Source of the DNA: Oscillospiraceae bacterium
Lineage (GTDB): Bacteria > Bacillota > Clostridia > Oscillospirales > Ruminococcaceae
Direction: 5' to 3'
NCBI GenBank assembly: GCA_017399625.1
Contig: JAFQBT010000096.1
Coordinates: forward strand, 1 to 60,464
DNA length: 60,464 nucleotides
Positions 1-60,464 of the stretch are shown in pieces. The number at the start of each line of letters is the position of its first letter. The stretch's first letter is position 1. A program made the position numbers and the translations under genes. The notes beneath the pieces were generated by a model that made no database searches, was not told where the DNA came from, and saw nothing but the letters and a program-made list of their open reading frames with translations.

Positions 1-56
1 AGAGCAGCTGACTCTTAATCAGCGGGCCCCGGGTTCGAGTCCCTGATGGTGCACCA
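1..56 (+). tRNA. tRNA-Lys (anticodon CTT), 5' end cut by the window edge
   Basis: The anticodon stem GCTGA/TCAGC encloses the loop CTCTTAA, which gives anticodon CTT (lysine, AAG codons). It is followed by a T-arm with loop TTCGAGT and an encoded CCA end. The acceptor 5' strand and most of the D-arm lie before the window. Only 4 bases separate it from the next tRNA, so the two are probably processed from one transcript. Confidence 0.9.
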
Positions 57-60
57 ATCC

Positions 61-136
61 GGCCCGATGGTCAAGTGGCCTAAGACTCCGGCCTCTCACG
101 CCGGCAACGAGGGTTCGAATCCCTCTCGGGTCACCA
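61..136 (+). tRNA. tRNA-Glu (anticodon CTC)
   Basis: This is a complete 76-base cloverleaf. The acceptor strands GGCCCGA and TCGGGTC pair (one G-U). The anticodon stem CCGGC/GCCGG carries loop CTCTCAC, so the anticodon is CTC and reads GAG. The T-loop is TTCGAAT and the CCA end is encoded. It lies between tRNA-Lys and 5S rRNA. Confidence 0.93.
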
Positions 137-142
137 ATATAT

Positions 143-256
<114 letters not shown>

Positions 257-260
257 AACT

Positions 261-291
261 AAGCCACTAAGGAAACTTAGTGGCTTTTTTT
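261..291 (+). terminator. Rho-independent terminator of the tRNA/5S cluster
   Basis: The stem AAGCCACTAAG/CTTAGTGGCTT has a small loop and runs into a T tract. It lies 5 bases after the 5S end. Confidence 0.9.
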
Positions 292-338
292 GTTTATATA
301 TTTGTGCTATAATTGTTTCATTCGGATGGAGGTACTCA

Positions 339-854
339 GTGAAAATACCTGATATTATCCGCGGAGAGAGAATTTATCTCCGCAGTTACGATAAAAACGA
401 TGTTTCTTTTGTCAGCGGAATGTGGTTTGATGAAGAAAACGGAAAATATTTAAGTGATCCCACGCCTGAATTTATTGATGATGTTTTTCGGAGTGCCCTC
501 GATAATATTCAGGACAGCGAGGACGGTTTTTATTTTGTTGTCTGCCTTGATTCCGGTGAGAGAATCGGCTCCGCCAGTGCTTTTCCGAATGAGGATAAAA
601 CAGAATATGATATCGGATATTGTATTCATAAGGATTTTTGGAAAAACGGATACGGAACGGAAGCTGTTTCGGTCCTTGTTGAGTGGATCCGGAGCAAAGG
701 TGCGAAAAGTGTTACCGCAGAGGCTGCCATTGAGAACAAAGGTTCATGCAGGCTTCTTGAAAAGCTCGGTTTTACTGTAAAAGAGGAAACGGAATTCAGC
801 AAATATCATATGGATATAAAATATAAAAGTTATATTTATCGCAAAATTCTTTGA
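339..854 (+). CDS. GNAT-family N-acetyltransferase (RimJ/RimL-like)
   Basis: A 171-residue cytoplasmic protein of the GNAT_3 type, which transfers acetyl from acetyl-CoA to an amine, often a protein N-terminus or small molecule. The N-terminal pattern 'ERIYLRSYDKND' and the acetyl-CoA loop 'KDFWKNGYGTEAV' (about residues 100-112), followed by 'ENKGSCRLLEKLGF', are characteristic. The start is GTG at 339, 6 bases after a good GGAGGT. A TATAAT-like box lies at 308-313, but no clear -35 was seen. It heads an operon with the Nudix and methyltransferase genes 12 bases downstream. The substrate cannot be predicted. Confidence 0.85.
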   Translation: MKIPDIIRGERIYLRSYDKNDVSFVSGMWFDEENGKYLSDPTPEFIDDVFRSALDNIQDSEDGFYFVVCLDSGERIGSASAFPNEDKTEYDIGYCIHKDFWKNGYGTEAVSVLVEWIRSKGAKSVTAEAAIENKGSCRLLEKLGFTVKEETEFSKYHMDIKYKSYIYRKIL

Positions 855-866
855 GGAGGCGGAATT

Positions 867-1355
867 ATGGACGGAAAGCTTCGTAATATGACCGCGATTT
901 ATCTTTCGCAGAATGGAAAAATGCTTATGCTTTACCGGGTGGGTTCAAGGGTTGTTGCACCTTCCTGGTGCGGAATCGGCGGACATTTTGAAAAGGATGA
1001 GCTTAACGATGCTCAGGCGGCAATGCTTCGTGAGATGAAAGAGGAGATCGGAATTTCTGAGCATGATATTGAAAATCTCCGGTTCAGATACGTTACTCTC
1101 CGCCGCAAAAACGGCGAAATCCGCCAGAATTATTATTTTTTTGCCGACCTTAAAGAAAATGCCGTGCTCAAAACCGACTGCGACGAAGGAAAACTTGAAT
1201 GGGTAGACTTCGATGACGTGCTCAAAAAGGAAATGCCGTTCACTGCGAAGGGAATGCTTGAGCATTACATGAGCACCGGCAGATTTGATGATAAGATATA
1301 CGGAGGGGTGACCACTCCGGATGGCGTTATTTTTACGGAAATGGATGAATTTTAA
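867..1355 (+). CDS. Nudix hydrolase
   Basis: A 162-residue protein with a full Nudix box: GG, then 'DAQAAMLREMKEEIGI' (about residues 47-65), including the REMKEE metal-binding glutamates. These enzymes hydrolyse nucleoside diphosphates linked to another group; many of this size act on oxidised nucleotides (MutT/YtkD-like), but specificity cannot be read here. The ATG is 8 bases after GGAGGCGG. Its stop codon overlaps the start of the methyltransferase by one base, implying translational coupling. Confidence 0.9.
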   Translation: MDGKLRNMTAIYLSQNGKMLMLYRVGSRVVAPSWCGIGGHFEKDELNDAQAAMLREMKEEIGISEHDIENLRFRYVTLRRKNGEIRQNYYFFADLKENAVLKTDCDEGKLEWVDFDDVLKKEMPFTAKGMLEHYMSTGRFDDKIYGGVTTPDGVIFTEMDEF

Positions 1356-1876
1356 TGAATATTGTTCTTAAAAATGATATTTGCGGCAAAATTCTTGATA
1401 TCGGCGGTGGTGGCGAGGGAGTTATTGGCCGTCTGTATAAAAAGCAGATTGTTGCGATAGATAATAGACAAGAGGAGCTGGACGAAGCACCGGATTGTTT
1501 TGATAAGCAATTAATGGATGCTGAAGAACTTGTTTTTCCGGACGAAACCTTTGATGCAATCACCGCTTTTTATTCATTTATGTTTATGAGCACGGAAACA
1601 AGAATAAAAGCTGCGGAAGAAATGGTTCGTGTGCTCAAAAAAGGCGGGGAAATTCATATCTGGGATTCGGAAGTTCCGAATGCAGAAAAAGAACCTTTTT
1701 GCGTGGATCTGAAAATATTCTTTCCCGAAGAAACAATCAAAACTACTTATGGCGTTATGGGTTTGGGGCTTGAGCAATCCTTTTCAAAAACCATAGATAT
1801 TTTTCAAAATCTCGGTCTGACTTGCGTTTCAGAAAATAAAAATGAAAAAAATTTTTATCTGAAATTTATAAAATAA
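1355..1876 (+). CDS. Class I SAM-dependent methyltransferase
   Basis: A 173-residue protein. Motif I of the Rossmann-like SAM fold is seen as 'ILDIGGGGEG' (residues 9-18), followed by an acidic residue in 'IVAIDNRQEEL', then a methyltransferase-type segment 'FDAITAFYSFMFM' and 'VRVLKKGGEIHIWD'. The substrate is unknown. The ATG at 1355 shares a base with the Nudix stop, so it is the last gene of a three-gene operon and is followed directly by a terminator. Confidence 0.85.
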   Translation: MNIVLKNDICGKILDIGGGGEGVIGRLYKKQIVAIDNRQEELDEAPDCFDKQLMDAEELVFPDETFDAITAFYSFMFMSTETRIKAAEEMVRVLKKGGEIHIWDSEVPNAEKEPFCVDLKIFFPEETIKTTYGVMGLGLEQSFSKTIDIFQNLGLTCVSENKNEKNFYLKFIK

Positions 1877-1902
1877 AAAAGCCCGCATTGCGGGCTTTTT
1901 TT
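1875..1902 (+). terminator. Rho-independent terminator
   Basis: The perfect stem AAAAAAGCCCGC/GCGGGCTTTTTT ends the acetyltransferase-Nudix-methyltransferase operon. The 168 bases from here to the sigma factor are AT-rich and contain a TATAAT at 1966-1971 without an obvious -35, plus the ECF-like promoter described next. Confidence 0.93.
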
Positions 1903-2009
1903 GACTTTCTCAACAAAAATCTCAAAATATTCCAAAATAGAATATATTTATTCACAAATATGCGCTATAATTAAAATGAAAAAATATTTTTGATATTTTT
2001 CTTTTTTAA

Positions 2010-2037
2010 TGCAACAAAAAGGCGATTTTTTCGCACT
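2010..2037 (+). promoter_or_regulatory. Putative ECF-type promoter (site A) upstream of the sigma gene
   Basis: TGCAAC (2010-2015), 16 bases containing GGCGATTTTTT, then CGCACT (2032-2037) and AATATAAT. ECF promoters commonly have a -35 close to TGAAAC and a T-rich spacer. Three other sites in the island (19136, 19539, 35689) align with it over the -35, the [GC]G[AG]TTTTT spacer and the ACT box. Its position before the sigma gene suggests autoregulation. Confidence 0.6.
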
Positions 2038-2070
2038 AATATAATGATAGCCATGATTGGTGGTGTGGTT

Positions 2071-2613
2071 ATGAAAGTGAATGAAGATTTGGTTGTCAGG
2101 GCATCCAGAGGCGAAAAGGATGCTTTTTCCGACCTTTATTATTCCTGCTATAAGGATTTATATAAATTTGCGCTTTATACTCTTGGAGATTCGGAGGAAG
2201 CCGCGGACGTTGTTGCGGATACCTTTGTTGAACTCTGGCGCGGGATCGGAAAACTCCGGGATCCTTCGGCTTTTCCTTCCTGGGCATTCAGGATTCTCGG
2301 CGTCCGCTGCAAAAAGGAAATTGCGGATATGATAAAGCGCCGCGCGGTATATAATCTTGAGGAACTGACGGAAACTCCCGTTGAAGGTTCGGAAAATATT
2401 GAAGAAATTGTTTCCGAAAACGCAAGCCTTGCAAAGGCACTTTCGGAACTTGACGGAGAGGAAAGAATGGTTGTGGTTCTTTCGGTGCTCCATGGTTACA
2501 CAAATAAGGAGATTGCCGGAATGATCGGCAAGCCCCAGGGTACGGTAAGCTCGAAACTCCACCGTACATACGCAAAATTGAGAGAAAAGCTGGGAGGTGA
2601 GAACAATGGCTGA
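2071..2613 (+). CDS. RNA polymerase ECF-type sigma factor
   Basis: About 180 residues. Region 2 is visible as 'FSDLYYSCYKDLYKFAL' and 'DVVADTFVELWRGI' (residues 20-60), and region 4 as 'LDGEERMVVVLSVLHGYT' followed by the helix-turn-helix 'NKEIAGMIGKPQGTVSSKLH' (residues 130-170). There is no region 3, as expected of ECF sigmas. I prefer ATG 2071; an in-frame upstream start at 1990 would overlap the promoter and adds 27 atypical residues. The gene overlaps the next by 8 bases, the usual sigma/anti-sigma arrangement. It is the likely master regulator of the lipoprotein island. Confidence 0.88.
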   Translation: MKVNEDLVVRASRGEKDAFSDLYYSCYKDLYKFALYTLGDSEEAADVVADTFVELWRGIGKLRDPSAFPSWAFRILGVRCKKEIADMIKRRAVYNLEELTETPVEGSENIEEIVSENASLAKALSELDGEERMVVVLSVLHGYTNKEIAGMIGKPQGTVSSKLHRTYAKLREKLGGENNG

Positions 2614-3550
2614 GCACAGCAGCAGGGATTTTGAGCACGAATTCGAAGAATCGTTCCGAAGATTGGACGAAAGCATAAAAATTCCCGAAATTCCCGATGC
2701 TCAAAGCATTTTTGAGCGTGCGGAAAACGAAAAACCGAAGGTTCTGCCCTTCAAAAAATATTCAAGAATAATAGCGGCCGCGGCGGCGGTTGTTCTTATC
2801 TGTGTCGCTGTTCCGGTTTTCGGGAGCGCACTTTCCTCGGATATTGCGGCGGAAAGTGAACCGCAGGCAATGACCATTATGGACGGATTCTTTGATTCGA
2901 TGCGTTCCGACAGCAAATCGCAGGATAATGCAGCGGTGAAATCCGAAATACCGATGGAAGCCGAAATGCAGGAAGAACCGGAGGTCGCTCTGGAAATATT
3001 CCCGGAATCGGAGGAGGGAGAATCCGATTCGGATTTCCGCTATGCGCTGGAAGATTTCTTCTTCATGACTACTTCCGCGAACGGTCCGGTTGAGGGAGCA
3101 AGCGGAAACGGCGAACTTAAGGAACAATCCTCAAGCTCCTCTTCAAAAGAAGACTCGGCAGAAGCTTCCGACGGTGCGGAGCTTCTTGAAGAAAAGCTCA
3201 ACAAAAAGCGAAGCATTGAAATTTCCGTTGAGGAGGATTCCGTTTCGGTGGTCCTTTTCGATATTTCCGCCGGTGATGAAATTATTTCCGCTTTCTGGGT
3301 GGAAGGAAAATTTGTCGGTTCCGGAAAAGACGGCGAAAATTACGTTATTAACCTTACAAAAACCATTACGGAAGAGGAATTTAAAAGCGGATTTTTCGTT
3401 CCCATGGCCGGGGACGCAGAAAACGGAACCTATTCCATTCCGGAGGAAAACATTCTTGTTCCCGGAGAGGTGACAAAGGGCGTTATAATCCTTACGGTCG
3501 AAATCGACATCGGAACAGGTGAATATAAAATTTACGCAAGCCTTGTTTAA
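2606..3550 (+). CDS. Membrane-anchored putative anti-sigma factor
   Basis: 314 residues: an acidic cytoplasmic N-terminus (1-50, 'FEHEFEESFRRLDESI'), one transmembrane helix at about 55-75 ('IIAAAAAVVLICVAVPVF'), then an extracellular region with a glutamate/serine-rich linker ('EQSSSSSSKEDSAE') and a C-terminal beta-rich part. No zinc-binding HxxxCxxC anti-sigma motif is present. The anti-sigma role is inferred from topology and from the 8-base overlap with the sigma gene. The start is ATG 2606 with GGGAGGTG just before it, inside the sigma gene. The extracellular half could be the sensor part. Confidence 0.65.
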   Translation: MAEHSSRDFEHEFEESFRRLDESIKIPEIPDAQSIFERAENEKPKVLPFKKYSRIIAAAAAVVLICVAVPVFGSALSSDIAAESEPQAMTIMDGFFDSMRSDSKSQDNAAVKSEIPMEAEMQEEPEVALEIFPESEEGESDSDFRYALEDFFFMTTSANGPVEGASGNGELKEQSSSSSSKEDSAEASDGAELLEEKLNKKRSIEISVEEDSVSVVLFDISAGDEIISAFWVEGKFVGSGKDGENYVINLTKTITEEEFKSGFFVPMAGDAENGTYSIPEENILVPGEVTKGVIILTVEIDIGTGEYKIYASLV

Positions 3551-3561
3551 TCAAAAAAAGG

Positions 3562-3594
3562 ATGCCGCTGCCTTTTAATGGCGGCGGCATTTTC
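3562..3594 (+). terminator. Strong hairpin between the sigma/anti-sigma pair and the lipoprotein run
   Basis: ATGCCGCTGCC pairs over 11 bp with GGCGGCGGCAT (one G-U) around a TTTTAAT loop, followed by TTTCT. The weak T tract suggests partial termination or an attenuator that lowers lipoprotein expression relative to the sigma gene. Confidence 0.65.
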
Positions 3595-3618
3595 TGCATT
3601 TTAAGGGAGGATTTTATT

Positions 3619-4053
3619 ATGAAAAAGTTTTTTGCAATGTTTTTTGCACTTATTTTTGCTCTTTGCGGATGCGTTTCTGCCGAACCGGAAATCGACCCGA
3701 ATCTTTTCACCATCAAAGTCACCTTTGCGGATTCGGAGAACCTCACTTTTGAGCTGAATAACAATTCGAAGGATACAATCGAGTTCGGCGCGGATTATTA
3801 TATCGAATATAAGGACGGCGAAGAATGGGTACCCGTGGAGGAAAAGGGCGAATATTTCTTCACCATGATAGCCCATATCCTTGAACCGGGCGGCGTTTTT
3901 GAATCCGGCGGCAATATCGCGCAAAGATATGGCGCTCTTTCGAGCGGAACCTACCGGGTCTATAAAGATATCCGCATCCTCAATGAGGACGGAATGGTTT
4001 CCGGAAGCCAGCGCGCTTACGGCGAATTTGAAATTATTGCCATCGAGAGGTGA
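3619..4053 (+). CDS. Lipoprotein with a single Ig-like domain
   Basis: 144 residues. A type II signal peptide ('MKKFFAMFFALIFALCGC') puts the lipid-modified Cys at about residue 18. The mature part is one beta-sandwich domain with the pattern 'LTFELNNNSKDTIEFGADYY', 'W.PVEEKG', 'ILEPGGVFE', 'RYGALSSGTYRVYK'. I recall this pattern from a bacterial Ig-like family common in Firmicutes (Big_14-like); it should be confirmed by a profile search. The ATG at 3619 follows GGGAGG. It is the first of four consecutive genes with this domain, 8 bases before the next. Function unknown; probably a protein-binding surface domain. Confidence 0.8.
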   Translation: MKKFFAMFFALIFALCGCVSAEPEIDPNLFTIKVTFADSENLTFELNNNSKDTIEFGADYYIEYKDGEEWVPVEEKGEYFFTMIAHILEPGGVFESGGNIAQRYGALSSGTYRVYKDIRILNEDGMVSGSQRAYGEFEIIAIER

Positions 4054-4060
4054 AACGAAA

Positions 4061-5191
4061 ATGCGTAAAACGGTTACTTTATTATTGATAATGCTTCTTT
4101 TGTTCTGTTCCTGCGGCGAAGGGGAAACGGACAAAAAGATCCTTCCGCTTTCTCTTTCGGTAAAAAGCGCTTCCGCCGGCGAAGCGGTCGTTCTTGCGGA
4201 AAATTCCGGCGAAGAAAAAATAAGAGCCGACGGCGTATGTCTTTATAAAATTGAGGACGGAAAAGAAATCCCGGTGGGGGATTATGAGATTTTTTATAAT
4301 AACGAACTTTCCGCCCATCCCGGAGAAACGGCAGAATGGGTTATTGATATTGAAGAACTTTTCGGCAAAATTTCCGCCGGCGAATATAAAATGACATTCG
4401 GCGGTTTTGAAAAAGGCGAACAATATAACGGAAACTGGTATAAGGAAATCACTTTCGGAATTACCGAAGCGGAAAATTTTCCGGAAAGCCTTGAAGTGAA
4501 GGCGGAATCCCTTGAATGCCGCAACTGGGGATTCGGAATCCGCTTTACCAATAACAGCGACCGTGAGATAAAGCTTTCCGCTGCGGAGGAGGTCTTTTAT
4601 GAAACCGAAACCGGTTTTGAAAAGCTCGAATTTATCCGCGGAATCACACATGATGATACGATGATTCCGGTTGCCCCGGGGGAAAGCTTTGATTTTTATA
4701 AGAACACCGACGGAGTCTATGGCCTTTTCCCCATCGGAAAATACAGAATCGACCTCCGGGCTGTTTTCAAAAACGATGCGGGCGCGGAAAAGGAACAGAT
4801 TGTTTCCGGATTTTTTGAAATAACCGGTTTCGAAAAAGATAACATAACCCTGAGCTATAACATTGAAGATAAAGCGGAAATTTCCGGAACGGTTATCCGC
4901 GCGGAAATAAAAAACGGCTGGGGAGCGGAAGTCCGATTCGGTGACGATTATTTTATCCAGCGGCTTGAGGGCGAAGAATGGGTCACAGTTGAACCTCCGG
5001 AAACACCCGCTTTTGATACCGTTCTCTGGACCGTTCAGCCCGGAGAAACGTCGGAATGGACCGCGGATTTAAGCCTTATTTATGGCGAACTCCCGAAGGG
5101 AAGCTATCGCCTTTGCAAAAACTTCTTTATGGATGCGGAAAATTACAAAAACGGAAGGCACCTTGCTTTCTTCGGATTTGAAATAGTATAA
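4061..5191 (+). CDS. Lipoprotein with three tandem Ig-like domains
   Basis: 376 residues. The signal peptide ends at 'LLLFCSC'. Three diverged copies of the same beta-sandwich follow (about residues 25-145, 147-260, 262-376), each with a 'PGE(T/S).EW' or 'PGESFDF' turn and a closing 'G.YR' strand: 'GKISAGEYKM', 'GLFPIGKYRI', 'GELPKGSYRL'. The start is ATG 4061, 11 bases after GAGAGG; earlier in-frame starts would run through the previous gene. Intragenic domain duplication is evident. No enzymatic residues stand out. Confidence 0.78.
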   Translation: MRKTVTLLLIMLLLFCSCGEGETDKKILPLSLSVKSASAGEAVVLAENSGEEKIRADGVCLYKIEDGKEIPVGDYEIFYNNELSAHPGETAEWVIDIEELFGKISAGEYKMTFGGFEKGEQYNGNWYKEITFGITEAENFPESLEVKAESLECRNWGFGIRFTNNSDREIKLSAAEEVFYETETGFEKLEFIRGITHDDTMIPVAPGESFDFYKNTDGVYGLFPIGKYRIDLRAVFKNDAGAEKEQIVSGFFEITGFEKDNITLSYNIEDKAEISGTVIRAEIKNGWGAEVRFGDDYFIQRLEGEEWVTVEPPETPAFDTVLWTVQPGETSEWTADLSLIYGELPKGSYRLCKNFFMDAENYKNGRHLAFFGFEIV

Positions 5192-5212
5192 AAATTTTTT
5201 TGAGGTGGGTCA

Positions 5213-5659
5213 ATGAAAAGAATTATCGCGCTTGCTCTTGCGGCAATTTTTCTGCTTTCCGGCTGCGGCGCCGGGAACAGATCTCTCGGTGTTTCGGAGG
5301 AATTTATCACCGATACCGATATTCTCCGGCTTAAAATAACCGAGGTTTCCTCGGAAAAAATCGCGCTCGAAATCATAAACGAAAGCAAATGCGAAATCGG
5401 GTATGAGGAATTTTATTTCCTTGAATTTGATAAGGACGGCGAATGGCACCGCCTTTCGCCGAAGCATGAAGCAAGCTTCATCGAAGTTGCGTACATATTG
5501 GAAAAGGAAAGCAGCTGCACCTGGGGCGATAATTTCGGAAGGATTTACGGAAATCTTCCGGAAGGAAAATACCGCCTTATAAAATATTTCACCATTTTCG
5601 AAAACGAAAATGATCCGGGAGAAAAAGTTACCCTTGCGGCGCAGTTCGTGATCGTATAA
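5213..5659 (+). CDS. Lipoprotein with a single Ig-like domain
   Basis: 148 residues. Signal peptide 'MKRIIALALAAIFLLSGC' with a standard LSGC lipobox at 15-18. The mature part has 'IALEIINESKCEIGYEEFYF', 'CTWGDNFGRIYGNLPEGKYR' and a final 'AAQFVIV' strand, the same fold as its neighbours. The RBS is GAGGTGGG. It is the third gene of the Ig-like series and is closest to the fourth in its 'RIYGNLPEGKYR' segment. Confidence 0.8.
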   Translation: MKRIIALALAAIFLLSGCGAGNRSLGVSEEFITDTDILRLKITEVSSEKIALEIINESKCEIGYEEFYFLEFDKDGEWHRLSPKHEASFIEVAYILEKESSCTWGDNFGRIYGNLPEGKYRLIKYFTIFENENDPGEKVTLAAQFVIV

Positions 5660-5682
5660 ACAAAAAAAGGAGGTGCCGGAAC

Positions 5683-6660
5683 ATGAAAAAAATTCTGATT
5701 TTTCTTGCCGCTTTGCTTCTGATGCTTTGCGGATGCTCGGAGGAAGAAATTCCTTTAAATGAAAAGAAACCGGAAACGGAGGCGATTCAGGTTCCGGACG
5801 AAAATCTTCCGGCAAAGATGGAAGTTTCGGCGGTTTCTGATTCGGAAATAACCGTTCTGATTGAAAATATTTCCGGGACGGAGGTTGTTTTCAGCGAGGA
5901 TTTCAGCCTTCAGTTCAGAGAAAACGGAAAATGGTATATTCTTCCGGCAATCCGGAAAAATTACGGATTCAACGAAATTGCGCTTCTTCTTGCTCCGGGT
6001 GAAAAAAGGGAATGGAGCACCGATTTCGCATGGATTTACGGAAGGCTTCCGGAAGGCGAATACAGAATCATAAAACATATTTCCACCGAAGAAGCCGGGG
6101 AATATAAATCCTTCCGCATCGGCGCGGAATTTTTGATAAAGCCGGAATCGGAAGAAAAAATTCCTTTCGAAAATACTTTTGATCCGGAAAAAAGCGTAAT
6201 TCCGGAAAAATCATTCGTTCTCCGTTCAAACAGCCCTTCCGGCGAAAGCGATTATCTTCTCTGGTATCATGCGGAAAACGAAAAGAAAACCAAGAGCGAC
6301 CGCCCGGTAATCGTTATTGAAAATATGGATGAGCTTATTTCCCTTCTTATGGATACGGAAGGAATCTATTTTTGGGGAGATATGGAAAATTCAGCAGACA
6401 AACAGCTTAAAAAATACGGCGGGGAATTTTTTGAAAATAACGTTCTCATTATAAGTCATATCCGGGCATCAAGCGGTTCTGTTCGCTACAGCGTTTCCGG
6501 AATCGATATTTCCGGTGGAAAATTTACCGTTCGGGTTTCCGCGGAAATTCCGGAAGTCGGAACAGCGGATATTGCCGATTGGTTCATAATAATCGAGCAG
6601 CCAAAGGATTCCGTTGAAGGAATCAGCGAATATGAAATGAGAATTTCAGTGAAAAAATAA
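5683..6660 (+). CDS. Lipoprotein: Ig-like domain plus a second C-terminal domain
   Basis: 325 residues with signal peptide 'MKKILIFLAALLLMLCGC'. Residues 45-160 form the Ig-like domain ('AWIYGRLPEGEYRIIKHI'). Residues 205-325 form another domain with 'YGGEFFENNVLIISHI', 'SGSVRYSVSGI' and 'VGTADIADWFIIIEQP'. The second resembles a domain I remember next to PrcB-type protease-complex subunits and in other Firmicutes lipoproteins; that link is tentative. The RBS is AAGGAGGTG. It completes the Ig-like series and precedes the LTACSKVPEEPE series. Confidence 0.75.
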   Translation: MKKILIFLAALLLMLCGCSEEEIPLNEKKPETEAIQVPDENLPAKMEVSAVSDSEITVLIENISGTEVVFSEDFSLQFRENGKWYILPAIRKNYGFNEIALLLAPGEKREWSTDFAWIYGRLPEGEYRIIKHISTEEAGEYKSFRIGAEFLIKPESEEKIPFENTFDPEKSVIPEKSFVLRSNSPSGESDYLLWYHAENEKKTKSDRPVIVIENMDELISLLMDTEGIYFWGDMENSADKQLKKYGGEFFENNVLIISHIRASSGSVRYSVSGIDISGGKFTVRVSAEIPEVGTADIADWFIIIEQPKDSVEGISEYEMRISVKK

Positions 6661-6677
6661 AAAAGGGGGAACTTTTG

Positions 6678-7625
6678 ATGAAGAAATTTCTTGCACTTTT
6701 TTTTGCGGTGCTCATGGTGCTCACTGCGTGCTCAAAAGTTCCGGAGGAACCGGAAATTCCGGAAGTTCCTTCCGAGCCGGAAAGCAAACAGGATTCCGCC
6801 TTGAGGAGACCATTGAAAATTGACCTTGATATTGTTAATTATCTGCATCTTGTTTCGCTCTATGGTGATGGAGTTTCCTTTTATCCCGGCGAAGGCGATA
6901 CGGTCCGTTACGGCAGAACCGGCGAAGAATCAAAGCTTCCTTTGACCACCGCGGAAAATGATTTATATTGTTTTGATTATAAAGACGGCAGCACCTTTAT
7001 TATCGTCGGAAAAGGAACGAAAAATGAACCGTTAAGGCTTTTGTTTTCCGATGACAACGGAAAAAACTGGGAAGTAAACGACATTGACGGAATCGATTGC
7101 AAAATATCGGAAATGTATATAAGCATCATCGGCGAAAACCGCGCTCTCTGGATTTTTAATACGGCGGAGGACGAAGGAAAATATATTTTTTATGATATCA
7201 GCGCAAACGGAGAAATCACAGAACGCAAGGACAGCAATATAATCGTTCCGGATAACCTTCTGGATGTATCCTTCGTTTCGGAAAAAACCGGCTATGCCAT
7301 CGGCGAAAGCAAGCCGGAACCCGCGATTTTCCGAACGGAAGACGGCGGAATAAACTGGGAAAAAATATCGGTCGATCTTCCGGAGGACAAAAACATTTCG
7401 TTCTGCCTTCCTTGGATTCCTCTGTTCTATGAAAACATCGGGTTTATGAGAATCCCCGCATATTATACCGATGATGCCGGAAATCAGAAAACCACAACAT
7501 ATTATTATATAAGTTCCGATGGCGGTCTTACGTGGGAATTGCTTTCCGAAAATTCCGATGAATTCAGCTATACCGAACAGGAAGCATGGAAAATTATGAG
7601 CATTTTTGAAAATAACAATATGTGA
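6678..7625 (+). CDS. Lipoprotein with Asp-box (BNR-like) repeats
   Basis: 315 residues. The signal peptide 'KKFLALFFAVLMVLTACSKV' is shared nearly word for word with the next two genes. The body has three Asp-box motifs (S/T-x-D-x-G-x-x-W): 'FSDDNGKNWE' (about 115-124), 'RTEDGGINWE' and 'SSDGGLTWE' (near 275), typical of sialidase-like beta-propellers. Only three boxes and about 290 residues may mean a small or degenerate propeller, and no catalytic sialidase residues are evident. ATG 6678 is preferred over the TTG one codon earlier. Confidence 0.78.
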   Translation: MKKFLALFFAVLMVLTACSKVPEEPEIPEVPSEPESKQDSALRRPLKIDLDIVNYLHLVSLYGDGVSFYPGEGDTVRYGRTGEESKLPLTTAENDLYCFDYKDGSTFIIVGKGTKNEPLRLLFSDDNGKNWEVNDIDGIDCKISEMYISIIGENRALWIFNTAEDEGKYIFYDISANGEITERKDSNIIVPDNLLDVSFVSEKTGYAIGESKPEPAIFRTEDGGINWEKISVDLPEDKNISFCLPWIPLFYENIGFMRIPAYYTDDAGNQKTTTYYYISSDGGLTWELLSENSDEFSYTEQEAWKIMSIFENNNM

Positions 7626-7673
7626 CCCCGAAGCGGCGGATGTTAAAAAATATCGGAGAAGGAGTGAACCTGA

Positions 7674-10013
7674 ATGAAAAAGAAAATTGCCCTTTTGCTG
7701 GCGGTGCTCATGGTGCTCACCGCGTGCTCAAAGGTTCCGGAGGAACCGGAAATTCCGGAATCCTCTTCCGAACCGAGCACCGAAACAAGCTCCGTTCCGG
7801 AGGAACCGGCAGAAATTCCGGAAAATATAACCGAACTGCTCCGGGAGGATTTCCCGAAAATCGACGGTTCAACTTCGCTGATACCGCTGGAAGCTGGAAT
7901 CCGTGCGGAAATTTTCGGAAAAACAATCGAGGAAGCGACCCTTGATGTTTCCCATTCGAGCACATGGCTTTCGTTCCATAACCTTATAACCGGCCACGCG
8001 GATATGATTTTTTCCTGCCCGCTTTCGGAAGAACAATGGAAGATGGCGGATGAAAGGGGAATCCTTCTTGAAGCGATTCCCGTTGCATACGAAGGTTTTG
8101 TTTTTGTAGTAAACGCGAACAACCCGGTGGATGAACTCACCCAGGATGAACTTCGCAAAATCTATTCCGGCGAAATCACGAACTGGAAGGAAGTGGGCGG
8201 AAACGACGCGGAAATAATCGCCTATCAGCGCAACAACGATTCCGGAAGCCAGAACTATATGATTGAATTCATGGGCGAAGTTCCGCTTATGGATGCTCCG
8301 GAGGAAGGCAGACCGAGCTCCATGGTCGGTCTTATGGATGCGGTTGCCTATAACGACAACGCGGAAAACGCCATCGGCTATTCCGTCTATGCCTATGCGG
8401 CGGATATGTACGGCGGCGGAAGCGAAATAAAATTCATAAAAGTTGACGGCGCGGAAGTCAGCAAGAACAATATGGCAAAGGGAACCTATCCGCTCCTCGG
8501 TTATAACTATGCGGTTTTTGATTCCGAAGAACCGTCGGATTCTCCCGTCCGGATGCTTGTAGAATGGATGACTTCCGACGAAGGCCAGCTTGCGGTTGCA
8601 AAAGCCGGATACGTAACCCTTCGGGACGTGGGCTTTGAATATACCGAAAAGCATATCGAAAAATATGAAGGCACCGGAGCGGGAATCGCTTTTGATTCCG
8701 CGGATATCCCTTCCTATGAATATATCCTCGGCGAAGGCAGGGAGGAATTTATTCCCCTTGAGATAAAGGCGCATCCGGACGGCACGGAAACCTATTATCT
8801 CGATGCCCTTGCTGATAAAAAACTCGAAGCGGAGGTAAATGATTTTATCCTCCAGAGCATAAAGAAAAGCGAAGAGCTCCTTTTGAAGATGAAGGAGGAT
8901 CTTTCCGCGGCAAGCGGAAGTTCCCATATTTTTGCGGAAATGGAACAGTTTTTGCATTATTTCGGAGGTTCCGAAGATGCGAGCTGCTATAAAGAAGGCC
9001 AGCCCGCTTCGGTCTATGTTTCGGCGAAAAATGGATACCTTTCCGTCGCGGTGGCAATGGAATACAGCTATTATACAGCCGAAATGTCGGAAGGCCTTAA
9101 GCTTTCATATAACACCGAAACCGCGGTGTGGAATATGAAAACCGGAAAACGCCTTTCGATGGAAGAACTTTTCCCGGCGGGAACGGACATTGATAAAATC
9201 CTCAACGAATTTATGGAGCTTGCGGTTTATCAGCCGGCAAACGACCTTGGAACCTATTATCCGATGAAGGCGGATTTTATGGGAATGCCGAAGGAAAACT
9301 GGAGCTTGACCGCCGATTATATCTATTTTGATTTCGGAAATCCGTATTTTGAAAACGGCGCGGTTTTAAAAACCGATATTTTCCTTGATGATTATATGGT
9401 AACCTCCGTTCCGGACGATATGGAAGGATATTTTACTGAAATCGAGCCGGTTAAATTTTTCCGTGAAGGCGAAAGGAATATCAGATTCAAAAGGGTTGAG
9501 GAAACGGAAGCGACAACCGAAAGATACGGAACTCCTTTCGGCTATGCGGTTTTGCGTAACCCGGAAGAAAACAGAATTTATGAAAAAATAAATTCCGCAA
9601 TAGAAGAATATGTGGAAAAACATTTCCGCCTTGAAACAGTCGGAAAGGAACTGGACAAAAAAGCGCAGGACGGTTATTATAAAGTATGGGATTTCCCGGA
9701 TGCAAAGCTTTTCGGAAACAGGTATTTTATAGTAATGCTCCCGGCTGCATCGGTTTATATTGATGAAAACAACCGTGAATATTACAGCAAAACCCCGACC
9801 CTTATTTTTGATATGGAAACCGGAAAACGAATCGAATTCACCGATATGCTCACGAAAACCGGAAAGGAAAGGGCAAAAGCCGAAGGATTCGATAAATTCG
9901 ATATAATCGAAAGTTTCCGCCTTTCCGGAAAGAAAATCAACGTCCGGTTTATAAAAAGAGGAACGGGCGAAAGAGTCAGTATAAACCTCAATGAGGATGA
10001 TATAAAATGGTGA
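7674..10013 (+). CDS. Lipoprotein with a PstS-like ligand-binding domain and an RsiV-like C-terminus
   Basis: 779 residues. The lipobox LTAC is followed by a Glu/Pro/Ser-rich spacer (20-50). Residues 55-330 match the PstS/COG0226 solute-binding fold: 'KIDGSTSLIPLEAG' (DGSTS at 64-68), 'VAYEGFVFVVNANNPVDELT', 'IYSGEITNWKEVGG' and 'RNNDSGSQNYM' (DSGSQ from 189), which in phosphate-binding relatives form the oxyanion pocket. The C-terminal 400 residues carry 'GKRLSMEELFPAGTDIDKIL' and 'YIYFDFGNPYF', reminiscent of the DUF3298 domain of RsiV and PdaC. No ABC permease or ATPase is nearby, so a sensing role is more likely than transport. The next gene is a tandem paralogue. Confidence 0.8.
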   Translation: MKKKIALLLAVLMVLTACSKVPEEPEIPESSSEPSTETSSVPEEPAEIPENITELLREDFPKIDGSTSLIPLEAGIRAEIFGKTIEEATLDVSHSSTWLSFHNLITGHADMIFSCPLSEEQWKMADERGILLEAIPVAYEGFVFVVNANNPVDELTQDELRKIYSGEITNWKEVGGNDAEIIAYQRNNDSGSQNYMIEFMGEVPLMDAPEEGRPSSMVGLMDAVAYNDNAENAIGYSVYAYAADMYGGGSEIKFIKVDGAEVSKNNMAKGTYPLLGYNYAVFDSEEPSDSPVRMLVEWMTSDEGQLAVAKAGYVTLRDVGFEYTEKHIEKYEGTGAGIAFDSADIPSYEYILGEGREEFIPLEIKAHPDGTETYYLDALADKKLEAEVNDFILQSIKKSEELLLKMKEDLSAASGSSHIFAEMEQFLHYFGGSEDASCYKEGQPASVYVSAKNGYLSVAVAMEYSYYTAEMSEGLKLSYNTETAVWNMKTGKRLSMEELFPAGTDIDKILNEFMELAVYQPANDLGTYYPMKADFMGMPKENWSLTADYIYFDFGNPYFENGAVLKTDIFLDDYMVTSVPDDMEGYFTEIEPVKFFREGERNIRFKRVEETEATTERYGTPFGYAVLRNPEENRIYEKINSAIEEYVEKHFRLETVGKELDKKAQDGYYKVWDFPDAKLFGNRYFIVMLPAASVYIDENNREYYSKTPTLIFDMETGKRIEFTDMLTKTGKERAKAEGFDKFDIIESFRLSGKKINVRFIKRGTGERVSINLNEDDIKW

Positions 10014-10026
10014 GGAGGCGATTTTG

Positions 10027-12375
10027 ATGAAGAAATTTCTTGCGTTGATTTTTGCGGTGCTCATGGTGCTCACTGCGTGCTCAAAGGTTCCGGAGGAACC
10101 GGAAATTCCGGAATCCTCTTCCGAACCGAGCACCGAATCAAGCTCCCTTCCGGAAGAACCGGAAGAACCGGAAAAACCCGCCGAACCGGAAATTATTGCG
10201 CCGGAGCATCTTGCATATCTCCGGGAGGATTTCCCGAAAATCGACGGTTCCACCTCGCTTATTCCGCTTGAGGCGGGAATCCGTTCCGTTATTTTCGGAA
10301 AAACAACGGAATCTGCATATCAGGACGTCGGGCATACAAAAACCTGGCGCGCTTTTGAAAGACTTGTTGAAGGAACGGTTGATCTTGTGCTCACCTGCGA
10401 TATGTCCCCGGAACAGCTTAAAATTGCCGAAGACGCGGGAATGAAGATCGAAAGCGTTCCCCTTGCTTATGAAGGCTTTGTTTTTGTGGTGAACGTCAAC
10501 AACCCGGTTGACGAACTCACCCGGGAACAGCTCCGGAAAATCTATTCCGGCGAAATCACAAACTGGAAGGAAGTGGGCGGAAACGACGCGGAAATAATCG
10601 CCTATCAGCGCAACGCCGATTCCGGAAGCCAGAACTATATGAATGAATTCATGGGCGATGTGCCTCTTATGGAAGCGGAAACCTATCTTCGGGTCGGTTC
10701 CATGGGCGGACTTATTGACGAGGTTGCAATCAACGATTATGCGGAAAATTCCATCGGCTATTCCGTCTATGCCTATGCGGCGGAAATGTACGGAATCGGC
10801 GACGGAGTCAAATTCATAAAAGTTGACGGAATCGCACCGGATAAGGAAACCATCGTTGCAAAGGAATATCCCCTCCTCGGCTATAACTATGCGGTTTTTG
10901 ATTCCGCGGAGCCGGAGGATTCCAACGTCCGTAAGCTTGTTGAATGGATGACCTCCGAAGAAGGACAGCTTGCCATCGCAAAAGCAGGCTATGTTGCCGT
11001 TTCCGATATTGATTACGATTATTCCGCGCCGGCTTTTGAAAAATTCGAAGCGGTCGGAACCGGAACAAAAAAACCGGAAAAAACTCCCGGATATGTCTGG
11101 GCGCTTTCCGGCGGAAGGGATTATGAGTATAGGCCTGAATATATCCCTCTTGAAATCGGAACACATTCCGACGGAACGAGAACATATAAGCTTGAATTCC
11201 TGACGAATCGGGCTCTTGAGGACGAAATAAACGCCTTTATTCTTGAAAACGTAAAGAAGCTGGAGGCGGAATATGATGAATATCAGGAAGCCATCGGCGA
11301 ATATATCGAAGGCCTTACATACTGGTATTACAACGCATATACCGAGGGTCAGAAAACCGCGGTAATTGTAAAAATGCAGAACGGATATCTTTCCGTGGCG
11401 GTAACTCTTCCGTATATTTATCCGTTCCAGGACGGCGCGGATCTTTTCTTTGATACCGAAATCGGATATTGGGACATAATCTCCGGAAAACGCCTTTCCA
11501 TGGAGGAACTTTTCTATTCCGGAACGGATATTGACGAAATCCTCAACAAATCCGTAAACGTTGCCTGCGTAAGCCAGGGCATGACCGAATTCAATTTCCT
11601 TCACGATATGAAAACGGATTTTGCAGGTCTTACAACCGAAGGCGACTGGCATATCGATTTTGACAGAATCTATTTCGATTACGGGAACAGATATTTCTAT
11701 GATTCCCCCGGCTTTGAAATTTACGACGTCCAGAGGCACATGGTAATAAATATCCCCCGGGATATCACCGGATATGTTGAAGGGAAAAACGAACCCGCAA
11801 GGTTCTTTACCGAAGCAAAGGATGTTTCTGTCCAGAAAATTCTTCCGGAGGAAAACGAATATACCGCCCTTTACAGAAATCTCCGCTACTGCCTTATCAA
11901 TGAAGAACTTTATCCCAACGCGAAAAAGATAAACGGAAAATTTGAAAAATTCATTTCGGAAAATTATTCCCGGAAAACCGTTGCGGAATTTTTCAAAAAA
12001 GATAACCCGACTTCCGAGGAACTTGCATGGGTTTTCGATGTGGGCGACTGGTGGCTCAGCATAATCGGCGAAAGATATGCGGTTTTCAGTTCGAACCAAT
12101 ATAATATTGAGCGTCGGGCAAACGAATACGGTTCATATTATACAAATATTGCTTATAACCAAAAGAGCTGCCTTATCTTTGACCTTGAAACCGGCGAGGA
12201 AATAAGTTTCCTTGATATGCTTTCCGAAAAAGGAAAAGAAAAGGCAAAACAGTATCTTTCAAAAATCGATCCCCCAGGCGGAATTTACGTTCACCGCAAA
12301 AACGGAATCGAAATAAACGATACGAATAATTACGATTCGGTATATTTCGGCGAGGACGAAGTTATCTGGAATTAA
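10027..12375 (+). CDS. Paralogue of the preceding PstS-like/RsiV-like lipoprotein
   Basis: 782 residues, colinear with the previous protein: the same signal peptide, a slightly longer 'EEPEEPEKPAEPE' linker, then the PstS-like domain with DGSTS, 'IYSGEITNWKEVGGNDAEI' and 'RNADSGSQNYMNEF'. The C-terminal domain has 'GKRLSMEELFYSGTDIDEIL' and 'RIYFDYGNRYFYD'. The ligand-pocket motifs are kept, while the middle and end have diverged, which suggests two binding specificities. ATG 10027 is preferred over the TTG just before it; GAGGAGGCG is the RBS. It ends the first lipoprotein run and is followed by a terminator. Confidence 0.8.
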   Translation: MKKFLALIFAVLMVLTACSKVPEEPEIPESSSEPSTESSSLPEEPEEPEKPAEPEIIAPEHLAYLREDFPKIDGSTSLIPLEAGIRSVIFGKTTESAYQDVGHTKTWRAFERLVEGTVDLVLTCDMSPEQLKIAEDAGMKIESVPLAYEGFVFVVNVNNPVDELTREQLRKIYSGEITNWKEVGGNDAEIIAYQRNADSGSQNYMNEFMGDVPLMEAETYLRVGSMGGLIDEVAINDYAENSIGYSVYAYAAEMYGIGDGVKFIKVDGIAPDKETIVAKEYPLLGYNYAVFDSAEPEDSNVRKLVEWMTSEEGQLAIAKAGYVAVSDIDYDYSAPAFEKFEAVGTGTKKPEKTPGYVWALSGGRDYEYRPEYIPLEIGTHSDGTRTYKLEFLTNRALEDEINAFILENVKKLEAEYDEYQEAIGEYIEGLTYWYYNAYTEGQKTAVIVKMQNGYLSVAVTLPYIYPFQDGADLFFDTEIGYWDIISGKRLSMEELFYSGTDIDEILNKSVNVACVSQGMTEFNFLHDMKTDFAGLTTEGDWHIDFDRIYFDYGNRYFYDSPGFEIYDVQRHMVINIPRDITGYVEGKNEPARFFTEAKDVSVQKILPEENEYTALYRNLRYCLINEELYPNAKKINGKFEKFISENYSRKTVAEFFKKDNPTSEELAWVFDVGDWWLSIIGERYAVFSSNQYNIERRANEYGSYYTNIAYNQKSCLIFDLETGEEISFLDMLSEKGKEKAKQYLSKIDPPGGIYVHRKNGIEINDTNNYDSVYFGEDEVIWN

Positions 12376-12384
12376 TTAAAAAAG

Positions 12385-12412
12385 AAAAAAGCCGCGTTTG
12401 CGGCTTTTTTTG
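12385..12412 (+). terminator. Rho-independent terminator
   Basis: AAAAAGCCGC-GTTT-GCGGCTTTTTTT is a clean stem and T tract, closing the transcription unit that begins at the sigma factor. Confidence 0.92.
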
Positions 12413-12437
12413 TTGCAAAAATATTCCTATTCCGAAT

Positions 12438-12511
12438 AGACTATAAATTTAGTCTTGACAGGACTATAAAAATAGTCTATATTGAAGCTGTAAAGACTAT
12501 AAGTTTAGTCC
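12438..12511 (+). promoter_or_regulatory. BlaI-1 promoter with three operator dyads
   Basis: A consensus promoter, TTGACA (12455-12460), 17 bp, TATATT (12478-12483), is covered by three 18-bp dyads of form GACTA-N6-TAGTC. AGACTATAAATTTAGTCT (12438-12455) abuts the -35. GGACTATAAAAATAGTCT (12461-12478) fills the spacer exactly. AGACTATAAGTTTAGTCC (12494-12511) lies downstream, just before the RBS. BlaI/MecI repressors are known to bind such dyads as dimers, so autorepression of the blaI-1/M56-1 operon is very likely. Confidence 0.88.
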
Positions 12512-12527
12512 AAAGGAGGATTCATAT

Positions 12528-12896
12528 ATGAAAGAGAAGAAAGAAAAGCTCAATAACTCCCAGATAAAAGTCATGCAGCTTCTTTGGGAAAACGGCGCAA
12601 CCACCGCAAAAAACCTTTGCCTTATGGCGGCGGAGCGTTATGAATGGAACAAAAACACCACTTATACAATAATAAAAACCCTTGTTGAAATGGGCGCCGT
12701 TGAACGCAGCGAACCGGATTTTCTCTGCACTCCGCTTCTCTCTCTTGAAGAAGTCCGCAGAACCGAAACAAAGGGTCTTGTGGATAAATTCTTCCATGGC
12801 TCCGCAAGCGCATTTTTCTCCGCGTTTCTCGAAGACGAAAACATCTCCGAAGAGGAACTTGAAGCCCTTAAAAAAATCATCAACGGGAAGAAATGA
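12528..12896 (+). CDS. BlaI/MecI/CopY-family repressor (BlaI-1)
   Basis: 122 residues. A winged helix is seen at 8-75 ('LNNSQIKVMQLLWENGATTA', 'NTTYTIIKTLVEMGAVER') and a helical dimerisation tail at 85-122. In BlaI/MecI, a site in this region is cut when a BlaR1-type protease is activated, releasing the promoter. The RBS is AAAGGAGG and the ATG is at 12528. The adjacent M56 protease gene and the three upstream dyads make a complete signal-response cassette. Its target is not a beta-lactamase here but, by position, surface-protein genes. Confidence 0.92.
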   Translation: MKEKKEKLNNSQIKVMQLLWENGATTAKNLCLMAAERYEWNKNTTYTIIKTLVEMGAVERSEPDFLCTPLLSLEEVRRTETKGLVDKFFHGSASAFFSAFLEDENISEEELEALKKIINGKK

Positions 12897-12931
12897 TTCC
12901 GTTTTACTGAATCTGAAACGAGGTGATTTTT

Positions 12932-15900
12932 GTGATCGTTGATTTATATTTAAAAGTTCTGAACCTTTCGATTTCCGCGATTCCGCTGATGGCGGCTTTG
13001 CTTGCTTTGCGCCTTATTTTCAAAAAAGCCGTTCCGCGAAAGGTTTTCTATATCGCATGGGCATTTGTTTTCCTCCGGCTTATGGTGCCGTTTTCGCTTG
13101 AAAGCAACCTGAGCTTTTTCAACATCGTTCCGGAAGCGGAGGTCGTTGAGGAAAACGTCGGAACCTCGGTTGTTTTTGTAAAGAACGAAAGCGAGCGGGT
13201 GGAGTTCCCGGTTTTTGTAAATCCCGGAAGGGATAACCCGAACGTCGATATGCCCTATCATTCCGCCATAACCGGCGAAATTGTAACCGGACCGGTTATC
13301 ACAACCGTTCCCATGGATAAAAACCAGATTCTCGGAACTGTCTGGATTTTCGGAACGGGAGCGCTGCTCCTTTTCGGAATAATCGGATATTTTGCGGTGC
13401 TCAGAAAGCTTAAATTCGAAAGCATCGAATATACCGATAAAATCCGCCTTTCGGAGTTTTTCAGAACCCCCGTTGTCTGCGGACTTATAAAACCGAAGAT
13501 TATTCTTCCGATGAATTTTGACCTTGATGACGAGGCAAAAGTTGCTTCGGTAATTTCCCATGAATGCACCCATATCCGCCGTGGGGATAACCTCTGGCGG
13601 CTTCTGGCAACCTTTACTCTCTACGTTCATTGGTTCAATCCGCTGGTCTGGATCTGCTACAACGCTTTTATCCGGGATATGGAAGTTTCCTGTGACGAAG
13701 CGGTTCTTTCCGGCGCAAAAAACGATATCCGCACCGAATATGCCGAAAGCCTTGTTGCCCTTGCCGGAAACGGAACGAATCCCCTTTATGGCGGAGTTCT
13801 TTCCTTCGGCGAATGCGCTGTTAAAGAAAGGGTGAAATGTATAATGAACTTCAAAAAAACAACTCTTCTCATTGTTATAATCTGCGTTGCCGCGGCTGTG
13901 GCTCTCGGAGTTATTTTCCTTACCAATCCGAGCGCAGGCAAAAATGAAAACACCGCTGATATATCCGTTGTTCCTGCGGAGGGAACGGAAATTTCCTATA
14001 GCAAGGAAAACGGAATCGAAATGGAAGCGGTCATCACCAACAACGGCAAAAAAACAATCTGGGTCGATTCCGCAACCATTGTTCAGGCGGAAATTGACGG
14101 AGAAGAAAAGTTTGCCGGAGCTTTCGGAAGCGGCGGCGTGCTTATGCTCAAAGCAGGCGAAAGCGCCCTTTTCTGCGGAGATATTCCGATGGACAGTTTT
14201 GAAGGGAACTTTGCTTTCAATCTTCCGGAGGGCAGATATACCCTCAGAAGAGCGGTTTTCTTTGATGAAGCGCTCACCCCGACTGATGTTTACGCCGAAT
14301 ACAGTTTTGAAATAAGGGAAAACAATTCCCTCGAAACCGCGGAAGATATTGTCGCTTTCGCAAAAGAAAATCCGGATCTGCTCGGGCTTATCGAAAACCC
14401 CGCACATTATGATAATTCCATAGACAGCTACAGAACGACCATGCATTGGGAAAAATATAAAGAGGCAAACCCCGGAATTCCGGACGTTGTTGTTCAGTTT
14501 TTCTATCTTTACCACAGCGCTTTTGTAACCCTTGAAGTTCCGGATTTCTCCGAACTTGATAAAGAAACCGGAAATTTCTACAGGATGGAACAGTACCTGA
14601 AATATCATGTTGCAAGGGAAAGAATTGAAAGCGGCGATGATTACGTAACCGATTTTGAGCTGAAAATCGAAAAGGAATCCGGCGAATACGGCACCTTTGT
14701 TTATTCCTGCCAATTTGATTATAAACATAAAAGCGGAGGAGAATCCGGCGGAGTTGAAAGATGGAAATTTGTCCTCATCGAAAATCCGGAAACCGGAAAA
14801 GAAGAAATCGAGCTTTTTGAATGGGTGCAAAAAGGTTACGGCGGGCTTTATCCCGGTCTTGAAAACATTTTTGACGATATAAGAATGCGCTATTATCCGC
14901 ACCACAACGAAAATTATGACCTCATCGCAAATATCGGAATTGTGGAACTTATGCTCGAAAACGGATTTTTTGAAAATCCGAACAGACCATCCGTTGGAAA
15001 CCGGAAGGGCGATATTGTGACCTTCGGAAATTATAACGGCGAACTTGAATGGCTTGTTATCGGCGAAGGGGAAGGCAAGCTCCTTCTTATAACAAAGGAC
15101 TGCATCGAAGCACTTCCTTACCACGAAAACAGAAAAAAGATAACCTGGGAAAATTCGGATATCAGAAGATGGCTCAACGAGGATTTTATTGAATCCGCAT
15201 TTTCCGAAGAAGAAAGAATGATGATTTCCGAAACCGTTCTTAAAAATCCGGATAACAAAAGAATGTTCGGCGCAATCGGCGGAAACAGCACAACGGATAT
15301 GGTTTTCCTCCTGAGCCATGACGAAGTTCTTGAATATTTCCCGGACGGCTGGAATATTTACACCGAACCGACACCCGCCGCGGAGAAAAATCTTTTTAAA
15401 GATATAACCGACGGAAGAGAATATTGGTGGTGGTGGACCCGTTCACCCGGTCTTGGCCAGGATATGGCAACTATTGTGAACGGAGTCACCTTCGGAATCG
15501 GCGACGACGGTATTCCGGTGGAATATAAATGCGGAATCCGTCCCGCAATCTGGATTAACGTTTCCGGCGGAACTTCTTCCGCAAAGGGCTATCCGGAAAC
15601 AAAGGCGAATTTCAGCAGCGATTTTTCCGGAAAAATTGTTTCCGGAGAGGTTGCGAATAAATTTATTCCGTCGAAGGATTTTTCAAATGACGAAGTCCTT
15701 GCCGCTTCAAATAAGGCGGAACATTACGGCAATTCCATCAATAATATCTGTTCCGGAAAGGCGGAAACGGTAATAAAAGGAATCACCCTTATAGTTCAGC
15801 CCAGCGATAAAGATTACGTTGTGGAGATGGATATGGAAACCGCAAAAGCGATTATGAGCATGCTCGGCGAAATGGAAATCAGAAGCACCACCGAATCCGT

Positions 15901-17416
15901 CAATCCGAGCACCGGCGGTTTCGTTGCGGTTTATATCGAAATGGAAACCGGAGGCATTACAAGAATTTCCTATGATGGAAGGCTTATCATAACCGGCGAA
16001 GGTTATGAAAACGCAAGCGTTTTCGACGGCGAAATCTGCAGAAAGGTTTTCTCCGATATCCGGCTTCTTGCTGAAGAAAATATTGAGGATTCGGAAGAAT
16101 ATTGCGAAGGAGAAGCAAACCCTGCCATCGGTTACAATTTATATGCCGATGTCTATTCCGGCGAAGCACCGAAGGGAAAATATATCCCGAAAGGGGACGT
16201 TCTTCCGAAGAATATCGTCTGGGCAGACGCAGAGCAGAAAAAATACTGCGAAGACCTTATCGACAGCATTGACCTTGGCCTTGCGAGCGCTTTCATGGTC
16301 GGAAGCTATGCGGATGAATATATAAGAGTCGGAATCGGAAGGGAACAGGCGAATGCCCTTCTCAATATCCTCAAAGATACAAATCTTGTTGTAAGCGCAC
16401 CGAAAAATCCGGATATGCCCCTTCCGACGGAAATCCATATTGTGATGGAATCCGGCGATTATATAAAAATCGTATGGGATACCGGATGCTTCACCCTTTA
16501 CCGCAAGGGCGACGAAAACGCCTATCGCTTTGACGCAAGCCGGATGAAAGAATTTTTCATAAAATTTTCCAACCTTGCGGACAGCTATTTTATCCAGGGA
16601 GCGGGAACCCAGTCCCAGTTTCCCAGCGAACCCGTTGATGACTGGACCGGAACAAACTACGTTATCCCCATGAACGTTGAAACCGTTGCAACGATTTTCA
16701 ATAACACCGAAAAAACCGCGGTTACCGCTTCTTCCGCAACCAACGATCTGCTCAGAAGCCTTCTCAGCCGGAAGAATTTTGTAAAGCGGCTTGACGATGA
16801 ATCCATGAACGAACTTGGAAAACCCCTTTCCGGAATCGATGCGGTTGAATTTGCAAGAACCTCCGACGGAAAGAAATATACTTTCTATCTTTATGAAAAC
16901 GGCTTTGTATTAAGCGGAAGCGCAGTTCCGGAAAGCGAGAAAAACCAGGCCTGGATTGTTTATGAACGTCCGGGATTATATTTCCTTGAAACGGCAGAAA
17001 CGGAATTCAGCGAAAGCGAAAAGGTTATTCCCTATTGGTTCGGACTTGTTAACGAGAAAAATATCCTTGAAATCCATGCGAAACATCAGAATCTCACAAG
17101 AGGATATGCCCCGGGAAATAATCTTGAAACGGATTTTGTCAAGGAAATTGTAAAGCGCATAAGAAATATCAGCGTTTCCTCAAAAGCGGAAAAATTCTTC
17201 GGAAACGAACTTCCGGAAGTCAGCGGCGACCAGGTTGTTCTGACGGTCGAATTCAACACCTGGACGAAATATTCCGTAATCCTCACGAGAACCGAAGTCA
17301 TTATGGTTTCAAGCGATATGAACTACGGTCTGCGCTATAAAACCGATATCGACGGCTATGATTATTTCCTCGATTTCGCAACGAAGGAAGACCCGATAAA
17401 CGCCGTTAACGGATAA
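12932..17416 (+). CDS. Giant M56 (BlaR1-like) membrane protease with a 1,150-residue extracellular region
   Basis: 1,494 residues from GTG 12932 (GAGGTG 7 bases upstream). Residues 1-300 form the M56 core with transmembrane helices near 5-25, 35-52 and 130-150, the zinc motif HECTH at 210-214 and 'MEVSCDEAVL' downstream. A fourth helix lies at about 310-330. The outside part has an Ig-like domain (about 350-455), an uncharacterised stretch (460-680), a DUF6273-type domain (690-877; 'ITWENSDIRRWLNEDFIESA', 'GIRPAIWINV'), then about four diverged copies of a 110-130-residue repeat (930-1490). No penicillin-binding SxxK domain is present, so the signal is not a beta-lactam by this evidence. The length is about 2.5 times that of classical BlaR1. 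It probably cleaves BlaI-1. Confidence 0.85.
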   Translation: MIVDLYLKVLNLSISAIPLMAALLALRLIFKKAVPRKVFYIAWAFVFLRLMVPFSLESNLSFFNIVPEAEVVEENVGTSVVFVKNESERVEFPVFVNPGRDNPNVDMPYHSAITGEIVTGPVITTVPMDKNQILGTVWIFGTGALLLFGIIGYFAVLRKLKFESIEYTDKIRLSEFFRTPVVCGLIKPKIILPMNFDLDDEAKVASVISHECTHIRRGDNLWRLLATFTLYVHWFNPLVWICYNAFIRDMEVSCDEAVLSGAKNDIRTEYAESLVALAGNGTNPLYGGVLSFGECAVKERVKCIMNFKKTTLLIVIICVAAAVALGVIFLTNPSAGKNENTADISVVPAEGTEISYSKENGIEMEAVITNNGKKTIWVDSATIVQAEIDGEEKFAGAFGSGGVLMLKAGESALFCGDIPMDSFEGNFAFNLPEGRYTLRRAVFFDEALTPTDVYAEYSFEIRENNSLETAEDIVAFAKENPDLLGLIENPAHYDNSIDSYRTTMHWEKYKEANPGIPDVVVQFFYLYHSAFVTLEVPDFSELDKETGNFYRMEQYLKYHVARERIESGDDYVTDFELKIEKESGEYGTFVYSCQFDYKHKSGGESGGVERWKFVLIENPETGKEEIELFEWVQKGYGGLYPGLENIFDDIRMRYYPHHNENYDLIANIGIVELMLENGFFENPNRPSVGNRKGDIVTFGNYNGELEWLVIGEGEGKLLLITKDCIEALPYHENRKKITWENSDIRRWLNEDFIESAFSEEERMMISETVLKNPDNKRMFGAIGGNSTTDMVFLLSHDEVLEYFPDGWNIYTEPTPAAEKNLFKDITDGREYWWWWTRSPGLGQDMATIVNGVTFGIGDDGIPVEYKCGIRPAIWINVSGGTSSAKGYPETKANFSSDFSGKIVSGEVANKFIPSKDFSNDEVLAASNKAEHYGNSINNICSGKAETVIKGITLIVQPSDKDYVVEMDMETAKAIMSMLGEMEIRSTTESVNPSTGGFVAVYIEMETGGITRISYDGRLIITGEGYENASVFDGEICRKVFSDIRLLAEENIEDSEEYCEGEANPAIGYNLYADVYSGEAPKGKYIPKGDVLPKNIVWADAEQKKYCEDLIDSIDLGLASAFMVGSYADEYIRVGIGREQANALLNILKDTNLVVSAPKNPDMPLPTEIHIVMESGDYIKIVWDTGCFTLYRKGDENAYRFDASRMKEFFIKFSNLADSYFIQGAGTQSQFPSEPVDDWTGTNYVIPMNVETVATIFNNTEKTAVTASSATNDLLRSLLSRKNFVKRLDDESMNELGKPLSGIDAVEFARTSDGKKYTFYLYENGFVLSGSAVPESEKNQAWIVYERPGLYFLETAETEFSESEKVIPYWFGLVNEKNILEIHAKHQNLTRGYAPGNNLETDFVKEIVKRIRNISVSSKAEKFFGNELPEVSGDQVVLTVEFNTWTKYSVILTRTEVIMVSSDMNYGLRYKTDIDGYDYFLDFATKEDPINAVNG

Positions 17417-17434
17417 ACGAAAGAGGTGTTATTC

Positions 17435-18775
17435 ATGCTTAAAAAACTTCTTGCAGTTCTGATTGCAATACTGATGTTCTGTTCCTGCGGAATGCAGGAA
17501 AAACCGGAAATTCCGGAAACGGAACCGCCCTCTGTTCCCGAAGCAGAAAATCCGGTTGTTCCGGAGGAAGAAAACCCCGTAACCTCCGAACCGGATGAAC
17601 AGAAACCGGTTTCCGGCGGATTCGAAGCCATAGAAGAATCCTATTATTACAAACCCGCGGAAGGCGAAAATATTTCCGTATCCGACCCTTATAAATTCCT
17701 CGAAGAAGGATTTTTTCTTGATACCGGAAAGCTTATCGAAATGTTTACCACAAACACTGGTTCAAGGGACGAAATGCTTTCCCTCTGCGATAAAATCATT
17801 GCGAAAAAATCGCTTTTGAATTTTACCGTCAGTACGGAGCAATTTTATACCGTTCTTGAAAATTCCGCCGGGGAAGAAGCCGCCTATGTTGTTCTGGAAA
17901 AAGAAGGCTTTACCGTTGTGGAACTTGGCGAACTCGGCGAAGTCCGGAGAGATCTGGTGCTCACTCCTGAAATAAAGGAACAGATTTCCGCAAAAATACC
18001 CGACATTTCAAAAATAAAAATGACCTATTGCCTTATTGAGGGTTTTGCCGCCGGAACGATTTTAAGCGACGGAAAAAACGAATATTTCATCGAAACAGCC
18101 GAAAGCATGATGAGCATCGGACTTATCGAGGTGGGAAAACTTTATTCCGTAACGGAACTTGCGGAAATAATCAAAGCAAATATCGACAGCATTTTTGAGC
18201 CGGAAGAAGTTTGTGAAGAAAACCCCGCCACAGCAAAACCGGTGATTTATCTCTATCCCGAAAAGGAGACCGAGGTGACCGTAAAACTCGATTTTGACGG
18301 AAGAATAACTTATACCTATCCCACACTCAATAACGGCTGGAAGGTCCTTGCAAGGCCTGACGGCACACTTACAAACCTTGCGGATAATTCCACCCATTAC
18401 TACCTTTTCTGGGAAGGCACCGCAAGACCGGAATGGACTTATGAAAAAGGCTTTGTTGTAAAAGGCAGCGAAACCGAAAGCTTCCTCCGGGAAAACCTTG
18501 CAAAAATGGGCCTTACCCCAAGGGAATATAACGATTTTATAACCTATTGGGTGCCGAGGATGCAGGAAAATCCCTATAACCTCATTTCCTTCTCCGGCGA
18601 TGAATATTCCGAAATCGCAAAGCTCACCGTTGACCCCGAACCGGACAGCCTGATAAGAATCCATATGGTCTGGAAGGCGCTTGATGAACCAATCGAAATC
18701 GAACCGCAGGTTCTTCCGACCTTTGAAAGAAAAGGATTCACCCTTGTTGAATGGGGAGGAACGGAAATTTATTAA
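17435..18775 (+). CDS. Lipoprotein with a conserved C-terminal 'KPVIYLYPE' domain
   Basis: 446 residues. The signal peptide ends 'ILMFCSC' and is followed by a Pro/Glu spacer. The C-terminal 200 residues start with 'AKPVIYLYPEKETEVTVKLD' and include 'GWKVLARPDGTLT' and 'YYLFWEG', a widespread bacterial domain of unknown function that I recognise from many Firmicutes surface proteins. The middle region (90-265) is unrecognised. It lies 18 bases after the M56-1 gene and is probably in the BlaI-1 operon, so it is a candidate output of that switch. Confidence 0.75.
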   Translation: MLKKLLAVLIAILMFCSCGMQEKPEIPETEPPSVPEAENPVVPEEENPVTSEPDEQKPVSGGFEAIEESYYYKPAEGENISVSDPYKFLEEGFFLDTGKLIEMFTTNTGSRDEMLSLCDKIIAKKSLLNFTVSTEQFYTVLENSAGEEAAYVVLEKEGFTVVELGELGEVRRDLVLTPEIKEQISAKIPDISKIKMTYCLIEGFAAGTILSDGKNEYFIETAESMMSIGLIEVGKLYSVTELAEIIKANIDSIFEPEEVCEENPATAKPVIYLYPEKETEVTVKLDFDGRITYTYPTLNNGWKVLARPDGTLTNLADNSTHYYLFWEGTARPEWTYEKGFVVKGSETESFLRENLAKMGLTPREYNDFITYWVPRMQENPYNLISFSGDEYSEIAKLTVDPEPDSLIRIHMVWKALDEPIEIEPQVLPTFERKGFTLVEWGGTEIY

Positions 18776-18787
18776 AAAGGAGAAATC

Positions 18788-19129
18788 ATGAAAGATCCCA
18801 TTGCTTCAACTTTTTCAAAAATCCTTTATTATTTTCTGCCGGTCTTTTTTGCAGCGCTGACGTTTTTTATCAGTTTTGAAGAGCGGGAATTTCCCTGGCT
18901 CTGGTGGGGATATATCCTGTTCCTGTTTTTCGGTTCGCATCTGCTCGATAAAGGAAAAATCCTCGGAATGGTGCCGGGAATCCTCCTTGGAATTTACGTG
19001 ATACTCGATGATTTAAAGCCGCATGTCGGTCCGACTGTGGCATGGATCGGAATAGTACTGATAATTTATTATCTGATCTGCGGAATCCATGTTTTTATCA
19101 GAAAGCGAAAAGCGGCAAAAAATATCTGA
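18788..19129 (+). CDS. Small integral membrane protein, paralogue of the next gene
   Basis: 113 residues, mostly hydrophobic, with three to four likely membrane helices ('FLPVFFAALTFFISF', 'WGYILFLFFGSHLL', 'IGIVLIIYYLICGIHVFI') and a basic tail. The stretch 'VPGILLGIYVILDDLKP' is nearly the same in the next gene, so this is a local duplication. The RBS AAAAGGAG lies 7 bases before the ATG and 12 bases after the previous stop, so it is probably the last gene of the BlaI-1 operon. Function unknown. Confidence 0.75.
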   Translation: MKDPIASTFSKILYYFLPVFFAALTFFISFEEREFPWLWWGYILFLFFGSHLLDKGKILGMVPGILLGIYVILDDLKPHVGPTVAWIGIVLIIYYLICGIHVFIRKRKAAKNI

Positions 19130-19135
19130 AAAACA

Positions 19136-19163
19136 TGAAACGAAACCCGGGATTTTTGCTACT
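19136..19163 (+). promoter_or_regulatory. Putative ECF-type promoter (site B)
   Basis: TGAAAC (19136-19141), 16 bases ending GGGATTTTT, then GCTACT (19158-19163) and TAATATATGGGAGGTG. It aligns with sites A, C and D and drives the second small membrane protein. A -35 of TGAAAC is the classical ECF element. Confidence 0.6.
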
Positions 19164-19184
19164 TAATATATGGGAGGTGAAATT

Positions 19185-19541
19185 ATGAAAAGCCGCATTG
19201 CTTCTTATATATCAAAATTGCCGCGCTATGTCCCTTCAACGGCGATGCTGCTGCTCATAATTTTCCTTTGCGTTTCGCTGGGGGAATATTCGTTCAAGCC
19301 GCTGGTGATCCTTTATCTGCCGCTTCTTGCAAGCGATTATTTCCTCGATAACGGCAAAAGCCTTGGAGCGGTTCCGGGAATACTTTTCGGAATATATTCC
19401 ATTCTTGATGATTTAAAGCCGCCGAGGGTCGGCCCTTCGACCTTTGAAATCGGCGTCGCTCTGATAATTTATTACGCGGTCTGCGGAATCCGGGTTTTTA
19501 TAAAAAACCGAAAAACCGCAAAAAAACAATTGAAAGCCTGA
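19185..19541 (+). CDS. Small integral membrane protein, paralogue of the preceding gene
   Basis: 118 residues from ATG 19185, preceded by GGGAGGTGA; the in-frame ATG at 19170 would sit on the ribosome-binding region and is less likely. It has three or four membrane helices and 'VPGILFGIYSILDDLKPP', matching its neighbour. Unlike that neighbour it has its own ECF-like promoter (site B), so the two copies are probably expressed under different conditions. Function unknown. Confidence 0.75.
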   Translation: MKSRIASYISKLPRYVPSTAMLLLIIFLCVSLGEYSFKPLVILYLPLLASDYFLDNGKSLGAVPGILFGIYSILDDLKPPRVGPSTFEIGVALIIYYAVCGIRVFIKNRKTAKKQLKA

Positions 19542-19565
19542 AACAAAAGACGATTTTTTGCGACT
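19539..19565 (+). promoter_or_regulatory. Putative ECF-type promoter (site C)
   Basis: TGAAAC (19539-19544, overlapping the TGA stop of the membrane protein), 15 bases with GACGATTTTTT, then GCGACT (19560-19565) and TTATATATGGGAGGTG. The block from the T-run to the RBS is nearly identical to site B, so promoter and RBS were duplicated together. Confidence 0.6.
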
Positions 19566-19587
19566 TTATATATGGGAGGTGGAACAG

Positions 19588-19785
19588 ATGCTTACAATGC
19601 TTAAAAATCTTAGAAGAGAAAGAAAAATGACCCAGGGAAACCTTGCGGAGGTTTTTCATATTTCACAGACCTCCGTCAGCAAATATGAAAACGGCGAGGC
19701 TGTTCCGGATCTCGAAATGGTTGTAAAAATGGCGGATTTCTTCGGCGTTTCGCTGGATGAATTTGTGCTCAGAGAAGCAAAATAA
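19588..19785 (+). CDS. Minimal Xre-family HTH regulator (Xre-1)
   Basis: 65 residues containing only the Cro/C1-type helix-turn-helix: 'LKNLRRERKMTQGNLAEVF', 'HISQTSVSKYENG', 'LEMVVKMADFFGVSLDEFV'. ATG 19588 is preferred over 19558 because GGGAGGTGG precedes it by 7 bases. There is no sensor domain, so it probably acts as a constitutive repressor or needs a partner. It has a near-copy at 35449. Site C lies just upstream and a terminator just after. Confidence 0.88.
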   Translation: MLTMLKNLRRERKMTQGNLAEVFHISQTSVSKYENGEAVPDLEMVVKMADFFGVSLDEFVLREAK

Positions 19786-19792
19786 AACCGAT

Positions 19793-19826
19793 AAAAGCGC
19801 ACCCAATCCGTGCGGTGCGCTTTTTT
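19793..19826 (+). terminator. Rho-independent terminator after Xre-1
   Basis: AAAAGCGCAC pairs with GTGCGCTTTT and ends in six T. The surrounding sequence (AAATAAAACCGATAAAAGCGCA) is repeated before the blaI-2 terminator near 20790, showing that this intergenic region was duplicated. Confidence 0.9.
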
Positions 19827-19837
19827 GAAAAGAGATT

Positions 19838-19853
19838 TTTTACAAATGTAAAA
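19838..19853 (+). promoter_or_regulatory. BlaI-type operator TTTTACAAATGTAAAA
   Basis: A perfect dyad with core TACA-AA-TGTA, matching the TACA-N2-TGTA form known for BlaI/MecI operators. It lies 52 bases before the following lipoprotein gene. A related site, TACAAACGTA, sits in the corresponding place before blaI-2, so this lipoprotein is a candidate BlaI-2 target. Confidence 0.65.
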
Positions 19854-19904
19854 TTTTTTAATAAAAAACTGCCGACTGTTTTGTCCGAAAAAGGAGAGAT
19901 GAAA

Positions 19905-20774
19905 ATGAAAAAACTGCTTGCATTAGTTATTGCCCTGCTCATGCTCTGCGCATGTGCTCCGGAGGAACAGGAAAAACCTTTTGTTCCGGAAGAACCCCAA
20001 AGCGAAACGGAAATTTCCGAACCGGAAGAAACGAAAAATCCTGTTTCTGAAGAGCAGAACGAGCCTTCTCCTGAAGAAGATGCCGCTTTACAGGAATGGG
20101 TCGAAAGCCTTGAACCTATTGAAGTTTATGATACAAAAAAAGTATATCCGTGGGTTATCGGAGAAATTTTTGAAATCATAATGGAATCCGAACCGGAAGA
20201 AAACAAAGCAACTGAGCTGAAAAACATCGAAGTCTGCGGCGGAGAAAACGAATTTTTTGTTGATTACACATATTCCTGTAAGGCAGAAGATCCCGGACAT
20301 CTTTTAATAAGAGTCAGAATGAACAATGACGGACTTTACACTCTTGTTGCGCGCGGAGGCGGTCCGCTTGGATACGGACTTCAGAAAACGGATATAACTC
20401 TTGACGATATTGTGCTTCGTCTGGAAAATGCGGTTGATATTACTTTGGAGGAAATTGTTTCCCTCGAAATTCAGTATCGCAATTATGAAGAAATCAAATC
20501 CGCAGTATTTAAAGACGAAGAGGCAAAGAAACTGGCAGCCACATTGTTTGCTGTTGAAATTGCGCAGTTCGACGAGAAAAAATTCAATCCCGTAACCGGC
20601 GGAGATACAAAATATATTATCGAAACCGCCGACGGAACAAGGATTGAAATAGTCGATAACGGAAGCATTACCGTCGGTGACGGTGAAAAATATTCGCAGC
20701 AATATTTGCTTATTGATACCGATTACAGCCTTGATATTCCGGAAAATGCCGTCTGGAATGTAACGAAGCAATAA
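19905..20774 (+). CDS. Lipoprotein sharing a repeat domain with the M56-1 ectodomain
   Basis: 289 residues from ATG 19905 (AAGGAGAG at the right distance; ATG 19899 is too close). The lipobox is LCAC, followed by a Glu/Pro-rich spacer (20-65). The C-terminal domain (about 195-285) has 'EEAKKLAATLFAVEI', 'NPVTGGDTKYII' and 'DNGSITVGDGEKY'. This parallels 'METAKAIMSMLGEMEI', 'NPSTGGFVAVYI' and 'YDGRLIITGEGYE' in repeat 1 of the giant M56 protease, so the two are homologous. A BlaI-type dyad lies upstream. Function unknown. Confidence 0.78.
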   Translation: MKKLLALVIALLMLCACAPEEQEKPFVPEEPQSETEISEPEETKNPVSEEQNEPSPEEDAALQEWVESLEPIEVYDTKKVYPWVIGEIFEIIMESEPEENKATELKNIEVCGGENEFFVDYTYSCKAEDPGHLLIRVRMNNDGLYTLVARGGGPLGYGLQKTDITLDDIVLRLENAVDITLEEIVSLEIQYRNYEEIKSAVFKDEEAKKLAATLFAVEIAQFDEKKFNPVTGGDTKYIIETADGTRIEIVDNGSITVGDGEKYSQQYLLIDTDYSLDIPENAVWNVTKQ

Positions 20775-20798
20775 CCCAAAAATCAAAATAAAACCGAT

Positions 20799-20834
20799 AA
20801 AAGCGCATCTCCCATCGGGCGATGCGCTTTTTTT
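20799..20834 (+). terminator. Rho-independent terminator
   Basis: AAAGCGCATC pairs with GATGCGCTTT around TCCCATCGGGC and is followed by a T tract. It is similar to the terminator at 19793. Confidence 0.9.
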
Positions 20835-20846
20835 AAAATAATTTTC

Positions 20847-20905
20847 TACAAACGTAAAAATATTTCCAAAAAACTGTTGACAATATCATTGTACGGATGT
20901 ACAAT
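20847..20905 (+). promoter_or_regulatory. BlaI-2 promoter with operators
   Basis: TTGACA (20877-20882), 17 bp, TACAAT (20900-20905) is a strong promoter. The dyad ATTGTACGGATGTACAAT (20888-20905) covers the spacer and the -10. An imperfect TACAAACGTA (20847-20856) lies upstream of the -35. The half-site differs from that of BlaI-1 (GACTA), so the two repressors should not cross-regulate. Confidence 0.83.
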
Positions 20906-20944
20906 AATGGTATCTTAGACAGTAGTAAAAAGGAGATTTTTAAA

Positions 20945-21364
20945 ATGACTGAAAAAAAAGAACTTGTTCATCTTCCGAACGCAGAACTCGAAATCATGAT
21001 GGCCATCTGGGAAGCAAAAAAGCCCGTCACCCGCATGGAAATCGATTCTGAAATCGCCGCAAAAAACTGGCAACCCACAACCGTCCTCAAGTTCCTTTCC
21101 CGCCTTACCGAAAAAGGATTCCTTTCCTGCGAACGCCCGGAGGGTGTTAAAACAAATATCTATACCGCCCTTGTTTCCGAAGAGGAATATCTTGAATTCG
21201 AAAGCAAAAGCGTGCTCGGAAAATTCTGCGGACGCTCGGTAAAATCCCTTGTTGCAAACCTCTATGAAAACAACACCATCAACGACAGCGAACTTGACGA
21301 ACTCCAGAAATTTATCGAAAGTGCGAAACAAAAACGCCGAAAAAAGACACTATATATAATATAA
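20945..21364 (+). CDS. BlaI/MecI/CopY-family repressor (BlaI-2)
   Basis: 139 residues from ATG 20945 (AAAAGGAG upstream). The winged helix is 'LPNAELEIMMAIWEAKKPVT', 'NWQPTTVLKFLSRLTEKGFL' (closer to classical BlaI than BlaI-1 is), followed by a helical C-terminus. A dyad sits on its own promoter, and the M56-2 gene begins 27 bases downstream. It is expected to repress this operon, and perhaps the 19905 lipoprotein, until cleaved. Confidence 0.92.
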   Translation: MTEKKELVHLPNAELEIMMAIWEAKKPVTRMEIDSEIAAKNWQPTTVLKFLSRLTEKGFLSCERPEGVKTNIYTALVSEEEYLEFESKSVLGKFCGRSVKSLVANLYENNTINDSELDELQKFIESAKQKRRKKTLYII

Positions 21365-21391
21365 TTAAAATTTCGGTAAAGGAGGCAGAAA

Positions 21392-24190
21392 ATGGTTGAA
21401 AATCTGTTCATCAACATAATTGAAATATCAATGACCTCCGCTGCCGCCATCGGAATCGTTCTTTTGTTTTCAAATCTTTTTGAAAACAAATTCCGCAAAA
21501 AATGGCGCTATTGGCTCTGGGTCTTTGTTGCCATATATCTCATAATCCCTTTTAAAATCAACCTTCCGGATGCTCCGATAAAAATGGAGCTTCCGAAACA
21601 TGAAATGATATTAACTAAAAAAGAAGAAGAAACCGTTCATCATGGGAACGTTTCTCCCGGCTTTTCCGAAGAAATTTCCGGCGAAAAAGACTTTGAGCAC
21701 GAGGAAATTTCTCCCGTTCCGGAAAAGGAACCCCAAAGCGGAAATCTGAGCACGGAAACAAATGAAAATGAGCACCCGGGCACCGAACCGGTAAAACTTG
21801 TTTATACCGTTGTTTATGTGGCGGCGGTTGCATGGGCAATCGGCGCAGGGCTTGTTTTCGGATGGAACGTTGCAATGTATCTCCGCTTCGTGAACCGTTC
21901 AAAACCCTGGAACAGAAAAGTCGGAAATCCGGAAGTCCTCGAACTTTTCGACTGCATTAAAGAAGAGATGGAAATCCCGGAAAAAGTCCGCCTTTATGAA
22001 AACCGCCTTATAAAAAGCCCGATGATGGTCGGCTTCAGAAATCCAAGGGTGCTCCTTCCTTCGGAAGCGCTTTTGCCGGAGGAATATGAATTTGTTCTCC
22101 GCCATGAGCTCACCCATTATAAGCGCGGCGACATCTGGTATAAATTCCTTCTTATGCTGGCGGCATCGGTCCATTGGTTCAACCCGATGGTTGGCACCAT
22201 GTGCCGCCATGCGGAAAACGATATCGAAATAACCTGCGACGAAGCGGTTGTAAGAGCAATGGAAGGGGACAGAAGGCAGGAATACTGCGCAACGATCCTC
22301 AACATTATGCGCAGAGGACAGAACAGCCCCCTTCTTCTTTCAACAAGTTTTTACGGCGGCGCAAAAACTCTTAAAAGGCGCTTTGCCGAAATCCTTCAGC
22401 CGAAGGAACACAGGGGAACTATCCTTTTTGTGATGGCTGCCCTTGTTGTTGTGATCTGCGGAACATTGGTTGCCTGCGGAACGGAGGAAACTTTTCCGGA
22501 AGAAGAACCTTCGCAGGAGGGCGCTGTTTCCGAAGCAACTCCGGAGGAGATCATTATAAAGGCAGACCGGATTATCCAGTTCGCTTTCACGGAAATGACC
22601 TATCACGAAACCGGATATTATACAACGATTCTTTCCGATAAGGTTCAGGATTACATAAAAGCCCTTGTTGAAGGCAAAAAGAAATATTTTGAAGAAGAAA
22701 ACATCGAAATAAAGGAAACAACCTATTCCGTAAATTCCGAAGTTCTTTATAACGCAGACCTCGGCGAAAAAACCGAGATTCTCTATATTGTTACGGAAAA
22801 ATACGAATGGTTCGTTCCGGGAAAAACCTCCGGCGAAAGCAAAACGGATAAATACCACGCGAAGCTCACCTATGATACAAAAACCGGAAAATTCATCGGA
22901 TTCATCATCTATGGAGTAACGTGGATGGACGACGAAAGCTATAACGTATCCATGCCGGAAGAAGATGACCCGAGACCGGTTGTTGAAGGTCCGGATGTGG
23001 AAGGAAAATTCCCCTTCATCGCCGAGGCAAACTGGGACAGATGGGTGACCTATGACGGAAAACCGGACACCGTTATGCCGACGCAGCCCATTTCCTCCGT
23101 TCTCGAATGTGAGGAAGTTCTTGAAAATCTCGGCGAAGCATATCCCGATATCACCGACTGGGAAATCGTCTATGAGGACTGCTATTACGAACTCACCAAC
23201 TGCTACGATCCCTATTCTTACAGCTTTCGTGATATTTACATGCCGGAACGCTTTGCGGTTCTCAAAACCGAACAGGGAAAAGGTTTTGACCGTATTTTCA
23301 TAAGCACCCACGAAGATTATGTGGTGCTGGGCGGAGAAAACGGTTACTATCCCCAAAGGGATTTCCAGTGCTCCTGCTATGCAGCGCTTGAATCGGAAGT
23401 TCAGGTCGGAGATATGAGCGGCGCGGAACATTATCAGACCGAATACACGGTAACAAGAGGTCTCTGGTTCCCGGAAGAGCAGAAAATGCTCTATTTCGAA
23501 ACAAACTGGAACAAAGTTTATCCGATATACGAAGTTACAAAGCCCCTTTGCCTGACTTCCTTCGGATATCTCGGAAAATGGACCTATGGCGTTGACGGAA
23601 ACACCGTTGTTCCCCTTACGGAAGAAAGAAAGGATGACCTTTATTTCTATGTAAGCGAAAACGGCGGCGGACATAAGGAAGAAATCGCCGTATATTACTA
23701 TTTCGGCGATACAAAAACCCTTAAGAAAATCGAAGATTCCGACGCGAATACGGAATACAGCTATCCCCAGGTATGGTTCCTGGATTCCGAAACAATGCTT
23801 ATCGATACGGACGCAAGCCTTAACTTCTATGACGTTTCCGCCGGAGCTGATCCGACGGTCTGCGTTAAAAAAATCGGCGGAACCGATGGAGTGAAAACCT
23901 ATAACTTCATCCGCGAGGATAAAACCGTAAGCGGAAGATACCTCTGGGTCTATACCAGTTCCGAAACCAATGAATTCAGAATGTGCACCTTCGATAAAGA
24001 AGGCAGCGTTCTTTCCGATTTCGGACTCGGCCTTTCCGCGGACGGAACCATCGGAAGCGCCAACTATCACGACGGTCTTGTCTATTTCAGCTATCACGTT
24101 TATCACAACGGCAGAAAACTTTCTTCCGAAAATTACGCCGTTGACGCAAGACCCGACCACGACCATATTTTGCAGGCAGACGCCTGGTAA
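21392..24190 (+). CDS. M56 (BlaR1-like) membrane protease with a large extracellular region (M56-2)
   Basis: 932 residues. Transmembrane helices lie near 10-28, 36-52 and 135-155. The zinc-protease motif 'RHELTHYKRGD' puts HELTH at 238-242, and 'IEITCDEAVV' follows. The last helix (about 342-360) ends in 'GTLVACGTEE', which looks like a lipobox with Cys at 362. Outside are a domain at 380-530 and a beta-rich, possibly propeller-like region (about 550-932). No penicillin-binding motifs are present. The RBS is AAAGGAGG. It presumably senses an external signal and inactivates BlaI-2. Confidence 0.85.
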   Translation: MVENLFINIIEISMTSAAAIGIVLLFSNLFENKFRKKWRYWLWVFVAIYLIIPFKINLPDAPIKMELPKHEMILTKKEEETVHHGNVSPGFSEEISGEKDFEHEEISPVPEKEPQSGNLSTETNENEHPGTEPVKLVYTVVYVAAVAWAIGAGLVFGWNVAMYLRFVNRSKPWNRKVGNPEVLELFDCIKEEMEIPEKVRLYENRLIKSPMMVGFRNPRVLLPSEALLPEEYEFVLRHELTHYKRGDIWYKFLLMLAASVHWFNPMVGTMCRHAENDIEITCDEAVVRAMEGDRRQEYCATILNIMRRGQNSPLLLSTSFYGGAKTLKRRFAEILQPKEHRGTILFVMAALVVVICGTLVACGTEETFPEEEPSQEGAVSEATPEEIIIKADRIIQFAFTEMTYHETGYYTTILSDKVQDYIKALVEGKKKYFEEENIEIKETTYSVNSEVLYNADLGEKTEILYIVTEKYEWFVPGKTSGESKTDKYHAKLTYDTKTGKFIGFIIYGVTWMDDESYNVSMPEEDDPRPVVEGPDVEGKFPFIAEANWDRWVTYDGKPDTVMPTQPISSVLECEEVLENLGEAYPDITDWEIVYEDCYYELTNCYDPYSYSFRDIYMPERFAVLKTEQGKGFDRIFISTHEDYVVLGGENGYYPQRDFQCSCYAALESEVQVGDMSGAEHYQTEYTVTRGLWFPEEQKMLYFETNWNKVYPIYEVTKPLCLTSFGYLGKWTYGVDGNTVVPLTEERKDDLYFYVSENGGGHKEEIAVYYYFGDTKTLKKIEDSDANTEYSYPQVWFLDSETMLIDTDASLNFYDVSAGADPTVCVKKIGGTDGVKTYNFIREDKTVSGRYLWVYTSSETNEFRMCTFDKEGSVLSDFGLGLSADGTIGSANYHDGLVYFSYHVYHNGRKLSSENYAVDARPDHDHILQADAW

Positions 24191-24218
24191 CGGATATTGA
24201 AAATCAATAAAAACGGAG

Positions 24219-24248
24219 CCGAAAGGGCGGATTTTCCGCACCTTTTGG
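24219..24248 (+). terminator. Hairpin between M56-2 and the second lipoprotein series
   Basis: CCGAAAGGGCGGA folds with TCCGCACCTTTTGG (one G-U, one bulge). The tail is only TTTC, so this may be a weak terminator, a processing site or an attenuator. The rest of the 97-base gap shows no clear promoter. Confidence 0.5.
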
Positions 24249-24287
24249 TTTCTGCACCCATTTTTCGGAAAGCGGAGGCGAAAAAAC

Positions 24288-25451
24288 TTGAAAAAACTTA
24301 TCGCGGTTATAATTCTTATGGCGGTTCTTTCCGCAGCATTTGTTTCCTGCGGCTGGAATATTGAAATAAGAGAGCCGGAGGAAACCCCGGAAAAGGAACC
24401 TTCGCTTTCCGAAGAAGAGGAAAACACCGAAGAGGAAAAAACCGAACCCGCCCTCCTCGGGGATTATATTCCCCTTGGAACCATGGACGAAACAAGTTTT
24501 GATTTCCTCGAATTTGAGGACAGAATAATCGCCTATACCGTCGGCGGGGATATCAATGCGTTCGATATCGGAACCGGCGAAATGATTTATAGTTTTTATC
24601 TCGGCGACGTAAACGAAAACAAAGCGTTTGAATTTATAAAAACCGATGAAAAGAAAGGCTTTGATTACCGGGTTATCTGGGACGACAGAATTATTTATCT
24701 TTCGAGCAAAGATCCGGGCGCAAAGGAAGAGATCCTTCTTCCGGAACAGATTGCCGGAACAAAAATGGGATATGCTTCCTATTCTGAGCGCGGTGAAAAG
24801 ATAATCTGGCAGTGCGAAGAAGGCGTCCGCATGATGGATATGAAAACCGGCGAAGAAAGCCTTATCCTTGATAACGCAATAATCGATGAAAAGGTAAGAC
24901 CTATTGCGGAAGCTGCAATGGAAGGAATGTGGGTATCGGATACCGGAGAAAAATGCGCCTTTGAAAATCCGCGCTTTATCTGCGGCGGAAGAAAAATCGC
25001 GGTAACGGCTGTTACCTGGGATGCGGTATATTGGATGCTTGCGCTTTATGATATCGAAAGCGGCGAATTTGAATGGGTTTATTCTTTCAACGAAATGGTG
25101 CTTGCGGAATATCCCATTTCCGATAAATACGTTTCCATCGGCAAAAAATGGATAAACGCGGAAACCGGAAATTATAAGAATTTTGAGATGGAGGATTATT
25201 CCCTCCGATCCTTCGACGGAATTGAATTTATAAAGATTGTATGGGAAGATTTTGAGGGAACCGGAATGCAGGTTTTCACCGGAGATTTTGAAACGATTGA
25301 AGAAGGCGGAAGAAAAATCGCCGGAATTTCAAGAGAAAGCGCAAAAGGACATGTTGATTCGGTCACGGAAAATTATATTGTTATAAGAGTTTTTGAAGAA
25401 GAAAGCGAAGGCGGCTTCAGCAGAAGCCACTATATCATAAAATACAGATAA
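24288..25451 (+). CDS. Lipoprotein, propeller-like
   Basis: 387 residues from TTG 24288, 9 bases after GCGGAGG. The signal peptide ends 'AAFVSC', an unusual lipobox with Phe at -3. The body shows repeated blade-like strands such as 'IIAYTVGGDINAFDIGTGEM', 'GVRMMDMKTGEE' and 'YWMLALYDIESGEF', suggesting a WD40/PQQ-like propeller. It starts a run of seven lipoprotein genes and an Xre gene with gaps of 2-26 bases. Confidence 0.7.
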   Translation: MKKLIAVIILMAVLSAAFVSCGWNIEIREPEETPEKEPSLSEEEENTEEEKTEPALLGDYIPLGTMDETSFDFLEFEDRIIAYTVGGDINAFDIGTGEMIYSFYLGDVNENKAFEFIKTDEKKGFDYRVIWDDRIIYLSSKDPGAKEEILLPEQIAGTKMGYASYSERGEKIIWQCEEGVRMMDMKTGEESLILDNAIIDEKVRPIAEAAMEGMWVSDTGEKCAFENPRFICGGRKIAVTAVTWDAVYWMLALYDIESGEFEWVYSFNEMVLAEYPISDKYVSIGKKWINAETGNYKNFEMEDYSLRSFDGIEFIKIVWEDFEGTGMQVFTGDFETIEEGGRKIAGISRESAKGHVDSVTENYIVIRVFEEESEGGFSRSHYIIKYR

Positions 25452-25467
25452 CGGAGGTTCCGGGAAA

Positions 25468-27003
25468 ATGAAAAAATTAATCTGCCTCGTGCTCATTTTT
25501 ACTCTGATGCTCACCGCGTGCTCAAAATGGGAAATCGAGATTGTTGACCCGACGAAACCCGTCGAAGGCGAAAGTGAACTTATCGTTCCGGAAAATGAAA
25601 AAGAAGAAAAACCGATTCTTTCCGAAAACGACAAAATTCAGGAGAATAACGGTATTCAGGAAAATGACGAACCATCCGTTTATGAATATGCAATAATGAA
25701 AATATACGAAAGCGAAGAAATTTCCCAGAAAGATTTCGTGGAGCTTTCTGAAAGCGAAAAAGAAGAACTGATATCTGCCCTGAACGCTGAAAGCTGGACG
25801 GATGTTCCGGAAGACTGGGAAGCAGATGAAGCCCTTTCCGGACCGGTTAATCTTATACAGACGATTGCAAGAGATAATATGTATATCAGTTCCGACGGAG
25901 AGAAAACTCTCATAACCATAGAGTGGGGAAGAGATGAGAAAAAACAGAAGTTCTACCATGCTCCGAAGGAAGTGGCACAGAATATGGAAAACCTCCGCAA
26001 AGAGGTGCAGGCGCAGGTGCTTTCGGAAGCAGAAGAACCTGAAATTGAGGAATTCAGCAGACTTCTGGTTTACGGCAGCGATGATTATAATATCACGCAT
26101 GCTTTTTCGAATGAAGAGCTTTCGGAATGGCTTTCTGTTTTAAATCCGGAGGAATGGAAAGAAAATTCCGATGAAAAAGAAGGCGGAAGCCTTAATAAAG
26201 CTATAATGCTTTCAAGAAGCGGCAGAGGTGCTTTATACATCGGAACCGATCAGTACGGTGACGAAATTGCGCTTTTCAAGTGGGGAAGAATGGGCAATCT
26301 TACAAAAAGCTATATCATGCCGGAGGGAACTTTTTCCGCCGCAAAGGCTTTTGAAAAAAGAATGATCCGGGAAAACCCCAATATTTTCACCTATCCGGAA
26401 TGCCTTTATGATATGTCCGCAAATGCTTTCCTTAACAGGGAAAACGATGATTATATCCTCTATCTTGCGGATTTTCTCAACTGCATGAGATGGAATGCGC
26501 TGGTTGCGGAAACCGGAAAGGAATACAGCGGATTTTCTTCTCCTTCCGAACTTGACGGAAGAGTTATGTTCAACCAGTTCATGTTCGTTTTCGATAAGGG
26601 CTTTACCGAAAACGGAAGCCTTACCCAGGACGCATGGTACAGCTATGCCGACGAAAGATATCACATTCCCATGGCGGATATCCACACCGTCCTCGGAAAA
26701 TATTTTGCGGATTATTCATTTGAATTTGAAGACCACATCAACTATGAGGAAGAATACGATTCCGTGGTAATTCTGCAGGGATACCCGGTAAGCAGCTTCC
26801 GCGGAGAAACCGAGGTTGTTTCCGTAACCGATAATGGCGACGGAACGCTCACCGCAGTTCTTGAATCAAGGCTTTATCACCTTGATGAAAGCGATAACAT
26901 GGTGCTTTCCGAAAATCCGGAGGAAAGAAGCACAATCGTTTTCCGTCCGGGAGATTTCAGATGCCTTATCCTGAGCCATAAAATCGAAAGTATTGGTGAT
27001 TAA
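25468..27003 (+). CDS. Lipoprotein of the 'LTACSKWEIEIVDP' series (tandem repeat domain)
   Basis: 511 residues. The signal peptide 'MKKLICLVLIFTLMLTACSK' and the first mature residues 'WEIEIVDP' recur with few changes in the next five genes. Two tandem copies of a 110-residue domain follow (about 70-180 and 190-300), each with 'L.ALNAESW' or 'LSVLNPEEW' and 'WGR' segments ('ITIEWGRDEKKQKFYHAP', 'ALFKWGRMGNLTKSYIMP'). The C-terminal 200 residues are a separate alpha/beta domain. No known enzyme motif is present. The RBS is GGAGG. It is separated by 2 bases from the next gene. Confidence 0.75.
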   Translation: MKKLICLVLIFTLMLTACSKWEIEIVDPTKPVEGESELIVPENEKEEKPILSENDKIQENNGIQENDEPSVYEYAIMKIYESEEISQKDFVELSESEKEELISALNAESWTDVPEDWEADEALSGPVNLIQTIARDNMYISSDGEKTLITIEWGRDEKKQKFYHAPKEVAQNMENLRKEVQAQVLSEAEEPEIEEFSRLLVYGSDDYNITHAFSNEELSEWLSVLNPEEWKENSDEKEGGSLNKAIMLSRSGRGALYIGTDQYGDEIALFKWGRMGNLTKSYIMPEGTFSAAKAFEKRMIRENPNIFTYPECLYDMSANAFLNRENDDYILYLADFLNCMRWNALVAETGKEYSGFSSPSELDGRVMFNQFMFVFDKGFTENGSLTQDAWYSYADERYHIPMADIHTVLGKYFADYSFEFEDHINYEEEYDSVVILQGYPVSSFRGETEVVSVTDNGDGTLTAVLESRLYHLDESDNMVLSENPEERSTIVFRPGDFRCLILSHKIESIGD

Positions 27004-27005
27004 AA

Positions 27006-28784
27006 ATGAAAAAATTTATCTGCCTCGTGCTCATTTTTACTCTGATGCTCACTGCGTGCTCAAACAGGAACGTTGAAATTGTTGACCCCACAAAGCCGGG
27101 TGAAAGCGAAAGCGAAATTGCTGCTCCGGAAGAGGAAAAAACGGACGAATCTCACATGGAAATGGTAAAAGAAATAGAAAAAGCTTTTTCACCCGATTAT
27201 TTGTTTTATGATGAAACGGAATTTGAGGAATTGGGGATAGAGGTTTCTGTAAATAATATTGAGATAAAGGATGAAAGAAACTGGACTGCGACGGTTAAGC
27301 TGAAAAGAGAAGAATTTGAGCTTTCGATAGATATTTCGGGAATACGCACGAGTTTTGAAGTGGAAGGAAACAAATGGTCGCATTATTATTGGGGAACTTT
27401 TATTTTTACCGGAAATGATACGATAGCTTTCTGCGGAAAAGAAAAGGTTCTTTTCTTTGATGAATGGAATCTTGAAGCAATGGATATTGATTTTGATTTT
27501 CCTGAAAAAGCTGAAAGTGAAACCTGGGTAAACGGAGCGGCTTTTGTTCCTGAAAACGAAGCTTATTATCTTTTCACATCCGAAATTTCGGAAAACGAAG
27601 CGGATATATATGCTGATGTATCAAAATATGATATGAACGGAAACTTCATCGAAGAGAAAAATACGATGTTTGTCGGTTCTGAAGAACTCAGGGGAGAATT
27701 TTATCCGCGCTTTATGGAAAAAGCAGTGCTGTTTGAATTGGAAGGACGGGATTTTGTAAATACCGGAAATAATTTCTGCGGAATCGGAAACGAAAAAACA
27801 TATGGCGCTTCAAAAGATACCGAAGCGGAAAATGATTACAGATGTCTGGAAATCTATACATATTACAGCGAAGATTATGGAATAGATTATTTTGACGGAA
27901 ACAAAATGGTGTTTCTTTATTCCTGTGGAAATCTTCTCCGGTATTTTGCGTTTGTTGAAGACAATTTAAGCGTTATTTATAACGAGGAGGATGAAATAAG
28001 CCTTTTTGGAGCGGACGATAAATATGTGTATTACAGCGACCATTTTGCAATGAGTCTTGAGCTTGATTTTGCGGACGAAACACATAAGCTGAACTATAAT
28101 CCCACGGATAAACATACCGAAGGCGGAGTGTTCGGAACAAAAAGTTCCGACGGAAAATATTCTATCTGCGGTTTTGGAGAAACAAGCGGAGGAGATGCTG
28201 TAGACTGGCATGTGGCAATCCGCAACAATGAAACCGGAAAATATGTTTACATCGGAAGAAGAGGCGGAATTTGGGGCGGAACCGGCGGAGACGGCTTTTT
28301 CAAAAACAACGATTTTTACAGTTGGACATACCATGAGCTGACGATTCTTGACCCCGAAACAGGGAATGTGAAATTTGATCTCGGAAAAAATTTCAGCCTT
28401 GGATATGACGAAAAAACGGAAAGCGAAAGAGGAATTCTGACCTTCCGCCGCGACCCGGAAGATTTCAGCTTTATTGTGGTTTATTATGAATATAAAAACG
28501 GTTATGAAAGTATTGAGACAGAAGACGAAAAATTCGGCTGGCATGAGGAGCTGAGTTTTAATTATAAAATAGGTTTTCTTGATTCGGAAGGTAACCTTAT
28601 TGAATCCTGTGATACGGGAATACCTGTTTGGAAAAATTCGATTTTTGGACTTCACAGTGTGGATATGAATTATTCCGCAGATAAATTGACTCTTACAGTA
28701 AAAAGCGTTGGAAAAGGTGAAAGTGGTTTTGTCGGAGTTTTTGATATGAATACAAAAGAATTTGAAATTTCTCCGCTTAAGTAA
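27006..28784 (+). CDS. Lipoprotein of the same series (propeller-like, copy 1)
   Basis: 592 residues with signal peptide 'MKKFICLVLIFTLMLTACSN'. The mature part is homologous to those at 30717 and 32501. Shared landmarks are 'FGGxxGG'-like glycine patches ('RRGGIWGGTGGDGFFKNND', about residues 420-440), 'LTFRRDPEDFSFIVVYYE', 'GFLDSEGNLIES' and a final 'GVFDMNTKEFEI'. The blade-like repeats suggest a seven- or eight-bladed propeller. The local third-codon-position GC looks lower than in the neighbouring genes, which might mean a separate history. Function unknown. Confidence 0.75.
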   Translation: MKKFICLVLIFTLMLTACSNRNVEIVDPTKPGESESEIAAPEEEKTDESHMEMVKEIEKAFSPDYLFYDETEFEELGIEVSVNNIEIKDERNWTATVKLKREEFELSIDISGIRTSFEVEGNKWSHYYWGTFIFTGNDTIAFCGKEKVLFFDEWNLEAMDIDFDFPEKAESETWVNGAAFVPENEAYYLFTSEISENEADIYADVSKYDMNGNFIEEKNTMFVGSEELRGEFYPRFMEKAVLFELEGRDFVNTGNNFCGIGNEKTYGASKDTEAENDYRCLEIYTYYSEDYGIDYFDGNKMVFLYSCGNLLRYFAFVEDNLSVIYNEEDEISLFGADDKYVYYSDHFAMSLELDFADETHKLNYNPTDKHTEGGVFGTKSSDGKYSICGFGETSGGDAVDWHVAIRNNETGKYVYIGRRGGIWGGTGGDGFFKNNDFYSWTYHELTILDPETGNVKFDLGKNFSLGYDEKTESERGILTFRRDPEDFSFIVVYYEYKNGYESIETEDEKFGWHEELSFNYKIGFLDSEGNLIESCDTGIPVWKNSIFGLHSVDMNYSADKLTLTVKSVGKGESGFVGVFDMNTKEFEISPLK

Positions 28785-28799
28785 AAAGGAAGTGACAAA

Positions 28800-30710
28800 A
28801 TGAAAAAAATTATCTGCCTCGTGCTCATTTTTGTGCTCATGCTCACGGCGTGCTCAAAATGGGAAATCGAGATTGTTGACCCGGAGGAAAGCGGCGAAAA
28901 TCTTTCCGATATCTTAAGCGAACCTCCGGCGGAAGAGGAATTTATCGAGCTTCCCTATGTTACGGATGATATGCTGAGCATCGATGCAACGGGACTTCTC
29001 CGTTACAAAATTCTTTATTATAACCCCTTCGAAAACGCGGAGCCGGATGATTCCGAACCGGTTTATTGGTCGAACGGTTATCCGATGATTTATATTTATG
29101 AACCCTATCAGTGCAAATACGAGGTTTTTGAATACCGCGCGGAAAATGCCGAAGCAACCCTTAACCGGCTTGTTTCCGAAACGGTGAACCGCCTCAACAG
29201 CTCTGTTGAAAAGGAAAGCTTCAAAGTTTCCGTAAGCGTCCATAAAACCATGGCTGTTGTGGATTTTTACGATACCACAGATGCATTTTGGAATTTTCTT
29301 TCCGATGAAAAACAGCACGATGAGTTCCTTAATTCCATCGCCATGACAATTTCAAAAGCCGCCGGTTATGATCCCGGTTTTACCCTTGAGGGTGGAAAAC
29401 AGTTCAGAACCGATTTCATCGAGCTGGAAGATGACGGCTACGGCCGGTTTGAACCTGTTGAACTTTATGCGGAAATTTCCGGAGAGGAATATGCTGAGCT
29501 CCGCTCAACTTTCCCCTATGATGATTCCTGGAAAACAAAGGCTCCGGCGGAATATGGAGGGAAATTTTCCCTTTCATCCGCCTATGCGGATTCCGTAACT
29601 CTTCGCCCGGATGGAATGGATATCCTTCTTTTTGCCGCGGGAAGAACCGGAGCTTTCGGCTCTCCGGATGAAATCAAAGACAAAATAAAAGTTTCCGCCG
29701 CAACGGATATGCTCAGATGCATAGAATCCTTTCACGGTTATGATTACACCCCTGCTGCAAAGGCCATAAGCGATGCGGTAAAGGACGATTTTATGCCGAA
29801 GGAATGGGTCGAGGAATTTACAAAAGACCTTTTCGGACCGGAAGCAAAGGTCAACCATATTTCCGCAAATCATTATACCTATCATGCCGAAACCGGAGTT
29901 TACACTCCTTATCATATGGGCGGCTGGGCGGATTTTGTCCCATATATTTTCTCCGTGACGGAAACCTCCGAAGGCTATGAAGCGGAAGTTGCATATATCT
30001 ATATAGGAATGGGCGGCTATGGGGCTGAAGCCGGAGCATGGCACGAGGATTTCAACTATGATTATAAATATCTCGAAGATGACCCTGTGGCGATGGATTT
30101 CATCGAAAACCGCCTCCCGAGATATAAAGTCAATTTTAAAAAGACCGCTGAGGGCGAGCTTTATATCGCTTCTTCCGAAAGGCTTCCGCTTAATATGGAA
30201 GCGGAATATTTCGCAGTAATGCAGAAATATATTGCGCCGATTCATTATCTTGCGGTGGGAGAACCCTGGACCGATTTTGACAAAGTTCCGGCGGAATACC
30301 TTCTTGCGGCGGGATATTCATGGGCTTATGATTATTATCCCAACGCCGGATATCTCAACGAATATTATGGAACAGAAAGCACAATGCCGGAAAATCCGGA
30401 AGACTGGGAATTTGAAAGATTCACAATGGTTTATACGGAAGTTCCGGTTGAAAAACTCCGGGCTCTTGATTATTATGATTCCGAAAAAGAAAATTACGTT
30501 CTGCCGGAAAACTTCTGCTTCGGAAAAGAAAAATATCCGGTTGTGACCTATGTTTATGAACTTGACGACACAATTTCGATTTTCTATGACATTGTTGACG
30601 CCGAAGGAAACATCCTTGGAAGCCGGGAACTTATGGTGAAAATTATTGAGGATAAAATAGATGACTGGGGAAGCCGCTGGGAATATCTCGGCTGTTGGGA
30701 AAGAGAGTGA
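28800..30710 (+). CDS. Lipoprotein of the same series (unrelated cargo domain)
   Basis: 636 residues. The signal peptide 'MKKIICLVLIFVLMLTACSK' and 'WEIEIVDPEES' are shared with the series, but the mature part differs from the propeller copies. An N-terminal alpha/beta domain (60-200) is followed by helical and beta segments including 'YTPYHMGGWADFVPYIFSV' and 'FTMVYTEVPVEKLRALDYY'. No catalytic motif is recognised. The upstream GGAAGTGACAAAATG block also recurs, so the conserved cassette reaches from the RBS to the start of the mature protein. Confidence 0.73.
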   Translation: MKKIICLVLIFVLMLTACSKWEIEIVDPEESGENLSDILSEPPAEEEFIELPYVTDDMLSIDATGLLRYKILYYNPFENAEPDDSEPVYWSNGYPMIYIYEPYQCKYEVFEYRAENAEATLNRLVSETVNRLNSSVEKESFKVSVSVHKTMAVVDFYDTTDAFWNFLSDEKQHDEFLNSIAMTISKAAGYDPGFTLEGGKQFRTDFIELEDDGYGRFEPVELYAEISGEEYAELRSTFPYDDSWKTKAPAEYGGKFSLSSAYADSVTLRPDGMDILLFAAGRTGAFGSPDEIKDKIKVSAATDMLRCIESFHGYDYTPAAKAISDAVKDDFMPKEWVEEFTKDLFGPEAKVNHISANHYTYHAETGVYTPYHMGGWADFVPYIFSVTETSEGYEAEVAYIYIGMGGYGAEAGAWHEDFNYDYKYLEDDPVAMDFIENRLPRYKVNFKKTAEGELYIASSERLPLNMEAEYFAVMQKYIAPIHYLAVGEPWTDFDKVPAEYLLAAGYSWAYDYYPNAGYLNEYYGTESTMPENPEDWEFERFTMVYTEVPVEKLRALDYYDSEKENYVLPENFCFGKEKYPVVTYVYELDDTISIFYDIVDAEGNILGSRELMVKIIEDKIDDWGSRWEYLGCWERE

Positions 30711-30716
30711 CGGAAA

Positions 30717-32474
30717 ATGAAAAAACTGATCTGCCTCGTGCTCATTTTTGTGCTCATGCTTACCGGGTGCTCAAAGTGGGAAATTGAGATTGTTGACCCG
30801 GAGGAATCTTCGGAAACTTCTTCCGAGGAAAGAAAACCGCTTGAGGTCCTTAACGAAAACCAGAAAAAAGCAATAAAAATTTTGCTGGAAAACGAACTTA
30901 AATATGAGGTATGGGATATACTCCAGCAAAAATATATTTTTGGCGAATTCAGAAATATTCAGTTCTATGACGAAAACTGCTGGAGCGCAGTAATGGTGCT
31001 CGATAAACTCGGAAAAACCCTTGAAATCCCGGTTGAAGGTATTTCCTATTACAGTGAAGACGGCTATGTCTCGAACATTTACGGCAAAATCCAGATTCTT
31101 GATGATGAAACCGCTGTTTTCTGCGGAAAGGAAAAGGCGCTTTTCTTCAGCACAGAAACCCTTGAACCCCTTGACATAAATCTTGAAATCCCAACTTTTG
31201 AAGGGGAGGAAACCTGGGTCAACGGCGCTGGATTCAACAAAATGACCGGTAAATACGTTCTTTTTGCAACCGGAATAAAAAGACCGGAAACCGAAGGAGA
31301 AAACGCCGTAATGTTCATCTATGATGAAAACGGAAAAATCGAATCCAAAACGGAAACTGCCGTTCACGGATCATCGTATTCTATCGAGGAATACCTCCCT
31401 TATTACTTCCCGGAAACGCAGTTTTTTGAATACAAGGGCGAAACTTTCCTCTATACCGGATATAACGCGGTGGGGCTTGAAAGCGGAACTAATGTTGAAC
31501 TTTATGACGCGACAAAGCTTGAAAACGGAGATTTTGACCTTAAAATCGTCGGCTGCCATTTTTCCGGAACGGAATACAAAAGAGAATATATGGCTTTCCT
31601 TTCCAAAAACGGCGGAAACGAAAAAGTTATGGTGTTCGACGGAACAGATTTCAGCGACCCCATGTATTCCGGAAACAGCGAACCGCCGACCTTTGAGGTA
31701 AACGGCGACATTCTGACCTATCGCCACGAACATTTCGCAATGGAAATGACCCTTGATTTTGCGAAAGAAAGCTGCAGAATCGAGTATAAACCGGATGATT
31801 CAATTCTTGAAACCGCGGAAAAATACGCATCCAGCAGGGACGGAAAATATGCCGTCTATTCCTTCGGTCTCAACGGAGCGGGAGATGTACTGAATTACCA
31901 TCTTTCAATCCGCAACAGCGAAACAAAAAAACACGTTTATCTCGGAACAAGCGGCGGAATGTACGGCGGCTATAACGGAGTGGGATTCCTTAAAAACAAC
32001 GATGTTTATATTTTTAATCTTACAAAGCTCAACATCCTCGACCCGGAAACCGGAGAAATAAAATTTGATCTCGGAAAAAACTTTCCGCTTTTCTATGACG
32101 ACGAAACCGAAAAAGGACGCTATATGCTCACTTTCCGCCGTGACCCGGAAGATTTCAGCTTTATCGTTATTTATTATGAATTTGAAGGCGGCAGAAAATG
32201 GACGGAAGTTGAAAGCGAAGAATTCGGATGGCACGAGGAGGCGGACTGCAATTACAAAATTGCCTTTCTTGATGCTGAAGGAAACCTTCTCGAAGGTTAC
32301 GATACCGGTGTTCCCGTCTGGGGCGACCAGTTCGGAATACACAGGGTTGATATGCGCTATTCTCCGGAAAAGCTGACCGTTATAGTCCGCAACAGCGGAA
32401 AAGGCCAAAGCGGTTTTGACGGCGTTTTTGATATGGAAACAAAGGAATTTACCGTTTTCGCTCCGAAATTTTAA
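30717..32474 (+). CDS. Lipoprotein of the same series (propeller-like, copy 2)
   Basis: 585 residues; the lipobox is LTGC instead of LTAC. It is homologous to 27006 and 32501 over the whole mature part: 'TSGGMYGGYNGVGFLKNND', 'LTFRRDPEDFSFIVIYYE', 'AFLDAEGNLLEGYDTGVPVW' and 'GVFDMETKEFTV'. Glycine-rich loops at equivalent positions in the three copies suggest a shared binding face. It lies 6 bases after the previous stop, with GAGAGTGACGG as a modest RBS. Confidence 0.77.
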   Translation: MKKLICLVLIFVLMLTGCSKWEIEIVDPEESSETSSEERKPLEVLNENQKKAIKILLENELKYEVWDILQQKYIFGEFRNIQFYDENCWSAVMVLDKLGKTLEIPVEGISYYSEDGYVSNIYGKIQILDDETAVFCGKEKALFFSTETLEPLDINLEIPTFEGEETWVNGAGFNKMTGKYVLFATGIKRPETEGENAVMFIYDENGKIESKTETAVHGSSYSIEEYLPYYFPETQFFEYKGETFLYTGYNAVGLESGTNVELYDATKLENGDFDLKIVGCHFSGTEYKREYMAFLSKNGGNEKVMVFDGTDFSDPMYSGNSEPPTFEVNGDILTYRHEHFAMEMTLDFAKESCRIEYKPDDSILETAEKYASSRDGKYAVYSFGLNGAGDVLNYHLSIRNSETKKHVYLGTSGGMYGGYNGVGFLKNNDVYIFNLTKLNILDPETGEIKFDLGKNFPLFYDDETEKGRYMLTFRRDPEDFSFIVIYYEFEGGRKWTEVESEEFGWHEEADCNYKIAFLDAEGNLLEGYDTGVPVWGDQFGIHRVDMRYSPEKLTVIVRNSGKGQSGFDGVFDMETKEFTVFAPKF

Positions 32475-32500
32475 GTTTTTACCGAAACGGAAGTGACATA

Positions 32501-34264
32501 ATGAAAAAACTTATCTGCCTCGTGCTCATTTTTGTGCTCATGCTCACCGCGTGCTCAAAATGGGAAATCGAGATAAAAGAACCGGATAATTCCGAAATCC
32601 CGGAAAATACGGAGAATGTTTCTGAAAATATTCTTGAGGAAACCGGCTTTACAAAAGAGGAATACGCAAAGGCAACCGGGCTTATTGTTGAAAACCTTGC
32701 CTTTGTGACCGGCGGAAAGCTGGACGGATATTACGAACTGGGCTTCGTCGAAAGCAGCATAAGCGTTACCGAAGCAAACATTGCCATTGAAAACGAAAAT
32801 ATCTTTTCTTTCGATCTTTTCCTTTCCAACGGAGGCGCGGAAATAAAGATTCCCATGAAGGGGTTCTATCATCTTGCTAAACGCGATTCGGAAGTTCCGA
32901 ACGATGCCGCCGTTTCAACCTGCGGTTTCTGTGCCCTTGGTGAAGATAAAATCGGAATCTACGGATATAATTTTGTCGGAATCATCGATGAAATCACCCT
33001 TGAACTGACAGAGCTTTCTCCTGCTCCCGGCGAAATTTCCGGAAACGTCTGGTATAACGGAATAATGCTGACCGAATCCGGATATGCGGTTCTCGTAACC
33101 CCCATGGAAAAGGAAAACTATATTGCGGATTCCGCAAACGAAACAAAACTCCTTTTTCTTGATGAAGAAGGAAAAACCACCGAAAGCCATGTCCTTAAAG
33201 ATCCTATTGTAAATCTTAACCGCTATTTCACAAGTCCGGAATTTACCCGGGGGATGTATATCATCAATACGAATGAAGGAAGAATTCTTGAATGCGGAAA
33301 CAACACCGAAAATATCGATAACGGAATCTCCTATTATTGTGACACAATAATCGAAATTTCCTCCGGAGAGAAAGAGGCTGTAATTTACCGCTATTATGAC
33401 AACGAGGACTATACTTTCATAAGAAACGTTGCGGTGCTTTATGATAAAAAAGCCGCAAAAAGCTTTGTCGATATGGGAACGGATTATATCGATACCGCGG
33501 TTTTTGAACCGAAGGACGGAATCGAGGAACTCCGTGATGATAACACCCTGCTTTTCACCTGTGTTAACAACGGTCTTGTTATCGAAATCGATTTCAATTC
33601 CGGAGAATACGATATCCGCTATGAGGTTGAAGAAAAACATCTCCGGGAACTGATTGACGAAAGCTCCGACGGAAAATATTCCCTCTGGGATTTTGCGGCA
33701 TCTTCCGGCGGCGATGCTATCAGCTATCTTATCGCGTTCAGAAACAACGAAACCGGCGAGATAAACTATGTTGGTCCCGGCGGCGGAATGTACGGCGGAG
33801 GAACGGAAGCAGGATTCCTTAAAAACGGGGATTTTTATTATACCGATTACAGCGAGCTGAAAGTTTATTCCCCGGAACCCTTCGAGGTTATTTTTGATGC
33901 GGAAGAAAATTTCCCCTTCGGAGACAAAAAGGCCGAAAACGGAAAATCAAGATATCTCCTCACTTTCCGCCGCGACCCGGAAAATTTCGGATTCATCGTT
34001 GTCTATTTTGAGCGGGACGATATGGAATACAGAAATGACGAAACAAAAACCGGAACCTATATGATAGGCTTCCTCGATGCGGAGGGAAATCTCATCGAAA
34101 GCTATGATACCGGCTGCGGAGTCTGGATAAGCCCCTTCGGAATCCAGGAAGTTTCCATGCGCTATTCAAAGGAAGCACTCACACTTGTTATCCACGGAAC
34201 AAAAGGAAACGACGGCTTTACCGGAATATTCGATATGGAAACGAAGGAGTTCGCCGTTTCCTGA
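32501..34264 (+). CDS. Lipoprotein of the same series (propeller-like, copy 3)
   Basis: 587 residues with signal peptide 'MKKLICLVLIFVLMLTACSK'. It is homologous to 27006 and 30717: 'GGGMYGGGTEAGFLKNGD', 'LTFRRDPENFGFIVVYFE', 'GFLDAEGNLIESYDTGCGVW', 'GIFDMETKEFAVS'. It is the most diverged of the three in its N-terminal half. The RBS block CGGAAGTGACATAATG matches the one before 34283. Confidence 0.77.
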   Translation: MKKLICLVLIFVLMLTACSKWEIEIKEPDNSEIPENTENVSENILEETGFTKEEYAKATGLIVENLAFVTGGKLDGYYELGFVESSISVTEANIAIENENIFSFDLFLSNGGAEIKIPMKGFYHLAKRDSEVPNDAAVSTCGFCALGEDKIGIYGYNFVGIIDEITLELTELSPAPGEISGNVWYNGIMLTESGYAVLVTPMEKENYIADSANETKLLFLDEEGKTTESHVLKDPIVNLNRYFTSPEFTRGMYIINTNEGRILECGNNTENIDNGISYYCDTIIEISSGEKEAVIYRYYDNEDYTFIRNVAVLYDKKAAKSFVDMGTDYIDTAVFEPKDGIEELRDDNTLLFTCVNNGLVIEIDFNSGEYDIRYEVEEKHLRELIDESSDGKYSLWDFAASSGGDAISYLIAFRNNETGEINYVGPGGGMYGGGTEAGFLKNGDFYYTDYSELKVYSPEPFEVIFDAEENFPFGDKKAENGKSRYLLTFRRDPENFGFIVVYFERDDMEYRNDETKTGTYMIGFLDAEGNLIESYDTGCGVWISPFGIQEVSMRYSKEALTLVIHGTKGNDGFTGIFDMETKEFAVS

Positions 34265-34282
34265 TGAAAAGGAAGTGACATA

Positions 34283-35428
34283 ATGAAAAAACTTATCTGC
34301 CTCGTGCTCATTTTTGTGCTTATGCTCACGGCGTGCTCAAAATGGGAAGTTGAAATTGTTGATCCCACGAAACCGACCGAAACCGAAGGGGAAGAAAGCT
34401 CTTCCGCTTCGGAAACGGAAAGCGAACCGGAAGTTTCCTCCGCACCGGAAACCGAAGAACAGCCGGAAAAAATCCCGGAAAGAAATCCGGCTTTTGTTTT
34501 TGAAAAACCGGAGATTCTCTATCCGGAAAACGCTCCGGAGGAACTTTTTGAATCCGCCGCCTTCGCGGAAGCCATGAACCGACCTTCGGTCATTCTTTAT
34601 GATTATGAACCCATAAGCGATTGCCTTGCGGCGGTGAATTTTATCGAGGCGTTCGAAAAAGGCGAATATGCGGAACTCTATATCTTCCGCTTTACGAACA
34701 TTGATTACTATGATTCAAAAGACGCTTCATGCACCTGCCTTTTTACCGAAAACGGAGTTATAACCGAAACCGCGGAGGATTGGAAGGATTGGGAAACATG
34801 CAGTAATTACGGATATATAAAACCCATAATAAACGTTTATATCAACGATTACGGATTTTTTACCGTTGAATCCGAAATTTATGAACCGGTTTATTATAAG
34901 GTGATAAGCGATTTTGCCCTTTATGAAAACGAAGCGGAACACCGCGTCATGAAGGAAAAATACATCGACCCGATTTTTACGATTACTGTAAGCCCGAAGG
35001 AATTTGCCTCTGTTTCGGATTTTTCCGCGGCGGAACTTGTCTTTCTTTTCGAGGATATTTATAACCACGAAAACGGAAACGACCCCTGGCAGAAATTCGG
35101 CAATAACTGGCCCCTTTCCGAAATTCTTTCGCTCCTGAACCGATATTTCGAAGGCGTGACGAAGGAAATGATAATTTCGGACAGCCGCTTTGCCTATGAC
35201 CCGGAAACGGATTCGATTTTCTATGAAGGCGGAAGGGGAGGCGTTCCCCCGGACAGAAGGGTTTTTGATTCTGAACGAAGCGGCGATATCCTCACCGTTT
35301 ATTATTGGCTTTATCACGAGGAAAGCGGAACAATTTATGATGACAAATACTACGCCCTTTCAATAAGGCTCCTTCCGGACGGAAGTTTTCGCTATCTTTC
35401 CCAGGAAATTATTGAAAACGGCGGCTGA
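34283..35428 (+). CDS. Lipoprotein of the same series (shorter cargo)
   Basis: 381 residues: the shared signal peptide and 'WEVEIVDPTKPTE', an acidic spacer ('EGEESSSASETESEPEVSS', 35-60), then a domain at 75-240 and a C-terminal alpha/beta domain with 'LSEILSLLNRYFEGVTKEMI' and 'LTVYYWLYHEESGTIYDDKY'. The C-terminal part resembles that of 25468 in its predicted strand order. It is the last of the six-member series and is followed 20 bases later by Xre-2. Confidence 0.73.
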   Translation: MKKLICLVLIFVLMLTACSKWEVEIVDPTKPTETEGEESSSASETESEPEVSSAPETEEQPEKIPERNPAFVFEKPEILYPENAPEELFESAAFAEAMNRPSVILYDYEPISDCLAAVNFIEAFEKGEYAELYIFRFTNIDYYDSKDASCTCLFTENGVITETAEDWKDWETCSNYGYIKPIINVYINDYGFFTVESEIYEPVYYKVISDFALYENEAEHRVMKEKYIDPIFTITVSPKEFASVSDFSAAELVFLFEDIYNHENGNDPWQKFGNNWPLSEILSLLNRYFEGVTKEMIISDSRFAYDPETDSIFYEGGRGGVPPDRRVFDSERSGDILTVYYWLYHEESGTIYDDKYYALSIRLLPDGSFRYLSQEIIENGG

Positions 35429-35448
35429 AAAAAACGAGGTGACCGAAA

Positions 35449-35640
35449 ATGACCATAATGCTTAAAAATCTGCGGAAGGGAAGAAGAATGACCCAGCAGA
35501 ATCTTGCAAAGGCACTCCATATCTCCCAGACCTCCGTAAGCAAATATGAAACCGGCGGCGCCTTTCCGGATCTTGAAACCTTGGTAAAAATGGCGGATTT
35601 TTTCGGAGTTTCGCTGGATGAATTTATAGTGAGAGAATAA
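35449..35640 (+). CDS. Minimal Xre-family HTH regulator (Xre-2), paralogue of Xre-1
   Basis: 63 residues, only a Cro/C1 helix-turn-helix. 'HISQTSVSKYE' and 'VKMADFFGVSLDEF' are shared exactly with Xre-1 at 19588. The RBS is GAGGTGACC, and it is probably co-transcribed with the lipoprotein run. An ECF-like promoter follows it (site D), while Xre-1 is preceded by one (site C), so each mini-Xre is tied to the same promoter family. Confidence 0.88.
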   Translation: MTIMLKNLRKGRRMTQQNLAKALHISQTSVSKYETGGAFPDLETLVKMADFFGVSLDEFIVRE

Positions 35641-35688
35641 TGACAAAAAAGCGGTCGGGAAATTTTTTACAGTTTTCCGGCCGTTTGC

Positions 35689-35716
35689 TGCAGCAAAAAG
35701 CGGTTTTTGAGGCACT
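35689..35716 (+). promoter_or_regulatory. Putative ECF-type promoter (site D)
   Basis: TGCAGC (35689-35694), 16 bases with AGCGGTTTTTG, then GGCACT (35711-35716) and ATTATTATAG. It fits sites A-C less perfectly, differing at one -35 position and one spacer position. Confidence 0.5.
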
Positions 35717-35742
35717 ATTATTATAGAAGGAGGTGCGTTCCG

Positions 35743-36339
35743 ATGAAAAAACTTCTTTGCGTTCTTCTGATTTTCTGTCTTGCGGGATGTTCCCCGGCGG
35801 AAAATCTTCCGGAAACGGATATCACTATTTCCGGAATTGAAACCGAAAAAAGTGAGGCGGCGGAATCTTATACCGAAGAAAATGTTTTCCGTTCGCCGGA
35901 AGAACTTGCGGAATATTTCAATAAAAATCCGGAGCTTTTGGAGTATGTCATGGAAGAAAACGGCGGAACCGGAATCTGCGTTCCCCGGAACCTTCCGGAA
36001 AAATATGAACTCAGCATGATAAGGCTCAGCGGAAGCTATGTGACATATTTTTACGAAAAAGCGGAAAATCCGGCGGAAATATTCCTCCTTGAATGGGCGT
36101 TCAGAGCACCCGACGCGGAAAAATTCCTGCAGAATTCCCTGAATTTTAATTCGGAGGAAATTGCAGTTAGACCCGGAAGCTATGCTTCGCCGCAATTTTC
36201 GGCGGAAACAGGGGAACAAATCGGATGGAAAATTTTCTGGACGGATGAAGGCTTCTGCTTCACCGCAATCGTTTCCGGCGAAATTTTCGAAAGCTTTAAA
36301 AACGGAACGGATTTTGTTGAAAAACGGGTTTTCGGATAA
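35743..36339 (+). CDS. Small lipoprotein of unknown function
   Basis: 198 residues from ATG 35743, preceded by GAAGGAGGTG; the in-frame ATG at 35707 would overlap the promoter region. Signal peptide 'MKKLLCVLLIFCLAGC' with lipobox LAGC. Residues 45-198 form one compact alpha/beta domain ('SPEELAEYFNKNPELLEYVM', 'EIFLLEWAFRAPDAEKFLQN'). I do not recognise the family. Site D just upstream makes it a candidate member of the sigma regulon. Confidence 0.75.
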   Translation: MKKLLCVLLIFCLAGCSPAENLPETDITISGIETEKSEAAESYTEENVFRSPEELAEYFNKNPELLEYVMEENGGTGICVPRNLPEKYELSMIRLSGSYVTYFYEKAENPAEIFLLEWAFRAPDAEKFLQNSLNFNSEEIAVRPGSYASPQFSAETGEQIGWKIFWTDEGFCFTAIVSGEIFESFKNGTDFVEKRVFG

Positions 36340-36351
36340 ACGGAGGAAAAA

Positions 36352-36711
36352 ATGAAAAAATTTATTGCCGCATTGCTGATTATTTTGCTGATTTGCGCCG
36401 GTTGTTCAAAGGCTGAAAAACTTCCGGATGAGGGCGGAAACAATCCGCCGCCGACAGTAAACGTAAACGGAAAGCAGTATATTGTCAGCGGGAACACTCC
36501 TTCAGAACCGCCGGAAAATGCGGAAATCTCCGGAACTTTCGATGAACTTTCGGAATGGCCGGACGAACACGGCGAAACAAATATGGATTATCTGGTCGGA
36601 AAACCTTATATTTTTGCGGGAGGCGAACTTTATGTTTTCGTGGAAAACTGGCCCTTCCAAAACGAAAAACTGCAGTATGTTTATACCGGCGGTTGGATAA
36701 AATGCAGCTGA
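36352..36711 (+). CDS. Small lipoprotein of unknown function
   Basis: 119 residues with signal peptide 'MKKFIAALLIILLICAGC'. The mature part has a Gly/Pro-rich linker and then a short beta-rich domain ('YIVSGNTPSEPPENAEISG', 'MDYLVGKPYIFAGGELYVFV'). It is separated by 12 bases from the previous gene and is the last of the 18 lipoproteins of the island. Confidence 0.72.
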   Translation: MKKFIAALLIILLICAGCSKAEKLPDEGGNNPPPTVNVNGKQYIVSGNTPSEPPENAEISGTFDELSEWPDEHGETNMDYLVGKPYIFAGGELYVFVENWPFQNEKLQYVYTGGWIKCS

Positions 36712-36745
36712 ACCGCCTACTGATAAATTTTATAAATTACTTTGG

Positions 36746-36784
36746 AAGAGCCCCGTTCATATCCGGAAGAGGGACTCTTTTTTT
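36746..36784 (+). terminator. Probable Rho-independent terminator
   Basis: AAGAGCCC folds with GGG-A-CTCTT (one bulge) and is followed by a long T tract. It closes the lipoprotein island. Confidence 0.7.
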
Positions 36785-36787
36785 ATC

Positions 36788-36817
36788 TTGAAAATCTCCC
36801 TATATATGTAGTATAAT
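36788..36817 (+). promoter_or_regulatory. Sigma-A-type promoter of the GyrB-like gene
   Basis: TTGAAA (36788-36793), 18 bp, TATAAT (36812-36817), placed 33 bases before the start codon of the topoisomerase gene. Confidence 0.75.
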
Positions 36818-36849
36818 ATATCTTGGAATTTTATGTACCGGAGGAAAAA

Positions 36850-38832
36850 ATGGCAAAGAAACGCGAAGAATACGGAAACGAAAGCATACAGACATTAAAA
36901 GGCGCGGAAAGAGTTCGAAAACGCCCGGCGGTAATTTTCGGTTCGGACGGAATCGAAGGCTGCGAGCACGCCGCTTTTGAAATTATATCCAACGCAATCG
37001 ATGAAGCAAGAGCCGGCTACGGCGAAAAAATCGTTGTTACCCGCTATAACGACGGCTCCACCGAAGTCGAGGACTTCGGACGCGGATGTCCCGTTGACTG
37101 GAACAACAACGAACAGCGCTATAACTGGGAACTCCTTTTCTGCGAACTTTACGCAGGCGGAAAATATGAAAGCGCAAGCGACTATGAATTCTCCCTTGGC
37201 CTTAATGGACTCGGCCTTTGCGCAACCCAGTATTCCTCCGAATGGATGGATGCGGAAATCTGCCGCGACGGACATATCTATAAACTCCATTTCGAAAAGG
37301 GCGAAAACGTAGGCGGACTCAATAAGGAACCCACCACAAAGCGCAAAACCGGTTCGAAAATCCGATGGAAACCGGACCACGACGTTTTCACCGATATTTC
37401 CATTCCCCTTGAATGGTATCAGGAAGTCATAAAACGCCAGGCGGTTGTAAACTCCGGAATCATTTTTGTTCTCCGTGACCAGAAGCTCACCGGCGGTTTT
37501 GAAACCTATGAATACGTTTACGAAAACGGAATCAGCGACTACGTAAAGGAAATCGCCGGCGAAGAAGCGGTCCTCACCGGAACACAGTTCTGGCAGGGCG
37601 AAAGAACCGGCCGTGACCGCGAGGACAAACCGGAATACAAGGTAAAAATGCAGATTGCCTGCTGCTTCTCCAACAAGGTCAGGGCAATCGAATATTACCA
37701 TAACTCCAGCCACCTTGAACACGGCGGTTCTCCGGAAAAAGCGGTAAAATCCGCATTCGTAAGCCAGATTGATGCTTACCTCAAGGCGAACAACAAATAT
37801 CTCAAGAACGAGAGCAAAATCAACTTCCAGGACGTTGAGGACTGCCTCATTCTTGTATCTTCCTCCTTCTCGAGCCAGACTTCCTATGAAAACCAGACCA
37901 AGAAGGCAATCACAAACAAATTCATCGCCGAGGCAATGACCGATTTCCTCAAGCACCAGCTTGAAGTTTATTTCATCGAAAACCCGGACGATGCGGTGAG
38001 AGTTGCGGAGCAGGTCCTTATCAACAAGCGCAGCCGCGAAAACGCTGAAAAGACCCGCCAGAACCTTAAGAAAAAACTCACCGCGACCATGGATATGACA
38101 AACCGCGTCCAGAAGTTTGTTGACTGCAGAACCAAGGATACAAGCCGCCGCGAAATATATATCGTGGAAGGTGATTCCGCTCTCGGCGCCTGCAAACAGG
38201 GAAGAGATTCCGAATTCCAGGCAATCATGCCCGTCCGCGGAAAAATCCTCAACTGCCTCAAGGCAGATTACGATAAAATCTTCAAAAGCGATATCATCAC
38301 CGATCTGCTTAAGGTTCTCGGCTGCGGCGTTGAGGTAAAAAGCAAGGCGAACAAGGAACTTTCCTCCTTCGATATCGAAAACCTCCGCTGGAACAAAGTC
38401 GTGATCTGCACCGATGCGGACGTTGACGGTTACCAGATCCGCACCCTTATCCTTACCATGCTCTATCGCCTTACCCCGACCCTTATCGAAGAAGGCTACG
38501 TCTATATTGCGGAATCTCCGCTTTACGAAATCAACTGCAAGGACGATACTTATTTTGCATACACCGAGGACGAAAAAACAAGAATCACCGAAAAACTCGG
38601 AAAGGCAAAATATACCGTCCAGCGTTCAAAAGGTCTTGGTGAAAACGAACCGGATATGATGTGGCTCACCACCATGAATCCGGAAACCCGACGCCTTATA
38701 AAAGTAACCCCCAGCGAAGCCGAGGCAACCGCAAATATGTTCGATCTTCTCCTCGGTGATAACCTTCAGGGAAGAAAGGACTTCATCGCCACAAACGGAT
38801 ATCTCTATCTCGACGATATGGATCTTTCCTGA
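36850..38832 (+). CDS. Divergent type IIA DNA topoisomerase subunit B (GyrB/ParE-like)
   Basis: 660 residues from ATG 36850 (CGGAGG upstream). The GHKL ATPase motifs are present but altered: 'NAIDEARAGY', 'DFGRGCPV' (usually DNGRG) and 'GLNGLGLCATQYSS' (usually GLHGVG). The TOPRIM motifs are 'EGDSALGACKQGRDSEFQAI' (usually EGDSAGG) and 'DADVDGYQIRTL'; 'QRSKGLGENEPDMMW' follows. The catalytic acidic residues are kept. It looks like a second, specialised GyrB/ParE lineage rather than the main gyrase. No A subunit is in the window, so its partner must lie elsewhere. It is on its own promoter. Confidence 0.85.
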   Translation: MAKKREEYGNESIQTLKGAERVRKRPAVIFGSDGIEGCEHAAFEIISNAIDEARAGYGEKIVVTRYNDGSTEVEDFGRGCPVDWNNNEQRYNWELLFCELYAGGKYESASDYEFSLGLNGLGLCATQYSSEWMDAEICRDGHIYKLHFEKGENVGGLNKEPTTKRKTGSKIRWKPDHDVFTDISIPLEWYQEVIKRQAVVNSGIIFVLRDQKLTGGFETYEYVYENGISDYVKEIAGEEAVLTGTQFWQGERTGRDREDKPEYKVKMQIACCFSNKVRAIEYYHNSSHLEHGGSPEKAVKSAFVSQIDAYLKANNKYLKNESKINFQDVEDCLILVSSSFSSQTSYENQTKKAITNKFIAEAMTDFLKHQLEVYFIENPDDAVRVAEQVLINKRSRENAEKTRQNLKKKLTATMDMTNRVQKFVDCRTKDTSRREIYIVEGDSALGACKQGRDSEFQAIMPVRGKILNCLKADYDKIFKSDIITDLLKVLGCGVEVKSKANKELSSFDIENLRWNKVVICTDADVDGYQIRTLILTMLYRLTPTLIEEGYVYIAESPLYEINCKDDTYFAYTEDEKTRITEKLGKAKYTVQRSKGLGENEPDMMWLTTMNPETRRLIKVTPSEAEATANMFDLLLGDNLQGRKDFIATNGYLYLDDMDLS

Positions 38833-38833
38833 T

Positions 38834-38890
38834 GCCTTCCCCTTGAGGGGAAGGTGCCGCATGGCGTAAGCCGCGGCGAACGAGGTGTTG
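38834..38890 (+). repeat. Short palindromic interspersed repeat (family 1)
   Basis: CCTTCCCCTTGAGGGGAAGG is a hairpin, followed by inner arms GCCGC...GCGGC and an end GAGGTGTTG. The same outer sequences occur at 60213, where they are split by another repeat. Confidence 0.8.
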
Positions 38891-38918
38891 CAAAAAATTC
38901 TTTTGTTTTAATGAAAAC

Positions 38919-38945
38919 CGTAGGGCGGGGGATTGCTCCCGCCGA
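38919..38945 (+). repeat. Second palindromic repeat (GGCGGG...CCCGCC)
   Basis: The hairpin GGCGGGGGATTGCTCCCGCC is preceded by CCGTA, between family 1 and priA. It resembles the short GC-rich interspersed repeats often found in gut clostridia. No T tract follows, so it is not a terminator. Confidence 0.55.
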
Positions 38946-38967
38946 ATAAAATGAAAGGGGCTTTATT

Positions 38968-41406
38968 ATGATAGCAAAAATAGCCGTTGATAAAGCCGCT
39001 TTCGGCTTTGATAAACTTTTTGATTATTCCGTGCCGCCTTTTCTTGAAGAAAAGGTAAAACCCGGCTGCCGGGTAATGGTGCCTTTCGGTGCCGGCGGAC
39101 AGAAACGGCAGGGAATGGTATTCAGAACTTCCGGAAATCCGGAGGGTGACACGAAAAAGCTCAAGGAAATCGCTTTTCTCCTTGACGAGGAACCGGTGGT
39201 TCCGGAAGAACTTATGGAGCTTGCGGAATATCTTGCGGTGCATACCTTCTGCCCGCTTTTCGAAGCAGTAAAGGCAATGCTTCCGCCGGGACTGAACTTC
39301 AGACCGATTTATAAATATTTCGCAAACGGCGAATCCGAAGATGACGAGGAACAGCGGATCATAAACTGGCTCCGGAAAAAGAAAAACGGCGCCGAAGGCG
39401 CGAATATCAACAAGGCTTTCGGTTTCGCCGATTCCGCTTTTATTGATTCCATGGCGGAGCGGGGAATCCTCCGCAGAGAAGAAAGTACCCGCAGAAAAAT
39501 CGGCGACGAAACAACAAAAATGGTCCGTCTTTCCGAAAAAGAAACTGAATTTAACGAACAGGGCGGCTCCATTTTAAAAAAGCCCACCCCCAAGCAGAAG
39601 GAAGTTATTGAATTCCTTTCGGAAGCCGGTTCTGCCTGCGTCAAGGAAATCAGCTATTTCACCTCCGCGGGAAAAGCCGTTATCGAGACCCTTGAGAAAA
39701 AGGGCGTCCTCGAATTTTTTGAGCAGGAAGCCTTCCGCAGACCATATAAGGAAAGTATCCGCCGTATAGACCCGGAAAGCATTATTCTTTCCGAAGAACA
39801 GCAGGCGGCTTTCGACGGAATCACAAAACTCTGCGACAGCAAAAAAGGTTCCGCCGCACTCCTTTTCGGAGTTACCGGAAGCGGAAAAACTTCCGTTTTC
39901 ATAAAACTCATCCAGAGGGAAATCGCAAAAGGTCATCAGGTAATTTTAATGGTGCCGGAAATTTCCCTCACTCCCCAGATGATGACAAAGTTTTTCTCCT
40001 ATTTCGGAGATTCCGTTGCGGTGGTCCATTCCGCCCTTTCCGCAGGAGAGCGCATTGACGAATGGAAGCGTATCGCAAGCGGAAAAGCAAGAATAATAAT
40101 CGGAACCCGTTCTGCGGTTTTTGCTCCGGCAAAGGAACTGGGACTAATCATCATGGATGAGGAGCAGGAGCAAAGCTATAAATCCGACCGTTCACCGCGT
40201 TTCCACGCAAGGGATGCCGCCGCATTCCGGAGCAGGAAACTCGGAATCCCGCTTCTGCTTGCTTCTGCAACTCCTTCGGTGGAAACTTTTTATAAAGCGC
40301 AGAAGGGCAGAATCGCCCTTTTTGAAATGACCGAAAGATACGGAGGCGCAAAGCTTCCGGAGTCGGTCATAGTGGATATGAAAAACGAAATCCTTTCCGG
40401 AAGAACCGGCGTCCTGAGCGAAGTTCTTGCGGAGGATATCCAATATAACCTCGATAACGGACAGCAGTCCATTCTTCTTATGAACCGACGCGGCTATAAC
40501 ACCATAGCAAGATGCGCCGAATGCGCAGCGGTGAAGGAATGTCCCCGGTGCAACATTCCGCTTATCTATCACCGGGCAAACGGAAGGCTTATGTGTCATT
40601 ACTGCGGACACAGCGAACCCGCAACAATTAAATGCGATTCCTGCGGAAGCGAATACGTTATGTATTCCGGCTGCGGAACCCAGAAGGTCGAGGACGAAAT
40701 TCAGGCGCAGTTCCCGGAGGCGAGAATCCTCCGGATGGACCTTGATACCACAATGGCAAAGTTCAGCCACGATAAACATTTCGCGGATTTTGCCGATGGA
40801 AAATACGATATCATGGTCGGAACCCAGATGGTTGCAAAGGGGCTCGATTTTCCGAACGTAACTCTCGTCGGCGTTCTTGCGGCGGATATGTCGCTTTACG
40901 GCGGTGATTACCGGAGCTATGAAAGAACGTTCAGCCTTCTTACCCAGGTTATCGGAAGATGCGGAAGGGCAAAACTTTCCGGAAGGGCGTATATCCAGAC
41001 CCATTCTCCGGAACACAGCGTAATCGAACGCGCCTGCGCCCAGGATTACAGAATGTTCTATGAGGACGAAATCATAAACCGAAAGGTGATGCTCTATCCG
41101 CCTTTCTGCTCAATGGGTTCGGTGCTCTTTTCCGGAACGAACGAAAAACAGACAAGGGAAGCCGCCGCCGCTTTTTCAAAGCTCCTTGAGGAAAAGGTCG
41201 CAAAAACCGAAATTCCCATAAGAATCCTTGGGCCGACCCCTTCCCATGTTGCAAAAATCGCGGATAAATGGCGCTGGAAACTCATTGTGAAATACCGCCC
41301 GGACAACGCTTTTTTTGAAACAATGGGCGAAACTTTGAAAGAATTTTCAAAAAATAAAGATTTTGTTAAAATTGAGGTCATGGCTGACCCCTATGATATA
41401 AATTAA
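38968..41406 (+). CDS. priA: Primosomal replication protein N' (PriA helicase)
   Basis: 812 residues. PriA restarts stalled replication forks as a 3'-5' DNA helicase. Landmarks are the N-terminal DNA-binding domain ('FDYSVPPFLEEKVKPGCRVM'), Walker A 'GVTGSGKTSVF' (about 304-314), and motif II written 'DEEQEQSYKSD' where most PriA proteins have DEEH. Two zinc-binding clusters lie at about 510-560 (CAEC, CPRC, CHYCG, CDSCG), and 'TQVIGRCGRAKLSGRAYIQT' is a helicase motif. The ATG follows GAAAGGGG. It heads a long run of translation and envelope genes (def, fmt, protease, rsmB, rlmN). Confidence 0.95.
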   Translation: MIAKIAVDKAAFGFDKLFDYSVPPFLEEKVKPGCRVMVPFGAGGQKRQGMVFRTSGNPEGDTKKLKEIAFLLDEEPVVPEELMELAEYLAVHTFCPLFEAVKAMLPPGLNFRPIYKYFANGESEDDEEQRIINWLRKKKNGAEGANINKAFGFADSAFIDSMAERGILRREESTRRKIGDETTKMVRLSEKETEFNEQGGSILKKPTPKQKEVIEFLSEAGSACVKEISYFTSAGKAVIETLEKKGVLEFFEQEAFRRPYKESIRRIDPESIILSEEQQAAFDGITKLCDSKKGSAALLFGVTGSGKTSVFIKLIQREIAKGHQVILMVPEISLTPQMMTKFFSYFGDSVAVVHSALSAGERIDEWKRIASGKARIIIGTRSAVFAPAKELGLIIMDEEQEQSYKSDRSPRFHARDAAAFRSRKLGIPLLLASATPSVETFYKAQKGRIALFEMTERYGGAKLPESVIVDMKNEILSGRTGVLSEVLAEDIQYNLDNGQQSILLMNRRGYNTIARCAECAAVKECPRCNIPLIYHRANGRLMCHYCGHSEPATIKCDSCGSEYVMYSGCGTQKVEDEIQAQFPEARILRMDLDTTMAKFSHDKHFADFADGKYDIMVGTQMVAKGLDFPNVTLVGVLAADMSLYGGDYRSYERTFSLLTQVIGRCGRAKLSGRAYIQTHSPEHSVIERACAQDYRMFYEDEIINRKVMLYPPFCSMGSVLFSGTNEKQTREAAAAFSKLLEEKVAKTEIPIRILGPTPSHVAKIADKWRWKLIVKYRPDNAFFETMGETLKEFSKNKDFVKIEVMADPYDIN

Positions 41407-41425
41407 CAGGAAAGGTGAAAAAATA

Positions 41426-41899
41426 ATGGCACTCAGAAATATAGTAAAAGACGGCGACCCGATCCTCCGCAAGGTCTGCCGCCCGGTTGAAAAATTCGAT
41501 GAAAAACTCTGGACTCTCCTTGACGATATGGCGGAAACCATGCACGAAGCCGACGGAGTCGGCATTGCCGGACCCCAGGTCGGAATCATGAGAAGGGTCT
41601 GCCTTGTTGACTGCTATGATGAGGACGGCGTAATCGAACTCATCAACCCGAAGATCGTTGCCACTGCCGGCGAACAGACCGGAAACGAAGGCTGCCTTTC
41701 CTTCCCGGGAAAATGGGGAACTGTAACAAGACCCATGGCCGTAACCGTAAGAGCACAAAACCGCTTCGGTGAAGAATTTGAAATTTCCGGCAGAGAGCTC
41801 AAGGCAAGAGCCTTCTGCCACGAAATAGACCATCTCAACGGAGTCTGCTTCGTTGACCTTGCAAAAGATATCCAGATCGAAAAAGGTGAGGAAGAATAA
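41426..41899 (+). CDS. def: Peptide deformylase
   Basis: 157 residues. It removes the formyl group from new proteins. All three family motifs are intact: 'GVGIAGPQVG', 'EGCLSFPG' (metal-binding Cys) and 'CHEIDHLNG' (metal-binding His residues and catalytic Glu). Its stop overlaps the fmt start by one base; the def-fmt pairing is the classical arrangement. Confidence 0.97.
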   Translation: MALRNIVKDGDPILRKVCRPVEKFDEKLWTLLDDMAETMHEADGVGIAGPQVGIMRRVCLVDCYDEDGVIELINPKIVATAGEQTGNEGCLSFPGKWGTVTRPMAVTVRAQNRFGEEFEISGRELKARAFCHEIDHLNGVCFVDLAKDIQIEKGEEE

Positions 41900-42831
41900 T
41901 GAAAGATATGCGAATCGTCTTTATGGGAACTCCGGATTTTGCCGCCGCGATCCTTAAAAGACTTATTGATACCGGAAGAAACGTAGTCGGCGTTTTTTCC
42001 CAGCCGGATAAACCCGTCGGCAGAAAACAGGTGATCATGCCCACCGCAACAAAAGCCCTTGCAATGGAGCATGGAATCCCGGTCTTCCAGCCTGCAAAAC
42101 TCCGTGACGGAGAAGCTCTCCGCATTATGCAGGAGCTTAAACCGGACCTCACGGTTGTTGCCGCCTACGGAAAAATCCTTCCGAAAGATATTCTCGACGT
42201 TGCTCCTCTCGGAAACGTAAACGTCCACGGAAGCCTTCTTCCTAAGTACCGCGGCTCCGCTCCTATCCAATGGTCGGTTATCAACGGCGATAAGGTCACC
42301 GGAATTACCACCATGTTCATGGCGGAAGGAATGGATACCGGCGATATGATAATGAAGTTTGAACTCCCCATCGGCGAGGACGAAACCGCAGGCGAACTTT
42401 TTGACAGAATGGCAAAGCTCGGCGCGGAATCCATCGAAAAAACCCTTGAACTTTTCGATAGCGGCGAAGTGAAAGGCAAACCCCAGAACGAGGAGGAAGC
42501 AACCTATGCTCCCATGCTCAAAAAGGAAATGGGAGAAATCGATTTCGGAAAAACCGCCGAAGAGATTCACAACCTTGTAAGAGGTCTTAACCCCTGGCCC
42601 ACCGCATTCACTTTCCTTGACGGAAAAACCATAAAAGTCCACGAAGCAAAAGAGGCCGAAGGATTTTCCGGAACCGAAGGCGAGCTTCTTGATGAAAAAA
42701 GATTCGTTGTCGGAACAAAAAACGGCGCGGTTGAATTCATAACCGTCCAGCCGGAGGGCAAAAATAAAATGTCCGGAGCAGATTTCATCCGCGGACGCCG
42801 TCTTGCAAAAGGAACTGCCTTCGGAAAATAA
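41899..42831 (+). CDS. fmt: Methionyl-tRNA formyltransferase
   Basis: 310 residues. It formylates initiator Met-tRNA, the counterpart of the deformylase upstream. 'RIVFMGTPDFAAAIL' at the N-terminus, 'NVHGSLLPKYRGSAPIQWSV' (about 105-124, including catalytic Asn, His) and 'EGMDTGDM' are typical, followed by the C-terminal OB-like domain. Confidence 0.96.
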   Translation: MKDMRIVFMGTPDFAAAILKRLIDTGRNVVGVFSQPDKPVGRKQVIMPTATKALAMEHGIPVFQPAKLRDGEALRIMQELKPDLTVVAAYGKILPKDILDVAPLGNVNVHGSLLPKYRGSAPIQWSVINGDKVTGITTMFMAEGMDTGDMIMKFELPIGEDETAGELFDRMAKLGAESIEKTLELFDSGEVKGKPQNEEEATYAPMLKKEMGEIDFGKTAEEIHNLVRGLNPWPTAFTFLDGKTIKVHEAKEAEGFSGTEGELLDEKRFVVGTKNGAVEFITVQPEGKNKMSGADFIRGRRLAKGTAFGK

Positions 42832-42849
42832 AAACGAGGTGAAATAAGA

Positions 42850-43548
42850 ATGCCCTTTTATTACGGATTTGATATCTATTACCTTATTCTGATTCTTCCG
42901 GCGTTCCTTTTCGGACTCTGGGCGCAGAATCAGGTTACCCATAATTTCAACAAATACAGCAAAATCGGAAACATGCGCGGAATGACCGGTGCGGAAGCGG
43001 CGGAATATATCCTTCGGCAGAACGGGATTTATGACGTTGAAATCCGCCGTATTTCCGGAAACCTTACGGATAACTTTAACCCGAAGAACAAAACCATAAA
43101 CCTCTCCGACGGGGTTTATGCAAGCACCTCCATTGCAGCTGTCGGCGTCGCCGCACATGAAGCAGGCCACGCAGTCCAGCATGCGGTGAACTATAAACCC
43201 ATCCGCATCCGGGAAATGATAATCCCGGTGACCCAGATAGGTTCCTGGCTCTATCTTCCGATAATCATGCTCGGATTCATCTTTTCCGCACAGTATCTCA
43301 TCGATATCGGAATCCTTCTTTTCGCAACCCTTGCGGTTTTTCAGCTTGTTACTCTTCCGGTGGAATTCAACGCCTCTGACAGAGCAATCAGAACTCTTGA
43401 GGGAAGCGGAATCCTTTATGGCGAGGAAGTTTCCGGAGCAAAAAAGGTACTCCGTGCCGCCGCTCTGACCTATGTTGCGGCGCTTGTTTCCTCCCTTGCA
43501 CAGCTTCTGCGGCTTATCCTTCTTTTCGGCGGCAGAAGAAGAGACTGA
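42850..43548 (+). CDS. Membrane zinc metallopeptidase (YugP-like)
   Basis: 232 residues. An N-terminal membrane helix, the motif 'AAHEAGHAVQHAV' (HEAGH zinc site, about residues 98-102) and two later hydrophobic segments match the COG2738 family of predicted membrane Zn-proteases. The substrates are unknown. The RBS is CGAGGTG. It lies between fmt and rsmB in one run. Confidence 0.88.
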   Translation: MPFYYGFDIYYLILILPAFLFGLWAQNQVTHNFNKYSKIGNMRGMTGAEAAEYILRQNGIYDVEIRRISGNLTDNFNPKNKTINLSDGVYASTSIAAVGVAAHEAGHAVQHAVNYKPIRIREMIIPVTQIGSWLYLPIIMLGFIFSAQYLIDIGILLFATLAVFQLVTLPVEFNASDRAIRTLEGSGILYGEEVSGAKKVLRAAALTYVAALVSSLAQLLRLILLFGGRRRD

Positions 43549-43578
43549 TTTTTTTAAAAGAACTGGAGATTATAATTT

Positions 43579-44898
43579 ATGGCAAACACAAGAACACTCG
43601 CAGTCCGTGCTCTTTTAAGAGTAGCCGAAGGCGGTTTTTCAAATATCGTGCTCGATGCGCTTCTTTCCGGTGCTCATATTGAGCACCGGGACAAAGCTTT
43701 TGTTTCCGCGCTTTTTTACGGTGTTCTTGAACGCCGCATAACCCTTGATAAAATCCTTAAAAAATATTCCAGAACGCCCCTTGATGAACTGGAACCGGCG
43801 GTGCTCGAATGCCTCCGGATCGGTTTTTACCAGCTCATTTATATGAATTCCGTTCCGGATATGGCCGCGGCAAACGAAACAGTCGAAGCGGTAAAACAGC
43901 TCGGATGCGAAAAAGCCGCAGGTTTTGTAAACGGAATCATGCGTTCCTTCATCCGTGACGGCAAAAAATTCGATTTTTCAAGAATGGATAAATTCGGACG
44001 CCTTTCCGCCGAATATTCCGCTCCGATATGGCTCTGCAAAAAATGGTGCAATGAATACGGCGACGAAAAAACCGAAACTGCTCTCAGGGAATCCCTCGGT
44101 TCCGTACCGATTTTTGCAAGGGTGAATACAACAAAAATCACCCCGGAGAAACTTTTGAGCACGCTTGAGGAAGAAGGAATAAAAGCCGTGCTCATCGACG
44201 AAATCCCCGGTGCAATAAGGATTTATTCCGCCGCTCCCCAGAGCACGAAAGCATATAAAAACGGGCTTTTCCATGTCCAGGATATCTCCAGCCAGCTCTG
44301 CGCAAAAGCAGTCGGTGCTCAGAAAGGCGAACGGGTGCTCGACGTATGCGCTGCTCCCGGCGGAAAAACCTTCACCATTGCCCAGCTTATGGAGAACGAG
44401 GGCGAAATAGTCGCCTGCGACCTCCATCCGAAAAGAGCCGGACTTGTTAAAAACGGCGCGGAGCGCCTTGGTCTGAGCATAGTTTCAGCAATGGCAAACG
44501 ACGCCACAGTTTTTAACGAAAATATGGGAACCTTCGGAAGAATCCTTTGCGACGTTCCGTGCTCGGGTCTCGGAGTTATCCGCAGAAAGCCGGAAATCCG
44601 ATTCAAGGATCCGGCGGAAATTGCTGCTCTTCCCAAAATACAGTACAAAATCGCTTCCATCTCCGCAAAATATCTTAAGGACGGCGGAACGATGATCTAT
44701 TCCACCTGCACCCTTTCAAAAGAGGAAAACGAGCAGGTTGTAAAACGCCTTATGGAAGAGGACGGACTTCTTCCGGAAAAACTTCCGGAGGAACTCCTTA
44801 AGTATTCAAAGGACGGTTTTTCCGTCACCCTTATGCCCGGAGAAATCAATTCCGACGGTTTCTATTTTGCAAAACTCAGGAAGGAAGTCAGAGAATGA
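43579..44898 (+). CDS. rsmB: 16S rRNA (cytosine-967 C5) methyltransferase
   Basis: 439 residues. An N-terminal NusB-like domain (1-140) is followed by an m5C methyltransferase: 'CAAPGGKTFTIAQLM' (SAM site), 'DVPCSGLGVIRRKPEIRF' and 'YSTCTLSKEEN', with the catalytic and resolving cysteines. The last four bases overlap the rlmN start. Confidence 0.95.
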   Translation: MANTRTLAVRALLRVAEGGFSNIVLDALLSGAHIEHRDKAFVSALFYGVLERRITLDKILKKYSRTPLDELEPAVLECLRIGFYQLIYMNSVPDMAAANETVEAVKQLGCEKAAGFVNGIMRSFIRDGKKFDFSRMDKFGRLSAEYSAPIWLCKKWCNEYGDEKTETALRESLGSVPIFARVNTTKITPEKLLSTLEEEGIKAVLIDEIPGAIRIYSAAPQSTKAYKNGLFHVQDISSQLCAKAVGAQKGERVLDVCAAPGGKTFTIAQLMENEGEIVACDLHPKRAGLVKNGAERLGLSIVSAMANDATVFNENMGTFGRILCDVPCSGLGVIRRKPEIRFKDPAEIAALPKIQYKIASISAKYLKDGGTMIYSTCTLSKEENEQVVKRLMEEDGLLPEKLPEELLKYSKDGFSVTLMPGEINSDGFYFAKLRKEVRE

Positions 44899-45956
44899 AA
44901 GACCTGCGCTCACTTACATACGAAAAGCTCTGCGAAGAGGTAAAAGCCATGGGACAGCCCGCCTTCCGCGCAAAACAGATATATTCCTGGCTCCATGAAA
45001 AAAGGGTTGCCGATTATTCCGAAATGACGAATCTTCCGGCTGCTCTTCGGGAAAAACTTTCCGCGGAATACGAACTTTCCAACGTTACCATCGAACGCAG
45101 GCTTGTTTCAAAGCTCGACGGAACGGTAAAATATCTTTTCCGCCTTGCTGACGGCGAACACGTTGAAGGCGTCCGTATGTCCTATAAGCGCGGCGGAAGC
45201 CTTTGCATTTCCACCCAATGCGGCTGCAGAATGGGCTGCACCTTCTGCGCTTCAACTCTTACCGGACTTTGCCGGAACCTCACTCCTTCGGAGATGCTTT
45301 CGGAAGTTTATCTTGCCGCAAAGGACGCGGAGGAGCACGGCGAAAAAATCGCATCCCTTGTTCTTATGGGAATCGGCGAGCCCCTTGATAACTTCGATAA
45401 TGTGATGGATTTCCTTGAAATCCTTTCCTCCGATAACGGTTTCAACCTCGGAATGCGCCACATCTCCCTTTCAACCTGCGGTCTGGTCGATAAAATCTAT
45501 AAGCTTGCGGAAAAAAAGCTCCAGCTTACCCTTTCGGTTTCGCTCCATGCGCCCAACGACGAAATCCGCAGAAGAACAATGCCCGTTGCAAAACGCTGGC
45601 CCATTGATGAACTGATAAAAGCCTGCCGGGATTATTTTGATATCACCGGACGCCGCATTTCCTTTGAATATGCGCTCATCGACGGAGTCAACGACCAGCC
45701 GGAACACGCAATGGAACTCATAAAACTCCTCAAGGGAATGGGCGCCCACGTCAACCTTATTCCGGTCAACAAAGTCAACGAAACCGGATACAAACGCGGA
45801 AAGCGCGAATCGGTGGAAGCCTTTGCAAAGCTCCTCAACGATAACGGACAGAACGCAACCATCCGCCGCGAACTGGGAAGCGACATCAACGCCGCCTGCG
45901 GCCAGCTTCGCAGAACAACCATAAAAACCGAAAAAGGCGGAACCCTTTCCGAATAA
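44895..45956 (+). CDS. rlmN: Dual-specificity 23S rRNA/tRNA (adenine-C2) methyltransferase
   Basis: 353 residues. A radical-SAM enzyme: the [4Fe-4S] motif 'CGCRMGCTFCAST', the conserved 'LVLMGIGEPLDN', and the C-terminal catalytic cysteine in 'NAACGQL'. It methylates A2503 of 23S rRNA and A37 of some tRNAs in known relatives. It overlaps rsmB by 4 bases and ends this run; the next gene has its own promoter. Confidence 0.96.
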   Translation: MKDLRSLTYEKLCEEVKAMGQPAFRAKQIYSWLHEKRVADYSEMTNLPAALREKLSAEYELSNVTIERRLVSKLDGTVKYLFRLADGEHVEGVRMSYKRGGSLCISTQCGCRMGCTFCASTLTGLCRNLTPSEMLSEVYLAAKDAEEHGEKIASLVLMGIGEPLDNFDNVMDFLEILSSDNGFNLGMRHISLSTCGLVDKIYKLAEKKLQLTLSVSLHAPNDEIRRRTMPVAKRWPIDELIKACRDYFDITGRRISFEYALIDGVNDQPEHAMELIKLLKGMGAHVNLIPVNKVNETGYKRGKRESVEAFAKLLNDNGQNATIRRELGSDINAACGQLRRTTIKTEKGGTLSE

Positions 45957-45960
45957 AAAT

Positions 45961-45989
45961 TTGACATATAAGCCAATAAGATATACAAT
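45961..45989 (+). promoter_or_regulatory. Sigma-A-type promoter
   Basis: TTGACA (45961-45966), 17 bp, TACAAT (45984-45989): a near-consensus promoter for the small ORF, prpC and prkC unit. Confidence 0.82.
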
Positions 45990-46031
45990 AACCTAAATAG
46001 GTATCTTTTTTTGAAAAGGAGGCGGAAAATT

Positions 46032-46217
46032 TTGTACCACGTAACCGAATATATAAAAATGGCGGGAAGTTTCCGCAAGGAAAAGTACAAAAGTCCAGAA
46101 CCTCCGAACGAAGTTGCCCGCCTTGTTGTAAAAGGTTTCGATAACTGGCGCATAGGCCGCGCCTGGAACTATTGGTTCCATAATTTCAAAGGCCTGGGAA
46201 AAAGAGGTGAGAACTGA
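46032..46217 (+). CDS. Small basic protein of unknown function upstream of prpC
   Basis: 61 residues from TTG 46032, 10 bases after AAAAGGAGGCGG. Sequence landmarks are 'YHVTEYIKMAGSF' and a Trp-rich end, 'FDNWRIGRAWNYWFHNF'. It has no membrane segment. The stop at 46217 is one base before the prpC ATG, with prpC's RBS inside the ORF, so the two are translationally coupled. The consensus promoter, strong RBS and tight spacing argue that it is real. I do not recognise the family. Confidence 0.65.
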   Translation: MYHVTEYIKMAGSFRKEKYKSPEPPNEVARLVVKGFDNWRIGRAWNYWFHNFKGLGKRGEN

Positions 46218-46218
46218 T

Positions 46219-46953
46219 ATGCTGAAAGCTTACGGAAAAACTGATGTCGGAAATGTCCGGGAAATGAACCAGGACGATTTCAACTGCGGCGTCCTCGGCG
46301 ATGAGGAAGCTGTTTTTGCGGTTGTCTGCGACGGAATGGGCGGCGAAAAAGGCGGAAATATTGCAAGCCGCACTGCCTGCGATATCGTTACCGACAGCGT
46401 AACCGCCGCTTACGGAAGCGGATTCGGCGATAACTCCATCCGCCGTATTCTCCAGACAGCAGTAACCGCTGCGAACGTTTCGGTTTTCGACCGTTCCCAG
46501 CGTGACCCCTCTCTTCGCGGAATGGGAACGACCATCGTTGCTGCGATAGTCTGCGACGGAATGGCGCATATCGTTCATGCCGGTGACAGCAGGGCATATC
46601 ATATCACCGAAAACGGAATCGAACAGGTGACAAAGGACCATTCCGTGGTCCAGCTTCTTGTTGACCGGGGAGAAATCACCGCAGACGAAGCAAGATTCCA
46701 TCCGAAAAAGCATTTCATAACAAGAGCCCTCGGCGTTATGTCCATAATCGACCTTGATTACTGCGAATTTCCCATCGGTGAAGGGGAGGCAATCATGGTC
46801 TGCACCGACGGACTTTCGAACTATTTTTCCAACAATGAACTTTACGAAATGATAAAATCCGCCGGATATTCAAAATGCGTGGATAAGCTTATCAATGCCG
46901 CCAAAAAAGAAGGCGGAGCAGATAACATCACCGTTGTCTGCATAACAAGATAA
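46219..46953 (+). CDS. prpC: PP2C-type serine/threonine protein phosphatase
   Basis: 244 residues from ATG 46219. The metal-binding motifs of bacterial PP2C are all present: 'VREMNQDDF', 'VCDGMGGEKGG', 'GMGTTIVAAIV', 'HAGDSRAY' and 'GGADNITVVCI'. It reverses phosphorylation by the kinase encoded 15 bases downstream. The pair controls cell-wall and stress responses and, in spore formers, germination. Confidence 0.96.
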   Translation: MLKAYGKTDVGNVREMNQDDFNCGVLGDEEAVFAVVCDGMGGEKGGNIASRTACDIVTDSVTAAYGSGFGDNSIRRILQTAVTAANVSVFDRSQRDPSLRGMGTTIVAAIVCDGMAHIVHAGDSRAYHITENGIEQVTKDHSVVQLLVDRGEITADEARFHPKKHFITRALGVMSIIDLDYCEFPIGEGEAIMVCTDGLSNYFSNNELYEMIKSAGYSKCVDKLINAAKKEGGADNITVVCITR

Positions 46954-46968
46954 CCCGGGAGGTTTCCG

Positions 46969-48891
46969 ATGGACAGATATATAGGAAAAAAACTCGACGG
47001 CCGCTATGAGATTAAAGAAATCATCGGCGTCGGCGGAATGGCAAACGTCTATAAAGCCTATGACAGCATTGATGACCGCATTGTTGCGGTCAAGATTCTG
47101 CGCGATGAGCATATGCAGAACGATGAACTTCTCCGCCGTTTCCGGAACGAATCAAAAGCAATCGCCGTCCTTTCCCATCCGAATATAGTAAAGGTTTATG
47201 ACGTCAGCTTCAACGAGGATATCCAGTATATCGTAATGGAGCACGTTGACGGAATAACCCTTAAGGAATATATCGAACAGCAGAAGGTCCTGCGCTGGAA
47301 AGAAGCTGTTCATTTCACCGTACAGATTCTCCGTGCTCTCCAGCACGCCCACGATAAAGGAATCGTACACCGCGATATAAAACCCCAGAACATCATGCTC
47401 CTTGAAGACGGAACCATCAAGGTCGCCGATTTCGGCATTGCCCGTTTTGCAAGAGCAAGCCAGCACACAGTTACCGATAAGGCCATCGGCTCCGTTCATT
47501 ATATCAGCCCGGAACAGGCAAAGGGCGAACTTTCCGATGAAAAGAGCGACATCTATTCCATCGGCGTAATGCTTTACGAAATGACGACCGGAACCCTGCC
47601 TTTTGATGCAGACAGCCCGGTTTCCGTTGCACTCAAGCAGATTCAGAGTCAGGCAAAGCGCCCGAGAGTTATCAACCCGGATATTCCGGAGGGACTTGAG
47701 GATATCACCATCCGCGCAATGCAGAAGGACCCCGCAAGACGTTATCAGTCTGCGGCGGAAATGCTCCGTGATATCGATGAATTCAAGCGCGATCCTTCCA
47801 TCAGCTTTGAATACAAATACAGCGAACCCGCAACCGAAAATATTTCAAAAGAGGTTGCAAACACCAAAAAGAAAACCAAAAAAATCAAGGATGAACAGGT
47901 GCGCAATGCTCCGGTTGTTCCGGTTCTCACCGGAATCACCATTGCGTTCATCGTTGTTGCAATCGTTTTCGTAATCGGAATCATGGCGATGGTCCGCCCT
48001 TTTGAGGAAGTTCCGGATACAACCGCGCCCAACCTCATCGGAATGAACATCAATGATGCCATGAAAAAATATAAGGGATTCGATATTGTTATCGAATCCT
48101 CTGCTTTTCATGAACAGTATGATAAGGATATCATCTATGACCAGTCCGTGAATCCGGAAATGGTCGTAAAGGAAGGCGCAACAATAAAGGTTAAAATCTC
48201 CAGCGGAATCCAGTATTTCAGCCTTGCGGATTACCGGAATTTTGAGGAGAACCAGGTTTATAAAATCCTTACGGATAACGAAATCGAATTCAACACCGTA
48301 ACCGAATATAACGACGAAATCCCCGAAGGATACGTAATCAGAACCGAACCCGGCGCAGATACCCAGGTCGATACCGGAACGGTTGTTGTCGTTTATGTAA
48401 GCATGGGTGCGGAAAACACCTATACAACCGTCCCCTCCGTTGTGGGTTATAAACTTGAGCACGCAAGAATGATCCTCAGCGCAGCCGGAATCAGGATCGG
48501 AAGCGTTGAAAGAGTCCCCGACGGCGGTCAGAGCACCGAGGTCCTCAGCCAGAGCCTTCCGGAGGGAACAATGGTTGCCCACGGAAGCACCATAAGCCTT
48601 GTTATCGTTGAGGAAAAGGATGATAACGCCCAGGCAATCGAACTTATTATCCCGCTTCCCAACGTTTCCGAAGAAGTGACCATGACCGTTGCTCTCGGCG
48701 GCGAAACCGTTATCACCGAGGAAATCGTTCCTTCGGAACTTGACGGATACTGGGAAATCACCGTCCGCGGCGAAGGGCTCGGAACCATAACGATTTATTA
48801 TGACGGAAGGCTTTACAGAGCATATACCGTCGATTTTTCCGAACAGACCACCACAATGGTAACGGATTATTCCGAAAACTTCGGAGGCTGA
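46969..48891 (+). CDS. prkC: PASTA-domain serine/threonine kinase
   Basis: 640 residues. The kinase has a Gly loop 'GVGGMANVYKAYD', Lys42, 'HRDIKPQN' (Asp136) and DFG (Asp154). A membrane helix lies at about 320-345 ('GITIAFIVVAIVFVIGIMAM'). Outside are three PASTA repeats (about 350-415, 420-483, 485-550) that in relatives bind muropeptides or lipid II, then a small C-terminal Ig-like domain (about 560-630). The prpC-prkC-rsgA order is classical for Firmicutes. Confidence 0.96.
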   Translation: MDRYIGKKLDGRYEIKEIIGVGGMANVYKAYDSIDDRIVAVKILRDEHMQNDELLRRFRNESKAIAVLSHPNIVKVYDVSFNEDIQYIVMEHVDGITLKEYIEQQKVLRWKEAVHFTVQILRALQHAHDKGIVHRDIKPQNIMLLEDGTIKVADFGIARFARASQHTVTDKAIGSVHYISPEQAKGELSDEKSDIYSIGVMLYEMTTGTLPFDADSPVSVALKQIQSQAKRPRVINPDIPEGLEDITIRAMQKDPARRYQSAAEMLRDIDEFKRDPSISFEYKYSEPATENISKEVANTKKKTKKIKDEQVRNAPVVPVLTGITIAFIVVAIVFVIGIMAMVRPFEEVPDTTAPNLIGMNINDAMKKYKGFDIVIESSAFHEQYDKDIIYDQSVNPEMVVKEGATIKVKISSGIQYFSLADYRNFEENQVYKILTDNEIEFNTVTEYNDEIPEGYVIRTEPGADTQVDTGTVVVVYVSMGAENTYTTVPSVVGYKLEHARMILSAAGIRIGSVERVPDGGQSTEVLSQSLPEGTMVAHGSTISLVIVEEKDDNAQAIELIIPLPNVSEEVTMTVALGGETVITEEIVPSELDGYWEITVRGEGLGTITIYYDGRLYRAYTVDFSEQTTTMVTDYSENFGG

Positions 48892-48896
48892 AAAAC

Positions 48897-49847
48897 TTGA
48901 AAGAACGTAAAACAAAAGAAGAACCTAACGAAATTGAAGAAAAGGACCTTCCCAAAGCGGAAGGTCTTATCATAAAAGCCACCGGCGGATTTTATTATGT
49001 CCGCTCCGGCGAAACAACTTTTGAATGCCGCGCAAGGGGCGTTTTCAGAAAGCACGAAACCTCTCCGCTTGTGGGCGATAAGGTGACGATTTCCGTCCTT
49101 CCGAAGGAAAAAGGCTATATCCACGCCATCCACGAACGGAAAAATTCCCTTGTTCGTCCTCCTCTTGCAAACCTCGATCAGCTTGTTATGGTTGTTTCAG
49201 TTGCGGAACCGGCGCCGAATATCCTTGTTATGGATAAGCTCATTGCCGTTGCGGAACAGCAGGGCGTTGAACCGGTTATCGTTTTCACGAAAACGGACCT
49301 TGCGGATTCAAAACCCTATGCGGAAATCTACCGCAGGGCGGGCTTCCGTGTTTATGAAGTCTGCGCCCTTGAGCATGAAGGAACCGAAGAGGTTTATTCC
49401 ATGCTCAAAGGAAAAATCAGCGCGTTCTGCGGAAACTCCGGCGCAGGAAAATCAAGCCTTCTCAACGATATTTTCCCGGAACTTGCCCTTTCCACCGCGG
49501 AAATCAGCAAAAAGCTCGGCCGGGGAAGACATACAACCCGCCATACGGAACTTTTTGAACTGGAAACCGGCGGCTGGGTTGCGGATACTCCCGGTTTTTC
49601 CGCAATCGAAATGGAAAGAGTCGGAATAATCCGCAAAGCCGAACTCCAGTATTGCTTCCGGGAGTTCGAGCCATATCTTCTCAAATGCAGATTTACCGGA
49701 TGCAGCCATGTTTCCGAAAAAGGCTGCGCTGTGCTGGAAGCGGTTAAGGAAGGAACAATCCCCGAAAGCCGCCATAAAAGCTACTGCATGATGTACGAGG
49801 AAGCAAAACAGATAAAAGAATGGGAACTTGATAAAGAAAATGGCTGA
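48897..49847 (+). CDS. rsgA: Ribosome small subunit-dependent GTPase A
   Basis: 316 residues, TTG start after CGGAGG. An OB fold is followed by a circularly permuted GTPase with G4 'TKTDLAD' before G1 'GNSGAGKSSLLN', 'GRGRHTTRH' and G3 'DTPGFS'. The C-terminal zinc site is 'CRFTGCSHVSEKGC'. It acts in late 30S ribosome maturation. It follows prkC by 5 bases. Confidence 0.95.
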   Translation: MKERKTKEEPNEIEEKDLPKAEGLIIKATGGFYYVRSGETTFECRARGVFRKHETSPLVGDKVTISVLPKEKGYIHAIHERKNSLVRPPLANLDQLVMVVSVAEPAPNILVMDKLIAVAEQQGVEPVIVFTKTDLADSKPYAEIYRRAGFRVYEVCALEHEGTEEVYSMLKGKISAFCGNSGAGKSSLLNDIFPELALSTAEISKKLGRGRHTTRHTELFELETGGWVADTPGFSAIEMERVGIIRKAELQYCFREFEPYLLKCRFTGCSHVSEKGCAVLEAVKEGTIPESRHKSYCMMYEEAKQIKEWELDKENG

Positions 49848-51210
49848 AACACAGGAAGAAAAATTCCGCCGGATGACCGAAGCGCCCGTCGGCAGACTTA
49901 TTTCAAAGCTTGCGGTGCCCTGCATAATAAGCATGCTTGTAACTTCGTTTTACAACATGGCGGACACCTTTTTTGTCGGTCTTATGAAAAGTAATTCCGC
50001 AACCGGCGCCGTGGGCGTTTCGTTTTCAATGATGGCGATAATCCAGGCGGTGGGTTTCTTTTTCGGTCACGGAAGCGGAAATTACATATCACGTGAACTC
50101 GGAAAAAAGAATTATCACGAAGCGGAAAAAATGGCCGCAACCGGATTCTTTTCCGCATTCGCCGCCGGAACTCTTATAATGATAATCGGCGAAATTTTTC
50201 TTGAGGAACTTGCGCTTCTGCTCGGTTCAACGGAAACGATTCTGCCATATACGATGGAATATCTCCGGGCAATCCTTTTCGGCGCGCCCTGGATAACCTC
50301 GTCCTTCGTGCTCAATAACCAGCTCCGTTTCCAGGGAAACGCAGCATACGCGATGGTCGGAATAACCTTCGGTTCGGTGCTGAACATCGCCCTTGACCCC
50401 CTGCTGATTTTCACTTTTGATATGGGAATTGCCGGAGCGGGCTGGGCAACGGTTATAAGCCAGATTGTCGGATTTTTCATTCTGCTTTACGGAATGCAGA
50501 AAAGAGGACATATAAAATTACGCCTTTCAAACATCAGGTTTGAATGGTTTTATTATAAAAATATCTTCGGCGGCGGAGTTCCTTCTCTTGCAAGGCAGGG
50601 GCTTGCCTCCGTTGCAACAATTTCCCTCAACCATGCGGCGGGACCTTACGGCGACGCGGTAATCGCCGCCATGGGCATTGTGCAAAGAATCGCAATGTTC
50701 GGCGCATCAACGATGATCGGTTTCGGCCAGGGCTTCCAGCCCTTCTGCGGATTCAACTACGGAGCGGGACTTTATAAAAGGGTCAAGGAAGGATTTTTCT
50801 ACTGCGTAAAAACCTCCGTTGTTTTCCTGCTCGGAATTGCCGCAGTTGGATTCATCTTTGCTCCGGATATAATCGCTTTGTTCCGTGATGACCCGGACGT
50901 AATCGCCGTCGGAACGGTTGCAACGCGGTTCCAGTGCGTGACCTTTGTCACCCACAGCTGGATAGTCCTCAGCAACATGATGACCCAGGTCATCGGAAGA
51001 ACGGTTCCGGCAACATTCCTTGCAACCGCAAGGCAGGGGCTTTTCTTCATCCCGGCGGTGCTTGTTCTTTCCGAACTCATCGGGGTTACCGGAATCCAGC
51101 TTGCACAGCCAATCGCGGATATCGGAACGCTTCTTTGCGCAATTCCGATACAAATTAAAATTTTAAAAGAAATGGACAGCAAATTATTATCAGAAAAGGA
51201 GAATATATAA
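49840..51210 (+). CDS. MATE-family multidrug/metabolite exporter
   Basis: About 456 residues with 12 predicted membrane helices. 'VGRLISKLAVPCIISMLVTS' near the start and the later 'GFGQGFQPFCGFNYGAGLYK' are typical of the MATE/DinF type, driven by Na+ or H+. ATG 49840 overlaps rsgA by 8 bases; TTG 49828 is an alternative. The substrate is unknown. Confidence 0.9.
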   Translation: MAETQEEKFRRMTEAPVGRLISKLAVPCIISMLVTSFYNMADTFFVGLMKSNSATGAVGVSFSMMAIIQAVGFFFGHGSGNYISRELGKKNYHEAEKMAATGFFSAFAAGTLIMIIGEIFLEELALLLGSTETILPYTMEYLRAILFGAPWITSSFVLNNQLRFQGNAAYAMVGITFGSVLNIALDPLLIFTFDMGIAGAGWATVISQIVGFFILLYGMQKRGHIKLRLSNIRFEWFYYKNIFGGGVPSLARQGLASVATISLNHAAGPYGDAVIAAMGIVQRIAMFGASTMIGFGQGFQPFCGFNYGAGLYKRVKEGFFYCVKTSVVFLLGIAAVGFIFAPDIIALFRDDPDVIAVGTVATRFQCVTFVTHSWIVLSNMMTQVIGRTVPATFLATARQGLFFIPAVLVLSELIGVTGIQLAQPIADIGTLLCAIPIQIKILKEMDSKLLSEKENI

Positions 51211-51741
51211 ATGAATATCTGGCATGATCTTTCCCCCAAAAGAGTAAGACCCGAGGATTTTGTGGCTCTTATCGAAATTCCGAAAGGCAGCAAAAACAAA
51301 TATGAACTCGATAAAGAAACCGGTCTTTTAAAACTCGACCGCGTTCTTTATACTTCCACCCACTATCCCGCAAGCTACGGTTTTATTCCGAGAACCTTTG
51401 CGGATGACGGCGACCCCCTTGACGTTCTTGTTCTTTGCTCCGAGGAAATCTATCCCATGACCCTTGTCCGCTGCAAACCCATCGGCGTTATCAAAATGAC
51501 CGATAACGGCGCTGCGGATGAAAAAATCATCGCTGTTCCGCTCGATGACCCGACTTATAACGGATTTAACGATATTTCCGAAATCCCCGCCCATATTTAC
51601 AGCGAAATGATGCATTTCTTCGAGGTTTATAAGGCTCTTGAAAACAAACAGACCGTTGTTGACGAAGCCTGCGACGCCGCAGAAGCAAAACGCATCATCG
51701 ATTACTGCATCAACAACTACGTTGACAAATTTTGCAAATAA
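51211..51741 (+). CDS. ppa: Inorganic pyrophosphatase (soluble, family I)
   Basis: 176 residues. 'IEIPKGSKNKYELDKETG', 'YPASYGFIPRTFADDGDPLD' and the signature 'DGDPLDVLVL' identify a family I pyrophosphatase, which splits PPi to two phosphates and so pulls biosynthetic reactions forward. The ATG directly follows the MATE stop, with GGAG in the tail of that gene. Confidence 0.95.
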   Translation: MNIWHDLSPKRVRPEDFVALIEIPKGSKNKYELDKETGLLKLDRVLYTSTHYPASYGFIPRTFADDGDPLDVLVLCSEEIYPMTLVRCKPIGVIKMTDNGAADEKIIAVPLDDPTYNGFNDISEIPAHIYSEMMHFFEVYKALENKQTVVDEACDAAEAKRIIDYCINNYVDKFCK

Positions 51742-51753
51742 TCCGCATTGAAG

Positions 51754-51781
51754 AATCCCGCCATCCGGCGGGATTTTTTTG
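51754..51781 (+). terminator. Rho-independent terminator
   Basis: AATCCCGCC-ATCC-GGCGGGATT is a perfect 9-bp stem with a T tract, ending the transcription unit after the pyrophosphatase. Confidence 0.93.
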
Positions 51782-51782
51782 T

Positions 51783-51810
51783 TTGACATCCTGCACCGTT
51801 ATGATAAAAT
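51783..51810 (+). promoter_or_regulatory. Sigma-A-type promoter of the dockerin protein gene
   Basis: TTGACA (51783-51788), 16 bp, TAAAAT (51805-51810), 27 bases before the start codon. Confidence 0.7.
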
Positions 51811-51836
51811 ATCATTAGATTAAAGGAAAGGGGAAA

Positions 51837-54800
51837 ATGCCCTTGAAAAAGACAGCGAAAAGACTGATATCGCTTCTTCTTGCTTTCGTTCTCGCTTTCG
51901 GCGCTGTGCCGGTGGAAACAAAGGCTGAGGAAATAATCGAGGATGAATTGCAGCAGGCACTTTATCTGATTCCGGAGGGATATCCGAATATCGATTTCTT
52001 TGCGCCGGGAACGGAATATACCGTTCCGGAAACGGTGACGGCAGATGAAGCAAAAGCAAGGGTTCTTGATCTTGCGGAAAAATTCGAAGGAAAGTTTTTC
52101 ACCGTAAGCGGAAATTACTGCACCGCATCCGGAATCCACGCAACTGCCTGCAGCAACTGCCTTATGAGTAATGTTATTGCGGCGGAATGGGTCGAGGAAC
52201 TGGTCGGAATGGGAACTCTTGATGCGTCCCTCTGTCCGACCCAGTACAGCTATAAGGGAACCCAGGGTTCTGCGGACGGATATCAGTGCTTTGGCTTTGC
52301 AAACTTTGCTCATTGGTATGTTTTTGCGGAAAAAAACACCGATAAAGTCACCTCAACACTTGAACTCACCGGTCCCATGACCTATGAAACCATGATAAAA
52401 GCTCTTCCGGGCGACGTTATCCGTTCGAACTATTACGGCGGACATTCCATGATTTTCATAGATTGCGACAGCACCGGCTATACCGTTCTCGACAGCAACC
52501 ATACCGGAAATGCCGACGGGAAATCCGCCTGCATCGTAAAGGTGCATAAAGTAAAATATAACGCAAAATATACAGTTGCGGTCACAGGAACGACTAACTA
52601 TGACCGTGAAAGCGCAACGGAATATTTCCTCGTGAAATATAACGCCAACGGCGGAACGGGCGCACCGGCTTCGCAGATTAAAACCGAGGACGTGAACCTT
52701 GTTCTCGCAAGCGATATTCCGACTTTTGAGGGAAGAGAGTTCCTTGGCTGGGCAAGAACCGCCGATGCGGCTGTTCCGGAATTTGCACCCGGCGCGGAAT
52801 ATTCCGAAAACGCGGATATCACTCTTTATGCGGTTTGGAGCGAATGCAGGCACAGCTATAAAAACGGCATCTGCACCATCTGCGGCGGCGCCGAATGGGA
52901 TACCAACGGCAACGATGTGCTGGAGATTCTGATGATAGGCAACAGCTTCAGCTGGGATGCTTCGGATTTCTGGTACGATATGCAGGAAAGCATGACCTAT
53001 AATGCAATGAAGAGCATGATTGCAGACCAATATGACGTTCATCTGGCGGTTATGTATAAAGGTTCAGCAACTCTGGCATATCATGCAACCTGCGCCATGA
53101 AGAATACCGCGTCCTATACATATACGGAAATCGGTCCGGAAACCAATTATAAATGGACCCCCTCAAGCGGAAAAAATGCAGACAATAATATCCTCAGCAA
53201 GCTGGACGCGCGGGAATGGGATATCATTGTTATCCAGTCCTATCAGCATGAAGCGGACGGAACGGAACCCCGCTCCACATATACCGGCGGCGACGCCCGG
53301 TTTGAAAAGCCGGAAGATTCCGTCGGATATCTGCTGGATTATTTCGCGGAGCATGAGCCCGCCGCTGAAGTTTACTATTACATGCCCTGGGCCACCACAA
53401 AATTTTATGGCGATGACACGGTTTCCGGCTATAAGGCTATTGCTGAATATTCACCAGATTATATGAATATGAAGGGTATTAACAGCGGCAGAGAATTTGC
53501 GGGTACCATTCCGGTCGGCACCGGAATCCAGAACGCAAGAACAACCTATTTTGATGCGCTCCGTTACAGTTCCGGTACCGGAGAAACAAATCTTCTCAAA
53601 GACCCTCAGATCGGTCTGCAGTACGATGTCCAGCATCTGAGTTTCGGAATCGGAAGATACATCGCGGGCGTTGTTGTGGCCGAAACGCTGATACCTCAGT
53701 CAGCACGTAAAGATTCCTGCACTCTGCCCGTAATCAAGGAAAGTCCTGCTGTGGGTGAACTTCCTCTGGAATACACCGAAATAGCGCAGCTTGCGGCAAA
53801 AAAAGCAATCAGCAGTCCGTATGAGATCACAACTCTGAACGGTTACGAAAAAGACCCGGCAGACAGAATATGCGATTCTCTTGTGTGCCGGGAATATAAA
53901 GCCGAAGGAATCACCGATGAAGCGGCGCTTGTTGCTTATATGCAGAGCATTCTGAACGAATATCTGAAAGACGCCTGTGATGCGGAAACGACGATTGAAA
54001 TCAACAGCTTCCAGCAGGAGAACGGAGTGCTGACCGGCATGGATTGCTCGGTAACCCTTCGGGTCGGCTATACCACAAGAACGGTCAACATTAACGTGAC
54101 TGACGGAAAATCCCACGTTTTCGGCGAATGGATACACGAAACCGTTCCCTCGGCAGAAGGCGTCGGAATCGATAAACGAATCTGCAAAAACTGCGGATTT
54201 GTTGAAACTGTGGAAGTGGAAGGTTCCTGGCAGAAATTTGCTCTGGCGGACCACCTGCAGAAACTTCCGGATGCATTCTGCAGCAAAACAAATCTCTGGA
54301 GCCTGCTGGTTCCCGAAAAGGATATGATCGACCATCAGGGCAACTGGGTGGATGCCGGATCGACGGTTTATTCCGTTACAATACCCGTATCGCCCGGAGA
54401 CAGAATCTATGCAAATTCCTTCGACCAGACCGGATCCCGTAAGGGCATCCAGGTAAGCTTTATCGGCGATTACGGAATTGTTAAAACAACTTTCTCAAGC
54501 CAGACTTACAGCGAATTCCATGCCAACGGAGGTTACCTTATTGCGCCGGAGGGTGCGATTGCGGTCAATATCCCCGTCTGGGATGTGAACGCGGAAAATA
54601 ATGTTGTTAATATCCTGGATGCGGAACATATCTACGAATCCGTCGTCACCGAACCCACCTGCACCGAACAGGGTTATACAACATATACCTGCAAATTCTG
54701 CGGGGAAAGTTATGTTGGGGATTATGTCCCTGCCCTCGGGCATACCTACGCAAACGGCATCTGTACCATCTGCGGCGCATGGGAATATCCCATGGGCGAC

Positions 54801-54995
54801 ATCAACCTCGACGGTTCCGTCAACGTAAAAGATGCCTATTATGCCCGCCTTGTTGCGGCAAAACTCATCAGACCCACCGAACAGCAGATCCTGCTCGGCG
54901 ACGCTGACCTCGACGGAAAAATCACTGCTCTTGATGCGAACATCATCCGCAAATTCGCGGTGAAAATCATAACAGAAATTCCGGTTAAAAAATGA
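51837..54995 (+). CDS. Secreted dockerin protein with a cysteine-peptidase-like and an SGNH-like domain
   Basis: 1,052 residues. Signal peptide about 1-30 ('LISLLLAFVLAFGAVPV'). Residues 60-250 resemble a CHAP/NlpC-type cysteine peptidase ('QCFGFANFAHWY' with Cys151; 'GGHSMIF' with His203). Residues 262-335 are one InlB-type B-repeat ('YNANGGTGAP'). Residues 360-620 resemble DUF4886/SGNH hydrolases ('ILMIGNSFSWD' with Ser370; 'DVQH' with Asp597 and His600). 'NGICTICG' occurs twice. The C-terminal 60 residues are a type I dockerin with two calcium loops, 'GDINLDGSVNVKDA' and 'GDADLDGKITALDA', so it should dock on a cohesin scaffold. The RBS is GGAAAGGGG. Confidence 0.83.
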   Translation: MPLKKTAKRLISLLLAFVLAFGAVPVETKAEEIIEDELQQALYLIPEGYPNIDFFAPGTEYTVPETVTADEAKARVLDLAEKFEGKFFTVSGNYCTASGIHATACSNCLMSNVIAAEWVEELVGMGTLDASLCPTQYSYKGTQGSADGYQCFGFANFAHWYVFAEKNTDKVTSTLELTGPMTYETMIKALPGDVIRSNYYGGHSMIFIDCDSTGYTVLDSNHTGNADGKSACIVKVHKVKYNAKYTVAVTGTTNYDRESATEYFLVKYNANGGTGAPASQIKTEDVNLVLASDIPTFEGREFLGWARTADAAVPEFAPGAEYSENADITLYAVWSECRHSYKNGICTICGGAEWDTNGNDVLEILMIGNSFSWDASDFWYDMQESMTYNAMKSMIADQYDVHLAVMYKGSATLAYHATCAMKNTASYTYTEIGPETNYKWTPSSGKNADNNILSKLDAREWDIIVIQSYQHEADGTEPRSTYTGGDARFEKPEDSVGYLLDYFAEHEPAAEVYYYMPWATTKFYGDDTVSGYKAIAEYSPDYMNMKGINSGREFAGTIPVGTGIQNARTTYFDALRYSSGTGETNLLKDPQIGLQYDVQHLSFGIGRYIAGVVVAETLIPQSARKDSCTLPVIKESPAVGELPLEYTEIAQLAAKKAISSPYEITTLNGYEKDPADRICDSLVCREYKAEGITDEAALVAYMQSILNEYLKDACDAETTIEINSFQQENGVLTGMDCSVTLRVGYTTRTVNINVTDGKSHVFGEWIHETVPSAEGVGIDKRICKNCGFVETVEVEGSWQKFALADHLQKLPDAFCSKTNLWSLLVPEKDMIDHQGNWVDAGSTVYSVTIPVSPGDRIYANSFDQTGSRKGIQVSFIGDYGIVKTTFSSQTYSEFHANGGYLIAPEGAIAVNIPVWDVNAENNVVNILDAEHIYESVVTEPTCTEQGYTTYTCKFCGESYVGDYVPALGHTYANGICTICGAWEYPMGDINLDGSVNVKDAYYARLVAAKLIRPTEQQILLGDADLDGKITALDANIIRKFAVKIITEIPVKK

Positions 54996-55010
54996 TGCTC
55001 AAAAAGGAAA

Positions 55011-55046
55011 AATCCCGTGCTCAGAAATGAGCACGGGATTTTTTTT
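55011..55046. terminator. Bidirectional terminator between the dockerin gene and spoVM
   Basis: AATCCCGTGCTCA-GAAA-TGAGCACGGGATT is a perfect 13-bp stem with A/T runs on both sides, so it can stop transcription from both strands. The spoVM stop codon lies in its T tract. Confidence 0.93.
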
Positions 55047-55125
55047 AATCCTCCCTGCCGATTCTGAAAATCATACGCAGAAAGGGCGCAAGGAATTTCG
55101 GGCTGTTCACAACAACGATTTTCAT
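55045..55125 (-). CDS. spoVM: Stage V sporulation protein M
   Basis: 26 residues, exactly the length of Bacillus subtilis SpoVM as I remember it. The match includes Met1-Lys2, Pro9-Lys10-Phe11-Leu12 ('SPKFLAPFLRMIF'), Arg17 and the C-terminal Asp26. SpoVM is an amphipathic helix that recognises the curved outer forespore membrane and anchors SpoIVA, the base of the spore coat. The RBS on the minus strand is GGAGGTG, 10 bases before ATG (55125-55123). It is too short for most gene finders. Confidence 0.9.
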   Translation of the reverse strand: MKIVVVNSPKFLAPFLRMIFRIGRED

Positions 55126-55141
55126 AAAAAACGCACCTCCG

Positions 55142-55294
55142 TCATCGAAGAATCAAACGGTGAATTGCTCCCGCCGCAAGAAAAAGAAGCATGAGCACGA
55201 TGAAAAGCGGGAGAAACTTTACAAAAAGTCCGACAAAAAATCCTGCCGCGAAAAATACCGCCGGATTCATAAAATTCGCTCTGCATCTCTGCAT
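55142..55294 (-). CDS. 50-residue membrane protein in the spoVM operon
   Basis: It starts at ATG 55294-55292, 6 bases after GAGGTG, and ends 16 bases before the spoVM start. The middle ('FFAAGFFVGLFVKFLPLFIV' and onward) is one long or two short hydrophobic helices, with basic ends ('MQRCRA', 'HRLILR'). Pairing with spoVM suggests a sporulation-time membrane role. No family is recognised. Confidence 0.68.
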   Translation of the reverse strand: MQRCRANFMNPAVFFAAGFFVGLFVKFLPLFIVLMLLFLAAGAIHRLILR

Positions 55295-55317
55295 CCTGCA
55301 CACCTCTTTTTTCGGTT

Positions 55318-55325
55318 TTTGTATG
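55318..55325 (-). promoter_or_regulatory. Possible sigma-E -10 element for the spoVM operon
   Basis: On the minus strand the sequence is CATACAAA, close to the sigma-E -10 consensus CATACAAT, 24 bases before the start of the 50-residue protein. No convincing -35 was seen, so this is tentative. spoVM is sigma-E-dependent in B. subtilis. It overlaps the dacF-like leader, which is transcribed the other way. Confidence 0.4.
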
Positions 55326-55427
55326 ATATCCTATGCAAAAAACGCCTTTCCGGTTACAAAAACCGCATTTTTTGCCCCGCTTCGGAATATTAATATCAAA
55401 AACTCATGTTCTGAAAAGGGTGAAAAT

Positions 55428-56564
55428 ATGAAAAAACTTCTTTCGATTATCCTTGCTTTCTGCCTTGCGTTTTCTTTTTCCAAAGCCGCCTTTGCCGACG
55501 GAATCAGCTTTTCTGCAAAATCCGCGGTGCTTGCTGAACGCAAAACAGGAAAAATCCTTTTTGAATATAACGCGGATGCTCCGATGCCGCCTGCTTCCAT
55601 CACAAAAATAATGACACTTCTCCTTGTTATGGAAGCTATCGAAAGCGGAAAGCTCACTCTCGAGACGGAAATCACCGCCAGCGAACACGCCTGCTCCATG
55701 GGCGGAAGCCAGATCTGGCTTGAACCGGGCGAAGTTTTCACAGTTCACGAACTGCTGAAAGCCGCGGCGATTGCATCCGCAAACGATGCCTGCACCGCCC
55801 TTGCGGAAGCTGTTTCCGGAAGCGAGGAAGCTTTTGTCGATCTTATGAACCAAAAAGCCGCGGAGCTCGGAATGGAGAACACCGTTTTTAAAAACTGTAC
55901 CGGACTTGATGCGGAAGGCCACGTTTCCACCGCAAAGGATATCGCAAAGATGTCCGCGGCTCTGCTCTCCCACGAAAAGATAAAAGAATATTCCACCGTC
56001 TGGATGGATAGCCTTCGCGGCGGCGAAACGGAACTCACCAACACAAACAAGCTTGTGCGGTTCTATAAAGGCTGTACCGGTCTGAAAACCGGTTCCACTG
56101 ACGAAGCCGGATGCTGCCTTGCGGCTTCTGCGGAAAGGGACGGAATGGAGCTTATCTCCGTGACCCTCGGTTCTCCTAACACCGACGAGCGCTTTGCCGC
56201 AGGAAGAAAGCTCCTCGATTATGGATTTGCCAATTTCGCAGTTGCCTCGCCGAAGCCTCCGGAAGAGGAACTGCACGAAATCCCGGTGCTCCACGGAACA
56301 AAGGATTCGGTTTCACCGGTTTTTGCCGTTCCGGAAAGCTATCTTCTTCCGAAAGGGCAGGAGAGCCTTATTACCCAGGAGGTAATCCTTCCGGAAAATC
56401 TTGAAGCACCGGTGGAAAAAGGCAGGGTTATCGGAAGGGTAAAGGTTCTCCTCAGCGGCGGGGAAATCGGCGGATACAATATTCTTGCCGGGGAAGCGGT
56501 TGAAAAAATGAGCTTTTCCGCCGCGTTGCGGATTCTTTTTCTCGAAGCGGTTTCGACCTTATGA
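55428..56564 (+). CDS. D-alanyl-D-alanine carboxypeptidase (DacF/low-mass PBP type)
   Basis: 378 residues from ATG 55428; the longer in-frame extension to 55191 would run antisense through the spoVM-pair genes. Signal peptide 'LLSIILAFCLAFSFSKAAFA'. Active-site motifs: SxxK 'SITK' (Ser57), SxN 'SAN' and 'KTGST'. A C-terminal PBP5-type domain follows. It trims pentapeptides in peptidoglycan. The RBS (AAAAGGGTG) is weak. In related species such enzymes often act in sporulation or vegetative wall maturation. Confidence 0.9.
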   Translation: MKKLLSIILAFCLAFSFSKAAFADGISFSAKSAVLAERKTGKILFEYNADAPMPPASITKIMTLLLVMEAIESGKLTLETEITASEHACSMGGSQIWLEPGEVFTVHELLKAAAIASANDACTALAEAVSGSEEAFVDLMNQKAAELGMENTVFKNCTGLDAEGHVSTAKDIAKMSAALLSHEKIKEYSTVWMDSLRGGETELTNTNKLVRFYKGCTGLKTGSTDEAGCCLAASAERDGMELISVTLGSPNTDERFAAGRKLLDYGFANFAVASPKPPEEELHEIPVLHGTKDSVSPVFAVPESYLLPKGQESLITQEVILPENLEAPVEKGRVIGRVKVLLSGGEIGGYNILAGEAVEKMSFSAALRILFLEAVSTL

Positions 56565-56603
56565 AAAATTTTTATATGAGGCAAGATTTCGCTCCTTTGC
56601 CAC

Positions 56604-56632
56604 TTGCAAAAATCGGCGTTTTAGGTTATTAT
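56604..56632 (+). promoter_or_regulatory. Sigma-A-type promoter of pgi
   Basis: TTGCAA (56604-56609), 17 bp, TATTAT (56627-56632), 38 bases before the start codon. Confidence 0.65.
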
Positions 56633-56669
56633 ATATGCAGGATAATATCATTATTCAGGAGGTGTCCCA

Positions 56670-58004
56670 ATGCCGAAGCTTGATTTTCGGTACCTGAAAG
56701 ACTTTATCTCCGAAGAGGATTTTTCCGCAAAAGTTCAGAAAGCCGAGGAAGCCCACCGCACTCTTATGACAAAATCCGGTGCAGGAAACGATTTCACCGG
56801 CTTTGTGGAACTTCCGGAGGAATATGACCGGGAAGAATTTTCCCGCATCATTGCCGCCGCGGAAAAAATCAGAAAGCAAAGCGAAGTTCTCATCGTGATC
56901 GGAATCGGCGGTTCCTATCTCGGAGCAAGAGCGGTTATCGAACTTTGCACTTCTCCTCTCCGCAACAGAATCCGCAAGGACGGTCCGGAAGTTTATTTTG
57001 CCGGATGCAATCTCAGCCCGGATTATATGTCCGAAATTGCGGAAATCTGTGAAGATAAGGATTTTTCCGTAAATGTAATTTCCAAATCCGGCACCACAAC
57101 GGAGCCGGCAATCGCTTTCCGCTTCTTCCGCGAAATTCTCGAAAAGAAATACGGAAAAGAAGGAGCAAAGGAAAGAATCTATTGCACCACCGACAGAGCC
57201 AGAGGTACCCTCAAGGCTGTTGCGGATAAAGAAGGTTGGGAAACCTTCGTCGTTCCGGATGATATCGGCGGAAGATTTTCCGTTCTCACTCCGGTCGGAC
57301 TTCTTCCCATTGCTGCCGCGGGAATTGATATCAATGAACTGATGTCCGGCGCCGCGGAAGCAAAAAAGGTTTATGAAAATCCTGTTTTTTCCGAAAACGA
57401 AGCAATGCAGTATGCCGCCGCAAGAAACATTCTTCTTGAAAAAGGAAAGGCGCTGGAGCTCCTCGTAAGCTATGAACCTTCCTTCAGCCAGATGGCTGAA
57501 TGGTGGAAACAGCTTTTCGGCGAAAGCGAAGGAAAGGACGGAAAAGGAATTTTCCCCTGCTCCGCGATTTTCTCGATGGACCTTCATTCCCTCGGACAGT
57601 TTGTCCAGGACGGAACAAGAAATCTTTTCGAAACCGTTGTCCGTTTTGAAAAGGCAAAAACAAAACTTTCCGTTGCCGCAGATGAAGAAAACGGCGACGG
57701 GCTCAATTTCCTCGCAGGAATGGACATGCAGGATATCAACGAAAAAGCAAGACTCGGAACCCTTGTTGCACATACCGAGGGCGGAGTTCCCAACATCGTA
57801 ATCACCTGCGAAGAAAGATCCCCGAAGGAAATCGGAAAACTCATCTATTTCTTTGAAATCGCATGTGCGGTTTCGGGCTATATGCTTGGGGTAAACCCCT
57901 TTAACCAGCCCGGCGTCGAAAGCTATAAAAAGAACATGTTCGCCCTTCTCGGAAAACCGGGATATGAGGACATGAAAGCGGCAATCGAAGCAAAACTCGA
58001 CTGA
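56670..58004 (+). CDS. pgi: Glucose-6-phosphate isomerase
   Basis: 444 residues, the short clostridial/bacillar form. It interconverts glucose-6-phosphate and fructose-6-phosphate in the cytoplasm. 'VIGIGGSYLGARAVIE', 'VISKSGTTTEPAIAFRF', 'DDIGGRFSVLTPVGLLP' and the C-terminal 'GVNPFNQPGVESYK' are family signatures. The RBS is AGGAGGTG. Confidence 0.96.
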   Translation: MPKLDFRYLKDFISEEDFSAKVQKAEEAHRTLMTKSGAGNDFTGFVELPEEYDREEFSRIIAAAEKIRKQSEVLIVIGIGGSYLGARAVIELCTSPLRNRIRKDGPEVYFAGCNLSPDYMSEIAEICEDKDFSVNVISKSGTTTEPAIAFRFFREILEKKYGKEGAKERIYCTTDRARGTLKAVADKEGWETFVVPDDIGGRFSVLTPVGLLPIAAAGIDINELMSGAAEAKKVYENPVFSENEAMQYAAARNILLEKGKALELLVSYEPSFSQMAEWWKQLFGESEGKDGKGIFPCSAIFSMDLHSLGQFVQDGTRNLFETVVRFEKAKTKLSVAADEENGDGLNFLAGMDMQDINEKARLGTLVAHTEGGVPNIVITCEERSPKEIGKLIYFFEIACAVSGYMLGVNPFNQPGVESYKKNMFALLGKPGYEDMKAAIEAKLD

Positions 58005-58065
58005 TTTTCGGTCAAACTGCGTTCGCGCAATGATAATACATTTTGAACAGAGGGAGACAATTACC

Positions 58066-58482
58066 ATGATCAAACTTATCCTTGGCCTCAAAGGCTCCGG
58101 CAAAACCAAATATCTCATCGACAGCATCGACGAAGCAGTAAAAACCAGCAACGGCTGCGTAGTAGCCATTGAAAGAGGCGCAACCCTTCGTTTTGACCTC
58201 AGCCACGATGTTCGTCTTATCGATATCGATGAATACGATATTACCGATTTCAACTCTTTCTACGGTTTCCTTTCCGGCCTTATCGCAGGCAACTATGACA
58301 TCAGCCACATCTTTGTTGATGCAACCTTCAAAATCGGCGGCCGTGACTATGATGCATTCGCAAAAATGACCGATAAACTCAAAAGACTTTGCGATGATTC
58401 CGACATCACCATGACCTTCACCGCTTCCTGCGAAAAAGAGGATCTTCCCGAAAGAACCCACAAATACATCGTCGAAAGATAA
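58066..58482 (+). CDS. Small P-loop protein of unknown function
   Basis: 138 residues from ATG 58066 (AGGGAG upstream). Walker A is 'GLKGSGKT' at 7-14; a Walker B-like 'ISHIFVDATF' lies near 85-94. Beyond that the fold is a small RecA-like or nucleotide-kinase-like unit. Similar short proteins are sometimes labelled PilT-like, but no pilus motif is present. Codons are strongly biased (Ile ATC, Phe TTC), so it may be highly expressed. It lies 61 bases after pgi. Confidence 0.8.
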   Translation: MIKLILGLKGSGKTKYLIDSIDEAVKTSNGCVVAIERGATLRFDLSHDVRLIDIDEYDITDFNSFYGFLSGLIAGNYDISHIFVDATFKIGGRDYDAFAKMTDKLKRLCDDSDITMTFTASCEKEDLPERTHKYIVER

Positions 58483-58493
58483 TCAAAAAAGCA

Positions 58494-58533
58494 AAAAAAG
58501 CGCAGTCCACCAACGGTGGATTGCGCTTTTTTT
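58494..58533 (+). terminator. Rho-independent terminator
   Basis: AAAAAGCGCAGTCCACC folds with GGTGGATTGCGCTTTTT over 17 bp (one G-U). Confidence 0.93.
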
Positions 58534-58549
58534 GTATATAGGATATAAT
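58521..58549 (+). promoter_or_regulatory. Promoter of the Xre/membrane regulator, overlapping the terminator
   Basis: TTGCGC (58521-58526), 17 bp, TATAAT (58544-58549). The -35 sits inside the descending arm of the preceding terminator. Confidence 0.55.
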
Positions 58550-58573
58550 TCTGGCAGAAAAGGCGGTGCTTTT

Positions 58574-59299
58574 ATGACTAAAGACGAACTCGGAAAATTC
58601 ATTGCGGAAAACCGCAGGGCTCTTGGAATGACCCAGGAAGAATTGGCGCAGAAGCTTTTTGTCACAAACAAAGCCGTTTCAAAATGGGAAAAAGGCCAGA
58701 GCTTTCCGGATATCGCAATGTTTGAACCTTTGGCGGAAGCTCTTGGAGTTTCGGTTGCGGAACTTTTTGCCGGAGAAAAAGAGGCGGAGGAAGAAATATC
58801 GGTAAAAGAGGTTATCGGACTTTCCCGCGAAGTGATAAGAAAATATAAAACAAGGCTCACCGCGGCAATGATTGCGCTTGCGCTTATTGCTTTCTGCGCA
58901 GGTTGTTATATCTGGGCGGAAATTGAAAGCCGGATGAATTTTGATTACGTTTACTGGCACGGCTGGTATTGGATTGTTACCAACGAATACCAAAGCGAAA
59001 ACCGGGATTGGAAACTTGGCGAACAGGTTGGAACAGTTCGCGAAGCCGGCTGGCGAAATAAAAATAACCTTGGCGGTGATTCAAACTGCGCCGAACCAGG
59101 AAGCGGAATTTATACAGTAATAAACAAAGACGGAACGCTCTATGAGGACGGCGCAACCCTTGCGGTAAAAGTCCGGGGGAAATATCGGATTGCAAGGGTT
59201 TTTTATGAAGACCGTTCAGATATGGAAAAATTCCATGACGTGAACATAAAAAAAGACGCCCTTGAAAAAGGTTTTACCAGGCTTGATGATTTTTATTGA
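58574..59299 (+). CDS. Xre-family HTH regulator with a membrane anchor
   Basis: 241 residues from ATG 58574 (AAGGCGGTG upstream). The Cro/C1 HTH at 1-65 includes 'LGMTQEELAQKLFVTNKAVS' and 'LGVSVAELFAG'. One membrane helix (about 97-118, 'AAMIALALIAFCAGCYIWAE') and a 120-residue extracellular domain follow. The layout resembles membrane-bound regulators that respond to envelope conditions. The ligand is unknown. It is unlike the mini-Xre proteins of the island. Confidence 0.85.
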   Translation: MTKDELGKFIAENRRALGMTQEELAQKLFVTNKAVSKWEKGQSFPDIAMFEPLAEALGVSVAELFAGEKEAEEEISVKEVIGLSREVIRKYKTRLTAAMIALALIAFCAGCYIWAEIESRMNFDYVYWHGWYWIVTNEYQSENRDWKLGEQVGTVREAGWRNKNNLGGDSNCAEPGSGIYTVINKDGTLYEDGATLAVKVRGKYRIARVFYEDRSDMEKFHDVNIKKDALEKGFTRLDDFY

Positions 59300-59312
59300 C
59301 GAATATAATAAA

Positions 59313-59350
59313 AAACGCCTCCGTATATTTTTGCGGAGGTGTTTTTTATG
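59313..59350 (+). terminator. Terminator hairpin that contains the ddh ribosome-binding site
   Basis: AAACGCCTCCG (59313-59323) pairs with CGGAGGTGTTT (59334-59344) over 11 bp (one G-U), followed by T residues and then the ATG of ddh. The descending arm is the GGAGGTG RBS. The same DNA therefore ends the upstream transcript and can hide the RBS of the next gene. Confidence 0.8.
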
Positions 59351-60211
59351 AAAAAAATTGCGGTAATCGGCGCGGGAAATATCGGAAAAGCGGCGGCAAA
59401 ATCCGTTCTGGAATCCCCGGATATGGAACTTTGCGGATTCGTGCGCAGAAACGGAGAACCGGTTTCCGGTTTTGAAAAAATCCCCGCGGCAAAAAGCGCT
59501 TTTGATTTGCCGGAAAAACCGGACGGAGCGATAATCTGCCTTCCGTCAAGACTGGCTGAACCGGCGGAAAAGGAGCTTCTGGAAGCGGGAGTTTTTACTG
59601 CCGACTGTTTTGATATACACGAGGAACTTCCGGCTCTGCGCCGGAGGCTTTCTGTTTCCGCAAAAAAAGGCGGAGTTTCCGCCATAACCGGAGCGGGCTG
59701 GGATCCGGGACTGGATTCGGTTATCCGGATTCTTGTTTCCCTTACGATGCCGGAAGGGGAGATGTTCACAAATTTCGGTCCTGGAATGAGCATGGGACAT
59801 TCCGCCGCGGTAAAGGCTATTCCCGGAGTTGCGGAGGCGGTTTCACTGACTTTGCCCCTTGGAAAAGGAAAACATTTCCGGAAAATCTATGCGGTGCTCA
59901 GACCCGGAGCAGACAAATCGGCGGTTGAGCACGCAATTTTATCCGACGGATATTTTGAGCACGACGGGTGCTCGGTGGAATTTGCCGAAGATATTCTGCC
60001 CTTCATCAACACTTCGCACGGGGTGGAAATCGAAAGCACCGCCGGGAACCGGAAAATCAATTTCCGGATGCGCATCGATAATCCGATGGCGACCGCAAAT
60101 ATTCTTGCTGCGGCAATGCGTGCGGCTTTCCTTCAAAACCCCGGCGCATATTTCCTTCCGGAAATTCCGCCCTGCGATTTATCTGCAGAAGGATGGAAGG
60201 CATTTTTATAA
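59348..60211 (+). CDS. ddh: meso-Diaminopimelate dehydrogenase
   Basis: 287 residues from ATG 59348. The N-terminal Rossmann motif 'IAVIGAGNIGKAAAKSV' binds NADP(H). 'GAGWDPGLDSVIRIL', 'GPGMSMGHSAAVKAIPGV' and the dimer/substrate region 'HFRKIYAVL' are typical of the family. It forms meso-DAP directly from tetrahydrodipicolinate, feeding lysine and peptidoglycan synthesis. Its RBS lies in the terminator arm described above. Confidence 0.92.
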   Translation: MKKIAVIGAGNIGKAAAKSVLESPDMELCGFVRRNGEPVSGFEKIPAAKSAFDLPEKPDGAIICLPSRLAEPAEKELLEAGVFTADCFDIHEELPALRRRLSVSAKKGGVSAITGAGWDPGLDSVIRILVSLTMPEGEMFTNFGPGMSMGHSAAVKAIPGVAEAVSLTLPLGKGKHFRKIYAVLRPGADKSAVEHAILSDGYFEHDGCSVEFAEDILPFINTSHGVEIESTAGNRKINFRMRIDNPMATANILAAAMRAAFLQNPGAYFLPEIPPCDLSAEGWKAFL

Positions 60212-60212
60212 G

Positions 60213-60464
60213 CCTTCCCCTTGAGGAGACTCCCCTGTTAGGGGAGATGTCTGCGCAGCAGACAGAGGGGTCTGCCGTCTGCGGCTGAGCAAAAGGTGGC
60301 ATTTGCAAAGCAAATGACGGATGAGGTGTTGTTTTAATATAACGCCGCTGCTGCGCAATGCGGCTACACCTCATCAGTCAGCTGCGCTGACAGCTTCTCC
60401 GGCAGTAATTGTCATCCGCTCGCTTCGCTTGCGGGACAATCTTGCGTGGGTGTTGTTAACCAAA
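60213..60464 (+). repeat. Cluster of nested and inverted palindromic repeats running off the window
   Basis: The sequence begins with CCTTCCCCTTGAG (family 1), is interrupted by a second palindrome (ACTCCCCTGTTAGGGGAG and TGTCTGCGCAGCAGACAG), then resumes with AGGTGGC and ATTTGCAAAGCAAAT, and ends GGATGAGGTG (near 60330). An inverted copy starts at about 60364 (CTACACCTCATCAG, CAGCTGCGCTGACAGC). GCTCGCTTCGCTTGC lies further on. No gene is seen here. Confidence 0.75.

Follow-up and report, generated by a model that had tools for sequence, protein, structure and literature searches.

The segment from 2010 to 36711 of the analysed window (the whole stretch of 60,464 nucleotides, contig JAFQBT010000096.1 of an Oscillospiraceae bacterium) appears to comprise two old, genus-level lipoprotein loci, each inherited and switched on its own, that have become neighbours in this genome. 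Half A would be governed by an ECF sigma factor and half B by BlaI/M56 switches, both acting partly in trans, and the homogenised, tagged leaders of many of the lipoproteins would mark the members of a switchable coat. We regard this overall reading as moderately probable. Judging from the sequence, regulation and not place looks like the tie between these genes. A literature search of partial coverage found no account of this locus.

Gene content

Gene calling in the segment yielded 28 genes, all on the + strand (Table 1), namely 18 lipoproteins, an ECF sigma/anti-sigma pair, two BlaI/M56 pairs, two mini-Xre genes, and two small membrane proteins. The first-pass annotation had listed all of these except the small membrane proteins, and its count is confirmed by gene calling, Pfam, and BLAST. 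Pfam recognised the ECF sigma factor at 2044, two BlaI repressors (Penicillinase_R), two M56 proteases, and one HTH_3 domain at 19588; XRE2 is a paralog of XRE1 according to BLAST against the Xre genes of relatives. The single-strand layout pointed out earlier is true of the 28 genes but is nothing special to them, because the called genes of the flanks also lie on the + strand, with the exception of one 50-aa call at 55142. Several transcription units make up the segment, with terminator-like hairpins seen by eye after L07, XRE1, L09, and L18.

Lipoproteins were recognised by a charged N-terminus, a hydrophobic stretch, and a lipobox-type Cys. Eleven of the 18 (L03, L05-L07, L11-L17) carry the strict lipobox [LVI][ASTVI][GAS]C, and seven a relaxed form: L01 and L04 LCGC, L02 and L08 FCSC, L09 LCAC, L10 FVSC, and L18 CAGC. 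Our regular expression caught 17 of them and missed L18. Lipoproteins make up 18 of 28 genes here, versus 12 of 146 genes above 100 aa at 11 comparison loci of relatives (same expression).

Table 1. Features of half A (2010-12375) and half B (12439-36711)
Feature	Position	Strand	Evidence or remark
ECF-type promoter motif TGCAAC-N19-ACT	2010..2037	+	directly 5' of sigma gene
ECF sigma factor SIG	2044..2613	+	Pfam Sigma70_r2/r4_2; TIGR02937 E 3e-29
Putative anti-sigma ASIG, one TM segment	2606..3550	+	weak DUF4179
L01, Big_14 Ig-like	3619..4053	+	Pfam
L02, Big_14 x3	4061..5191	+	Pfam
L03, Big_14	5213..5659	+	Pfam
L04, Big_14	5683..6660	+	Pfam
L05, Asp-box/Ycf48-like	6678..7625	+	Pfam
L06, PstS-like domain, C-terminal half of unknown type	7674..10013	+	Pfam; 4q8r E 9e-25
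L07, L06 paralog (47%)	10027..12375	+	
Three BlaI1 operators GACTA-N6-TAGTC (12439-12454, 12462-12477, 12495-12510)	12439..12510	+	over TTGACA/TATATT promoter
BlaI1 repressor	12528..12896	+	Penicillinase_R
M56a membrane metalloprotease (HECTH), ectodomain ~1,165 aa: Big_14-like part, DUF6273, others	12932..17416	+	
L08	17435..18775	+	
Small membrane protein TM1	18788..19129	+	no Pfam match
Sigma-type motif 5' of TM2	19136..19163	+	
Small membrane protein TM2	19185..19541	+	no Pfam match
Sigma-type motif 5' of XRE1	19539..19565	+	
Mini-Xre XRE1	19588..19785	+	HTH_3
BlaI2-type operator 5' of L09	19838..19853	+	
L09	19905..20774	+	
BlaI2 operators (20844-20859, 20889-20904, imperfect 20915-20930)	20844..20930	+	over TTGACA/TACAAT promoter
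BlaI2 repressor	20945..21364	+	Penicillinase_R
M56b membrane metalloprotease (HELTH), 567-aa ectodomain	21392..24190	+	Pfam
L10, tag CGWNIEIREP	24288..25451	+	
L11, tag CSKWEIEIVDP	25468..27003	+	
L12, degenerate tag CSNRNVEIVDP	27006..28784	+	paralog of L14 and L15
L13, tagged	28800..30710	+	
L14, tagged	30717..32474	+	
L15, tagged	32501..34264	+	
L16, tagged	34283..35428	+	
Mini-Xre XRE2, 63 aa	35449..35640	+	
Sigma-type motif 5' of L17	35689..35716	+	
L17	35743..36339	+	
L18, relaxed lipobox	36352..36711	+	

SIG (189 aa) has regions r2 and r4_2 and, by Pfam, neither region 1 nor 3, as in ECF sigma factors, and it scores below the cut-off of every named ECF subfamily. The DUF4179 match of ASIG is sub-threshold (E 0.01). 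ASIG is present in 14 of the 15 genomes of the genus and in none of 46 others, and in each of these 14 it comes after the sigma gene. BlaI2 probably starts at 20945 rather than at 20897; an RBS is present at 20945, and the protein has 130-131 aa in most relatives.

Two of the lipoproteins, L06 and L07, contain a PstS-like phosphate-binding domain, in which the DGSTS and R-x-x-SGS stretches are, by eye, retained. The region might accordingly be read as a nutrient-uptake locus for phosphate with the lipoproteins as binding proteins, a reading we consider very improbable, since Pfam found no permease or ATPase among the 28 genes and 16 of the 18 lipoproteins are devoid of the PstS-like domain. 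The earlier view that this is not a known uptake operon is thereby supported. A surface-sensing or surface-decorating role is plausible for the lipoproteins.

Distribution among relatives

The first-pass annotation had described one 35-kb island. This single-island reading is rejected by synteny among same-genus relatives: in all ten that have both halves, M56b and the anti-sigma factor lie on different contigs, and in seven of these ten half A runs to parE without half B in between. The scatter among related genomes that the annotation had itself named as contrary evidence is thus half borne out. The same comparison upheld another part of the annotation, a regulated and changing lipoprotein system, as number and kind of the lipoproteins vary among species.

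It is unlikely, but worth weighing, that the halves adjoin here by an assembly error. The source is a metagenome-assembled genome of 146 contigs and 87% completeness, none of the ten relatives has the adjacency, and upstream of parE this genome is similar in sequence to G001, G004, G006, and G008 and unlike the genomes in which half A adjoins parE. Against such an error, both junctions lie in unique sequence and have no 10-mer in common, which was also the sign of a mobile element looked for at these sites. Furthermore, half A is found between NUDIX/GNAT and parE in relatives too, so that the layout seen here requires no more than an insertion of half B. We keep to two loci that have come to lie next to each other.

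Promoter motifs, operators, and proposed switching

The motif preceding the sigma gene occurs there with at most one mismatch in 13 of 14 genomes (10 exact, three with one mismatch) and is absent in G011. Its -35-like part, TGMAAC, presumably resembles Bacillus ECF promoters. With at most one mismatch it precedes five of ten XRE1-like genes and none of three XRE2 genes, and nine matches occur in the genome outside the window, six of them directly 5' of a lipoprotein gene and one before an ECF sigma gene. At 20 lipoprotein loci of relatives it was found in 10 operons versus 3 of 134 non-lipoprotein genes, counts which are biased because the loci were chosen by leader or motif matches. Counting against the overall reading, seven tagged lipoproteins in G003 and G014 sit after an Xre gene bearing the motif.

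The sigma pattern gave 12 matches versus five for a reversed control, and the pattern of the BlaI2 operator 13 (counted by strand) versus seven for its control. It is the positions of the matches, not the numbers, on which the argument rests. The motif TGMAAC-N18/19-ACT may have another reader. The genome holds about 22-25 sigma region-4 matches, so another sigma could own the motif; one match precedes another ECF gene, on C47, and the motif includes a loose dyad, CAAAAA...TTTTTG. A common activator of lipoprotein genes is the other candidate. We rate either alternative as somewhat unlikely: an ECF factor commonly reads its own gene, and the motif's conservation at this very sigma gene in nearly all genomes is what such self-reading leads one to expect.

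If the motif belongs to SIG, an envelope signal would cause the anti-sigma factor to release sigma, which would then transcribe its own operon, with the Ig-like and PstS-like lipoproteins, as well as XRE1 and other lipoprotein genes in trans.

In half B, the three BlaI1 operators are present in all eight genomes with a BlaI1 ortholog, and within this genome the operator occurs at BlaI1 only. The BlaI2 pattern has seven sites in 2.1 Mb. Three lie in the window, before L09 and BlaI2, two before a two-lipoprotein operon on C34, one before another such operon on C6, and one near another BlaI/M56 pair on C101. The leader profile had singled out C34 and C6 independently. By regular expression, BlaI2 operators were found 5' of BlaI2 in eight of ten genomes (not in G003 and G004). 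The two unlinked tagged operons of relatives, G002:C24 and G006:C32, have two BlaI2 operators each, at -56/-29 and -54/-29, respectively. Of the claim that the five regulators are dedicated to this region, the part concerning the BlaI1 operator stands; a purely local action of all five is rejected, as the BlaI2 operator and the sigma-type motif also precede lipoprotein genes that lie on other contigs.

A signal sensed by the M56 ectodomain would activate the membrane protease, BlaI would be inactivated, and the operon would open. BlaI1 is predicted to act locally, while loss of BlaI2 would open L10-L16, L09 and, in trans, the two operons on C34 and C6. Each of these regulatory arrows is inferred, as are the signals and what the coat does, whereas the sequence directly shows the gene content, the conserved motifs, the homogenised leaders, and the separation of the halves in relatives.

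Leaders, sensors, and comparison with known systems

Lipoproteins linked to BlaI2/M56b have a common leader and, straight after the lipid Cys, the tag C-x-W-x-V-E-I-V-D-P, which is absent in L09, L17, and L18. Among 166 lipoproteins, 33 have both tag and linkage, 11 the tag only, 13 the linkage only, and 109 neither (Fisher P 4e-15, a test that treats related genes as independent, on loci biased by the same choice as above).

Within species, leader DNA is homogenised but cargo differs. At 300 degenerate positions with the same residue, the leaders of L11-L16 agree in codon at 248; the bodies of L12, L14, and L15 do so at 305 of 555, and codon usage predicts 0.45. For 17 of 26 leaders the nearest one lies in the same genome, against a mean of 2.6 and a maximum of 10 in shuffles, and leader likeness has a weak cargo component too (P 0.03). 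Alternatively, all lipoproteins of the M56b operon could descend from a single tandemly duplicated gene, its cargo having evolved rapidly or been exchanged, with neither ongoing homogenisation nor a functional tag. True paralogs do exist (L12/L14/L15 and L06/L07), and L16 and L11 have a C-terminal stretch in common by profile (85%). Nevertheless, we judge duplication distinctly unlikely: in one and the same pair of paralogs, the body approaches saturation (pS 0.69-0.72) and the leader does not (0.27-0.39), the nearest leader belongs to the same cargo family in six of 26, and L10-type genes combine a different signal peptide with the same tag. We favour leaders homogenised by recombination within species while cargo domains come and go, the likely outcome being a switchable, fast-changing lipoprotein coat that would bind or sense things outside. 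Leader and promoter class together appear to predict a lipoprotein's switch, which would allow the regulons of uncultured gut bacteria to be read from N-termini.

Some domains are shared between the sensor ectodomains and free lipoproteins. Part of the M56a ectodomain matches the Big_14 lipoproteins L01, L03, and L04 (hhalign 93-96%), the N-terminal part of L08 orthologs matches the M56a ectodomain, and in G011 the M56b ectodomain exists as a lipoprotein of its own (E 4e-37). Homology of the M56b ectodomain to L12/L14/L15 is not supported (hhalign at most 13%). Searched by sequence against PDB, A3 and A4 gave weak matches only (E 0.18 and 0.21).

M56b itself contains a lipobox, LVAC, at residues 359-362 after the last membrane helix (Cys codon 22475-22477), which is kept in 11 of 11 orthologs; its sensor domain may therefore itself become a lipoprotein. 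Among 30 M56 loci of the order, of which 28 were resolved, the regular expression flagged nine, and by eye about seven have a Cys at the outer end, one being this genome's own C101; the embedded lipobox is thus not unique to M56b. As a speculation to which we give little credence, M56b could gauge lipoprotein maturation, its sensor domain being a lipoprotein not yet detached from the protease. Provided that lipidation and signal peptidase II work fast enough, the sensor would be cut off and the switch at rest; if they lag, uncut M56b would be active, BlaI2 would fall, and the tagged lipoproteins would change, the tag W-x-V-E-I-V-D-P being the mark by which the M56b system, or a partner, would recognise the lipoproteins that belong to it. 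A lipobox embedded in an M56 sensor lends itself to direct testing.

Compared with BlaI/BlaR1 and MecI/MecR1, the staphylococcal beta-lactamase switch, both pairs here likewise place a BlaI-type repressor beside an M56 protease with a large C-terminal ectodomain, with operators over the promoter and an HExxH zinc motif in both M56 domains; blaR1_generic matches M56b residues 14-361, and the protease part also matches BlaR1 chains of solved structure. In contrast, NCBIfam scores are 137 and 74 against a 400-bit cut-off, the blaR1 model covers the protease half only, Pfam found no penicillin-binding (transpeptidase) domain in M56a or M56b, the predicted targets are lipoproteins, partly in trans, and M56b carries an embedded lipobox, a provisional difference, as the BlaR1 alignment stops before the last helix. 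These would be M56 switches used away from beta-lactams. An ABC uptake operon differs in that no permease or ATPase accompanies a binding protein here (Pfam, genes scanned). ECF envelope-stress regulons of the SigM/SigW/SigV type have the sigma and putative anti-sigma pair and the motif before the sigma's own gene in common with half A, whereas the predicted targets here are mostly lipoproteins and an Xre gene. The Borrelia Erp/Elp families, which have a shared leader peptide and an upstream homology box and belong to cp32 prophages, resemble this system in principle, with no homology claimed, by near-identical leader DNA before unrelated mature proteins; here the operons are chromosomal and in a Firmicute, the Cys is followed by an extra tag, a BlaI/M56 switch appears to be involved, and no prophage or plasmid was seen. 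This adds a Gram-positive case of common leaders before unrelated lipoproteins. The parts are of known kinds, that is BlaI/M56 switches, an ECF sigma factor, and leader families like those of Borrelia Elp, and it is their arrangement that is a variant here.

Gene content and synteny of the two halves

The gene content that the first-pass annotation had ascribed to positions 2010-36711 proved real. We counted 28 genes: 18 lipoproteins (L01-L18; 11 strict and seven relaxed lipoboxes), an ECF sigma gene (SIG) with its putative anti-sigma gene (ASIG), two BlaI, two M56 metalloproteases (M56a, M56b), two mini-Xre (XRE1, XRE2) and two small membrane proteins (TM1, TM2). They lie on contig C90, which is 60,464 bases long and belongs to a metagenome genome of 2.1 Mb in 146 contigs (completeness, 87%). 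Upstream are tRNA-Glu and genes reading by eye as acetyltransferase-, NUDIX- and methyltransferase-like; downstream follow parE (gyrB-like), priA, def and then other genes. The whole genome has six M56 matches, and further BlaI/M56 pairs with very unequal ectodomain sizes occur on C101 (locus L108) and C102 (L109).

The same annotation had taken these genes for a single island; the content holds, but the unity only in part, as the M56b ortholog and ASIG are on separate contigs in all ten relatives having the former. Orthologs of half A follow NUDIX/GNAT genes and, given sufficient contig, precede parE, which is reached without half B in seven genomes (G002, G003, G005, G007, G010, G013, G014). 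In G005 two large secreted-protein genes separate half A from parE, and the half-A contig terminates in such genes in G001, G004 and G006. The neighbourhood of half B varies from species to species. ASIG is present in 14/15 genus genomes and 0/46 others (E 1e-6), the L12/L14/L15 family in 14/15 and 0/26, respectively. Four named loci with L14 family relatives come from MAGs titled 'Oscillospiraceae bacterium'; for three, the label gives goat or sheep gut as the source.

Features and candidate operator sites
Feature	Contig or locus	Position	Remarks
Half A	C90	2010-12375	SIG, ASIG, Big_14 lipoproteins L01-L04, L05, PstS-like L06 and L07
Half B	C90	12439-36711	BlaI1-M56a-L08-XRE1; BlaI2-M56b-L10...XRE2-L17
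L06, L07	C90	7674-12375	PstS-like domain joined to long C-terminal half of unknown kind; no transporter close by
L08	C90	17435-18775	C-terminal domain KPVIYLYP..., no Pfam match
Two lipoproteins	C123 (L107)	3790-5327	share the KPVIYLYP... domain
Small membrane proteins	C90	18788-19541	between L08 and XRE1; mutually similar by eye, no Pfam match
Secreted protein	C90	51837-54995	DUF4886, Flg_new, dockerin domain; relatives between half A and parE in G001, G004, G005, G006
BlaI2-pattern site	C90	19838	upstream of L09
BlaI2-pattern sites	C90	20844, 20889	upstream of BlaI2
BlaI2-pattern sites, two	C34		upstream of lipoprotein pair
BlaI2-pattern site	C6		upstream of lipoprotein pair
BlaI2-pattern site	C101		near another BlaI/M56 pair
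L14/L16 relative	L111	8978-11749	linker VPPEVLPESE...
L14/L16 relative	L133	1069-2787	linker VPPEVLPESE...

Candidate operators and promoter motif

Three GACTA-N6-TAGTC sites cover the BlaI1 promoter in 8/8 genomes; in this genome, none was found elsewhere at one mismatch. The BlaI2 operator pattern TTNTACNNNYGTANAA has seven sites genome-wide (13 strand-hits versus seven for the reversed control). The C34 and C6 promoters resemble that of BlaI2 and precede the same leader (signal-peptide region) and N-terminal tag, which follows the lipid Cys. A looser regular expression found sites upstream of BlaI2 in eight of ten genomes scanned, with none in G003 or G004.

By eye, the motif TGMARC-RAAA-N-TTT-N-ACT precedes SIG, TM2, XRE1 and L17. 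At SIG it recurs with at most one mismatch in 13/14 genomes (10 exact) amid diverged flanks, and is absent in G011. At this threshold our genome has 12 matches versus five for the reversed control; nine lie outside the window, six upstream of a lipoprotein gene, one of an ECF sigma gene and two of neither. A model built on 11 of these sites recovers them, followed by one weaker partial match upstream of a lipoprotein (L050); the other weaker matches among 30 loci inspected had no downstream lipoprotein. In 20 lipoprotein loci of relatives, picked by leader matches, the motif is on 10 operons, against a background of 3/134 non-lipoprotein genes and 1/12 lipoproteins. Judged from these patterns, the annotated regulation of lipoproteins would extend beyond what had been claimed, the sigma motif and the BlaI2 pattern also occurring on other contigs.

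M56 ectodomains and an embedded lipobox

The first part of the M56a ectodomain resembles the Big_14 lipoproteins (hhalign 93-96% to L01, L03 and L04; 82% to L02); the C-terminal part of this ectodomain matches L08 orthologs from three species over their N-terminal part. G011 has a free lipoprotein that matches the M56b ectodomain (30% over 427 aa). [LM]VAC closes the last membrane helix in 11/11 M56b orthologs and 3/3 relatives of M56b, and a third M56 type has VGC there in 3/4; 0/8 M56a orthologs carry a lipobox at this end. We infer from the sequence that M56b may be lipidated here. Across the order, a minority of M56 proteins show a last-helix lipobox; members of other families whose last helix, as in M56b, has a Cys at its outer end are in L145, L151, L155, L159, L162 and L167.

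Tag and leader DNA

Of the 166 lipoproteins in the fetched loci, 44 have a tag fitting C-x(0-4)-W-x-[VIF]-x-[ILV]-x-[DNE]-P. For 33 of these, the operon also has a BlaI2 operator or M56b, a linkage whose P value is indicative only, because the loci were selected. Of the 11 unlinked by this rule, ten are downstream of M56b: three in G005, and seven in G003 and G014 that follow an Xre gene bearing the sigma motif. The eleventh comes second in an operon that has an operator. Both unlinked tagged operons in relatives (G002:C24, G006:C32) have two BlaI2-type operators each. Thirteen linked lipoproteins are tagless, including L09, L12 (degenerate), L17 and L18.

Leader DNA of L11-L16 has the identical codon at 248/300 degenerate positions, the L12/L14/L15 bodies at 305/555 (expectation from usage, 0.45). 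Among 52 lipoproteins from 14 loci, leader likeness is 71% for pairs from one genome that differ in cargo (76 pairs), 67% for same-cargo pairs from different genomes (270) and 65% for all other pairs (965). For 26 MKKxIC-type leaders, the nearest relative is in the same genome in 17 cases and in the same cargo family in six. Two L14/L16 relatives share a very different linker, and therefore leader swapping goes beyond the tagged set.
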